Shown piece after piece: positions 1 to 64,000 of a DNA stretch of 64,000 nt. Where the stretch lies: the NCBI GenBank assembly GCA_914767715.1, contig OU612069.1:4774001-4838000 (forward strand). Direction: 5' to 3'. The stretch's first letter is position 1, and each line of letters starts with the position of its first letter. The translations under genes were made by a program, and so were the position numbers. This DNA comes from Membranipora membranacea. Lineage: Eukaryota > Bryozoa > Gymnolaemata > Cheilostomatida > Membraniporidae. Below the pieces are notes generated by a model. It worked only from the letters and a program-made list of their open reading frames with translations, was not told where the DNA came from and did no database searches.

Positions 1-822
1 TACTCTGAATAATATAAGAAAATATGACTGTGTATACAGAAGCTTACTATATCAGCCAAATGATTACTGAAAATAACACAAAGGCTCTCAAAAATGATTG
101 ATCCTACTAATCTGTGACTTCCACTTGTACAAAGACAGCCAGAGCTTGACAGTTGTATCATCACAAAATGCAGCGGTGTTTCTTATATCAATTAGTTATT
201 GATATACAGGCGGCTGAATAGGGTGCTATATTGTGGATTTAAGGTTGATTGTATGATGAGACAGATCTTGACGAAAAACTTCCTGAGAAATTTATCCCCC
301 TTGGTTTACAAGATTGTGCCAATTTTCTACCTCAACAGGTATTTTTCAATTTATCCTTATTAATAAATGTTTTATTGGGCTTCGTGAAATATTAAGAGAA
401 TGAAAACAGGATTAACATGGAATCACTGGTTGCCAAGAAATTCGCATGTGAAGAGTTTTCATGCAAAAGTTTACAAGATCACTTTGCAGTGAGGGTAAGC
501 CAACGACTAACTGAGTACTAAATTGTGAGTTACTTGCAACAGGGTCAACTGGTACCAAGTTGCAGTACACCTCCCATCTCTACAAATTCAATAAAGATTT
601 AGCTCGATCTGATTTTGATTCAGGCATGAACTGATTTTGGCCGACAACCGTAATGTAAAATGATGAGTTATTGTTTTTTTTTGAGATATCACTTTTGTTG
701 TGGCAGCTCATGCCTGCCCATTTAATTGTTGATTGTTTTATTCCTTTGATAATTTTCAAATCAAGTTTTACCTAAAACACGCCTTCAAGACCCAGTAAAT
801 TTATTAATTTGTAGGGCCCCGT

Positions 823-843
823 TGGAGGGAGGGGGGGGGGGGG
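823..843. repeat. Poly-G tract of H block, copy 1
   Basis: GGAGGGA followed by 13 G. The same site in other H blocks has G-runs of different length (9 at 28817-28825, 10 at 46887-46896, 14 at 52423-52436, only 5 near 40392). Potential G-quadruplex and slippage site. Confidence 0.9.
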
Positions 844-1620
844 CTTACGGCGCCTCTGTCAAACCAAAAAAGCTTTATCTCTTTCACCCTAGAGTTTATT
901 TGGTGTTCCACTGCGTTGCACAGGATAGTCAGTGATGACAGGATCACATCTGAAAGCTAAAAATCCCTCCTGATTTGCAAGCCCTAACCTGAGCAACCCT
1001 GATTATCACAATAAACAACATTTTAAATGATTTATATTTAGTTATGTTTATAATCTTAGCAATCTAAGAAGTTGTACCCATTTGGTATTTTCTTAAAAAA
1101 TAGTAATTGATAGATCATTGAACTGAGGAAGTTCTAAGTTGAATTCCTTGTTGAAAAGGATGTCAAATAACTCTATTTTAGTAAAAAGAGTTTTCGTACT
1201 TGATAGTTATCGGCTAAATTGTAGTAATTGCTACGGGATAATACACCCTAGGCATTTGTACTTTTGAACTTAATATAACTAAGTGGTGTTGGAAATCTCA
1301 GATTATCTTAATCTTTACCAGAAAGTCATGACGTAATGGAATCATTTGCCCATAATCAAGTTATTGATGTTGCTAAACTGGTTTGGCAGATCAAGCAATA
1401 TTTATCAAGCTGGTCTACATTGCCATACAGAGCAGCACCAACCTTCCTTGCACTAATTAACAACAGTCCAAGGCTGTGAATATCATCCATAAACACTATT
1501 GATTTGATGACTGCTGGCCTGATTCATACCTGGGGTGTATTGCTATGTAGGCGAATTGAGCTTTTCAATCCAAGAATATTTCTTGCCAAAGTTATTGTTA
1601 TTATTATAATTACCAAATTA

Positions 1621-1881
1621 GGTAAATTCGCGACCTTGGTATATATATTAAATAATCAATAAATAATCAATGGAAATCCCATTTTCATTGGGCAATCCAA
1701 CTGAATCCAACTTGAATTCAAGTTGTCTCCCTATTACCGATGAGGAGATAATTCTAAGTTTCATGTCAATATCATCGAAAAACCGTATACCTAATCATAA
1801 AGTCTATTCAGTTGGGTTTCCCCATGAAAATGATTATAATTAATGATTATTTAATATAGATACCAAGGTCGCGAAGTTACC
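1621..1881. mobile_element. MITE-like element, TA target duplication, long terminal inverted repeats
   Basis: Seen: the element starts GGTAAATTCGCGACCTTGGT and ends with the reverse complement (ACCAAGGTCGCGAAGTTACC). About 38 bp match with two mismatches, and weaker inverted similarity continues inward to roughly 90 bp (CATTTTCATTGGG...CCAACTGAAT against ATTCAGTTGGG...CCATGAAAAT). It is flanked by TA on both sides. Sister repeats at about 29475, 41117, 53165 and 62010 lack it. Known: TA duplication is typical of Tc1/mariner-type elements. It is non-autonomous; no transposase is visible. Confidence 0.85.
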
Positions 1882-2888
1882 TATTATAGATTCACTTCGT
1901 TGTTTTTATAAATACAGGATATTTAAGTGAGAGATGTGGAGTGAAAGTCATCACACATATTTTCCTGAATTAATATAACAAAATATATTATTGTGATAAA
2001 ATTATTGTTATTAAAGTACTGTACAACCATCGGTTAGAAACTGTGTCGTTTGCTTATTTAAGCCTGCATGGCAAGAATAAGTACAATTTTTAACAGCCTG
2101 GTAAGAGCGCTTGAATTTGTAAGAACAGAATTCCTAATTTGGCAATACGTGGGCGTAGACTTGTGATACAGATAGTAGTTTGAACTTGATCTGTGCTGCT
2201 CAAAATTACTTATTATTATTATGATTTATTATGATATTAATTGTTTATTTGAGCCAATTGTTACATATTGAATGAAATTATTTTCAGTTCCACAAACTAT
2301 GAGCTAGCCTGCCAGCATGTCCGACAATCAACAAAACTAATCAGGTGGTAACGACAGTGACAATAATTAATTCCCCTTTTTGTTTCCGGTATATACTTTT
2401 GAGAAATAAACTGCTTTATTTCATCAAATTAAGAAAGTATAGCCTCATATCTAACTGTGCATTAATACAATGCTAAATCGTTGATTATTATTTTTAAACA
2501 CCCACCAGAGGTGTGGGGCTGATGGGATTCCAAACTGTCCACCTGTGTCCATGTGTCCTTTGCCCATCTGTTGGACATATTTGACGGGACAACCTGTACT
2601 GAAAAGGCATAGGCAGATGAAAAACTTGTTTCAGTGGACACACAGTTTTACCTGGACAGATAGACCAAATTGAATGGCCAATTTTTTTTCAGCTCAATGA
2701 CCTCCTCTCACTTGCTCTAAATTAAATGACATTGGCGGCGAAGCAATTTTGGACTGATCAATTTAACAATTCACCCGGGAAAGAGGTATGTGTTGTGTAT
2801 ACCATGAATCGGCTACATTTTTATAGAAACAGAGGGGCAACAACAAATAACATAGTACACCACCTGTATTATTGAACCTTATCGGAAC

Positions 2889-2925
2889 AGACCTAAATAG
2901 ACCTAGATGAACATGCATGCAATGG
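2889..2925. repeat. Box J, reference copy of a highly conserved repeated motif
   Basis: Seen: AGACCTAAATAGACCTAGAT followed by GAACATGCATGCAATGG. The motif holds a direct AGACCTA repeat and a GCATGC palindrome. Near-identical copies stand near 9840, 11685, 17605, 38770, 42125, 45420, 48195, 54175 and 63050, with shortened ones near 30245 and 35630. It is better conserved between the otherwise diverged A and I monomer types than its flanks. Function unknown. Confidence 0.8.
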
Positions 2926-3125
2926 CCACAAAGTAAATATTAAAAAACCGCTCAATTCATCCTTATATTAACTAATATGGCACTTATATGTACTTCGTGT
3001 GACTCGCCTATTAAGACAATAATAGGGGAATGAGTGACAAAACAGCAAACTGATCAGTTTAAACATTGCTCCATCTCTAGCTCACATTTTGTGAGACTCA
3101 CTTCTTTTTGCAATCACTGTTTAGG

Positions 3126-5234
3126 GAGCCCTAATCTGAGCAACCCTGATTGTCACAATGATCAACATTGAAAATGAATTATGGTGATCTATTGATAATA
3201 TTAGTAAAATTAGTAATTGAAAGATCATTGAACTGAGGAAATTTAAAGTTTGATAGGCCAAATAATCATTTAATCAGAGTCATTTCGCTCTATTTTTCAG
3301 TAACCAAGTTCTCTTATTCAATGGTAATCGGCTGTATTAAGTTATTTTTACAGGGTATTACACCCTTGGCATCGTAAATTTTAACATACTATTACTTGAT
3401 AGAGTTGAAAGTCTCAGATTATCACTATCAAAAAACTTGTCTTATTGACTTACTGTACAAATTATTTTTATTTCAAATTGGTACAGAGTTGATTTATTAT
3501 TACATGAGGTGATGAGGACTAATTAATTTGCTAAATATAGTCTCATCATACTGCATTTTTGTTCCGGTCGATTTTCTTGCTAATTGATTCAATATCCGAT
3601 AGTTATTTTGTATCAAGTTTGCCCTGTATACTTAAGAAAGTTTGAAAAGGTTACTGTCCAGTAGATTTAGGATAGGCAAGATGTATTCCGTAGAAAGATA
3701 AGCAAAGTAGATATTTCATGTCAGCTTGGAAAAGCTCCATTGGGCTATGTACTGAAATGCCGATAAACTACAAACCCAACATGAGGAGCATAGAGCACCA
3801 TTGAAAAGTGCTGCTTTGCACCCTCAAGGATTATTACTTTCCTTATATTATTTATAGATCAGTCTTTGAGAATTGGCACCGGTGTTGTAATATTTCAGAT
3901 AGTTTAAACGACACATAATATTATATCATACCTAATTTCAATTCGGCAAAATCGCAATTCAAATCCGTATGCAGCATTACTTTGAAGATTATTAAGAAAC
4001 CACATCACTTGCTGGTGTCTTGCTGAACATTGTTCCAGTATGTTGTTTATACATCTTCCAAAATACTATTTCCAAGGTGGTAGAGAGACATTGCGGCAGC
4101 AGAAATCATATCCCATTACACTCATGCTATTTGTTGAGAGGACAATCCAATGCTCTAATATTATTGGAATGAAAAGTATCACCATTATGATGAGAGAAAG
4201 CAGTGAACGTTGTGACAGTTTTATGAAAAAACATTACCACAATGCATCTCATTTTGAACATTATCGGTGGCTATGAGGTGGTTGTCACAGCATTATAAAA
4301 CAAACTTCATGAGATGATCATTAAATAATGCTGTAGTGATGGAAGAACTGTGATGCTATAACATTGTTAACATTGAAAACTTTTTGATAGCATGATCATA
4401 ACCTCATGAAAGTGCTAATTATAAGCTGTATTCTCACATTTAACAGTGATGTATCATCATGTCAAAAATAATGTTTGACTAATACTAAGAACCAGAGATT
4501 CTGCTATAACTGAATCTGAACATTGTGATTACCATTCTGTATCTTTTTAGACAATAACCTTATCCTATCATTTACACACCATGTAATACTTGAAAAATTT
4601 GTATGCAATACGTTGTTACAATGTTCACCGTTTGCTGGGTTTTTGACCTTTATTTTTAACAAGAAGTCAAACAGTTTTAGGTTATGGAATATAGGGATCA
4701 CAAAAATTCTCAGGGATCAATATATTATTAGCATTTATGAACTTGGATTGTCAGCATTGTGATAGGTAAACTATAAAAAAAAATTCCCTTTACTTTTATA
4801 TCTACTGGTAGGTACATATAACAATTGTCTTAAAAACAAACTGCTCACATGGATTTGTAAATAAAAGGCAATATCTCCTTGTCTAGCATACTCTGCAAGT
4901 CCTCGTCGAAAAGGTATTAAAACTACCAACACAGGTCTCCAAAATTTAAATTCACACTTCTGCTTTTGAATTTTACTAATCGCAGTGACGTAGATATGTT
5001 GGTGGTTGGCTGTTTGGCTGATCTAAATACAACAGCTTTATTTTCAGTTTCAACGCTCTGTTAGTATTTATTACGGGTCATTGCCATCATCTGAAGGGCA
5101 AATCCTCCACCTGTACTTTTTAAATATTTACAAAAATATTCAACTGTCAACAAATTGTCCATTGAAATAATTAAAGTGAAAGTTTTGAAAGAGTTCCAAA
5201 AAAGTTGCCACCTCTATAAATGGGGTGCAATCAT
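3126..5234. repeat. M block, copy 1
   Basis: No gene recognised. It aligns over most of its length with 17838-20614 (which carries two insertions) and partly with 42231-42560 and 54286-55040. The 78-codon open frame at 4040-4276 has a diverged relative at 19338-19643 (shared run YFQGG-ETLRQQKSYPITLM) but no known motif. Confidence 0.7.
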
Positions 5235-8200
5235 AAACTTGATTATAAACCTAGACATGACACTATATGGATATTGAGGCACTGAGGGACTTTATTGTGG
5301 GCAATGTAACGTCATTGGAAGGTGTAGAAGCAATGATGCGATCATTGATTTTCTGTCTACAATCCAGATTTTTTGTTCATAACTCGATCAATTTTGATCG
5401 GATTTTGAGATTGAAAATTACAATAGATTTAGCAGCTTATCTCATTTACGCCAAAAAAAGATTTGGAACTCAGTGACTTGTTACCCCACAAATTTGATAT
5501 ACATATAGAAAGTCTTTTGTTCTGCTATAAAAAATCCACAAGAAATTTAGAAGAATAGAAACAAAAGACAGTGGATATTCTAGTTTGTATCAACTGTTGT
5601 GTCTTTTGATTGAAAGCCCAGCAGTTTTGAATTTGACACCCTATACTAAAATTAAATGTAAATGCTAATTTCATGTATTCAATTTGGCCCTCTAATCGAT
5701 TCCACACCGAGATATGGAAACAAAGTGACTTTGAAATAGAATTACAATGTGCAAAAAATGTTGCTAAACTGAACTAATACTAAGCAAAAGTAATGGATAA
5801 AAATCCATGCGGCAGAAGTGAGTTTTTGTCAATTGTAACTTCAATGACATCCGAAAATCAATAAGTGTTATTATTAATACACACAATTAAATTTTATTTT
5901 GATTCTGCAAGGTTTTGGTAGCTTTGGTCTTAGCCTTGTATGATAGGTATAAAGTTTCCTTAGCAAAACTTTTCAAATTGATGATAATCCAGAGCAGCAG
6001 CATTTCACTCAGGATGGCAGCATTAGAGCTGCAAAAATTTAGTATCCAACAGTTTCCTCTACTCTTTTTTTTCTATGATACTTTTGAATTTCTTGCCACA
6101 AGCTGGTATTGCTGGTATGTCGGGTAGATTCAGTAGTGAATTCACCTAGGGGACTTGACCCTATCGATTTTCAGTGTGTCAATTTTGAAAAACCTCTTGT
6201 TTTTAATTACCAGGTGCCCAGAGGGCCTCATTGTGAGATTAGTTGGAATAATGAATGGAGTACGCTGGTTTACTTGGTGCAATAGCCAATTACCATGATT
6301 TTCCCCTTTGACTGCCCTTCAAAGAGGATTGCATCATGATATTCCTGTGAAGTAGAATAGATGTCGTTCATATGTTTGTGCCTACAATCTGAGCAAATAA
6401 CTATAGCCAACGTGACTAGGCACCGATTTTCTTCATCCTTGATTTGGGTTCACCAATCTACACATATTTAAAATTGAGACCAATAAAACGATGGTATTTT
6501 TTAAAAGACTCAGGCAATCAAATTTGAGTCCATAATTGCAAGCAATTTGATATGGTCGTCTACTATTTATAGCTAATCTGCAGGAGTGAACTCTCACTGC
6601 AGGAGCCATTGAATATTCTCAGAGTAGACAATAACAGGATGATCTCATTTATTGAACCCACCATACACAGACCATTTATAAGAAAGTTTATAAAGGAACA
6701 TTACACATGACACTTTTATGTGTAAAAACCTAGAGATAATAATCAGCCTTCACTCTATTGTTTCTTGGGGGATGAGGCATCAGATCGATTGTAAATTAAA
6801 ATGTAAATGAAATTATTCTAAGAAGACAGGTGACACCTATACTTGCTTAGGTGAACAAACTCAGAGTACTTCTCACAAGATGATGTCTCAATAATAATAA
6901 CAAACCCAGGTGAAATCAACAAGCGGGGTTTATGGTTATGGTTAATCTCTCACATTTGGCCTATTTTAAAACTGGCAATACACAGTATACAAAAATGTAA
7001 ACAATTTGTATTTAAGCGTTGACAGCTGAGAAGAAATGTGTTTCCCTGATCTGACAAAACACTAGAGTCTAGAAGTTTTGAAATATTACAACACAACACA
7101 GTGGAATTGCTGTGTGTGCCCCTGCGCGATGTTAGATGGTTGAGATACAATGCTTGGACGCTGCTTGAAATTGCTACTTTGTGACAGGGATTTGCGAGAT
7201 CTAGTTTCTATTATCAGTGCTTATAGTGTTGCATGATGTGTACATTTGCTGTAAGGGTATGATCTGGCCAAGATACTGAAACTTGGTGGCCTGAAGTTAG
7301 AAGAGGCAAGCTCATAAGACTTGACAAGTTATCTTATAGGTATTATGAAAATTAAGAGTGTTCTGTGATCACATTTACCCCCTTCATGTGTACTGAAATG
7401 ACTTAGGTAAAATAATGAATAAATCTGCCGGTCCCTGTTTTAGAATCCCATCGTTTCTCTGACATGTTGAGGTTTCTAAAATTACTGGTCCTACTATCAT
7501 ACCTAGGTACTTTTTTATATTCTGCATTCACAATTAAATATGGGGTTCCATTTTCATATTAGGAACAATAATCTAAGTCGGCATTCAATAGTCATAATCT
7601 GATATTATTTTAGGTGATGTCATGTTAGAAGACAAGACTACCGGTTCACATCAAATCTTCATTGTGATATTAATATTGTATCATTGAATTACGCTGAGTG
7701 TGAGGCCTCTATACAATTCGATTCCTTTCATTGTTTCAACTTTTGGTAAACAAAAGAATCCTTTATATGCTGTGCCTGATTCTTTTCAATAGAGGATAAA
7801 TGTAGCATGTCAGCTTGCATCCAAAGTTTATATGAGAAAACTGAGAATAAATGTTAAGAAATGATGCATTTAATGGAGGGAAAATACGACAGAGTGACCC
7901 TAAGTGATTTATCTATTCGCAACGTCACAACGAGGTCAGACAAAAAATTTGACGCTTCTAGCATTTTTAGAAGTGCATTTTAATTGAGTCATCTGGTTAA
8001 TAAAAGATAATGTTTTGCCAACATTTCATCATGTTTTATGAAATTCATGATTCTTTGCATTCATTTGGTGGATTAAATTATAATTAAACCACCAAGCCTG
8101 GACAATAACTTTCAATCATTTTGTGATGGTTTCTGCATAAAATTTAAAAAAATTAGGGGGAGATAAAGAGGAAACCATACCATAACTCGAAATCCGATGA

Positions 8201-8355
8201 AAATTGATTGGGTTGTGAAGATAAAACCTGAATTGTTGACAGTAAACCAATGATAATATCATTGCTTACTACACCTTCCAATGACTTTGAGTCGCCCACA
8301 ATTTAGTGCCTCACTTCAGCTATATGTAGTGTCCTGTCTAGGTTTATAATTAAGT
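5235..8355. repeat. L block, copy 1, bounded by diverged inverted repeats
   Basis: Seen: the left arm (about 5235-5490: TTATAAACCTAGACA, GAGGCACTGAGGGACTT, GTCATTGGAAGGTGTAG, TCAATTTTGATCGGATTT) is repeated in reverse complement at about 8178-8355. The interior (5.5-8.1 kb) is not palindromic. It contains a segment near 7060-7215 with an open-looking frame (FEILQHN.VELLCVPL, VRWLRYNAW) that is interrupted by TGA here and in two other copies. Could be a degenerate DNA transposon of about 3.1 kb; no transposase motif seen. Confidence 0.6.
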
Positions 8356-10473
8356 ACGTGGGTGCCATTGATTGTGTTACAGAAAATAATAAAACATTGT
8401 TATCATTATTTCAATTAAGGTGCAATAATCTAGTATTTACCCTAAAATATACAGCCTTTATCATGCTCATAGAACCGGTCACATCTTTAGAGTGTCACAA
8501 TACACACATTACTAATATTTTTTTCTAAACTTATCTGTGATAATTTATAATCATTTAGTAGAGAGCCAAAAAATCATGCTGCTAGATATTTTGTTATCAC
8601 TCGCACATACAGATCTTCTGTAAATAAGTGTAGGTATACTCTTAATCTTTACCAGTAAGGGATGATCTGATGAAGTCATTTGCACAACAATCAAGTAGGC
8701 CTATTGAGTTTTTCAATCTCGCAATATTTTTCCATAAAGTAATTGTTATTATTATAATTACCTAACTATGGATTGAATTACTTCTCTTTAAGGATAATAC
8801 GTAATCTTCAAGTGGGAGACGTGGGGTGGAAGTCAACAAAAGTATTTTGATATAGAAAAGCATATTATTGCGATATGGTTATTAGATTATTTTGAGCAAT
8901 AGAAGGGCTTTCGGTTAGAAGATGTGTCTTTGCCCATTTAAGCCTGAATTACAGGACTTAAATCCATTTTAACAGCACAAGTTGAGCAATTGAACTTGTA
9001 AGAAATTAGATTCCTAATTTAGCGATATGTTGGTGTAGACTTGAGAAACATATAGTATTGTGAACTTGATCAGTGCTGCCAAAAAAATGAGTTTACAATG
9101 GTATTCATCGTATATATGTAGCAAATGGGTACATATTGAATTTAATTATTTTTAATAACTTGGACTATGAGCCTGTCTGCTTATATGTCTGACAAACAAC
9201 AAAACTGATAAGGTGGTAAGAACAGTAATCGTTTTGTCTTTTTGTCCTGTGACAGTAATTATTTTATCTTTTTGTTTTTGTAAATACTTAGAGAGAAATT
9301 GAGATAGTGTAGCGGGTCATCTGGCAGTTCAATGATTCTATGAAATATCAAGCTGTGTTGATACCTTTAGTCGGTGTTGATTTTTATTTTTAAACACTCA
9401 CCACCAGGTAAGTGGCTGTTAGGATACCCAACCGTCAGCCTGTGTTCATGCGGACACAGTTGGGGGGACAACCTGTGCTGGTATAGACGGAAGGGCAACT
9501 TGTTTTAATGGACAGACAAATTTTGCTGAACAGGCATGGGCGGATAGTCAAAACGGAATGCCCAACTTCTTCAGCTTGACCCGAAGCCTTTACCGACTGG
9601 CCCCTAGTGAAATTACATTGTTGCTAGCATAGCGCGAAGTTGCCTTAAAGCTGAGAACAGCTTAAATTAAGAGATTGTATGTGTATTATCCACAAGAAGA
9701 GATGTTAGAGCCCGTGTAAAATTTAAACAAATTTGGAGCAGTCCAGTGCTCTAAACAGCAAGATTGCTCTTGTATGATGACTGTAATGACTAAATACTTT
9801 AAAACACCACCTGTATTACTGACCCTTAATTGAGCACACCTAAATAGACCTAGATGAGCATGCATGCAATGACTGGTTCACGTTCTAGCTTGAATTTAAA
9901 AAAACAATCATAGCAAGCAAGCATTTTCACATTTACTACACGGCACTTAGACATACTTCTTGTGTTACACTGGTTTAGACAAAGAGGGGAATAAGTGACA
10001 TTAACAGCAGGTACTCCCATTATTAAGCCATAAGACGGATCACTGTAAACATCCCTCGATCTCTAGCCCACATTTGTTGATACTCACTTTCTTTTGCGAT
10101 CATTGATCTAAGCCAAGATCCTGCCAATGCGACGCCCATCGAATTAAGTCACGATATATCGAAACAGTCATTCAGAAACCAATCTGATTAAACACCTGTT
10201 TTCTCTTGACATACTCATTTGAGAACAAACTACTGCAGCCTGTCTAGCATTCCTGTTTAAGGAGAGCGAGTTGTGAAACTGCATAAAAATGACAAAAAGA
10301 GGAAGCAATCTTACTTGGAAAATATCCAGTCTTGTCTTTTCTCTTTACAAGAGAGCTCCAATTCAGAATGGATTAATCAAACTTAATGTAGTTGATCAAT
10401 TGAATTGTGTGCATGATAAATATTTGTAGAGTTTCCAAAAAAATATGTATACGGAAAATCAGAGTTCCAAATT
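8356..10473. repeat. A-J-K monomer, copy 1
   Basis: No gene seen. Order: GCTGCTAGATATTTTGTTAT near 8578, TATTATTATAATTACC, block A (CACCACCAGGTAAGTGGCTG near 9400, GTCAGCCTGTGTTCATGCGG), box J near 9840, and block K (ACTACTGCAGCCTGTCTAGC near 10230). Block A is a diverged homologue of block I. Confidence 0.75.
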
Positions 10474-10690
10474 TTAGGTTTTTTTCAAAAGACAGTTAGT
10501 CAAGTTTATCACTGTTGTCAGGGGAACACCACGGCCAACGGGATTTTTAAAAAAAATTTGAAAAGGAATAAATCTATTACAGAATAGGTGCTCAATTAGT
10601 CTGTGTCCAAATCTCTTACAACTCAGATGTTTCGGCGCAGCGACCAGCAATGCATTATAAGTAACACCAAACAATACTTAATAACTCTGT
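10474..10690 (-). repeat. E5 element, copy 1: recurrent ORF on the minus strand
   Basis: Seen: a 66-codon open frame starting MFGVTYNALLV and containing KHLSCKRFGHRLIEHLFCNR. The same frame is recognisable in six copies in the window, open in four (here, 27590-27793, 45947-46255, 51070-51297) and damaged in two (39430-39607, 60365-60545). It always lies between an A/K or post-LINE block and an H block. I do not recognise the protein. It may be a remnant of a transposon gene or an exon; conservation could also simply reflect recent duplication. Confidence 0.4.
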
Positions 10691-12339
10691 CAAGGTATGT
10701 AGGCCTATTACGATACAATAAAATTCATTTAATATATGTGTGGTAGCCATTCATTACTAAGTGCAGTTAAGTGAAAAAGTTATGTTTGTCATCTAACATG
10801 TGAGCTCTTTGTTGTTTGATCTCAAACTAATGTTGTATGCAGAACATGCTTGGCACTGAGACTTTTACTCTGCATAGTAAAAGAAAATATGACTGTGTAT
10901 ACAGAAGCTTACTGTATTAAAAATTATTGATCCTACTAATCTGTGACTTTCCATTGTACAGAGGCAGCTAGAGCTTGATAGTTGTATCATCACCAAATGC
11001 AGCAGTGTTTCTTAGATCAATTAATCATTGATATACTAGCAGCTGAATAGAGTGCAATATCGTGGATTTAAGGTTGATTGTATGATGAGATACATCTTGA
11101 AGAAAAACTTCCTGAGAAATTTATCCTCCTTGTTTTTCATAACTGTGCCCATTTTTTACTTCAACAGGTTTTTTTCAATTAATCCTTATTAATAGATGTT
11201 TTATTGGGCTAGTATCTGACAGTGCATTTTACAATGAAAAATTGAGCTGTATTGAAACCTTCAGCAGGTACCGATTTTTGTATTTGATCACACACTCACT
11301 GCAGTTAATGGAATTCCAAACTATCCACCTGTGTCTATGCGTCCTGTGCCCATCTGTTTGACACTGTTGGCGGGACAACCTGTACTGGATGGGTGTGGGA
11401 TGACGGGCAATTTGTATTAATGGATGGACAGGATATTGCTGGACGGATAGATAAAATGGTCTGGCCAATTTTTACAGCTCCATCGACTTCTTCCGACTGA
11501 CGCTAAATAAAATTACTTGGCGGCAAAGTGTTTTGGGACTGATCAATTTAGCAAGCCATCTGGGAAAGAGGTGTCTGTTGTGTAGTGCCCCTATACCATG
11601 AGCTGGTTACATTTCATAGACACAGAGGGGCAACAAAAAGTTACATAGTATACCACCTGTATTATTGGACCTTATCAGAAAAGACCTAAATAGACCTAGA
11701 TGAACACGCATGCAATGGCTGGTTCATGCCACAAACTTAAAATTAAAAAACCGATCATTGCATCCTCATACTAACTATAGATGTGCTTCTTGTGTCACAC
11801 TTATTTAGAGGATAATAGAGGAATGATTGACAATAACAGCAGATACTCATACTGATATGTCATAGGTCTAATCAGTTTATACATTCCTCCATCTCTAGTC
11901 AACACTTTGTGAAGCTCACTTCTTTTTGAAATCATTGATTTACGTTTCATATTTATTGCCAATGCAACGTCAATCGAACCAAATGACAAAATTTGAAGCA
12001 GTCTTTTAGAAACAAGTCTGTCTAGCGATCCTGTATAAGGAGGGCAAGTGGTGATACTGTTGAGATTATTTGCATACTAGATGCATAAAAATGACAAAAA
12101 GAGAAGGCAATGTTAATTATAAAATGTCCAGTTATGTCTATTCGCTTTACATAAGAGCTCCAATTCAGAGTCGATCAATGAAACTTAATAGATGATCAAT
12201 TTTGGTTGTGTGCACAATAAATATTGCTAATATTGTCAAACTGTTAATATCGAATCGTAATATAAATGCATATGTATGGGCTTTCATTTTCCTTGCGCCT
12301 ATTTGAAGCGATGATGCACTAACTAAAACTTTTTGCTTT
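10691..12339. repeat. Truncated H, I', J and K' blocks of the first LRR unit
   Basis: No gene seen. H stops near 11210 (TTTTATTGGGCTAG) and joins a variant of I (CATTTTACAATGAAAAATTG) that recurs only at 62.59 kb. Box J near 11685 and K' (GATTTACGTTTCATATTTAT) follow. Confidence 0.7.
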
Positions 12340-12520
12340 CAAAACCGGAGTTCCCTATTTTAAGTTTTCCTCAAAGGAAAGTTGGTGTAATGGGGTCAGA
12401 CCAATGTTGTCCTGACCACTTTTAGCGTCGCGATAGGGAAGAGCATCTCGCTTACTCAAAGGTACAACTGTTGCAAGCAGCTGACTCACATGTTTGTTTC
12501 AGATATTAATAGGTATTTCT
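12340..12520 (-). repeat. Conserved minus-strand ORF element of LRR units ('VPLSK'), copy 1
   Basis: Seen: reading on the minus strand SQLLATVVPLSKRDALPY, then GQDNIGLTPLHQLSFEENLK before a stop. Five copies occur, always just upstream (plus-strand sense) of the LINE/LRR cassette: here, 30945-31095, 35890-36045, 48895-48995, 63290-63435. The core VPLSKxDALPYSxAxxGQDN is readable in all. Its border sequence GTGAGTCAGATGCTTGCAAC is the same as the start of the intron after the LRR exon. Protein family unknown. Confidence 0.4.
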
Positions 12521-12599
12521 AGTGATGCAAGTTACGTGACTTGGATGTGAAACTCAATTCATAATTGCTGACTAAAAATATAGACTTAATATGTAAATA

Positions 12600-12995
12600 T
12601 AAATGCTTAATTAAACCTGTTTTCTAGTGATGCATGTTATGCGATTCAATTTATCAATTCATAGTGACATTTCACTCAATCCATTAGAAAATGTGGAAGA
12701 TTCACTAGCCTTAGCTTCTGACTGGTATAATTGTGAAGCATTGGCACTCGATGCATCAAAGACAGATGTTATGACAGTCTCCTATTTTGATTTCGAGTTG
12801 ATTTTCTCTAACTAATTTTTCAGGGCATGTTGTCCTCAAACATTCTGACAAATTTAAATATTTAGGAGTGATTATAAATAAAAATATCAGTTTTAAATCC
12901 CATGTCAATGAGATTAAACTAAACCTAACCCAGTCATAGCAAACTTTAAGATAAATCACCATACTCACAGGGAAGAAACTAATTGTACTAAAAAT
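12600..12995 (+). pseudogene. LINE reverse transcriptase fragment upstream of LRR exon A
   Basis: Seen: in the plus strand a degraded reading frame carries hallmarks of the late RT/thumb region of CR1/L2/Jockey-like non-LTR elements: WYNCEALALDASKTDVMTVS near 12720-12780, then after a frame change FKYLGVIINKNISFKSHV near 12850-12906. Stops and frameshifts show it is dead. It ends just before the intron side of the LRR exon at 13029. A second fragment of the same LINE resumes at about 13355 and repeats the FKSHV...EIK segment, so the LRR exon is bracketed by LINE copies that overlap in content. Confidence 0.7.
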
Positions 12996-13028
12996 CTGAT
13001 ATACTACAGTTGCAAGCATCTGACTCAC

Positions 13029-13169
13029 CTGTCTGGAAGGCTGGTCAAGGCACAGCTCCTCGCTTCTATTCTCTTCAATGATGAAATTTCCCCCAATCCT
13101 GCAGGTAATGTCTGTAGACCCTTATTACGACTAACATCTAACGACTCCAGTCCTTGCAGTGTGCAGATG
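13029..13169 (-). CDS. LRR exon A, internal exon encoding two leucine-rich repeats
   Basis: Seen: on the minus strand an AG acceptor (polypyrimidine-like stretch ending CCACAG, just above 13169) opens an uninterrupted 141-bp exon that ends CAG before a consensus GTGAGT donor (intron begins at 13028). The exon is phase 2-2, so it can be duplicated or skipped without breaking frame. It encodes 46 full residues: a first repeat with core LESLDVSRNKGLQTLP and a second with core LKRIEARSCALTSLP, about 23 residues each, matching the SHOC2/plant-intracellular-Ras-like LRR class (LxxLxLxxN...LPxxL). Known: such LRRs form curved protein-binding surfaces. Inferred: part of an LRR protein, possibly an immune-type receptor. 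No start, stop, signal peptide or other domain is visible nearby. The exon lies between two fragments of one degenerate LINE on the opposite strand. Two paralogous exons lie about 18.6 kb and 36.5 kb away. The open frame and intact splice sites argue against simple decay, but expression is unproven. Confidence 0.75.
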
Positions 13170-13354
13170 CTGTGGTGGATAAATTGCAGAATGTTAAAAT
13201 ACCATGCAATACTGCTTGTCAGTTGATGGAGCAAAGACAATTGAGCAACGCATTCTAACAATAGGAGAAAGTTTCAGTTTGATCAATTAACCATGTAAGT
13301 TGTAACTATCAGATATAGATGTTAGATGATTATATGTACTATGCATTTTTTAAT

Positions 13355-14045
13355 CCCATGTCAAAGAGATTAAATGAAACCTAACTCAATCATAGCAAAC
13401 ATTGAGAGAAAGCGTAAGTTTTTGAATGAAACCTTAGCTGCAGTCGTGTACACAAGGTAAATAAAACCAAAGATTGAATATAACCTTATTGCTCTACTTA
13501 ATATGTCTAAAAGAGTCCTAAGAGTCGATAGCAGATGTTTAAACATCATTAATCTAAATTATCTTAAATTTAGGCAAGGAAAAAGCATATCAATTTGATC
13601 ATAAAGCGGTACCATTATTTATACCTTTTAACCGTTTTCAAACTGACTTGAATTGGTCTCACTAGTGAACTTTGGTGCCAAATTATTTAATGACTTGCCT
13701 CTGACCATTAAGCTGTGCCCTGAGCTCGAATTATAAAAGTTAGACATCAAAATCCACTTTTTTGTGCAGAATTATTAAACTTTTCTACCTCATAATACTT
13801 GTATTTTTATTCTTCTTATTCTAAAGATTTCAACTGTAATCTCTATATTTTTTACGTTTTGGTTTTCCTAGTAGTTCAAACACACTTTCATTATTTATTC
13901 TTTTAAAAGAGATCCTTGGTACCCATGTTATGGACCATATTCCCTTGACTTATTAATACTACCAGAATGAATATGCAATATATATAAGTGATTATGTGAG
14001 CATTGTTTTAATTAAGGTTGTATACCTGTTGATTCATATTACTTT
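13355..14045 (+). pseudogene. LINE 3' fragment downstream of LRR exon A
   Basis: Seen: plus-strand remnant beginning with the segment shared with 12897-12950, continuing through FLNETLAAVVYTR-like and IEYNLIALLNMSKRVLRV-like frames, and ending with LFNDLPLTIKLCPEL followed by a K-D-K-I-H-F stretch near 13670-13770. This is the characteristic C-terminal FNxLPxxIK...FKxxLK motif of non-LTR retrotransposons. Multiple stops and frameshifts are present. The AT-rich tail (13780-14045) is shared with the 32.4-32.6 kb copy and partly with 50.5 and 59.8 kb. Confidence 0.7.
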
Positions 14046-15660
14046 TCACAGGTTTCAAGATTATATATCACAAAGCTAGAAGATATCCATAGATTGGTTC
14101 TCCCAAATGCCAATAATGCTGATATACCTATGGCATAAAATAATTAAATTAAAAATGGCAATCAGTTGCCAAAACTCTGGAAATTGGTATTGCATATCTT
14201 TTTCAGCATATCAGCAACACTCTGAATCATCAAAATCAAAAATATATTCTGCTGTGGCTGACCGGTGGCTTTATTTTTGTGTGCCTAATGCTGTTTGCTG
14301 ACAAAACACTAGGGTCTAGAAGTTTTGAAATATTACAACATAACGCAGTGGAATTGCTGTGTGTGCCCCTGAGCGATGTAAGATGGTTGAGATACAATGC
14401 TTGGATGCTGCTTGAATTTGCTACTCTGCGACAGGGATTTGCGAGATCTAGTTTCTATTATCAGTGCTAATAGTGTTGCTTGATGTGTAAATTTGATGTA
14501 AGGTTGTGATCTGGGCAAGATGCTGAAACTTGGTGGCCTGAACATAGAAGAGGCAAGCTCGTAAGACTTGACTAGTTATCTTATGGGTATTAAAAAATTT
14601 AGAGTGTATTGTGATCAGATTAACTCCCCTGTACTGAAATGACTTAGGTAAAATAATGAATAAATCTGCCAGACCATGTTTTACAATCCCAATTTTTCTC
14701 TGTCATGTGGAGGTTTCTAAAATCACTGGTTCTTCTATCATACCTAGGTACTCTTTATATTCTGCTTTCACAATTAAATGTGGGTTCCATTTTCATATTA
14801 CGAACAAAAATCTAAGTCGGCATTCAATACTCATAATCTGATATTATTTTAAGTGATGTCATGTTAGAAGACAAGACTACAGGTTCACATCAAATCTTCA
14901 GTGTGATATTAATATTGTATCACTGTATTGTGCTGAGTGTGAGGTCTCTATACAATTCAATGCTTTTCATTGTTTCAACCTTTGGTAAACAAAAGAATCT
15001 TTTATATGCTGTGTCTGATTCTTTTCAATAGAGGATAAATGTAGCACGTCAGCTTGAATCCAAAGTTTATATGAGAAAACTAAGAATAAATTTTAAGAAA
15101 TGCTGCATTAAATGAAGGGAAAATATGATAGAGTGACCCTAAATGATTCATCTATTGGTAACGTCACAGCGAGGTTACACGAAAAATTTGACGCGTCTAG
15201 CATTTGTAGAAGTGCATTTTAATTGATTCATCTGGTTAATAAAAGATAATTTTTTGCCAACATTCCATCATGTTTAATGAAATTCATCATTTTTCGCATT
15301 CATTTCATTAATTGAGTAGTGATTAAACCACCAAGTGTGGACAATAACTGTCAATCATTTTGTGATGGTTTCTGCATCAAATTGTAGAGGGAGATAAAGA
15401 AGGTACCATATAAGTCACTGGGAAGCAGAAATAAGATCAAGTTGATAACAAGATGCTGCTGTTTGTAAAGTAATTTTTGAAAATAGAAATTGGATCAAGT
15501 TGATTGAGTTATTTATGGACATGAAACCTGAATTGTTGACAGTAAGTAAATGATGATATAATTGCGTACTACACCTTCCAATGACGTTGCGTTGCCCTCA
15601 ATTGTGTGCCTCACTTCAGCTATATGTAGTGTCCCGTCTAGGTTTATAATTAAGTCTATT
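14046..15660. repeat. B2 block following LRR exon A
   Basis: No confident gene. It is very similar to 32641-34240 (about 97-99% by eye over 14.1-14.9 kb) and homologous to the right half of L blocks including the right inverted arm (15560-15650). The open frame at 14279-14470 (FEILQHNAVELLCVPL, VRWLRYNAWMLLEFATLRQG) is open here and at 32889-33080, but the arginine CGA is TGA in three L-block copies (7180, 22690, 57002), so it may be an old exon or chance. Confidence 0.65.
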
Positions 15661-17837
15661 GGTGCAATTGATTATGTTACAAATAATAATATAAGTTTGT
15701 TACCATATTTCAATTAAGGCCAAATAATCTAGTATTTACACTAAAATATACAGCCTATATCTTCTTCATAAAAGTGGCCACAGCTTTAGAGTGCCACGAT
15801 ACACAAATTAGTAATATTTTCTTCTAAACCTATCCGTGATAATTTATAATAATTTAGTTGGGGGACAAAAAGCCATGCTGCTAGATATTTTGTTATCACT
15901 CTCACATACCAATCTTCTGCAAATAAGTATAGGTGTACTCTTCATCTTTACCAGTACGGGATGCTCTAATTAAGTCATTTGCCTAGTAGGCCTGTTGAGA
16001 TTTTCAATCTCGGAATATTTTTCCATAAAGTAAGTGTTATTATTATAATTACCTAACTATGGATTTAATCACTTCATTTCATAAGAACAATACGGAATCT
16101 TCAAGTGGGAGATGTCGGATGGAAGTCAACAAAAGTATTTTGATATAGAGAAACATATTATAGTGATATGGCTTGGAGTGTTTTGAGCAATAGTAGGGCT
16201 TTTGGTTAGAAGATGTGTCTTTGCCCATTTAAGCCTGCATTACAAGACTAAAATCCATTTTTTACAGCACAATTGGAGCAATTTAATTAGTAAGAAGATA
16301 CTTCCTAATTTAGCGATATGTTGGTGTAGACTTGTGAAACAGATAGTGGTGTGAACTTGATCAGTGCTGCCAAAAAAAAAATTTCCTATGATATTCATCG
16401 TATATATGTAGCAAATTGGTACATATTGAATTTAATTCTTTTCAATAACTTGGACTATGAGCCTGTCTGCTAACATGTCTGACAAGCAACAAAACATATA
16501 AGGTGATAACAACAGTAATTATTTTGTCTTTTTGTAATGTGATGTAATGTGATGTAATCATTTTATCTTTTTTATTTTTTTTAAATACTCTTGAGAGAGA
16601 AACTGCTTTAGTTCATAAAATAAAGAAAGTGTAGCGGCACATCTGGCAGTTCAATGATTCGATGAAAAATCAAAATGTGTTGATACCTTTAGTCGGTGTT
16701 GATTTTTATTTTAAAGCACTCACCACCAGGTAAGTGGCTGACAGGATACCTGACCGTCAGCCTGTGTCCATGCAAACACAGTTGGGGGGGGGGGGACAAC
16801 CTGTACTGGACCGGTATAGACGGAAGGGCAACTTGTTTTATTGGACAGACCAATTTTGCTGAACAGGCATGAGCGGATAGTCAAAACGGAATGCCAAACT
16901 TCTTCAGCTTGATCCGAAGCCTTTACCGACTGGCCCCTAGTGAAATTACATTGTTGCTAGCATGGTGCCTAGTTGACATTATGCTGAGAACAGCTTAAAT
17001 TCAGAGATTGTATGTGCCAGTTAGACGTCTTCATCCATAAGAAGAGATGTTGGAGCCTGTGTAAAATTGCACAGGATAGTGAATGATGACAGGAGCACAT
17101 CTGAAAGCAAAAAAATCCCTCCTGGTGAGGAAGCCCTAACCTGAGCAACCCTGATTATCACAATAGACAACATTTTAAATGACTTAGATTTAGATATGTT
17201 TATAATCTTAGCAATCTTAGAAGTTGTGCCCATTTCATATTTTCTTAAAAGTTAGTAATTGATAGATCATTGAACTGAGGCAGTTCTTGACATTTGACGG
17301 GACAACCTGTACTGAAAAGGCATAAGCAGATGAAAAACTTGTTTTAATGGACAGACAGTTTTAGCTGGACGGATATACCAAATTGAATGGCCAATATTTT
17401 TTTCAGCTCAATGACCTCCTCCCACTTGCTCTAAATTAAATGACATTGGCGGCAAAGCAATTTTGGACTGATCATTTTAACAATTCACCCGGGAAAGAGG
17501 TATATGTTGGGTATACCATGAATTGGCTACATTTTTATAGAAATATAGGGGCAACAACAAATAACATAGTATACCACCTGTATTATTGAACCTTATCGGA
17601 ACAGACCTAAATAGACCTAGATGAACATGCATGCAATGGCTGGTTTATGCCACAAAGTAAATATTAAAAAACCGCTCAATTCATCCTCTTAATAACTAAT
17701 ATGGCACTTATATGTACTTCGTGTGACTCGCCTATTAAGACAATAATAGGGGAATGAGTGACAAAACAGCAAACTGATCAGTTTAAACATTGCTCCATCT
17801 CTAGCTCACATTTTGTGAGACTCACTTCTTTTTGCAA
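15661..17837. repeat. A monomer joined to partial H, then I and J
   Basis: No gene seen. A block at 16.65-17.05 kb, junction near 17060 into H (GCACAGGATAGTGAATGATG), then a second junction near 17285 into I (TTTGACGGGACAACCTGTAC), then J near 17605. It shows that the monomers recombine at internal points. Confidence 0.7.
16784..16795. repeat. Poly-G tract of A block
   Basis: Twelve G between ACACAGTT and ACAACCTGT. The same place has 6 G near 9460, 6 near 35310, 11 at 38372-38382 and 5 near 45030, so it is length-variable. Confidence 0.9.
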
Positions 17838-18307
17838 TCACTGTTTAGGGAGCCCTAATCTGAGCAACCCTGATTGTCACAATGATCAACATTGAAAATG
17901 AATTATGGTGATCTATTGATAATATTAGTAAAATTAGTAATTGAAAGATCATTGAACTGAGGAAATTCAAAGTTTGATAGGCCAAATAATCATTTAATCA
18001 GAAGCATTTCGCTCTATTTTTCAGTAACCAAGTTCTCTTATTCAATGGTAATCGGCTATATTGAGTTATTTTTACAGGATATTACATCCTTGGCATCGTA
18101 ACTTTTATCATAATTTTACTTGATCGAGTTGAAAGTCTCAGATGATCACTATCAAAAAATTTGTCTTATTGACTTACTGTACAAACTATTTTTATTTTAA
18201 ATTGGTAATGAGTGGATTTATTATCACATGAGGTGATGAGGACCAATTAATTTGCTAAATATAGTCTCATCATACTGCATTTTTGTTCTCTTCGATTTTC
18301 CTGCTAA

Positions 18308-18543
18308 TAATGAAAAATAGATATAATTAATCAAAATAATATTATGCCTTATTGATAACTTCCCTCATACTAGGAAAGGTTGCTCCAACACAATAAACTG
18401 ATAATCATAAAAACGAAAATTTAAATAATAATAAAAATGATATAAATATTTTTATTATGTACACGTATCTTATTGGATTAGTAAGTATTGCCCCTCATGT
18501 TCATGGAAGAAGACAGCTCAATAGAGCGATCAAGATGGAAGGT
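18308..18543. mobile_element. Unclassified insertion, about 236 bp
   Basis: Seen by comparison: the sister repeat at 3580-3605 reads CTTGCTAATTGATTCAATAT, whereas here about 236 bp separate GCTAAT from TGATATAATAT. The left half is A/T rich (AATAATAAAAATG, TATTTTTATTATG) and the right half has normal composition. No clear terminal inverted repeat or coding motif; class unknown. Confidence 0.5.
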
Positions 18544-18891
18544 CATTGATATAATATCTGATAGTTATTTTGTATCAAGTTTGCCCTGTATACTGAACAA
18601 AGTTCGAAAAAGTTACTGTCCAGTAGATTTAGGATAGGCTTGATGTATTCCATCCCATAGAAAGCTAAGTAAAGTAGATATTTCATGTCAGCTTGGAAAA
18701 GCTCCATTGGGGTATGTACTGAAATGCCGATAAACTGCAAACCCAACATTAGGAGCATAGAGCACCATTGAAAAGTGCTGCTTTACACTCTCAAGGATAT
18801 GCTATATTATTTATAGATCAGTTTTAGAGAATTGACATCGGTTTTGTAATATTTCAGATAGTTTAAGTGACACATAATATTATATCATTCA

Positions 18892-19316
18892 TTACACAAT
18901 CCATTACACGAATCCATTACAACTCCTACCTCTTCCTAAGCTTGTTTGTTATTTCGCTTCACTTTTTGCGCATAAGATAAACAATTTTTTAACACCTCCA
19001 TTTATATATAGAGGATTTAAAAACACTACCAAGTTCAATTTTCATGATAAACATTTACTTTTATATCATACAGACAATCTAAGATACAAAGTTTCTGCTA
19101 CATAAAATTCTTTACCCTTACATTTGAGATCTAAAGAGAAGTTCAGTTCATTCAAAACTTTACTTTTCAACCATATATTATCGACTTGACCAAAATCATT
19201 GATGATATTATTTCCCTTCTGTTTCTCTTTTTTTTGTTTTAAAAAAAATTGTTTTCTGGCACTGAGTGCAAAACATTTCGAATGAGATGACTTTGGATGC
19301 CAATAAAAAGTATATA
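18892..19316 (+). mobile_element. 5'-truncated CR1/L2-like LINE end with TA-repeat tail
   Basis: Seen: an insertion relative to the sister repeat at 3935-3940 (ATTATATCAT joined to ACCTAATTT there). In the plus strand it reads through CYFASLFAHKINNFL, then RYKVSAT, a stop, NSLPLHLRSKEKFSSFKTLL: the standard C-terminus of CR1/L2 LINEs (WNSLPxxLR...FKxxL) with the tryptophan codon lost. A 3' UTR and the tail AAAAAGTATATATA follow. A shorter copy with the same 3' end is at 57575-57720, as expected of 5' truncation in target-primed reverse transcription. It is a different family from the LINE flanking the LRR exons. Confidence 0.7.
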
Positions 19317-20614
19317 TACCTAATTTAAATTCGGTAAATGGCAATTCAAATCTGTATGCAGCATTATTTTGAAGAGTATTTAGAAATCATATCATTTGCT
19401 GGTGTCTTGCTGACCATTGTTCCAGTATGTTGTTATACATTCCCAAAACACTATTTCCAAGGAGGTATCGAAACATTGCGGCAGCAGAAATCATATCCCA
19501 TTACACTCATGCTATTGGTTGAGAAGACAATCCAATGCTCTCATATTATTGGAATGAGAAATGTCACCATTTTGATGAGAGAAAGCACTGAACGTTGTGA
19601 CAGTTTTATGAAAAAAGCATTACCACAATGCATCTCATTTTGAACATTATCGGTGGCTATGAGGTGGTTGTCACAGCATTATAAAACAAACTTCATGAGA
19701 TGATCATAAAATAATGCTGTAGTGATTGAAGAACTGTGATGCTATAACATTTTTAAAAATGAATACTTTTTGATAGCATGATCATAACATCATTAAAGTG
19801 CTAATTATAAGCTGCTTTTTTGCAAGTAACAGTGATGTATCCTGTCAATAATAATGTTTGACTAATACTTAGAACCAAGGATTCTGCCATAACTGACACT
19901 GAACATTGTGAATACCATTCTGTATCCTATTAGACCATAACCCAATCCCATCATTTACACACCATGTAATACTTGGTAAATTTGTATGCAAAACGTTGTT
20001 ACAATGTTCACCGTTTGCTGGGTTTTTGACCTTCATTTGTAACAAGAAGTCAAACAGTTTTTATGTTATGGAATAAAGGGATCACAAAAATTCCCAGGGA
20101 TCAATACATTATTAGCATTTATAAACTTGGATTGTTAGCTTTGTTATAGGTAAACTATAAAGAATAATCCCTTTTCTTTTATATCTACTGGTAGGAACAT
20201 ATAACAATTGTCTAAAACAAACTGCTCACATGGGTTTGTAAATAAAAGGCAATATCAACTTGTCTAGCATACTCTGCAAGTCCTCATCGAAAAGGTAATA
20301 AAACTGCCAACACAGGTCTCCAAAGTTTAAATCCACAGTTCTGCTTTTAAATTTTATCAATCGCAGTCACGTAGATATGTTGGTAGTTGGTTGTTTGACT
20401 GATCTAAATACAACAGCTTTATTTTCAGTTTTAACGCTTTGTATATTTGGTATTTATTGCAGGTCATTGCCATCATCTTAAGGGCAAATCCTCCTCCTGT
20501 ACCATTTGAATATTTACAAACATATTCAACTGTCAACAAATAGTCCATTGAAATAATGAAAGTGAAAGATTTGAAAGAGTTCAACAGATTTGCCACCTCT
20601 ATAAATGGGCTGCA

Positions 20615-23600
20615 ATCATAGACTTGACTATAAACCTAGAAACTATATCGATATTGAGGCACTGAGGGACTTAATTGTGGGCAACGTCAGGTCATTGGAA
20701 GGTGTATAAGCAATGATGCTATCATTGATTTTCTGTCCACAATCCAGGTTTTTTGTTCAAAACTCGATCAATTTTGATCGGATTTTGAGTTCGAAAATCA
20801 CAATAGATTAAGCAGCTTATCTCATTTACGATTTGGAACTCAGTGACTTATATATATTTTGTAGTCCAATAGCTGTAGGAATCATCATCTCCTTATTTGT
20901 ATAAATATTTAAACTAGAGTTGTTACCCCACAAATTTGATATACATATAAAAAGTCTTTTGTTCTGCTAAACAAAATCCACAAAAAATTTAGAAGAATAG
21001 AAACAAAAGACAGTGGATATTCTAGCTTGTATCAACTGATGTGTCTTTTGATTGAAAGCCCAGCAGTTTTGATTTCGAAACCCTATACTAGAATTAAATG
21101 TAAATGCTAATTTCATGTATTCAATTTTGCCCTCAAATCGATTCCACACCGAGATATGGAAACAAAGTGATTTTGATTTAGAATTTCAATGGGCAAAATA
21201 TGTTGCTAAACTGAACTAATAGTAAGCAAAAGTAATGAATAAAAATTCATGCAGTTGCAGTGAATTTTTTTTCAATTGTAACTTTAATAACATCCGAAAA
21301 TTAACAAGTGTTATTATTAATCCACACAATTAAATTTCATTTTGATTCTGCAAGGGTTTGGTAGCTTTGGTAGCATTGTATGATATTTTTAAATATGCCT
21401 ATCGTACACCATGCTCACTGAGCTAGAACTTTATCGACAGAGGACTTAGGAATAGGAGGTATAAAGTTTCCTTAGCAAAATTTTTTGAATTGATGATAAT
21501 CCAGAGTGGCAGCATTTCACTCAGGATGGTAGCATTAGAGCTGCGACAATTTAGTATCCAACAGTTTCCTCTATTCTTTTTTCTCTATGATACTTTTGAA
21601 TTTTTCGCCACAAGCTGGTATTGCTGGTATGTCGGGTAGATTCAGTAGTGAATTTGCCATAAGGGCTAGGGGACTTGACCCTACCAATTTTCAGTGTGTC
21701 AATTTTGAAAAACCTCTTGTTTTTAATTACCAGGTGCCCAGAGGGCCTCATTGTGAGATTAGTTGGAATTATGAATGGATTACGCTAGTTTACTTGGTGC
21801 AATAGCCAATTACCAGGATTTTCCCCATTGACTGCCCGTAACAGACGATATCATCATGATATTCCTGTGACGTAGAAAAGATGTCTTTTATATGTTCGTG
21901 CCTACAATCTGAGCAAATAACTATAGCCAACGTCGCTAGGCACTAATTTTCTTCATCCTTGATTTGGGTACACCAATCTAAACATATTTACAATTAAGAC
22001 CAATAAAACGATGGTCTTTTATAAAAGACTCAGGAAATCAAATTTGAGTCCATAATTGCAAACAATTTGATATGGTCTTCTACTATGTAGCTAATCTGCA
22101 GGAGTGAACTCTCACTGTAGGAGCCATTGAATATTCTCAGAGTTGACAATAACAGGATAATCCCATTTATCGAATCCACCATGCACAGACCATTTATAAG
22201 AGATTTTATAAAGGAACATTACACAGAACAATTTTAAATGTGTAAATACCTAGAGATAACAATCAGCCATCACTCTATTGTTTCTTGGGGGATTAGGCAT
22301 CACATCCATTGTAAATTCAATTTAAATGAAATTATTCTATGGAGACAGAAGTCACCTATACTTGTTTAGGTGAACAAACTCAGAGTAGTTCTCACAAGAT
22401 GATGTCTCAATAACAAACCCAGGTGAAATCACCAAGCAGGTTTTATGGTTATGGTTAATCACATTGGGCCTGTTTGAAAACTGGCAATACACAGTATACA
22501 AAACATGTAAAATATTTGTATTTAAGTGTTAACAGCTGAGAAGAAATGTGTTTCCTGATCTGACAAAACACTTGAGTCTAGAAGTTTTGAAATGTTATAA
22601 CAGAACGCAGTGGAATTGCTGTGTGTGCCCCTGTGCGATGTGAGATGGTTGAGATACAATGCTTGGATGCTGCTTGAATTTGCTACTCTGTGACAGGAAT
22701 TGCGAGATATAGTTTCTGTTATCAGTGCTTATAGTGTTGCTTGATGTGTAAATTTGCTGTAAATTTATGATCTGGGGAAGATACTGAAACTTGGTGGCCT
22801 GAAGTTAGAAGAGGGATTCTCATGAGACTTGACAAGTTATCTTATAGGTATTAAAAAATTAAGAGTGTACTGTGATCACATTAACCCCCTTAATGTGTAC
22901 TGAAATGACTTAGGTAAAATAATATATAAATCTGTCGGTCCCTGATTTAGAATCCCAATATTTCTCTGTCATGTGGAGGTTTCTAAGATTACTGGTTCTT
23001 CTATCATACCTAGTTACTTTTTGTATTCTGCTTTCACAATTAAATTTGGGTTCCATTTTCATATTAGGAACAATCATCTAAGTCAGCATTCAACACTCAT
23101 AATCTGATATTATTTTAAGTGATGCCATGTTAGAAGACAAGACTACAGGTTCACATCAAATCTTCATTGTGATATTAATATTGTATCATTGTATTGTGCT
23201 GAGTGTGAGGCTTCTACACGATTCAATGCTTTTCATTGTTTAAACTTTTGGAAAACAAAAGAATCCTTTGTATGCTGTTCCTGATTCTTTCCAATAGAGG
23301 ATAAATGTAGCATGTCAGCTTGCATCCAAAGTTTATATGAGAAAATTGAGAATAAATTTTAAGAAATGCTGCATTAAATGAAGGGAAAATACGATAGAGT
23401 GACCCTATATGATCCATCTATTGGCAACATCACAACAAGGTCACACAAAAAATTTGACACTTCCAGCATTTGTAGAAGTGCCTTTTAATTAAGTCATCTG
23501 GTTAAAAAAAGTTAATTTTTTGCCAACATTTCATCATGTTTTATGAAATTCATGATTTTTTGCATTCATCTCGTCGATTAAATAGTAATTAAACCACCAA

Positions 23601-23910
23601 GCCTTCAATCATTTTGTGATGCTTTCTGCACCGATTTAAAAAAATGTAGGGGGAGATAAAGAGGAAACCATATAATAATCACTGAGAAGAAAAAATAACA
23701 TCGAGTTAATAACAATATGCAGCTGTTTGTAAAGCAAATTGAAACTCGAAATCCGATAAATATTGATTGAGTTATGAACATAAAACCTGAATTGTTGACA
23801 GTAAATCAATGATAATATCATTGCTTACTACACCTTCCAATGACGTTGCCCAAAATTGAGTGCCTCACTTCAGCTATATGTAGTGTCCTGCCCTGTTTAT
23901 AATTAAGTAT
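20615..23910. repeat. L block, copy 2, bounded by diverged inverted repeats
   Basis: Left arm about 20625-20850, right arm about 23665-23905, interior homologous to 5.5-8.1 kb. The right arm here is the longest and shows that the inverted similarity includes a CTCAGTGA(C/T)TTAT segment absent from copy 1's right arm. Confidence 0.6.
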
Positions 23911-25190
23911 ATGGGTGCAATTGATTATGTTACATAAATTCATAAAAATTTGTTTTCATATTTCAATTAAGGTGCAATAATCTAGTATTTACCCTAAAAT
24001 ATATAGCCTATATCTTGCTCATAAAATTGGTCACAGCTTTAGAGTGTCACAATACACAAATTAGTAATATATACTTCCAAACTTATCGGTGATAATTTAT
24101 CATCATTTAATTGAGGGACAAAAATTCATGCTGCTAGATATTTGGTTATCACTCGCACATACAAATCTTCTGCAAATAAGTGCAGGTATACTCTTAATCT
24201 TTACTATTAGGGGATGATCTAATGAATTCATTTGCCGAGCATTCAAGTAGGCCTTTTGAGATTTTCAATCTCAGAATATTTTTCCATAAGGTAATTGTTA
24301 TTATTAAAATTACCTAACTATTGATTTAATTACTTCTTTTTATAAGAATAATACGGAATCTTCAAGTGGGAGATGTGGGATGGAAGTCAACAAAAGTAAT
24401 TTGATATAGAAAAACATATTATTGTGATATGGATATTAGAGTATTTTGAGCAATAGTAGGGCTTTCGGTTAGAAGATGTGTCTTTGCCCATTTAAGCCTG
24501 CATTAAAAGAGTAAAATCCATTTTTTACAGCACAAATGAAGCAATTGAATATGTATGAAGATAATTCCTAATTTAGCGATATGTTGGTGTAGACTTGTGC
24601 AACAGATAGTGGTGTGAACTTGATCAGTGCTGCCAAAAAAATGAATTTACTATGGTATTCATGAGCCTGTCTGCCAACATGTCCGACAAACGACAAAACC
24701 GATAAGGTGGAAGCAACAGTAATTATTTTGTCTTTCTGTCCTGTGACAGTAATTAGTTTCTCTTTCTCTTTTTGTTTTTTGTAAATACTATTGAGAGAGA
24801 AACTGCTTTAATTCATAAAATTAAGAAAATGTAGCGGCACTTCTGGCAGTTCAATGATTCAATGAAAAATCAAGCTGTGTTGATACCTTTAGTTGGCGTT
24901 GATTTTTATTTTTAAGCACTAACCACCAGGTAAGTGGCTGAAAGGATACCCAACCGTCAGCCTGTGTCCTGTGTCCTGTGTCCTGTGTCCTGTGTCCTGT
25001 GTCCTGTGTCTTGGTATAGACGGAAGGGCCATTTGTTTTAATGGACAGACCAATTTTGCTGAACAGGTTTGGGCGGATAGTCAAAACTGATCTGATCCGA
25101 AGCCTTTACCAACTGGCCCCTAGTGAAATTAAATTGTTGCTAGCATGGTGCCTAGTTGACATTATGCTGAGAACAGCTTAAACTAATCAT
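23911..25190. repeat. A monomer, copy 3
   Basis: No gene seen. It contains the CCTGTGT minisatellite. It ends after ATGCTGAGAACAGCTTAAAC, where the single-copy segment begins; box J and block K are missing. Confidence 0.7.
24961..25010. repeat. Minisatellite, 7-bp unit CCTGTGT repeated seven times
   Basis: Seen directly: seven perfect copies of CCTGTGT in block A. Sister A blocks have one CCTGTGTCCATG followed by a G-run at this place, so this is a local slippage expansion that replaced the G-run segment. Confidence 0.95.
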
Positions 25191-25844
25191 AATCAAATCA
25201 AAGTGCACATATCTCTAGACTGCATTGAGTTTAGACTGTGAAAGTCCCCCAAATGAATCAAGCCCTAGGTTCACTATTTGTTCGACCTTATATTTCTCAT
25301 GACTAGCACCGCTTTCCCTCCAAAAATCAATGGATGGTCTGCTTTTATAACCATTGTCCTTACTTTGCTGTCAACACACACTTATGCCCTTGAGCTTGTA
25401 CCGTGTAATGGTAATCTGAGTTGGTTTATGATTTTTCGTCAAATATGGGAGTGTGAAGTAATTTTGTATCAGAATGATACAATTTCTACCCCGCCAAATA
25501 GCCTGAATCTTATTATATTGCATACCTACATACATTCATGAGTGGGCATCTATGTAAAATTTATGTTGCATGGTGTGTTTAAATGTCTGAGGTAATATAG
25601 ACAGCTTGTCCTATCTTGTGTAAGGGATATAGTATTGAACAATAGCAGGTTGAAACAAATAGAAGTGACAATTGTCACCACCTAGCGTTTTTTATCTAAT
25701 ATTTGATACAGCCCTATACATAATAACTATCAATTGATTGGATTCTATAGCATCTTTGGACGTTAACTATTCCTTGTTAGCCGTGGACAACATTTGAAGT
25801 GGTGGTAGCTTAGGAGAACAAATCTAGATGAATTTGGCGATGTC

Positions 25845-26115
25845 GTGAGAGAAATTTAACACTTTTTGTTTGACCATAGGAACAGTAAGAATTGGGGTGC
25901 CAAAAAGATCTGTATCGGCCCCATTCTCATTTGATTTTTATTAATGATCCTAATGATAATATTGGCATCGCAACTGGAATATACATTACTTTCAGATGAC
26001 ACTAATATTTTATGTTCAGACCCACCAACCTCAAAACAACATGTTTGTAATGATGAAGAGTGCAGGTGCGCAGCAAAGCACTTCATAATAAACACCAACA
26101 AAACTTTTAAGCTCG
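25845..26115 (+). pseudogene. LINE reverse transcriptase palm-domain remnant
   Basis: Seen: near 25894 the frame reads GVPKRSVSAPFSFDFY, a decayed form of the non-LTR RT motif GVPQGSVLGPLLFxIY. After a frameshift INDPND follows, and then at about 25995 LSDDTNILC, corresponding to the catalytic (Y/F)ADDT motif with serine in place of alanine, and further on FIINTNKTKLVF-like sequence (the NxxKT motif). The element is dead. It is a different, more upstream part of a LINE than the other remnants and lies just before the LINE fragment at 26936, possibly as parts of one older insertion. Confidence 0.65.
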
Positions 26116-26656
26116 TGTTTACAGTTCACAATAAAATAGCATGATGAACCTCTAATACACATTTTTTTACTTACACATTATATATGGCCTGGAATTTTGG
26201 GACTACGCATCACTCAAGTTCACTGACATGTAAAAATTGTGTATAAGTACTGGCCTGTGGCTTTTCTTTTTGGTGCCTTCAGCAACTTTGTTGAAGTTGA
26301 TGTGGTATACTGTTAGCACTTGTAACCTAGGATTCGCATAATCTTTGCGTTAGTCAGATGTTAGAGAGAAATTTGAGCAATTTTTATTGACATTCTATAA
26401 TACATAATACATACCTGTAAACATGGTAGACTAATACGATCTGCTTTAGTCTACATAATTTTGTTACATTATTTTCACCTGGTGTGATACTTAAAAGCAT
26501 TTTCGTTGGTGTTGATGAATGGCTGAAGTGACTCAGCCATACCCGCCAGTCAGTCAAATAACCACTACAATAATAGTTTAAGCGCTCAAACGGCGGCGAG
26601 ATGCTGGTAGAAGCATTTCATTATCAAACCCTTTCTTTTCTCAGTTTGGTACTTAC

Positions 26657-26851
26657 CCCAATAATATGGAAGTAATGGCACTAAATTAATGAGGACAACT
26701 CCAAACAGTTCGTAAAATGGAGATGAAGCTAGATAAAAAGACTGTTCATACAAGAGAAAAAGGTTCTGAGCAAGCTGATGGACAGTTATGTATAGGCAAT
26801 CAAGACATATTGTTTCATATCCACCATACCAATATGCTGACATAATGTTTT
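26657..26851 (-). CDS. Possible internal exon of a membrane protein (unrecognised)
   Basis: Seen: a 100-residue open frame on the minus strand (26586-26888) contains a candidate 195-bp exon. A pyrimidine-rich acceptor (CCCTGCTTCTCAAG) ends just before 26851 and a perfect GTAAGT donor follows 26657; the exon is phase 1-1. The residues are strongly hydrophobic and aromatic in two stretches (around LAQNLFLLYEQSFYLASSPF and FGVVLINLVPLLPYYW), like membrane helices, with a possible amphipathic start. It lies in one of the few stretches of the window without paralogous copies (25.19-26.93 kb). I do not recognise the family. An open frame of this length could arise by chance, and LINE remnants are adjacent, so this is only a candidate. 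Confidence 0.3.
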
Positions 26852-26935
26852 CTTGAGAAGCAGGGTGTGAATGAACATTACTACACACATCTCAAGATAA
26901 ACTCGGTCAATAGCTGCCAGCCAAAGAAGAAGTAA

Positions 26936-27190
26936 AGCTTAGTGCATAAATTGATACTAAATGCATCAAAGACAGATGTTATAACAGTGTCTTATTTCGA
27001 TTTTGATTTGATTTTCTCAAACTTATTTTTCAGGGCATGTCCTTCAAGCAGTCTGACAAACTAAAACATAAAGCAATTTGAGAAAAATGAGATAAATTTA
27101 TAAACTTTAAATCCAATGTCAATGAGATTGAACGAAACCTAACCCAATCAGAGCAAGTATTGAGAGAAATCGTATTGATGTATGGTCATG
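26936..27190 (+). pseudogene. LINE fragment without an LRR exon
   Basis: Carries the ATGCATCAAAGACAGATGTT segment and the EIERNLTQS-like segment shared with 50030-50230 and 63750-63910, joined directly with no LRR exon. It follows the single-copy stretch 25.19-26.93 kb and passes into a post-LINE block shared with 50.5-51.1 kb and 59.8-60.3 kb. Confidence 0.6.
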
Positions 27191-27589
27191 ACTTTAGTGT
27201 GTGATGCTACCATGGTTATGATAATCGTTTCATACATTTTTTGTTCCTTATTAGGATATATTTTCTTATTTACGTGTTCTGCAGCTAACTGCGTACCTAA
27301 TCTCTTTTTCGGTTTGTACCTAACTTTGAGAAGCCTAGGTGATGACTGTGAGATATAGAGATGCTTCTTCTAAAATCTTTCATTCAAGTAAGTTTTAGCA
27401 AAGTGTCGTTATAAATGACATTAATATTTGTTATGTTTTTATTACTTTCTCTCAAGCAAAGTTTTACTTGTTTTACTCTTTCACTTGAGCTTTTGAGAGG
27501 AAATCTGAGAATAGCCACATCTTTGCGTCCTGATCTTGAATATCTTTCGCAGAACAATATGTTCCTAATTCTTAATAAATAAGCTATAA
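27191..27589. repeat. Post-LINE block, copy 1
   Basis: No confident gene. Shared with 50600-51069 and 59900-60359 (TTCTGCAGCTA(A/G)CTG, GAAGCCTAGGTGATGACTGT). Minus-strand frames at 50656-50880 and 59949-60146 are open, but the third copy is broken, so coding is not supported. Confidence 0.6.
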
Positions 27590-27800
27590 TCAATAAATTT
27601 GCTTGCGCCATAAGCAGAAGTCGAATTTATCCCTGTTGTTAGGGGAACACCACAGCCACTGGGATTTAATAAAACATTGAAAATCAATAAATCTATTACA
27701 GAATAGGTGCTCAATTAGTCTGTGTCCCAATCTCTTACAACTCAGATGTTTCTGTCCAGTGACCAACAATGCATTATAACTGACACCAAACAATAATTAT
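27590..27800 (-). repeat. E5 element, copy 2
   Basis: Open for 67 codons from MFGVSYNALLV, with KHLSCKRLGHRLIEHLFCNR intact. It follows the post-LINE block and leads into the H block at 27.85 kb. Confidence 0.4.
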
Positions 27801-30800
27801 TAACTCTGTCAAGGTATGTAGGCTTCCTACGATGCAATACAATTCATTTAATATATATGTGGTACCCAGTCATTACGAAGCGCGGTGAAGTGAACAAGTT
27901 ATGTTTGTCATCTAACATGTCAGCTCTTTGTTGTTTGATCTCAACCAAAGTTTGAATGCAGTACATGCTTGGCACTGAGAGTTTTACTCTGAATAATAAA
28001 AAAATATATGACTGTGTATACAGAATCTTACTGTATCAGCCGACTTATTACTGAAAATAAGCGAAGGCTCTCAAAAATTATTGATCCTACTATTCTGTGA
28101 CTTTCCCTTGTACAGAGACAGCTAGAGCTTGATAGTTGTTTCATAACTAAATGCAGCGGTGTTTCTTAGACCAATTAATCATTGATATACAGGCAGCTGA
28201 ATAGAGTGCTATATTGTGGATTTAAGGTTGATTGTAAGATGAGATAGATCTTGACGGAAAACTTCCTGAGAAATTCATCCCCCTCGTTATACAAAATTGT
28301 ACCCATTTTCTACCTCAACGGGTATTTTTGGATTAATCCTTATCAATAAATGTTTTATTTGGCTTCGTAAAATATTAAGAGAATGAACACAGAATTAACA
28401 TGGAATCACTGGTTGCAAAGAAATTCACATGTGAAGTTTTTTCATGCGAAAGTTTACAAGATCACTTTGCAGTGAAAGTAAGCCAACGGCTAACTGACTA
28501 CTAAATTGTGAGTTCATCACTTGCAACAGGGCCAACTGATACCAAGTGTCACTACAGCTGCTATCCCTAGAAATTCAATGCAAATTTAACTCGATTTCTT
28601 CAGGCATGACCTCATCTTGGCCGACAACTGTAATCCAAAATGATATATGTTATGTTATTCTTTTTTTTTCAGTTATCGCTTTTGTTGTGACAGATTATGC
28701 CCGCCCAATTAAATTTTGATTGGTTTATTCGTTTGATAATTATCTAATCAAGCTGTACCTAAAACACGCCTCCAAGACCCAGTAAATTTTTCTTTGTAAG
28801 GCCCTGTTGGAGAGGAGGGGGGGGGATTACAGGGCCTCTTTCAAACCATAAAAGCTTTATCTCTTTAACCCAAGAGTTTATTTGGTGTTCCACTGCGCTG
28901 CACAGGATAGTCAATGATGATAGGATCACATCTGAAAGCTAAAAAACCCTTCTGACTAGGAAGCACTAACCTGAGCAACCCTGATTATCACAATAAACAA
29001 CATTTCAAATGATTTAGATTTAGATATGTTTATAATCTTAGCAATCTTAGAATTTGTGACCATTTCATATTTTCCTAAATTTTAGTAATTGATAGATAAT
29101 TGAACTGAGTAAGTTCTAAATTGAATTCCTCGTAGAAAACAAAATGGTATTGGAAATCTCAGATTATCTTAATCTTTACAGGAAAGTGATGACATAATGG
29201 AGGCATTTGATCAATAATCAAGTTATTGATGTTTCTAAACTGGTTTGGCAGATCAAGCAAAATTTATCTAGCTGGTCTACATTGCCATACAGAGCAGCAC
29301 CAACCTTTCTTGCACCAGTTAACAACAGTCCAAGGCTGTGAATATCATCCAAAAACTCTATAGATTTGATGACTGCTTGCCTGATTCATACATGCGGTGT
29401 ATTGCTATGTAGACGAATTGAGAATTCCAATCCAAGAATATTTCTTGCCAAAGTAATTGTTATTATTATAATTACCAAGTTATTGATTCGCTTCATTGTT
29501 TTTACAAATACAGGATTTTCAAGTCGGAGATGTGGAGTGAAAGTCATCACAAATATTTTCCTTAATCAATATGAAAAATATATATTATTGTGAGAAAATT
29601 ATGGTTATTAAACTACTGCACAACTATCGGTTAGAAACTGTGTCGTTCGCTTATTTAAGCCTGCATGACAAAAATAAGTACCCTTTTTAACAGCATGATA
29701 AGAGAATATGAATTTGTAAGAACAGAATTCCTAATTTGGCAATACGTGGGGGTAGACTTGTGATAAAGAAAGCAGTTTGAACTTGATCTGTGCTGCCCAA
29801 AATAACTCATTATTATTATGATATATTATGATATTCATTGTGTATTTGAGCCAATTGTTACATAATAAATGAAATTATTTTCAGTTACATAGACTATGAG
29901 CCAGCCTGCCAGCATGTCCGACAATCAACAAAACTAATCAGGTGGTAATGACAACCTGTACTGAAAAGGCATAGGCAGATGGAAAAATTGTTTTAATGGA
30001 CAGAAAGTTTTAGCTGGACGGTTAGACCAAATTGAATGGCCAATTTTATTCAGCACAACGACCTCCTCCCACTTGCTCTAAATGAAATTACATTGGCGGC
30101 AAAGCGTTTTTGGACTGATCAATTTAACAAGCTGGGAAAGAGGTATGAGTTGGGTATACCTTGAATTGGCTACATTTTTTTATAGAAACAGAGGGACAAC
30201 AAAAAATTACATAGTATACCACCTGTATTATTGAACCTTATCGGAACAGACCTAGATGAACATGCATGTAATGGCTGGTTCATGCAACAAAATTAAAATT
30301 AAAAAAAACGCTCAATTCATCCCTGTATCAACTAATATGGCACTTATATGTACTTCTTGTGACACGCCTATTAAGACAATAATAGGAGGATGAGTGACAG
30401 AACAGCAGACTGATCAGTTTAAACATTGCTCCATCTCTAGCCCACATTTTGTGAAACTCACTTCTTTTTGCAATCATTGATTTAAGTTTCATATATTGCC
30501 AATGCAACGTCAATCGAACCAAATCACAATAATATTGAAGCAGTCTTTTAGAACCAGGACTTTGATTTGGTCAATCACTGATTTTCTCTTGACATACTCA
30601 TTCGAGAACAAAATACTGCAGCCTGTCTAGCAATCCTGTATAAGGAGGGCAAGTTGTGCTACTGTCGAGATAGTTGAATACTAGATGCATAAAAATGACA
30701 AAAAGAGAAGGCAATGTTAATTATAAAATTCCAGTTATGCTTTTCTCTCTACATGAGAGCTCCAATTCAGTGTTGATCAATGAAACTTAATAGATGACCA

Positions 30801-30857
30801 ATTTTGAATTGTGTGCATGAGAAATATTGCCAATATTATTAAATTGCTAATCTCGAA
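27801..30857. repeat. H-I-J-K' monomer of the second LRR unit
   Basis: No gene seen. H with G-run at 28817, AACAGTCCAAGGCTGTGAAT near 29325, direct junction near 29950 from GGTGGTAATGACA into I (missing the first part of I), J near 30245, K' to 30.85 kb. Confidence 0.75.
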
Positions 30858-31095
30858 TCAAAATATAATTGCATGTGTATGTGCTTTCATTTTCCTTGCG
30901 CCTAATTGAATTGATGATGCATTAACTAAATTATTTGCATTTAAAACCGGAGTTCCCAATTTGAAGTTGTCCACAAAGGAAAGTTGGCGTAATGGGGTCA
31001 GATCAATGTTGTCCTGACCTCTGTTAGCGCCGCTGTAGGGAAGCGCATCTTGCTTACTCAAAGGTACTACTGTTGCAAGCATCTGACTCACATAT
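30858..31095 (-). repeat. VPLSK element, copy 2 (longest open frame)
   Basis: Open for 77 codons from MSQMLATVVPLSKQDALPYS to a stop at 30858. Other copies have single stops or frameshifts, so this may be the best-preserved version of an old exon or transposon ORF. Confidence 0.4.
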
Positions 31096-31224
31096 TTGTT
31101 TCAGATATTATTAGGTATTTCTAGTGATGCAGGTTGCGTGATTCAGATGTGAAACTCAATCTATAATTGCCGACTAAAAATATAGAATTAATATTTAAAT
31201 GTAAATGTAAATATATAAATGCTT

Positions 31225-31630
31225 AATTACCCTTTTTTTTAGTGATGCATGTTATGCGATGCGATTCAATTTATCAATCCATAGTGAAATTGCACTCCAT
31301 CCATAAAAAATGTGGAATATTCACTACCCTTAGCTTCTGACTGGTATAATTGTGATGCATTGATACTCGATGCATCAAAGACAAATGTTATGACAGTCTC
31401 CTATTTTGACTTTGAGTTGATTTTCTCTAACTAATTTTTCAGGGCATGTTGTCCTCAAACATTCTGACAAATTTAAATATTTTGGAGCAATTTAAGATAA
31501 AAATATGAGTTTTAAATCACATGTCATTGAGATTAAACAAGACCTAACCCAGTCATAGCAAACTTTAAGAGAAATCACCATACTCAGAGGGAACAAACCA
31601 ATTATACAAAAAGTCTGGTATACTACAGTT
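31225..31630 (+). pseudogene. LINE reverse transcriptase fragment upstream of LRR exon B
   Basis: Paralogue of the fragment at 12600-12995: it retains the WYNC-ALILDASKTNVMTVS-like and FKYFGAI-like segments with its own stops and small indels. It stands in the same position relative to the LRR exon on the opposite strand, so LINE and exon were duplicated together. Confidence 0.65.
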
Positions 31631-31647
31631 GCAAGTATCTGACTCAC

Positions 31648-31788
31648 CTGTCTGGAAGGCTGGTCAAGCCACAGTTACTTGCATCTATACTCTTCAATGA
31701 TCGAATTTCCCCCAATCCTGCTGGTAACGTCTGTAGGCCTTTATTGAATCTAACATCTATCAACTCCAGTCTCGGCAGTTTGCAGATG
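31648..31788 (-). CDS. LRR exon B, internal exon encoding two leucine-rich repeats
   Basis: Seen: same architecture as the exon at 13029-13169: acceptor CCACAG, 141 bp, phase 2-2, donor CAG|GTGAGT, no stops. The cores read LELIDVRFNKGLQTLP and LKSIDASNCGLTSLP. By my hand count it differs from exon A at about 22 of 141 bases, 13 codons being amino-acid changing and 5 silent only. The first 170 bp of adjoining upstream intron differ at roughly 16 positions. Changes fall on the x positions of the LxxLxLxxN strand while leucines, N, LPAGLG and LTSLPD are fixed. Known: these x residues are solvent exposed on the concave face of LRR solenoids. The surrounding unit (roughly 31.2-34.2 kb) is the closest relative of the unit at 12.6-15.6 kb. 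Inferred: a paralogous cassette of the same LRR gene or gene family. Gene boundaries are not visible. Confidence 0.75.
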
Positions 31789-31969
31789 CTGTGGTGGATA
31801 AATAACAGAATGTTACAATACCGTGCAATTCTGCTTGTCAGTTGATGGAGCAAACACAATTGAACACCGCATTCTGTCAATAGGAGAAAGATTCATATTG
31901 ATCAACTAACCATGTAAGTTGTAACTATCAGGTATAGATGTTAGATAATTAAATGTATGTATTTTTAAT

Positions 31970-32640
31970 CCCATGTCAAAGAGATCAAATGAATCCTAAC
32001 TCAATCATAGCAAACATTGAGAGAAAACGTAAGTTTTTGAATGAAACCTTAGCTGCAGTCGTGTACACAAGGTAAATAAAGATTGAATATAACCTCATTG
32101 CTCTACTTAATATAACTAAAAAAGAGTCCTAAGAGTCGATAGCAGATGTTTAAACATCATAAATCTAAATTATCTTAAGTTTAGACAAGGAAAAAGCATT
32201 TAAATTTCATCATCAAGCGGTACCATTATTTATACCTTTTAACCGTTTTCAAACTGACTTGAATTGGTCTCACTAGTGAAATTTGGTGCCAAATTATTTA
32301 ATGACTTGCCTCTGACCATTAAGCTGTGCCCTGAGCTCAAATTATTCAAGTTAGACGTCAAAATCCACTTTTTTGTGCAGAATTATTAAACTTTTCTACA
32401 TCATAATACTTGTATTTTTATTCTTCTTATTCTAAAAATTTCAACTGTAATCTCTATATTTTTTACGTTTTGGTTTTCCTAGTAGTTCAAACACACTTTC
32501 ATTATTTATTCTTTTAATAGAAATCCTTGGTACCCATGTTATGGACCATATTCCCTTGACTTATTAATACTACCAGAATGAATATGCAATATATATTATG
32601 ATTATGTGAGCATTGTTTTAATTAAGGTTGTATACCCGTT
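31970..32640 (+). pseudogene. LINE 3' fragment downstream of LRR exon B
   Basis: Nearly identical to the 13355-14045 fragment, including the LFNDLPLTIKLCPEL motif near 32290-32340 followed by a more intact FKLDVKIHFF segment. Several residues that are stops or lost in copy 1 are readable here, so comparison of the copies confirms the LINE origin. Confidence 0.65.
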
Positions 32641-34240
32641 GATTCATATTACTTTTCACAGGTTTCAAGATTATATATCACAAAGCTAGAAGATATCCAT
32701 AGATTGGTTCTCCCAAATGCCAATAATACTGATATACCTACGGCATAAAATAATTAAATTAAAAATGGCAATCAGTTGCCAAAACTCTGGAAATTGGTAT
32801 TGCATATCTTTTTCAGCATATCAGCAACACTCTGAATCATCAAAATCAAAGATATATTCTGCTGTGGCTGACCGGTGGCTTTATTTTTGTGTGCCTAATG
32901 CTGTTTGCTGACAAAACACTAGGGTCTAGAAGTTTTGAAATATTACAACATAACGCAGTGGAATTGCTGTGTGTGCCCCTGAGCGATGTAAGATGGTTGA
33001 GATACAATGCTTGGATGCTGCTTGAATTTGCTACTCTGCGACAGGGATTTGCGAGATCTATTTTCTATTATCAGTGCTAATAGTGTCGCTTGATGTGTAA
33101 AATTGATGTAAGGTTGTGATCTGGGCAAGATGCTGAAACTTGGTGGCCTGAACATAGAAGAGGCAAGCTCGTAAGACTTGACTAGTTATCTTATGGGTAT
33201 TAAAAAATTTAGAGTGTATTGTGATCAGATTAACTCCCCTGTACTGAAATGACTTAGGTAAAATAATGAATAAATCTGCCAGACCATGTTTTACAATCCC
33301 AATATTTCTCTGTCATGTGGAGGTTTCTAAAATCACTGGTTCTTCTATCATACCTAGGTACTCTTTATATTCTGCTTTCTCAATTAAATATGGGTTCCAT
33401 TTTCATATTACGAACAAAAATCTAAGTCGGCATTCAATACTCATAATCTGATATTATTCTAAGTGATGTCATGTTAGAAGACAAGACTACAGGTTCACAT
33501 CAAATCTTCAGTGTGATAATAATATTGTATCACTGTATTGTGCTGAGTGTGAGGCCTCTATACTATTCAATGCTTTTCATTGTTTCAGCCTTTGGTAAAC
33601 AAAAGAATCTTTTATATGCTGTGCCTGATTCTTTTCAATAGAGGATAGATGTAGCATGTCAGCTTGAATCCAAAGTTTTTATGAGAAAACTAAGAATAAA
33701 TTTTAAGAAATGCTGCATTAAATGAAGGGAAGATATGATAGAGTGACCCTAAATGATTCATCTATTGATAACGTCACAGCGAGGTCACAAGAAAAATTTG
33801 ACGCTTTTAGCATTAGTAGAAGTGCATTTTAATTGATTCATCTGTTTAATAAAAGATAATTGTTTGCCAACGTTCCATCATGTTTAATGAAATTCATCAT
33901 TTCTTGCATTCATTTCATTGATTGAATAGTGATTAAACCACCAAGTGTGGACAATAACTGTCAATCATTTTCTGATGGTTTCTGCATCAAATTGTAGAGG
34001 GAGATAAAGAGGGTAACATATAAGTCACCGAGAAGCAGAAATAAGATCAAGTTGATAACAAGATGCTGCTGTTTGTAAAGTAATTTAGAAACTAGATATC
34101 GGATCGATTTGATTGAGTTATTTATGGACATGCACCCTGAATTGTTGACAGTAAGTAAATGATAATATAATTGCTTACTACACCTTCCAATGACGTTGCA
34201 TTGCCCTCAATTGAGTGCCTCACTTCAGCTATATGTAGTG
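32641..34240. repeat. B2 block following LRR exon B
   Basis: Closest relative is 14046-15660. Contains the open frame 32889-33080 discussed for that copy and the right inverted arm at about 34130-34235. Confidence 0.65.
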
Positions 34241-35889
34241 TAGTAGGCGAAATAATCTAGTATTTACTCTAAAATATACAGCCTATATCTTCTTTATAAA
34301 AGTGGTCACAGCTTTAGAGTGTCACGATACACAAATTTGTAATATTTTCTTCTAAACTTAACCGTGATAATTTATAATAATTCAGTTGGGGGACAAAAAG
34401 CCATGCTGCTAGATATTTTGTTATCACTCTCACATACAAATCTTCTGCAAATAAGTGTAGGTGTACTCTTAATCTTTACCAGTAGGGGATGCTCTAATTA
34501 AGTCATTTGTCGAACACTCAAGTAGGCCTGTTGAGATTTTCAATCTCGGAATATTTTTCAATAAAGTAAGTGTTATTATTATAATTACCTAACTCTGGAT
34601 TTTATTACTTCATTTCATAAGAACAATACGGAATCTTCAAGTGGGAGATGTCGGATGGAAGTCAACAAAAGTATTCTGATATAGAAAAGCATATCATTGT
34701 GATATAGTTATTAGAATATTTTGACCAATAGTAGGGCTTTCGGTTAGAAGATGTGTCTTTGCCCATTTAAGCCTGCATTACAGGACTAAAATCAATTTTT
34801 ACAGCACAATTTCAGCAATTCAATTTGTAAGAAAATAATTCCTAATTTAGCGATATGTTGGTGTAAACTTGCGAAACAGATAGTGGTGTGAACTTGATCA
34901 GTGCTGCCAAAACATGAATTTACTATGGTATTCATCGTATATATGTAGCAAATTGGTATATATTAAATTTAATTTTTTTCAATAACTTGGACTATGAGCC
35001 TGTCTGAAACCATGTCTGACAAACAACAAAACCGATAAGGTGGTAACAACAGTAATCGTTTTGGCTTTCTGTCATGTGAGATTAATTATTTTATCCTTTT
35101 GTTTTTTGTAATACTTTTGAGAGAGAAACTGCTTTAGCTCATGAAATTAAGAAAGTATAGCGGCACATCTGGCAGTTCAATGGGTCAATGAAAAAATCAA
35201 GCTATGTTGATACATTTAGTCGTTGTTGAATTTTAATTTTAAGCACTCACCACCAGGTAAGTGGCTGACAGGATACCCGACCGTCAGCCTGTGTCCATGC
35301 GGACACATTAGGGGGGACAACCTGTACTGGACCGGTATAGACGGAAGGGCAACTTGTTTCAATGGACCGACCAGTTTAAGCTGGACGGATCGACCAAATT
35401 GAATAGCCAATTTTTTTTCCGCTCAATGACCTCCTCCCACTTGCTCTAAATTAAGTTACATTGGCATCAAAGCAATTTTGGGCTGATCAATTTAACAAGC
35501 CACCTGGGAGAGAGGTATGTGTTGGGTATACCATGAATTGGTTACATTTTTTATAGAAACAGAGGGGCAACAAAAAATTACATAGTATACCACCTGTATT
35601 ATTGAACCTTATCGGAACAGACCTAAGTTAGAACTATATGAACATAAAAAAGACAAAAAGAAAAGGTAATTAGAAAATGTCCAGTTATGTCTTTTCTCTT
35701 TACATGAGAGCTCCAATTCAGAATCGATCAATGAAACTTAATGTAGATGATCAATTCTAAATTGTGGGCATGATAAATATTGCTAAAATTGTTAAATTGT
35801 TAATATCGAATCGTAATATAATTGCATATGTATGTGCTTTCATTTTCCTTGCGCCTAATTAAATTGATGATGCACCAACTAAATTATTT
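34241..35889. repeat. A monomer fused to I, J and K'
   Basis: No gene seen. Junction near 35365 inside the homologous part of A and I (GACC(A/G)ACCAG to TTTAAGCTGGACGGAT), a second junction near 35630 where J is cut (GACCTAAGTTAGAAC) and K' begins. Internal homologous recombination is the simplest explanation. Confidence 0.7.
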
Positions 35890-36045
35890 GCACTTCAAAC
35901 CGGAGTTCCCAATTTTAAGTTTTCCTCAATGGAAAGTTAGTGTAATGGGGTCAGACAAAAGTTGTTTTGACCTCTTTTAGCGCCGCTGTAGGGAAGCGCA
36001 TCTTGCTTACTCAAAGGTACTACTTTTCCAAGCATCTGACTCACA
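35890..36045 (-). repeat. VPLSK element, copy 3
   Basis: Reads SQMLGKVVPLSKQDALPYSG then GQNNFCLTPLH followed by a stop. It belongs to the LRR unit that lost its exon to the segment starting at 36.29 kb. Confidence 0.4.
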
Positions 36046-36049
36046 TGTT

Positions 36050-36290
36050 TGTTTCAGATATTAATAGGTATTTCTAGTGATGCAAGTTGCGTGATTCAGA
36101 TTTGAAACTCAATCTATAATTGCTGACTAAAAATATAGACTTAATATGTAAATATAAATGCTTAATCAAACTTGTTTTCTAGTGATGTATGTTATGCGAT
36201 TCAATTTATCAATCCATAGTGACATTTCACTCCATCCATAAAAATGTGGAATATTCACTAGCTTTAGCTTCTGACTGGAATCTGAAATCA
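36050..36290 (+). pseudogene. 5' stub of the LRR-unit LINE region, truncated
   Basis: Homologous to 12500-12720 and 31100-31340 (TTTCTAGTGATG, TTATGCGATTCAATTTATCAA, TTCTGACTGG) but it stops at the point where the single-copy segment 36.29-38.28 kb begins. The LRR exon and the rest of the LINE are absent from this unit. Confidence 0.6.
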
Positions 36291-36560
36291 ACCTTCAATT
36301 TTAATCAGATGAAATAATGCCTTAATACATGAATATCATAAGAAGCAACAAGTCTTGAGACACAAAGATTATCCTCAGGTTTTTATATTCTAATATTACA
36401 TTGCCTTTAAATCTTTTGGAAAAGATTAACAAGGCACAACAGTAACAAATTCTTTCCCTGTAATGAAAGACAGTGACTGCAATACAACTGGTTGTTTATA
36501 ATTAAGATTTTCTTGAGGGATTAGAACATTTACTCTGAGAAAACAATGTCTGTAATGGCT

Positions 36561-36656
36561 CTAACTGATATCTTCATCCAGCTTAGGTCTCAATTGTACT
36601 TGGATCGTTTTAATGCACTGCTTGGAGAATTGCTTCCAATTTTGTTTACAGGCCAT
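36561..36656 (-). other. Short conserved ORF, copy 1 of a tandem pair
   Basis: Seen: a 31-codon minus-strand ORF starting ATG at 36656 and ending TAG, with paralogue at 37488-37592. Both share the pattern MA-KQN-KQF--QCI-TIQ and then VQLRPK-DEDI. Of the differing codons most change the amino acid, so there is no sign of purifying selection. No splice sites were convincing. It could be a first exon, a fragment of an unrecognised gene carried in the single-copy segment, or chance. Function unknown. Confidence 0.2.
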
Positions 36657-37487
36657 CTCAGATTTCTTGTTTATTTAGGCAGCCCACCGGTTTGGCTAAC
36701 CGAATCCTCAAAACAAACAACATTATAACTTGTTGCAGTATAGATGCAGTCCCTGGGCGCCCTCTTCTTGATTGTGCAATAACTCCCAGGGTTTACCCGG
36801 CTAGCCAAGAGTGAAGTGATCGCAACCTTGTATAACTTTTTAGAAGCATGGACCATAGTGTTGTTGAGTAAAGAGAGTGTGGATAATTCAATTTCGACAA
36901 GGTGTCATGGTCGATTGCAAAAATGTAAATATATGAGAAGCCAGCCACTAGAGCATATTGATTCAACAAAATATTATATCATATTTAAGATGCAATAAAA
37001 TTGGTATAAAAAACGGGACACACTCAATATGGGCCAATTTTTGTATCAGAACTGGGGTTTCGGGCTTGGAATACTGGTTGGAAAATATGTTTTGACTGAG
37101 CAGGAATTACAAATTATCTAGCACTGGGCTTTGGTAGGCACCCAGGTGCGCTCCGACCTGCCTGCAAACAGAGAGCAACCTGGCGCAGATATTGCGGCCT
37201 GGCCACTAAGGCAACAAATTTTGCAGCCTATGCTTCAGGATGTGGCTTGTGACAAGACATCTGATTTAAATCAACCTTCAATCTCAATCTGAAGTAATAA
37301 TGCCATAATACATAAATATCATAAGAAGCAACAAGTCTTGAGACACAAAGGTTATCCTCAGGTTTTGATATTCCTATAAATCCTTTGGTAAAGATAAACA
37401 AGGCACAAAAGTAACAAATTCTTTCCCTGTAATGAAAGACAGAGACTGGTTGGTTACAATTAAGAATTTCTTGAGGGATTAGAAAAT

Positions 37488-37592
37488 TTACTCTGAGAAA
37501 ACAATATCTTCATCCATCTTAGGTCTCAATTGTACTTGGATCGTTTCAATGCACTGCGTGAAGAACTGCTTCAAATTTTGTTTGGAGGCCAT
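37488..37592 (-). other. Short conserved ORF, copy 2 of a tandem pair
   Basis: Seen: a 34-codon minus-strand ORF paralogous to the one at 36561-36656, extending four residues further (VFSE) before TAA. It lies in the second half of the local tandem duplication at 36.29-38.28 kb. Same reservations: function unknown, possibly non-coding. Confidence 0.2.
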
Positions 37593-38275
37593 CTCAGATT
37601 TGTTTTACATTGAGGCAGCCCACCTATTTGGCTAACCGAATCCTCAAAAGTAACAACATTATTATCTTGTTGCAGTATAGATACAGTCCTAGGGCACGAT
37701 TTTGAAAAAATGTACAAATTCAACCGTAACAGGAATGCTGTCAATGGTTATTTCTAGACTGCAATTCATAAATGGTGATAAATACACCAAGGTTGACCAT
37801 ACAGATACCAGCTCACTGAAAATGCAGCAGAATATTTCACAAAGAATATTATGTGTGTTATTAGGGGTGAGCCCTCCAGACACACAATTGTCATAATCCT
37901 ATACTCATCCAGCATAATTACATTAGTATTTTTCAATAATAAAAATATTGGGATGACATTCGTGTAAAATTTAAGCTAAAAATATTTGGGTGTATTTTGA
38001 AAATGCTATCGTTGAACAGTATCCACTGAAAAAGCCATACACAAACCATGTTTCGGAATATAGAAACATACGAAGTGAGGATGGTAAAGCATAAACACCT
38101 CTCCCCCGAGCGCAATAACTCCCGGAAGAAGGTTTACCCAGCTAGCCAAGAGTGAAGTGATCGCAATATTGTATAACTTTTTTATAAGCATGGACCATGG
38201 TTTTGTTGAGTAGAGCGAGTGTGGATAATTGAATGTCGACAAGGTGTCATGGTCGATTTCAAAAATGTGAAGTCG

Positions 38276-39429
38276 GTTAGTCGGTGTTGATTTTTATTTT
38301 TAAGCACCCACCACCAGGTAAGTGGCTGACAGGATACCCGACCGTCAGCTTATGTCCATGCGGACACAGTTGGGGGGGGGGGACGACAACCTGTACTGGT
38401 GTAGACGGAAGGGCAACTTGTTTTAATGGACAGACCAATTATGCTGAACAGGCATAGGCGCATAGTCAAAACGGAATGCCCAACTTCTTCAGCATGATCC
38501 GAAGCCTTTACCGACTGGCCCCTAGTGAAATTACATTGCTGCTAGCATGGTGCCTAGTTGACATTATGCTGAGAACAGCTTAAATTAAGAGATTGTATGT
38601 GCCAGTCAAAAGTCTTCATCCAAAGGAACAGATGTTATAGCTCGTGTAAAATTTACACAAATTTGGAGCAGTCAAGTGCTCTAAATAGCAAGATTGCTCT
38701 TGTATGATGACTGTAATGACTAAATACTTTAAAACACCACTGACTATTACTGACCCTTATTTGAGCGGACCTAAATAGACCTACATGAGCATGCATGCAA
38801 TGACTTGTTCATGTTCTAGCTTGGAATTAAATATCCAATCAAAGGAAGCAAGCATTTTCACATTTACTACACGGCACTTAGACATACTTCTTGTGTTACA
38901 CTTATTTAGTCTAAGAGGGGAATAAGTGACAATAACAGCAGGTACTCCCATTATTATGTCATAAGCCTGATCAGTGTAAACATCCCTCAATCTCTAGCCC
39001 ATATTTGGTGATGCTCACTTCCTTTTGCCATTATTGATCTAAGCCAAGATCTTGCCAATGTGACGCTCATCGAATTAAGTCACAATATATCGAAACAGAC
39101 TTTTAGAAACCAATCTGATCAAACACTATTTTCTCTTGACAGACTCATTCGAGAACAAACTACTGCAGCATGTCTAGCAATCCTGTTTCAGGAGAGCGAG
39201 TTGTGAAACTGAATGAAAATGACAAAAGGAGGGGGCATTCTTACTTGGAAAATAGCCAGTCTTGTCTTTTCTAATTAAATGAGAGCTCCAATTCAGGATT
39301 GATTAATCAAACTTAATTGAATTGTGTGCATGATAGATTTTTGTAGAGTTTCCGAAAAAAAAAATATATAAGCAAAAGGAAGTTAAATATTAAATCAAAA
39401 TCAGACTTCCCAATTTTAGGTTCTTCTCA
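38276..39429. repeat. A-J-K monomer, copy 5
   Basis: No gene seen. A block resumes at TCGGTGTTGATTTTTATTTT (38281), G-run at 38372, J near 38770, K to 39.35 kb. Confidence 0.75.
38372..38382. repeat. Poly-G tract of A block
   Basis: Eleven G at the same relative position as in the A block at 16784, followed by an extra ACG before ACAACCTGT. Confidence 0.9.
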
Positions 39430-39610
39430 AAAGACAGTTAGTCAAATTTATCCCTGTTGTCAGGGGAATACCACGGCCACTGGGATTTAATAAAAACACT
39501 GAAAGGCAATAAATCTATTACAAAATGGGTGCTCAATCAGTCTGTGTCACAATCCCAATGTTTCTGTCCAGCGACCAGCAATGCATTATAAGTAACACCA
39601 AACAATACTG
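39430..39610 (-). repeat. E5 element, copy 3 (frame broken)
   Basis: Homologous to the other E5 copies, but a roughly 15-bp deletion removes part of the SCKRLGHR region and shifts the frame. It is followed directly by a shortened start of the H block. Confidence 0.5.
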
Positions 39611-42230
39611 AATATACTGAAAATATGACTGTGTATACAGAAGCCTACTGTATCAGCCGAATGATTACTGAAAATAAGCGAATGCTCTCATAAATGATTG
39701 ATCCTACTAATCTGTGACTTTCACTTGTACAGAGACAGCTAGAGCTTGATAGTTGTATCATCACAAAATGCAGGGGTGTTTCTTAGATCAAATAATCATT
39801 GATATACAGGCAGCTGAATAGAGTGCTATATTGTGGATTTAAGGTTGATTGTATGAAATTTATCCCCTTGGTTTACAAGATTGTGCCAATTTCTTACCTC
39901 AACAGGTACTTTTAAATTAATCCTTATTAATAAATGTCTTATTTGGCTTCGTGAAATATTAATAGAATGAAAACAGAATTAACACGGTATCAAGAAATTC
40001 GCATGTGAAGTTTTTTAATGCGAAAGTTTACAAGATCACTTTGCAGTGAGGGTAAGCCAAAGACTAACTGAGTACTACATTGATAGTTCATTACTTGCCA
40101 CAGGGCCAACTGATACCTAATGTAACTACAGCTGCTATCCCGACAAATTCAATACAAATTCAACTCGACTTGTTTTTTTCAGGCATGACCTCATCTTGGC
40201 CGACAACTGTAATGTAAAATGAGCAGTTATTCTTTTTTTTTCAGTTATCGCTTTTGTTGTTACAGCTCATGCCCGCCCCATTAATTTTTGATTGTTTTAC
40301 TCGTTTGATAATTTTCCAATCAATTTTTACCTAAAACACGCCACCAAGACCAGTAAATTAATTAATTTGTAAGGCCCAGTTATAGGGGAGCGGGGGACTT
40401 ACAGCACCTCTGTCAAACCCAAAAAGCTTCATCTCTTTAACCCAAAAAAGTTTATTTGGTGTTCCACTGCGCTGCGCTGCACAGGATAGTCATCGATGAC
40501 AGGATCACATCTGGAAGCTGAAAATCCCTCCTGATTAGGAAGCCTTAACCTAAGCAACCCTGATTATCACAATAAGCAACATTTTAAATGATTTAGATTT
40601 ATTTATGATTATAATCTTAGCAATCTTAGAAGTTGTGCCCGTTTCAGATTTTCTTAAGGATGTCAAATAACTCTATTTCAGTAAAAAAAGTGATCATACT
40701 TGATAGTAGTCGGCTACATTTTAGTAATTGCTACGGGAAATACACCCTAGGCATCGTACTTTTGAACTTGAGATGACTAAATGGTATTGGAAATCTCAGT
40801 TTATCTTACTCTTTACCAGAAAGTGATGACGATGAATGGAGTCAGTTGCCCAATAATCAAGTTATTGATGTTCCTAAACTCGTTTGGCAGATCAAGCAAT
40901 ATTTATCAAGCTGGTCTACATGGCCATACAGAGCAGCACAAACCTTTCTTGCACAAATTAACAACAGTTCAAGGCTGTGAATGCCTTCCCAAAACTCTCC
41001 TGATTTGATGACTGCTGGCCTGATTCATGCCTGGGTTGTATTGCTATTTAGGTGAACTGAGATTTTCAGTCCAAGAATATTTCTTGCCAAAGTAATTGTT
41101 ATTATTATGATTACCAAATTTTAGATTCACTAAGTTATTTTTATAAATACAGGATTTTCAAGTGGGAGATGTGGAGTGAACGCCATCACAAATACTTTCA
41201 AGAATTAATATCAAAAAACATATTATTGTGATAAAATTATGGTTATTTAAGTACTGCACAACTATCCGGTAGAAACTGTGTCGTTTGCTTATTTAAGCCT
41301 GCATGACAAGAATAAGTACCATTTTCAACAGCATGATAAGAGCGTTTGAATTTGTAAGAACAGAATTCCTAATTTGGCAATACGTGAGTGTAGACTTGTG
41401 ATACAGATAGTAGTTTGAACTCAATCTGTGCTGCCCATAATTATTTATTATTATTATGAATTTGTAGGATATTCATTCTTAATATGAGCCAATTGTTACA
41501 TTTTAAATGAAATTATTTTCAGATACATAGACTTTGAGCTAGCCTGCCAGCATGTCCGACAATCAATAAAACTAATCAGGTGTTAACGACTGTGATAATA
41601 ATTAATTTCCCTTTTTGTTTGCGGTATATACTTTTGAGAAATAAACTGCTTTAGCTCATCAAATTAAGAAAGTATAGCCTCATATCTGACTGTGCATTGA
41701 TACAATGGTAAATCGTTAATTTTCATTTTTAAACAGCAACCAGAGGTGTTCGGCTGATGGGATTCCATGCTGTCCACCTGTGTCCATTTGTCCTTTGCCC
41801 ATCTGTTGGACACAATTGATGGGACAAACTGTACTGAAAAGGCATAAGCAGATGAAAAATTTGTTTTAATGGACAGGCAGTTTTAGCTGGACGGATAGAC
41901 CAAATTGAATGGCCAATTTCTTTTCAGCTCCATGACCTCCCACGTGCTCTAAATGAAATTACATTGGCGGCAAAGCGTTTTTGGACTTATCAATTTAACA
42001 AGCCACCTGGGAAAGAGGTATGTGTTGGGTACACCATGAATTGGCTAAATTTTTTATAGAAACATTGGGACAACAAAAAATAACATAGTATACCACCTGT
42101 ATTATTGAACCTTATCGGAGCAGACCTAAATAGACCTAGATGAACATGCATGCAATGGCTGGTTCATGCAACAAAGCTAAATTTAAAAAACCGCTCAATT
42201 CATCCTTATATTAGCTATATAGGCACTTAG
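39611..42230. repeat. H-I-J monomer
   Basis: No gene seen. H with short G-run near 40392, CAAGGCTGTGAATGCC near 40970, I near 41820, J near 42125. It passes to the M block after TTAGCTATATAGGCACTTAG, the same junction as at 54.28 kb. Confidence 0.75.
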
Positions 42231-43960
42231 ATTGAATACTCTTTGATAGCATGATCATAACATCATTAAAATGCTAATTATAAGCTGTTTTCTCGCATTT
42301 AACAGTGATGTATCATCATGTCAAAAATAATGTTTGACTAATACTTAGAACCAAAGATTCTGCTATAACTGACTCTGAACTCGTTTGCTGGGTTTGTGAC
42401 CTTCATTTGTAACAAGAAGTCAAATAGTTTTTAGGTTATGGAATATAGGGATCACAAAAATTCCCAGGGATCAATATATTATTAGCATTTATAAACTTGG
42501 ATTGTCAGCTTTGTGATAGGTAAACTATAAAGAACAATCCCTTTTCTTTTATGTCTACTGGTAGGAACATTTTTAATTACCAGGTGCCCAGAGAGTCTCA
42601 TTGTGAGATTGGTTGGAATTATGAATGGATTACGCTGGTTTACTTGGTGCAATAGCCAATTACAATAATTTTCCCCTTTGACTGCCGTAACAAAGAGGAT
42701 TGCATCATGATATTCCTGTGACGTAGAATAGTATGTAATGTATTTCCTATGTTTGTGCCTACAATCTGAGCAATTGACTATAGCCAACGTCACCAGGCAC
42801 TGATTTTCTTCATCCTTGATTTGGGTACACCAATCTACACATATTTCAAATTAAGACCAACAAAACGATGTTCTTTTATAAAAGACTCAGGCAATCAAAT
42901 TAGAGTCCATAATTGCAAACAGTATGATATGGTCTTCTACTCTTTAGCTCATCTGCAGGAGTGAACTCTCACTGCAGGAGCCATTGAATATTCTCAGGGT
43001 AGATAATAATAGGATAATCTCATTTATTGAACCCACCATACACAGACCATTTATAAGAGATGTTATGAAGGAACATTACACAGGTCACTAGAGATAATAA
43101 TCAGCCTTCACTCTATTGTTTCTTAGGGGATTAGGCATCTATTTGCAACATCACAACGAGGGCAGAAAAAAAAGTTGACGTTTCTAGCATGTTTAGAAGT
43201 GCATTTTATTTGAGTTATCTGGTTAATAAAAGATAATGTTTTGCCAACATTTCATCATGTTTTATGAAATTCATGATTTTTTGCATTTATTTCGTGGATT
43301 AAATAGTAATTAAACCACCAAGCCTTAACAATAACTTTCAATCATTTTAAGCTTATTCGCCTGTCAATAGACGTCTGTTGTCAAGGCGACCATATTATTT
43401 ACTAGGCGTGCATTCAGGTGAATGTAATGGCACTAAAAATTATTTTTAGCCAATAATAGAGGCGACCAAGTCTGATGAAAACAGATTTACAACAGCGATT
43501 CGAATAAACACATTAATCACAATTTTACCATGTTTGTTTTTGAGTAATGGCTGGTGACCTTGACTTCTTTGCTGCTGTCCTGTTATCATAACATTGACGC
43601 CTAGAATTAAATCTGTTAGCCACTTGTTAGGCGTGCTATTATTAAGGGGTCCAAAATTAACTCAAGCATGTTTGATCACGGCCAGGTTTTATTGAGTGCC
43701 TCTCCTTCAATAAATGCCTATAAATCATTTATTGAATTATTATCTTGGACGTGTATTAACCAGCGAATAAGATTTTTGTGATGGTTTCTGCATCAAATTT
43801 AAAAAAATGTAGGGGGAGATAAAGAGGAAACCATATAAGTCACTGAGAAGCTGAAATAACATCAAGTTGATAACAAGATGCTGCTGTTTGTAAAGGAATT
43901 TTGAAACTCGAAATCCGATCAAAATTGATTGGGTTTATAATTAAGTATGTGGGTGCAATT
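42231..43960. repeat. Truncated M-L unit carrying a MITE
   Basis: M block starts at TTGAATACTCTTTGATAGC, then near 42570 jumps into the interior of L (TTTTAATTACCAGGTGCCCA), and near 43138 jumps again to the end of L. Left inverted arm missing, right arm partial. The element at 43352-43771 is inserted. Confidence 0.7.
43352..43771. mobile_element. Inverted-repeat element (MITE-like), about 420 bp
   Basis: Seen: begins CTTATTCGCCTGTCAATAGA and ends with GCGAATAAG. The outer 24 bp are inverted repeats with about four mismatches. It interrupts a repeat that elsewhere reads CAATCATTTTGTGATGG (for example 8116). The target duplication is unclear because the site is a T-run (ATTTT on both sides is possible). 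The interior is richer in GC than the surroundings and has further short GGCG/CGCC motifs. No coding capacity. Superfamily undetermined. Confidence 0.75.
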
Positions 43961-45946
43961 GATTGTGTTACAGAAAATAATAAAACATTGTTACCATTAT
44001 TTCAATTAAGGTGCAATAATCTAGTATCTACCCTAAAATATACAGCCTATATCTTGCTCATAGAACTGGTCACAGCATTAGAGTGTCACTATACACACAT
44101 TAGTTGAGGGACAAAAAATCATGCTGCTAGATATTTTGTTATCACTTGCGCATACAAATCTTCTGTAAATAAGTGTAGGTATACTTTTAATCTTTACCAG
44201 TAGGGGATGATGTAATGAAGTCATTTGCCGAACAATCAAGTAGGCCTATTGAGATTTTCAATCTTGGTATATTTTTCCGTAAAGTAATTGTTATTATAAT
44301 CATTACCTAACTATGGATTTAATTACTTCTTTTTATAAGAATAATACAGAATCTTCAAGTGGGAGATGTGGGATGGAAGTCAAAAGTATATTGATATAGA
44401 AAAACATATTATTGTAATATGGTTATTAGAGTATTTTAAACAATAGTATGGCTTTTGGTTAGAAGATGTGTCTTTGCCCATTTAAGCCTGTGTTACAAGA
44501 TTAAAATCCATTTTTCAACAGCACAATTGGAGCAATTGAATTTGTAAGAAGATAATTCCTAATTAAGCGATATGTTGGTGTAGACTTGTGAAACAGATAG
44601 GTGTGTGAACTTGATCTTTGCTACCAAAAAAAAATGAATTTACAATGGTATTCATCGTATATATGAAGCAAATCGGTACATATTGAATTTAATTATTTTC
44701 AATAACTTGGACTATGAGCATGTCTGCCAACATGTCTGACAAACAACAAACCGATAAGGTGGTAACAACAGTAATAATTTTGTATTTTTGTCCTGGGACA
44801 GTAGTAATTTTCTCTTTTTTGTTTTTGTAAGTACTTTTGAGAGAGAAATTGCTTTAGTTTATATAATTAGGAAAGTGTAGCGAAACATTTGGCAGTTCAA
44901 TGATTCAATGAAAAATCAAGCTGTGTTGATACCTTAAGTCGTGTTGATTTTTATTTTTAAGCACTCACCACCAGGTAAGTGGCTGAAAGGATACCCGACC
45001 GTCAGCCTGTGTCCATGCGGACACAGTTTGGGGGACAACCTGTACTGGTACAGACGGAAAGGCAACTTGTTTTAATGATCAGAAAAATTTTGCTGAACAG
45101 GCATGGGCGGATAGTCAAAACGGAATGCCCAACTGCTTCAGCTTGATCTGAAGCCTTTACCGACTGGCCCCTAGTGTATTTACATTATTGCTAGCATGGT
45201 GCCTAGTTGACATTATGCTGAGAACAGCTGAAATTAAGAGATTGTATGTGCCAATTAAAAGTCTTCATCCACAAGAAGAGATGTTAGAGCCCGTGTAAAA
45301 TTTACACAAATTTGGAGCAGTCCAGTGCTCTAAATAGCAAGATTGCTGTTGTATGATAACTGTAATGACTAGATTCTTTAAAACACCACCTGTATTACTG
45401 ACCCTTATTTGAGCAGACCTAAATAGACCTAGATGAGCATGCAATGACTGGTTCATGTTCTAGCTTGAATTTAAAAAAGCAATCATAACAAGCAAGCATT
45501 TTCACATTTACTACACAGCACTTAGACGTGCTTCTTGTGTTACACTTGTTTAGACTAAGAGGGGAATAGGTGACAATAACAGCAGGTAATCCCATTATTA
45601 TGTCTTAAGACTGATCAGTGTAAACATCCCTCAATCTCTAGCCAACATTTGGTGATGTTCACTTCCTTGTGCCATCATTGATCTAAGCCATGATCTTGCC
45701 AATGCGACACCGATCGAATTAAGTCACAAACCAATCTGATCAAACACCTGTTTTCTCTTGACATACTCATTCGAAAAAAACTACTGCAGCCTGTCTAGCA
45801 TTCCTGTTTAAGTAGAGCGAGTTGTGAAAATGCATAAAAAGGACAAAATGAGGAGGCAATCTTACTTGGAAAATAGCCAGTCTTGTCTTTTCTCTTTTCA
45901 TGAGAGCTCCAATTCAGAATCGATCAATCAAACTTAATGTAGATGA
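43961..45946. repeat. A-J-K monomer, copy 6
   Basis: No gene seen. Standard order: GCTGCTAGATATTTTGTTAT near 44125, A near 44955, J near 45420, K near 45780. Confidence 0.75.
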
Positions 45947-46262
45947 TCAATTTAATTGTGTGCATGATAAATAAATGTGTTTTGAGTTTCCAAAAAAATA
46001 TATGTACGCCAAAGGAAAGTTGTTAAATATTAAATCAAAATCAGAGTTCCCAATTTTAGGTTTCTTTTTCAAAAGACAGTTAGTCAAGTTTATCCCTGTT
46101 GTCAGGGGAACACCACGGCGCTGGGATTTAATAAAAAATTGAAAAGCAATAAATCTATTACAGAATAGGTGCTCAATTAGTCTGTGTCCCAATTTCTTAC
46201 AACCCAGATGTTTCGGTCCAGTGCCCAGCATTGCATTATAAGTAGCACCAAACAATACTTAA
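45947..46262 (-). repeat. E5 element, copy 4 (longest open frame)
   Basis: Open for 102 codons from MFGATYNAMLG through KHLGCKKLGHRLIEHLFCNR and beyond into sequence that in other copies contains stops. The C-terminal part is low-complexity and probably not coding. Confidence 0.4.
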
Positions 46263-48894
46263 TAACTCTGTCAAGGTGTGAATGCCTATTACGATACAAT
46301 ACAATTAATTTAACATAAGTGCGGTACCCAGTCATTACAATGTGCAGTGAAGTGAAAAGTTATGTTTCTTATCTAACATGTCAGCTCTTTGTTGTTTGAT
46401 CTGAACCAAATTTAGTTTGCAGAACGTGATTGGCACTGAAATATTAAGAGAATGAAAACAGAATTATCATGGAATCACTGGTTGCCAAGAAATTCACACG
46501 TGAAGTTTGTTCATGCAAAAGTTTACAAGATCACTTTGCAGTGAAAGTATGCCAACGGCTAACCGAGTACTAAATTGTGAGTTCATTACTTGCAACAGGG
46601 CCAACTAATACCAAGGGTCACTTCAGCTGCTATTCCTGCAAATTCAATACAAATTTAACTTGACTTGATTTTTTTTCAGGAATGACTTCATCTTGGCCAA
46701 CAACTGTAATGTAAAATGATAAGTTATTCTGTTTTTTCAGTTATCGCTTTTGTTGTGACAGCTCATGCCTGCCCAATTAATTGTTGATTGTTTTATTCGT
46801 TTGATAATTTTCTAATCAAGTTTTACCTATAAAACGCCTCCAAGACCCAGTCAATTTATTATTTTGTTAGGCCCGTTGGAGGGGAAGGGGGGGGGGTCTT
46901 ACAGTGTCCCTGTCAAACCAAAGAAGCTTAATCTCTTTAACTTAAGAGTTTATTTGGTGTTCCACTGTGCTGCACAGGATAGTCAATAATGACAGGATCA
47001 CATCTGAAAGCCAAAAATCCCTCCTGATTAGGAAGCCCTAACCTGAGCAACCCTTATTATCACGATAAACAACATTGTAAATGATTTAGATTTAGATAAG
47101 TTTATAATCTTAGCAATCTTAGAAGTTGTGCCCATTTCTTATTTTCTTAAAAATTAGTATTTGATAGATCATTGAAATGAGGAAGTTCTAAGTTGAGTTT
47201 CCTGTTGAAAATGATGTCAAATAACTCTGTTATAGTTAAAAAAGTTTTCGTACTTGATAGTAATCGGCTGCATTTTAGTAATTGCTAAGGGATAATACAC
47301 CCGCTATGTAGGCGAATTCAGATTTTCAATCCAAGAATATTTCTTGCCAATGTAGTTGTTATTATTATAATTACCAATTTATATATTCACTTAGCTGTTT
47401 TTATAAATACAGGATTTTCAAGTGGGTGATATGGAGTGAAAGTCATCACAAATATTTTCCTGAATTAATATCAAAAAATATATTATTTGATAAAATTATG
47501 GTTATTAAAGTACTGTACAACTATCGGTTAGAAACTGCGTTGTTTGCTTATTCAAGCCTGCATTACAAGAATAACTACCCTCTTCAACAGCATGATAAGA
47601 GCGTTTGAATTTGTAAGAAGAGAATTCCTAATTTGGCAATACATGGGCGTAGACTTGTGATCCGTGCTGCCCAAAGTTACTTATTATTATTATGATTATG
47701 ATATTCATTGTTTATTTGAGCCAATTGTTACATTTTAAAAGCATTTAATTTCTGTTGCATAGGCTATGAGACAGCCTGCCAGCTATCCGACAATCAACAA
47801 AAACTAATCAGGTGGTAACGACTGTGACAATAGTTAATTTCCCTTTTTGCTTGCGGTATATACTTTTGAGAAATAAACTGCTTTAGTTCATCAAATTAAG
47901 AAATAATAGCCTCATATCTGACTGTGCATTGATACAATGGTAAATCGTTGATTTTCATTTTTAACCACCCACCAGAGGTGTGCGGCTGATGGGATTCCAA
48001 ACCGTCCAAGTGTGTCCATGTGTCCTTTGCCCATCTGTTGAACACATTTGACGGGACAACCTCTATTGAAAAGGCATAAGCAGATTGAAAATTTGTTTTA
48101 ATGGACAGACCGTTTTAGCTGGACGGATAAACAGATGGGCAACAAAAATTACATAGTATACCACCTGTATTATTGAACCTTATCGGACCAGAACTAAATA
48201 GACCTAGATGAACATGCATGTAATGGCTGGTTCATGCCAGAAAAATTAAAAAACCGCTTGATTCATCCTTAAATTAACTAATATGGCACTTATATGTATT
48301 TCTTGTGACACGCCTATTAAGACAATAATAGGGGCATGAGTGACAAAACAGCAGACTGATCAGTTTAAACATTCCTCCATCTCTAGCCCCCAATTTGTGA
48401 AACTCACTTCTTTTTGCAATCATTGATTTAAGTTTCATATATTGCCAATGCAGCGTCAATCGAACCAAGTCACAATTTATTAAAGCAGTATTTTAGAAAC
48501 GAGTCTTTGATTTGGTCAAACACTTATTTTCAATTGACATACTCATTCGAGAACAAATTACTGCAGCCTGTCTAGTAATCCTGTATAAGGAGAGCAAGTT
48601 GTGATACTGTTGAGATATTTGTATACTAGATGCATAAAAATGACAAAAGGAGAAGGTGATGTTAATTTTAAAATGTCCAGTTATGTCTTTTCTCTTTACA
48701 TGAGAGCTCCAATTCAGTGTCGATCAATGAAACTTAATAGATGGCCAATTTTAAATTTTGTGCACAATAAATATTGCTAATATTGTCAATTGTTAATATC
48801 GAATCGTAATATAATTGCATATGTATCTGCTCACATTTTCCTTGCTCCTAGTTGAATCGATGATGTACTAACTAAAATATTTGCATATAGATCC
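46263..48894. repeat. H-I-J-K' monomer of the third LRR unit
   Basis: No gene seen. The part holding CCAAGGCTGTGAATATC is deleted near 47300 (ATACACCC joined to GCTATGTAGG). I near 48050, J near 48195, K' to 48.8 kb. Confidence 0.75.
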
Positions 48895-49000
48895 GGAGTA
48901 TCAGACCAATGTTGTCCTAACCTCTTTTAGCGTCGCTATAGGGAAGCGCATCTTGCTTACTCAAAGGTACTACTGTTGCAAGCATCTGACTCACATGTTT
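48895..49000 (-). repeat. VPLSK element, copy 4 (truncated)
   Basis: Reads SQMLATVVPLSKQDALPYSD, then a stop where other copies have glutamine, and lacks the LHQLSFEENLK part through a deletion. It belongs to the unit of the exon at 49515-49655. Confidence 0.4.
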
Positions 49001-49129
49001 CTTTCTAGGTATTTCTAGTGGTGCAAGTTACGTGACTCGGGTGTGAAACTCAATCTATAATTGCTGACTAAAAATATAAGCTTATTTTACAAATATAAAT
49101 GCTGAAAACACGCATATTGCTAGTGATCC

Positions 49130-49495
49130 TAGTTGTGCGATTCAATTTAACAATTCACAGTGACATTTCACTCCTTCCATAAAAAAAGTACGGAACATTC
49201 CCTAGCCTTGGCTTCTTACTGGTATAATTGTTATGAATTGTAACTCAATGCATCATTGACAGATGTTATGACAGTGTCTTATTTTGATTTTGATTGCATT
49301 TTCTCAAACCAATTTTTCAGAGCACGTCCTTCATGCAGTTTGACAAATTTAAATATTTACGAGAAATTTTAGATGAAAATATGAATTTAAAATCCTGTGT
49401 CATTGAGATAAAACCCACTTAAAGAAAACTTTTAAGACAAATCATGTTACTCAAAGGTAGCAAACCAATTGTACAAACAGTGTGATATACTACCG
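49130..49495 (+). pseudogene. LINE reverse transcriptase fragment upstream of LRR exon C
   Basis: Diverged copy of the 12.6-kb and 31.2-kb LINE fragments (CATTGACAGATGTTATGACAG-type segment, then a FKYL-like frame), broken by stops. It is followed directly by the exon at 49515-49655. Confidence 0.6.
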
Positions 49496-49514
49496 TTGCG
49501 AGCATCCCACTCAC

Positions 49515-49655
49515 CTGTCTGGAAGGCTGGTCAAGCCACAGTCCCAAGCGATTATCTTCTTCAATGATTGAATTTGCCCCAATCCTGCAGGTAACTTCTG
49601 TAGGCCCTTATTCCAACCGAACTCTAACGACTCCAGTCCTGGCAGTGAGCAGATG
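49515..49655 (-). CDS. LRR exon C, internal exon encoding two leucine-rich repeats
   Basis: Seen: third 141-bp phase 2-2 exon on the minus strand with AG acceptor and CAG|GTGAGT donor. The cores are LESLEFGWNKGLQKLP and LKKIIAWDCGLTSLP. It is the most different of the three at the exposed positions (tryptophans at both strands), yet keeps every framework residue. Against exon A I count 14 replacement codons and 2 silent-only codons; against exon B, 15 and 4. Its intron flanks are more diverged than those of exons A and B, so the exon has stayed open through more neutral change. It sits between a LINE fragment at 49130-49490 and a second at 49855-50580. Downstream the unit goes into a post-LINE block and the E5 element instead of block B2. 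Inferred to be functional or recently functional LRR coding sequence. Confidence 0.75.
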
Positions 49656-49854
49656 CTGTGGAGGAGAAAAAATGTGATGTTAAAATATCATGCAACACTG
49701 CTTGTCAGTTCATGGAGCGCACACAATTGAGCAACACATTTGATGAATGAGTTTTGATTGATCAATTACCTAGGAAGAATTGTACCTATCAGATTTAGAT
49801 ATTGCTGTCTGAATAGATTTGGGTCTCCTTTTAATGCAAGTATCGGATGAGATA

Positions 49855-50580
49855 ATAGTAAGCATAAATCAATTGAATTGCAATCTGACGTTTCAGATAT
49901 GAATAAGTATTTATAGTGATGCAAGTTATGCGATTCAAGTTATCAAGTGATGTTTCACCTCATCCATAAAAAAATATGGAACATTGACTAGCCTTTGCTT
50001 CTGACTGGTATAATTGTAATAAATTGTTACTCAATGCATCAAAGACATATGTTATGACCTCATCCTATTTCGATATTGATTTGACTTTCTCAAACTTAGT
50101 TTTCAGGGCATGTCCTTCAAGCAGTCTGACAGACTATATCATAAAGCAATTTGAGATAAAATGAGATGAGATAAATGTATGAACTTTGAATCCGATGTCT
50201 ATGAGATTGAACGAAACCTAACCCAATCAGAGCAAAGAGAAAGAGAGAAATCGTAAGTTTTTGAATGGAATGTTAGCTGCAGTCGTGTAGGCAGGGTAAA
50301 TAAAACCAAAGATTAAATAATCCACTCCATTTCCTAATTGCTCAAATGAATATATTTAAAGTAGTCCAAAGAGTCGATAACAGATGCTTAAACATCATAA
50401 ATCTAAATTGACATAAACCTGAGACAAGACAAAGGCATATCAATTCCACCATCAAGTGGTACCATTATTTATACCTCTCAACAATTTTAAAATGTATATA
50501 AGTGATCATGAAATAATAGTTGAATTAAGGTTGTATCCCTAACCATGTGGATTCATAATTCTTAGGTGGACCTCTGGTTG
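49855..50580 (+). pseudogene. LINE fragment downstream of LRR exon C
   Basis: A second LINE copy that restarts upstream of the RT segment (second CATCAAAGACATATGTTATG segment near 50036), so the exon here is flanked by two long overlapping direct repeats. The 3' part matches 13430-13620 and 59570-59760. The C-terminal FNDLP motif is deleted. Dead by stops and indels. Confidence 0.6.
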
Positions 50581-51069
50581 TTATTTGAGATTACTGTAAT
50601 GTTGTAAGTGTGAACACCTAATTCAGCCAGATGAAGGCGAGAATTTGGCTTTTATTCAAATTGTGTTGCTTGCTGTATGGTCATAACCTTTGTGTGTGAT
50701 ACCACCATGTTTAAGATAATTGTGTATACATTTATTCAGTTCCAATTTATATATATTATTTTCTTTTTCACGTTTTCTGCAGCTAGCTGTGTACCAAATC
50801 TTTTCTTGGTTTGTACCTAACTTCGAGGAGCCTAGGTGATGACTGTGATATATAGAGTTGTTTCTTCTAAAATCTTTCATTCAAGTAAGTTTTAGCAGAG
50901 AGCAAGTCTCGTTATAAATGACATTAATTTTTATGATGTTTTTTATTACGTTCTCTCTAGAAAAGTTTTAACTGTTTTACTCTTTCACTTGAGCTTTTGA
51001 GCAGGAGATCTGAGAGTAGCCACATCTTTGCATCTTGATCTTGAATATCTTTCACAGAACAAGATGTTC
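50581..51069. repeat. Post-LINE block, copy 2
   Basis: Shared with 27191-27589 and 59836-60359; no supported gene. Confidence 0.6.
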
Positions 51070-51300
51070 CTAATTCATAATAAATAAGCTATAATCAACA
51101 AATTGGCTTGCGCTATAAACAGAAGTCAAATTTATTCCTGTTGTCAGGGAAACACCGCGGCCACTGGGATTTAATAAAAATTGAAAGGCAATAAATCTAT
51201 TACAGAATAGGTGCTCAATTAGTCTATGTCCCAATCTCTTACAACTCAGATGTTTCTGTCCAGTGACCTGCAATGCATTATAAGTAACACCAAACAATAC
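51070..51300 (-). repeat. E5 element, copy 5
   Basis: Open for 75 codons from MFGVTYNALQV with KHLSCKRLGHRLIEHLFCNR intact. Preceded by the post-LINE block of the exon C unit. Confidence 0.4.
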
Positions 51301-51975
51301 TTAATAACTCTGTCAAGGTATGTAGGCCTATTACGATACAATACAATTCATTCTATATATGTGTGGTACCCAGTCATTACGATGTGCAGTGAAGTGAAAA
51401 AGTTATGTTTGTCATCTAACATGTCAGCTCTTTGTTGTTAGATCTCAACCAAATTTTGAATGCAGTACATGCTTGGCATTGAAAATGTTTACCCTCAATA
51501 ATAAAAGAAAATATGACTCTGTATACAGAAGCTTACTGTATCAGCGGAATGATTACTGGAAATAAGCGAAGGCTCCCAAAAATTATTGATCCTACTAATC
51601 TGTGACTTTCCCTTGTACAGAGACAGCTAGAGCTTGATAGTTGTATCATCACATCACATGCAGCGGTGTTTCTCAATTCAATTAGTCATTGATATACAGG
51701 CAGCTGAATAGAGTGCTATATTGTGGATTGAAGGTTGATTGTATGATGAGATAGATCTTGAGGAAAAACTTCCTGAGAAATTTAACCGCCTTGATTAACA
51801 ATTTGTGCCCATTTTCTACCCCAACAGGTATCTTTGCAATTAATCCTTATTAATATATGTTTTAATGGGCTTCGTGAAATATTAAGAGAATGAAAACAGA
51901 ATTAACATGGAGTCACTGGTTGCCAAGAAATTCACATGTGGCGTTGGTTCATGCGAAAGTTTACAAGATCACTTT

Positions 51976-52078
51976 TGGTTGGTTGGTTTATTTGGTTTAA
52001 ATTAGGTATGCTGCCAGATTGAGTGTTTATACTGTTACATGTGTAGGGAACACCAAAAAGAAACATAAACAAAATGAG
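51976..52078. mobile_element. Unclassified small insertion, about 103 bp
   Basis: Seen by comparison: in other H blocks GATCACTTTGCAGTGAAAGT is continuous (for example 28460), but here TTGGTTGGTTGGTTTATTTG through AACATAAACAAAATGA is inserted. The ends show only weak inverted similarity (GGTTTATTTGG against AACATAAAC). It creates a spurious minus-strand open frame. Confidence 0.5.
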
Positions 52079-52416
52079 TGAAAGTAAGCCAACGACTAAC
52101 TGAGTACCAAAATGTGAGTTTGTTATTTGCAACAGGGCCAACTGATACCAAGTGTCACTACAGCTGCTACCTCTACAATTTCAATAAAAATTTAACTCGA
52201 CTTGATTTTATTCAGGCATGACCTCATCTTGGCTGACAACTGTAATGTAAAATGATAAGTTATTCTTTTTTTTCAGTTATTGCTTTTGTTGTGACAGCTC
52301 ATGCTCACCCAATTAATTTTTGATTGTTTGATTTGTTTGATAATTTTCCAATCATGTTTTACCTAAAACACGCCTCCTAGACCCAGTAAATTTATAAATT
52401 TGTAAGGCCCCGTTGG

Positions 52417-52436
52417 AGGGGAGGGGGGGGGGGGGG
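52417..52436. repeat. Poly-G tract of H block, longest copy
   Basis: GGAGGGGA followed by 14 G, in the same position relative to flanking GGCCCCGTT and CTTACAGCGCCTCTGTC as in the other H blocks. Confidence 0.9.
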
Positions 52437-54285
52437 CTTACAGCGCCTCTGTCAAATCAAAAAAACCTTATCTCTTTAACCCAAGAGTTTATTTGGTGTT
52501 CCACTGCGCTGCACAGGATAGTCAATGACGAAAGGATCACATCTGAAAACTAAAAATCCACATCAACATATTAAATGATTTAGATTTAGACATGTATATA
52601 ATCTTAGCAATCTTAGAAGTTGTGCCCATTTCTTATTTTCTTAAAAATTAGTAATTTATAGATCATTGAACTGATGAAGTTCTAAGTTGAGTTCCTTGTT
52701 GAAAAGGATGTCAAATAATTCAATTTTAGTAAAAAAAGTTTTGGTACTTGATAGTAATCGGCTACCTTTTAGTAATTGCTACGGGAAAATACACCCTAGT
52801 CATCGCACTTTTGAACTTAGTATAACTAAATGGTATTGTAAATCTCAGATTATCTCAATATTTATCTGAAAGTGATGACGTAATGGAGTCATTTGCCAAA
52901 TAATCAAGTTATTGATGTTCCTAAACAGGTTTGGCAGATCAAGCAATATTTATCAAGCTGGTCTACATTGCCATACAGATCCACATCAACCTTTCTTGCA
53001 CTGATTTACAACAGTCCAAGGCTGTGAAAATCATGCAAAAAACTCTATTAATTTGATGACTGCTGGCCTGATTCACACCTGGGGTGTATTGCTATGTAGG
53101 AGAATTGAGATTTTCAATCCAAGTATATTTCTTGCCAAAGTAATTGTTATTATTATAATTACCAAATTTTAGATTCACTTAGTTGTTTTCATAAATAGAT
53201 GATTTTCAAGTGGGAGATGTGGAGTGAAACTCATCTCATATATTTTCCTGAATTAATACGAAAAATATATATTATTGTGATAAACTTATGGTTATTAAAG
53301 TACTGCACAACTATCGGTTAGAAACTGTGTCGTTCGCTTATTTAAGTCTGCATGACAAAAATAAGTACCCTTTTTAACAGCATGATAAGAGCATATGAAT
53401 TTGTAAGAACATAATTCCTAATTTGGCAATACGTGGGGGTAGACTTGTGATACAGATAGCAGTTTGAACTTGATCTGTGCTGCCCAAAATTACCCATTAT
53501 TATTATGATACATTATGATATTCATTGTGTATTTGAGCCAATTGTTACATAATAAATTAAATTATTTTCAGTTACATAGACTATGAGCCAGCCTGCCAGC
53601 TTGTCCGACAATCAACAAAACTAATCAGGTGGTAACGACTGTGACAGTAATTAATTTCCCTTTTTGTTTGTGGTGTATACTTTTGAGAAATAAACTGCTT
53701 TAGTTCATCAAATTAAGAAAGTATAGCCTCATATCTGACTGTGCATTGATACAATGGTAAATCGTTAATTTTCATTTTTAAACACCAACCAGAGGTGTTC
53801 GGCTGATGGGATTCCATGCTGTCCACCTGTGTCCATTTGTCCTTTGACCATCTGTTGGACACAATTGACGGGACAAACTGTACTGAAAAGGCATAAGCAG
53901 ATGAAAAATTTGTTTTAATGGACAGGCAGTTTTAGCTGGACGGATAGACCAAATTGAATGTCCAATTTCTTTTCAGCTCAATGACCTCCTCCCACGTGCT
54001 CTAAATGAAATTACATTGGCGGCAATGCGTTTTTGGACTGATCAATCTAACAAGCCACCTGGGAATGAGGTATGTGTTGGGTACACCATGAATTGGCTAC
54101 ATTTTTTATAGAAGCAGAGGGACAACAAAAAATAACATAGTATACCGCATGTATTATTGAACCTTATCGGAACAGACCTAAATAGACCTAGATGAACATG
54201 CATGCAATGGCTGGTTCATGCAACAAAGCTAAATTTAAAAAACCGCTCAATTCATCCTTATATTAGCTATATAGGCACTTAGATT

Positions 54286-55039
54286 GAATACTTTTTGATA
54301 GCATGATCATAACATCATTAAAATGCTAATTATAAGCTGTTTTTCGCATTTAAGAGTGATCTATCATCATGTAAAAAATAATGTTTGACTAATACTTAGA
54401 ACCAAAGATTCTGTTATAACTGAATCTAAACATTGTGATTACCATTCTGTATCCTATCAGACAATAACTCGATCCTATCATTTACACACCATGTAATACT
54501 TGATAATTTTTGATGCAAAACATTGTTACAATGTAACAAGAAGTCGAACAGTTTTTAGGTTATGGAATATAGGGATCACAAAAATTCCCAGGGATCAATA
54601 TATTACTAGCATTTATAAACTTGGGTTGTCAGCTTTTTGACAGGTAATCCATAAAGAATTATTCCTTTTCTTTTATATCTACTGGTAGGAACATATAACA
54701 ATTGTCTTAAACATATAACAATTGTCTTAAACATATAACAATTGTCTTAAAGAAACTGCTCACATGGATTTGTAAATAAAAGGCAATATCACCTTGTCTA
54801 GCATACTCCGCGAGTCCTCATTGAAAAGGTAGTAAAAGTGCCAACACAGGTCTCCAAAATTTAAATTCACACTTCTGTTTTTAAATTTTACTAATCGCAG
54901 TCATGTAGATATGTTGGTAGTTTGACTGATCAAAAACAACAGCTTTATTTTCAGTTTTAACGCTTTGTATATTTGGTATTTATTGCAGGTCATTTCCATC
55001 ATCTTAAGGGCAAATCCTCCACCTGTACCATTCAAATAT
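54286..55039. repeat. M block, copy 4, partial
   Basis: Begins at the same junction as 42231 and contains the 20-bp triplication. No gene seen. Confidence 0.7.
54691..54750. repeat. Tandem triplication of a 20-bp unit
   Basis: Seen directly: ACATATAACAATTGTCTTAA occurs three times head to tail. Sister M blocks at 4812 and 20198 have a single unit. Confidence 0.95.
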
Positions 55040-58000
55040 TTACATAGAGATGACACTATACATATACTGAGGCACAGAGGGACTTAATTAAGGGCAAAGT
55101 TATGTCATTGGAAGGTGTAGAAGTAATGATGCAATCATTGATTTTCTGTCCACAATCCAGGTTTTTTGTTCATAACTCGATCAATTTTGATCGGATTTCG
55201 AGATTGAAAATTACAATAGTTTTAGATGCTTATCTCATTTGCGGCAATTACGATTTGGAACTCAGTGACTTATATTGATTTTGTAGTTCTATAGCTGTAG
55301 GAATCTTCATCTCCTTATTTGTATAAATCCTTAAACAAGAGTTGTTACCACACAAATTTGATATACATATAGAAAGTCTTTTGTTCTGCTAAACAAAGTC
55401 AACAAGAAATTTAGAAGAATAGAAAAAAAAGACAGTGGATATTCTAGTTTGTATCAACTCGATTCCACACCGAGATATGGAAACATAGTGATTTTGAAAT
55501 AGAATTTAATACTATTTATAATACTAAGCAAAAGTAATGGATACAAATTCATGCAGCAGCAGTGAATTTTTTTCAATTGTAACTTTAATAACATCCGAAA
55601 ATTAAAAAGTGTTATTATTAATGCACACAATTAAATTTTATTTTGATTCTGCAAGGTTTTGGTAGCTTTGGTTTTAGCCTTGTATGATATTTTAAAATAT
55701 GCCTATCGTATACCGTGCGCACTGAGTTAGAACATTATCGACAGAGGACTGAGGACTAGGAGGTATAAAGTTTCCTAAGCAAAACTGTTCAAATTGATGA
55801 TAATCCAGAGCGGCAGTATTTCACTCAGGATGACAGAATTAGAGCTGCAACAATTTAGAATCCAACAGTTTCCTCTACTCTTTTGTTTCGATGATACTTT
55901 TGAATTTCTTGCCAAAAGCTGGTATTATCTGGTATGTAAGATTCAGTAGTGAACTCGCAAAAGGGGCTAGGGGACTTGACCCTACCAATTTTCTGTGTGT
56001 TAATTTTGAAAAACCTCTTGTTTTTAATTACCAGGTGCCCAGAGGGCCTCATTGTTAGATTGGTTGGAATTATGAATGGATTAGGCTGGTATACTTGGTG
56101 CAATAACCAATTTCCATGATTTTCCCCTTTGACTGCCCTTAAAAGAGGAGTGCATCATGATATTCCTGTGACATAGAATAGATGTCTTTCATATGTTTGT
56201 GCCTACAATCTGAGCAAATAACTATAGCCAACGTCACAAAGCACTTATTTTCTTCATCCTTGATTTGGGACACCAATATACACATATTTAAAATTAAGAC
56301 CAATAAAACGATGGTCTTTTATAAAAGACTCAGGCAATCAAATTAGAGTCCATAATTGCAAACAATTTGATATGGTCTTCTACTATATAGCAAATCTGCA
56401 GGAGTGAACTCTCACTGCAGGAGCCATTGAATATTCTCAGAGTTGACAATAACAGGATAACCTCATTTATTGAACCCACCATACACAACCATTTATAAGA
56501 GATTTTATAAAGGAACATTACACAGGACACTTTTATGTGTAATTACCTACAGATAATAATCGGCCTTCCCTCTATTCTTTTTTGGGGGATGAGGCATCAG
56601 ATCCATTGTAAATTTAATTAATGTAAATCAAATTGTTCTAAGGAGACAGGTGACAGCTATACTTGCTTAGGTGAACAAACCCAGAGTACGTCTTACAAGA
56701 TGATGTCTCAATAACAATAACAAACCCAGGTGAAATCACCAAGCAGGGTTTATGGCTATGGTTAATCTATCACATTGGGCCTAATTTAATACTGGCAATA
56801 CACAGTATACAGAACATGTAAAAATATTGCATTTACGTGTCAACAGCTGAGAAGAAATGTGTTTCCCTGATCTGACAAAACACTAGAGTCTAGAAGTTTT
56901 GAAATATTACAACATAACGCAGTGGAATTGCTGTGTGTGCCCCTGTGCGATGTAAGATGGTTGAGATACAATGCTTGGATGCTGCTTGAATTTGCTACTC
57001 TGTGACAGGAATTTGCGAGATCTAGATTCTATTATCAGTGCTAATAGTGGTGCTTGATGTGTAAAATTGCTGTAAGGTTACGATCTGGGCAATATACTGA
57101 ACCTTGGTGGCCTGAAGTTAGAAGAGGCAATCTCATAAGACTTGACAAGTTATCTTATAGGTATTAAAAAAATTAAGAGTGTACTGTGATCACATTGACC
57201 CCCTTCATGTGTACTGAAATGACTTAGGTAAAATAATGAATAAATCTGCCGGTCCCCGTTTTAGAATCCAAATATTTCTCTGTCATGTGGAGGTTTCTAA
57301 AATTACTGGTTCTTCTATCATTTCTAGGTACTTTTTTATATTCTACTTTCACAATTAAATATGGGTTCCATTTTCAAATTAGTAACAATAATCTAAGTCG
57401 GCATTCAATACTCATAATCTGATATTATATTAAGAGATGTCATGTTAGAAGACAAGACTACAGGTTCACATCAAATCTTCATTGTGATATTAATATTGTA
57501 TCATTGTATTGTGCTGAGTGTGAGGCCTCCATACAATTCAATTGTATTGTATTCAATTGTGAGGCCTCCATACAATATTATCGACTTGACCAACATCATT
57601 GATGATACTATTTCCCTTCTGTTTCTCTTTTTTTGTTATAAAAAAAATTGTTTTCTGGCACTGAGTGCAAAACATTTCGAATGAGATGACTTTTGATGCC
57701 AATAAAAAGTATATATATATTCAATGCTTTTCATTGTTTCAACTTTTGGTAAACAAAAGAATCCTTTATATGCTGTGCCTGATTCTTTTCAATAGAAGAT
57801 AAATGTAGCATGTCAGCTTGCATCCAAAGTTTATATGAGAAAACTGAGAATAAATTTTAAGAAATGCTGTTTTAAATGAAGGGAAAATACGATAGAGAGA
57901 CCCTAAATGATCCATCTTTTGGCAGCGTCACCACAAGGTCACACCAACTATTTGAGGCTTCTAGCATTTGCATAAGTGCATTTTAATTGAGTCATCTGGT

Positions 58001-58330
58001 TAATAAAAGATAATTTTTTACCAACTTTTCATTTTGATTTATGAAACTCATGATTTTTTGCATTCCTTTGTGGATTAAATAGTAACTAAACCATTAAGCA
58101 TGGACAATAACGTTCAATCATTTTGTGATTATTTCTGCATCAACTTATACAAATGTACTGGGAGATAAAGAGGAAACTATATAAGTTATGATCATAAAAT
58201 TTGAATTGTTGACAGTAAATCAATGATAATATTATTGCTTATTACACCTCCCAATGACATTGCGCTGCCTACAATTTAGTGCCTCACTTCAGCTAAATGT
58301 AGTGTCATGTCTAGGTTTATAATTAAGTCT
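55040..58330. repeat. L block, copy 4, bounded by diverged inverted repeats
   Basis: Left arm about 55045-55270, right arm about 58185-58325. Interior as in copies 1 and 2, interrupted by the LINE end at 57575-57720. The frame near 56885-57040 has the TGA seen at 7180 and 22690. Confidence 0.6.
57575..57720 (+). mobile_element. Short 5'-truncated copy of the TA-tailed LINE
   Basis: Seen: shares TATTATCGACTTGACCAA through AATAAAAAGTATATATATA with 19170-19316 and ends in a slightly longer TA tail. It interrupts a repeat that in sister copies reads CTATACAATTCAATGCTTTT (for example 14950). A short local duplication of GAGGCCTCCATACAAT just upstream may be part of the target-site rearrangement. 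Confidence 0.65.
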
Positions 58331-59564
58331 ATGGGTGCAATTGAATATGTTACAAAAATTATTAAAAATTTGTTATCATATTTAATTAATTAAGGTGTAA
58401 TAATCTAGTATTAACCCTAAAATAGACAGCCTATATCTTGCCCATTAAATTGGTCACAGCTTTAGAGTGTCACAATACACAAATTATTAATATTCACTTC
58501 TAAATTTATATCCGTGATAATTTATAATCATTAAGTTGAGGGACAAAGAATCATACGGCTAGATATTTTGTTATCACTCGCACATACAAATCTTCTGTTA
58601 AAAAGTGTAGGTATCTTTACCAGTATGGGATGATCTAATGACATCATTTGGCGAACAATCAAGTAGGGATATTGAAATTTTAAATTTCGGAATATTTTTC
58701 CATGAAGTAATTGTTATTATTATAATTACCTAACTATGGATTTAATTACCTCTTTTTATGAGAATAATACGGAATCTTCAGGTGGAAGATGTGGGATGAA
58801 AGTCAACAAAAGTATTTTAATAAAGAAAAAAACATTATTGCGATATGGTCATTGGAGTATTTTGAGCGATAGTAGGGGTGTCGGTTAGAGGATGTGTCTT
58901 TGTCCATTTAAGCCTGCATTGCAAGACTAAAATCCATTTTTACAGCACAATTGGAGCAATTGAATTTGTAAGAAGATAATTCCTAATTTAGCGATATGTT
59001 GGTCTAGACTTGTGAAACAGATAGTGGTGTGAACTTGATCAGTGCTGCCAAAAAAAATTAATTTATAATGGCATTCATCGTATATATGTAGCAAATTTAA
59101 AGGGCAACCAAGGTTTCAAACAACTTCTCATTGATGGCCATTAATTAATAGCAGATTGCACCTTCTGCATGGGGAAAAAGACAAAATATAATTCGGATGA
59201 TTATTCAGCCAGAATTATTGTAAAACATTTCTTCCATCAGGTACTCAAACTCAGCTAAAAGAGAATATCACATAGCAGTTTCCTGTTCCTGTTGTTATTT
59301 AGCCTGTGCTCTATAATTATTACAGCAAAGCCTTGGAACCTCCCCTAAACTGAAGTGTTACCCAGCTAAGAGTTAGCAACTACTTTGAGTTTTGCATCAC
59401 GTGATGCACAAAGCTGATGCTGCCAAGCACATTATTCGCTACCCATTAATGCATTGCTGCGAAACTTTGGTTGCCCTTTAATTATTCTCAGTAGCAAGCC
59501 TGTCTGCCAGCATGTCTGGCAATCAACAAAACCAATAAATTGGTAACAACTGTGAAAATTATTA
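58331..59564. repeat. Truncated A monomer carrying a MITE
   Basis: No gene seen. The A monomer starts normally; the 377-bp TTAA element is inserted at 59101, then a few tens of bases (CTGTCTGCCAGCATGTCTGG) lead into the LINE fragment. Block A proper, J and K are absent. Confidence 0.7.
59101..59477. mobile_element. TTAA-flanked MITE-like element, 377 bp
   Basis: Seen: the terminal inverted repeats AGGGCAACCAAGGTTTC and GAAACTTTGGTTGCCCT match with one mismatch, and TTAA lies immediately outside both ends (59097-59100 and 59478-59481). Sister repeats (for example 44660-44700) have a single TTAA at the matching place (GAATTTAATTATT). Known: TTAA duplication is the signature of piggyBac transposition, although a TA duplication with AAGGGC termini fits equally by symmetry. 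Non-autonomous, no transposase. Confidence 0.8.
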
Positions 59565-59835
59565 AACAGGGTAAATTAGTCCAAAGATTGAATATTCCAC
59601 TCAATTTCCTCATTGCTCCAATGAATATATTTAAAATAGTTCTAAGAGGGATAACAAATGCTTAAACATCCTAAATCTAATTTGACTTGAAACTGTCACA
59701 AGGCATATCGATTCTATCATCAAGCGGTACCGTTATTTATACCTTGATCAGTATTCAAATGTATATAAGTGATGATGTAATAATTGTTTGAAATAAGGTT
59801 GTATCCCTAACCATGTGGATTCATATTCCTTGGGT
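59565..59835 (+). pseudogene. LINE 3' fragment (late copy)
   Basis: Matches 50290-50560: CCAAAGATTGAATATTCCACT, CATCAAGCGGTACCGTTATT, then GTATATAAGTGATGATG. No coding frame survives. It is joined directly to an A-type monomer that carries the inverted-repeat element at 59101-59477; the LRR exon and upstream LINE part are missing. Confidence 0.55.
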
Positions 59836-60359
59836 GGCTCTGAGGCTGTTATTCGAGATTACTGTACTGTTGTTAGTGTGCACACCTAATTCAACCTATT
59901 GCAGGCGAGAATTTGGATATTATTCAAATTGTGTAGCTAGCTGTATGTTCATAACCTTTGTGTGATACTACCATGGTTATGATGATTGTGTATACATTTT
60001 GGTTTCTTATTTGTACATATTTTTGTATTTACGTGTTCTGCAGCTAGCTGCCTACCAAATCTGTTTCTCGGTTCGTACCCAATTTTGAGAAGCCTAGGTG
60101 ATGACTGTGAGATATAGAGTTGTTTCTTCCAAAATCTTCCATTCAAGTAAGTTTAAGCAGAGAGCAAGTGTCGTTATTAATGACTTCTTAAATTTTGTGA
60201 CGTTTTTATTACTTGCTTTACTCATTCACTTGAGCTTTTGAGCAGGAAATCTGAGAGTAGCAACATCTTTGCGTCTTGATCTTGAATAGCCTTCACAGCA
60301 CAAGAAGTTCGTAATTCATAATAAATAAGCTATAATCAATAAATTGGCTCGGCCATAAA
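59836..60359. repeat. Post-LINE block, copy 3
   Basis: Shared with 27191-27589 and 50581-51069; no supported gene. Confidence 0.6.
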
Positions 60360-60545
60360 CAGAAGTCAAATTTATCCCTGTTGTCAGGGGAACACCACGG
60401 CCACTGGGATTTAATAAATAAATTGAAGAGCAATCAAGCTATTACAGAATAGGTGCTCAATTAGTCTGTGTCCCAATCTCTTACAACTCAGATGTTTTTG
60501 TCCAGTGACCAGTAATCTATTATAAGTGACACCAAACAATACTTA
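60360..60545 (-). repeat. E5 element, copy 6 (start codon lost, stop gained)
   Basis: The first codon is TTG where other copies have ATG, and a stop occurs after the LFCNSLIALQF region. The KHLSCKRLGHRLIEHLF core is unchanged. Confidence 0.45.
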
Positions 60546-63289
60546 ATAACTCTGTCAAGGTATGTAGGCCTATTACGATACAATACAATTCAATCTGTAT
60601 ATGTGTGGTACCCCGTCATTACAAAGTGCAATGAAGTTGAAATGTTATGTTTATCAGCTGACATGTCAACTCTTTGTTGTTTGATCTTGACCAAATTTGT
60701 ATGCAGAACATGCTTGTCACTGAGGATATTACTCAGAATTATATCAGAAAATATGACTGTGTATACAGAAGCTTACTGTATTAGCCGAAGGATTACTGAA
60801 AATAAGCGAAGGCTGTCAACAAACCGGCTCTCAAAAATTATTGATCCTACTAATCTGTGACTTTCTCTTGTTCAAAGACTAGAGCTCGATAGTTGTATCA
60901 TCACGAGATGCTGCGGTGTTTCATAGATCAATAAATCATTGAAATACAGGCAGCTGACCAGAATGCTATATTGTGGATTTAAGGTGGATTGTATGATGAG
61001 AAGTTTATCCCCGCGTCTTACGAGATTATGCTCATTTTCTACCTCAACTGGTATTTTTCCATTAATCCTAATTAAAAGTTGTTTCATTTGGCTTCGCGAC
61101 ATATTAAGAGAATGAAAACAGATTTAAAATGGAATCACTGTGTGCCAAGAAATTCACATGTGAAGTTCATTCATGCACAAGTTTACACAATCACTTTGCA
61201 GTGAACGTACGCCAAAGACTAACTGAGTACTAAAATGTGAGTTTGCTACTTGCAAAAGGGTCAACTGGTACCAAGTTGCACTACAGCTGTTATCTCTACA
61301 AACTCAATAAAAATTTAACTCAACTTGATTTTGTTTCAGGCATGACCTCATATTGGCCGACAACTGTATTGTAAAATGATAAGTTATTCTTCTCTGTCAG
61401 TTATCAGCTCATGCCCGCCAATTTAATTGTTGATTGTTTTATTCCTTTGATAATTTGACAATCAAGTTAATTTATTAATTTGTAAGGTCTTACATTGTTA
61501 TCTAGGCTTTGGGGAAGGGGCTACGTTGGGGAAGGAGGGGTGGGGTGGGGGGGGGCTTACAGCGCCTCTCTCAAACCAAGGAGCTTTATCTCTCAAACCC
61601 AAGAGTTTATTTGGTGTGACGCTGCGCTGCACAGGATAGTAAACTATGACAGGATCACATCTGGAAGTTGGAAATCCCCCCTGATTGGGAAGCCCTAACC
61701 TGAGCAACCCTGATTATCACAATAAACAACATTTAAATGAATTAGGGAGATATGTTTATAATCTTAGCAAACGTAATTGGTTTGGCACATCAAGCAAAAT
61801 CAAGCTGGCTTACATTGCCATACAGAACAGTACCAACTTTTCTTGCACCAACAAACAACGGCAAAAGGCTGTGAATATCATCCTGAAACTCTATTGGTTT
61901 GATGACTGCTGGCCAAGTCATACCTAGGGGGTATGTCGCTATGTAGGCCTATTGAGATTTTCAATCAAAAAATATTTCTTGCCAAAGAAATTTGTTATTA
62001 TTTTAATTACGAAATTATGGATTTACTTAGTTTTTATAAATACAGAATTTTCCAGTTGGAGATGTGGAGTGGTTGTCAAGACAAATATTTTCCTGAACTG
62101 ATATTGAAAACGATATTATTGTGCTATGGTTATTAGAGTAAAGCACAGCTTTCGGCTAGAAAATGTCCCGTTCCCTTATTTAAGTCTGCATGACAAGAAT
62201 TATAATACCACTTTTAACAGCATTATTAGATCCTTGGAATTTTTAAGAACACAATTCCTATTTCAGCAACATGTGGGTGTAGACTTGTGATACAGATAGT
62301 GGTGTATACTTGATATGTGCTGCCCAAAACTATATCCATATTTATTATTATTTTTAATTATCGTGATTTTCATCGTTTATTTGAGCCAACGGTTACATAT
62401 TAAATGCAATTATTTTCGGCTACATAAGTAATGAATCTGCCTGCCAGCATGTCTGACAATCAACAAACCTAATCATGTGGTATCAACCGGGACAATAATT
62501 AATTTTCGTTTTTTTACGGTATATACTTTTGAGAAATAAACTCCTTTGGCTCATATGATGGAGAAAGAGTAGCCTCGTATCTGACAGTGCATTTTACAAT
62601 GAAAAATTGAGCTGTATTGAAACCTTCAGCAGGTACTGATTTTTGTATTTTATCACTCACTCACTGCAGCTGATGGAATTCCAAACTATCCACCTGTGTC
62701 CATGCACCCTGTGCCCAAATGTTGGACACTGTTGGCGGGACAACCTGTACTGGACGGGTGTGGGCTGACGGGCAATTTGTTTTAATGGATGGACATTTTT
62801 TGCTGGACGGATAGACAAAACGGTATGGCCAATTTTTTAAGCTCTAGCGACCTCTTTCGACTGGCGCTAAATAAAATGACTTGGCGGCAAACTGTTTTTG
62901 GACTGATCAATTTAGCAAGCCATCTGGGAAAGAGGTGTGTGTTATGTAGTGCCCCTATACCATGAGCTGGTTACATTTTTATAGACACGGAAGGGCAACA
63001 AAAAATTACATAGTATCCCACCTGTACTATTGGTCCTTATTGGAAAAGTCCTAAATAAACCTAGATGAACATGCATGCGATGGCAGGTTCATGCCACAAA
63101 CTTAAAATTAAAAAAACGATCATTGTATCCTATTATTAACTATATGGCACTTAGATGTACTTTTTGTGTCACACTTATTGAACCAAACCACAATATATTG
63201 AAGCAGTCTTTTATAAACAAGTCTTTGATTTGGTCAATCACTTATTTTCTCTTGCCATACTCATTAGAGAACAGAACAGAAAATTTAAA
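60546..63289. repeat. H-I'-J monomer at the right end
   Basis: No gene seen. H with expanded G tract at 61511-61555, GTGAATATCATCCTGAAACT near 61871, the I' variant near 62590 (sister of 11220), J near 63050, and a short K' remnant. Confidence 0.75.
61511..61555. repeat. Expanded G-rich tract with multiple GGGG runs
   Basis: Seen: at least five runs of four or more G separated by short linkers (GGGGAAGGGG, TTGGGG, AGGGG, TGGGG, then 9-10 G). It replaces the simple poly-G tract of other H blocks and satisfies the usual four-run G-quadruplex pattern. Confidence 0.9.
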
Positions 63290-63435
63290 ACGGAGTTCCA
63301 AATTTTAAGTTTTCCTCAAAGGAAAGTTGGTGTAATGGGGTCAGACCAATGTTGTCCTGACCTCTTTTAGTGTCGCTATAGGGAAGCGCATCTCCCTTAC
63401 TCAAAGGTACTACTGTTGGAGGCATCTGACTCACA
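63290..63435 (-). repeat. VPLSK element, copy 5
   Basis: Reads SQMPPTVVPLSKGDALPYSD, then GQDNIGLTPLHQLSFEENLK; open over the core. The LRR exon that should follow has been deleted. Confidence 0.4.
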
Positions 63436-63559
63436 TGTTTGTTTCAGATATCAATAGGTATTTCTAGTGATGCAAGTTACGTGACTCGGATGTGAAACTC
63501 AATCTATAATTGCTGCCTAAAAATATAAGCTTATTTTACAAATATAAATGCTGAAAAAA

Positions 63560-64000
63560 CTCACATTGCTAGTAACCATAAATCAATTGAATTGCAATCT
63601 GACATTTCAGATATGAATTAGTATTTATAGTGATGCTAGTTATGCGATTCAATTTAGCAATTCCCAGTGAAATTTCACTCCGTCCATGAAAAAATATGAA
63701 ACATTCACTAGCCTTGGCTTCTGACTGGTATAATTGTTATAAATTGATACTCAATGCATCAAAGACAGATGTTATGACAGTGTCTTATTATGATTTTGAT
63801 TTGATTTCCTCAAACTTATTTTTCAGGGCATGTCCTTCGAGCAGTCTGGCAAACTAAAACATAAAGCAATTTGAGAAAAATGAGATAAATGTATGAACTT
63901 TAAATCCATTGTCAATGACAAGACAAAGGCATATCAATTCCACCATCAAGTGGTACCATGATTTATACCTCTCAACAGTGTTAAAATGTATATAAGTGAT
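63560..64000 (+). pseudogene. LINE fragment, LRR exon deleted
   Basis: From 63480 to about 63568 it follows the sequence just upstream of LRR exon C's unit (49060-49120). It then jumps to the sequence downstream of exon C (49860 onward), so the exon and about 740 bp are missing. It then carries the RT segment and, after a further deletion near 63917, the CATCAAGTGGTACCAT segment. It runs off the window end. Confidence 0.6.

Follow-up and report, generated by a model that had tools for sequence, protein, structure and literature searches.

Serial leucine-rich-repeat exons on chromosome 5 of Membranipora membranacea as probable parts of tandem LRR-ROCO-caspase receptor genes

Three similar exons, each encoding two leucine-rich repeats (LRRs), lie far apart on one strand within a 64-kb stretch (C5:4774001-4838000; hereafter the window) of chromosome 5 in the bryozoan Membranipora membranacea, whose genome measures 339.34 Mb. 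What kind of protein do they belong to, and why do they differ most at the residues which would face a ligand? A sequence-only reading had proposed that the locus encodes recognition proteins whose framework is fixed and whose concave residues have diversified, and this main claim is supported by the results below, including the dN/dS comparison that had been suggested as its test. The exons are numbered by position (1 to 3), and their order in the gene is 3-2-1:

49515..49655, minus strand: LRR exon 3 (46 full codons in phase 2-2, encoding two leucine-rich repeats), first in gene order; open frame with AG/GT; genome match C5:4823517-4823654
31648..31788, minus strand: LRR exon 2, second in gene order; open frame with AG/GT; genome match C5:4805650-4805787
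13029..13169, minus strand: LRR exon 1, third in gene order; open frame with AG/GT

As first described, each exon is 141 bp long and in phase 2-2; each is open in one frame, preceded by AG and followed by GT, and all three join in frame with other exons of their cluster. No fourth copy was identified within the 64-kb window by tblastn, and scans of the window with Rfam (gathering scores) and for tRNA genes gave nothing. Nucleotide identity between the exons was 119/141 (1 vs 2), 117/141 (1 vs 3) and 114/141 (2 vs 3), while the flanks of copies 1 and 2 were mostly 85-98% alike per 100-column block, with a few blocks lower. A recount agreed that 17 of the 46 residues differ among the copies and reproduced the ratios of replacement to silent-only codons (13:5, 14:2 and 15:4); positions 13, 14, 33, 35, 37 and 38 differ in all three copies, as do positions 3 and 29. 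The statement that every leucine is kept needs a small correction, since L10 is Ile in copy 2. Based on Pfam, single exons gave LRR matches below the cut-offs, and the three exons joined matched LRR_4 with 49.7 bits (cut-off 27). A protein search with the joined exons returned 24 LRR matches at 27-42% identity, none of them close.

The distribution of related exons was determined by whole-genome searches. With exon 1 as DNA query the best 40 of 107 candidates were scored, and 40/40 were full-length and located on C5. With exon 3 as protein query the best 150 of 1338 candidates were scored, so that the counts are lower bounds: at least 92 relatives on C5, at least 56 on C3 (54 of the 56 scored at 14.49-14.74 Mb) and at least two on C8. 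The 92 scored C5 relatives span 3.4 Mb, from 4.17 to 7.62 Mb, and form 18 clusters with 1-10 exons each when split at gaps of more than 60 kb. The 17 gaps between clusters measure 64-254 kb, and 15 of these fall in the range 100-190 kb; two adjacent clusters are inverted. The single continuous array originally envisaged was replaced at this cut by clusters spaced like tandem genes, and one giant gene with about a hundred cassettes was set aside because the copies are split in this way. Nor was the description of the cassettes as repeat-borne confirmed; the copies sit in duplicated genomic segments. The cluster of the window comprises eight LRR exons, of which the window holds the three with the highest coordinates. 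The others are located below it:

C5:4769170, 4760648, 4740540, 4710637 and 4701737: five further LRR exons of the window's cluster

Absence of stop codons and splice losses, as claimed for the window, held for its three exons (3/3) and did not extend to the wider family. Stops are nevertheless rare, a TAA being present in one of the 92 scored C5 relatives. Among 44 distinct C5 exons read with their flanks, 40 were intact, three lacked the GT donor and one was truncated.

Selection was examined at eight concave sites (9, 11, 13, 14, 33, 35, 37 and 38), chosen on the basis of the three copies in the window, in exons that are the best matches to two window exons and not a random sample. Pairwise comparison of 30 copies gave dN/dS of 2.4 at concave sites and 0.43 at the others, or 0.85 when all sites were pooled. 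Parsimony counts on a tree of the 40 intact C5 exons gave 3.1 (p 8e-5) at concave sites and 0.61 at the others, with the proviso that such tree-based counts can be distorted by conversion between gene copies. When the tree was built without the concave codons the concave value was 2.42 (p 5e-4), and 135 of 201.5 replacement changes fell on these eight sites. The count was repeated without the window copies, from which the sites had been defined, and the remaining 37 exons gave 2.3 (p 9e-4). Over all 46 codons the 40-exon trees gave 1.27-1.29 (p 0.05-0.08), which is not clearly above 1.

Base differences per pair among the 30 copies were 0.351 in concave codons and 0.079 in other codons. They were 0.086 (upstream) and 0.096 (downstream) in alignable flank blocks, based on 435 of 435 pairs and on the best local block only, a measure which leans low. 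The adjacent 151 bp of intron had a diversity of 0.092. Farther out, a global alignment of the flanks showed a diversity of 0.2-0.39, which by itself would weaken the comparison with introns; these values are high because the copies do not share sequence in those columns.

The differences could instead arise in decaying copies, through weakened constraint or through a hot spot of mutation or conversion. Some copies have decayed, as the TAA and the four defective exons among 44 indicate, the all-codon dN/dS is near 1, and synonymous changes per site are denser in concave codons (2.86) than in the others (1.28), perhaps owing to codons hit more than once. However, the framework dN/dS stays at 0.61, the excess of concave differences exceeds both the other codons and the alignable flanks, and a hot spot would lift silent changes equally. 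Such an origin is considered most improbable. Judged from the sequences, diversifying selection acts on the concave LRR face.

The remainder of the gene was sought on the 3' side of the window's cluster, where two features were located below the window (L063):

C5:4694764-4696685: Roc-COR exon of the window's cluster, 3' of the LRR exons
about C5:4692191-4694067: caspase exons of the window's cluster, 3' of the Roc-COR exon

The first is a long open exon that lies 5 kb beyond the lowest LRR exon on the 3' side and starts with half an LRR in the same phase as the LRR exons. Based on Pfam it encodes a Roc domain (29.6 bits, cut-off 27) with the P-loop sequence GKTKAGKTS, which is the GTPase domain expected of a ROCO protein; COR-A scored 23.7 bits, under its cut-off of 35.3. 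Neither NACHT nor NB-ARC was found by Pfam in the exons scanned, which give Roc. An AlphaFold model of the exon (27 sequences) had a pLDDT of 81.3 and a pTM of 0.78, with residues 587-639 poor. In a Foldseek search with this model ranks 1-20 were all ROCO proteins (TM-score by query 0.30-0.54); the top match was the Chlorobium Roc-COR (E 3.2e-18), followed by LRRK1/2, and these ranks include Roc-COR 3dpu. The modelled structure thus places a COR domain directly after Roc, with a sequence score below the cut-off.

Window exons 3-2-1, the Roc-COR exon and two linker exons form one open frame of 852 aa without a stop. Splice phase, this open joined frame and the half LRR inside the Roc-COR exon are compatible with a predicted single protein in which the LRRs would be located N-terminal to Roc. 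The three copies of the Roc-COR exon that were compared (L063, L066 and L068) differ mainly in their first 40 residues. Between L063 and L066, 9.5 nonsynonymous differences fell on 93 sites of the LRR part versus 8 on 1391 sites elsewhere (Fisher p 2e-8; L063/L068 4e-7, L066/L068 2e-4). As far as these copies indicate, the Roc-COR part itself is nearly invariant between the clusters compared. On C3, an LRR-exon array likewise precedes another Roc-COR exon (L062).

Seven exons after Roc-COR have AG/GT borders and matching phases and give one open frame of 388 aa. They encode a Peptidase_C14 domain (Pfam 93.3 bits, cut-off 21.4; profile 1-204 of 233), the p10 portion of which is spread over three exons, the match ending at profile position 204. 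The best solved relative was CED-3, with whose catalytic His/Cys dyad the motifs SHG and QAC align. The product is a complete-looking predicted caspase, with p20, p10 and the catalytic His and Cys. The order LRR exons, Roc-COR exon, caspase was found in all three of the 18 clusters that were read at their 3' side; those beyond the window's are L066/L067 and L068, one of them inverted. In the cluster at 4.454 Mb Roc-COR lies within the second 10 kb below the LRR exons (L068) and not within the first (L065). No start codon and no stop codon of the C5 gene could be located in the stretches read, and a guessed cap and N-terminal exons of L060 matched nothing in the window (E <= 1).

An LRR array at C3:14.743 Mb adjoins a caspase piece without Roc-COR, and arrangements therefore differ among loci. 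A general plan of LRRs and caspase without a GTPase, suggested by L059, was rejected: at that joint half an LRR exon leads into part of a caspase read in a different frame, and three C5 clusters carry Roc-COR in between. The C3 joint shows that modules can move, and to that extent it would suit an arrangement in which Roc-COR and caspase belong to neighbouring separate genes and only LRR-Roc-COR forms a single protein. Against this, phase and frame run on through the seven exons after Roc-COR, whose introns are only about 0.13-0.26 kb, and the same exons occur downstream in three clusters. In addition, one protein model of Watersipora subatra covers both parts. A protein search with the COR-caspase part gave at least three matches among the 7993 scored candidates listed, including P0057 of this species ('uncharacterized protein', 853 aa), which aligns in one chain from a point inside Roc (residue 179 of the query) through to the caspase end with 29% identity over 884 columns, SHG and QAC being kept. 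Separate genes are thus regarded as very unlikely.

The most probable explanation, in which we have good confidence, is that the window holds serial LRR exons of one member of a tandem family of LRR-ROCO-caspase receptor genes, whose sensing face is diversified while switch and protease stay constant. Each gene would encode, in this order, LRR repeats, a Roc-COR GTPase module and a caspase with catalytic His and Cys. The LRR arc may bind a variable ligand, either pathogen-derived or related to self and non-self in a colonial animal. Binding would alter the nucleotide state or the dimer state of the Roc-COR GTPase, the attached caspase domains would be brought together and activated by proximity, and the activated caspase could trigger cell death or a cascade of proteases. 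New specificities would come from LRR exons that, being phase-symmetric, are duplicated and exchanged, with switch and protease left unchanged. More tentatively, and with rather less than firm conviction, sensor, GTPase switch and executioner protease in one polypeptide could constitute a bryozoan recognition repertoire, inflammasome-like but without an adaptor. Its specificities would arise by LRR-exon duplication, perhaps with alternative or somatic joining, upstream of a 3' Roc-COR-caspase part that is near-identical across megabases.

How the exons of one cluster are used bears on the size of such a repertoire. The intact exons read share length and phase, so that any subset keeps the frame, and transcripts might take alternative subsets and give a combinatorial repertoire of the kind that brown-algal ROCO genes are reported to have (PMC11378527). 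The default is nevertheless serial use, and in the C3 paralogue LRR exons follow one another densely, in places about 390 bp apart; alternative use is a possibility that we hold in some doubt. The same genes might, on the other hand, serve mainly in colony allorecognition (fusion or rejection) and not in pathogen sensing, the variation being polymorphism at recognition sites. Membranipora is colonial (PMC10290214), and the pairing of a hypervariable sensing face and an unvarying death effector would suit self/non-self recognition equally well. The many copies per genome, however, suit a repertoire no less well than a polymorphic locus, and allorecognition as the main role appears rather unlikely.

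Whichever ligand is involved, tandem LRR-ROCO-caspase genes would mean that a phylum with little immune genomics holds a large family of self-contained recognition-to-caspase receptors, and ROCO proteins would become direct candidates for receptors that act inside the cell in immunity or allorecognition. No LRR-ROCO-caspase protein was found in the literature searched on ROCO or bryozoan together with caspase or LRR (titles and abstract openings). Within the bounds of that literature the novel features are the presence of the caspase, the exon with two LRRs, the tandem family extending over megabases and the occurrence in an animal.

Among known proteins, Watersipora P0057 and P0056 ('caspase-8-like') share COR followed by caspase in one chain, and P0057 also the later part of Roc. 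They differ in having no LRR array, with caspase as the only listed Pfam domain, in a comparison of the protein models alone. LRRK1, LRRK2 and bacterial Roco proteins appear to share the Roc-COR fold, as the best structural matches of the Membranipora model. In LRRKs a kinase follows COR, and in Membranipora its position is taken by the caspase. Animal and plant NLRs have a similar outline (LRR sensor, nucleotide switch, death output), whereas the Membranipora switch is a Roc GTPase. The predicted protein would therefore work like an NLR without being one; by its domains it is a ROCO protein, the link to the LRRs resting on splice phase.

In VLRs, intron-less LRR cassettes are copied into one gene, whereas the Membranipora units are spliced exons with AG/GT (3/3 in the window; 40/44 on C5). 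TLRs are characterized by a signal peptide, a transmembrane segment and a TIR domain; in the Membranipora exons read, which do not include the N-terminus, the module after the LRRs is Roc-COR-caspase. The proposed resemblance to TLR, VLR and plant NLR thus stands for the fixed framework with a diversified concave face, but these are not the nearest kin because the LRR exons precede Roc-COR and caspase exons.

The closest precedent is provided by the LRR-ROCO genes of brown algae (Ectocarpus and Saccharina), for which duplicated LRR exons, selection at concave sites and alternative splicing have been described (PMC11378527). The order LRR-ROC-COR and the phase-2 LRR exons are common to both (PMC11378527), and positive selection in brown algae at positions 14, 16, 18 and 19 of the repeat has the spacing of 9, 11, 13 and 14 in Membranipora (PMC11378527). 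The algal exons are 72 bp long with one LRR (PMC11378527), a form which the Membranipora exons do not share, being 141 bp long with two LRRs in equal phase. A caspase follows COR in Membranipora, whereas the portion of the brown-algal account drawn on here mentions none (PMC11378527). Alternative splicing is reported in the algae (PMC11378527) and is only a candidate mode in Membranipora. If the interpretation is correct, receptor diversity in the bryozoan arises through the same duplication of LRR exons that has been reported for the ROCO genes of brown algae, and two distant groups of eukaryotes would show a striking parallel.

A dense second array of the 141-bp LRR exon found in the window was observed on chromosome 3 (C3:14.49-14.74 Mb; stretches L060, L062 and L059), where it accounted for 54 of the 150 scored matches, these being the best 150 of 1338 candidates in the genome search. 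The exons of this array are spaced by approximately 390 bp in places, and two adjacent ones in L060 encode an identical peptide. In L062 the array is followed by a Roc-COR exon, while at C3:14.743 Mb the following joint was identified:

L059:1765-2600, LRR-to-caspase joint, half an LRR exon passing into a caspase piece in a different frame

Roc-COR is absent here between the end of the LRR array and the caspase piece, and the joint is a recombinant or decayed gene.

Partial and duplicated elements were also located on chromosome 5, in the window, and in L019, a genome stretch carrying an intact LRR exon:

L019:1901-1960, LRR exon truncated after codon 20 (good acceptor), approximately 140 bp upstream of the intact one
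Window 31065-31091, 36018-36051, 48968-48998 and 63408-63441, short copies of the LRR exon donor region (GTGAGTCAGATGCTTGCAAC) without the exon
Window 35633-36281 and 63283-63918, intron-segment copies (the segment adjoins the LRR exons)
Window 24961-25010, tandem repeat of CCTGTGT, seven copies

The donor-region copies are perhaps remnants of lost LRR exons. The intron-segment copy at 63283-63918 suggests another unit immediately beyond the window end; no match near C5:4838 kb was present among the best 150 of 1338 candidates scored with the exon-3 protein query. Elsewhere on this chromosome, C5:4191-4207 kb and C5:5995-6011 kb, which are separated by 1.8 Mb, each carry four LRR exons at almost the same spacing, a pattern resembling that left by a recent segmental duplication.

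Relatives of the Roc-COR exon (proteins P0026-P0053 and P0055) were encountered on contigs of at most approximately 13 kb from the sources ena, jgi and lgn. P0055 was 98% identical to the Roc-COR exon across the scored part and, therefore, its source contains DNA of Membranipora membranacea or a near species.
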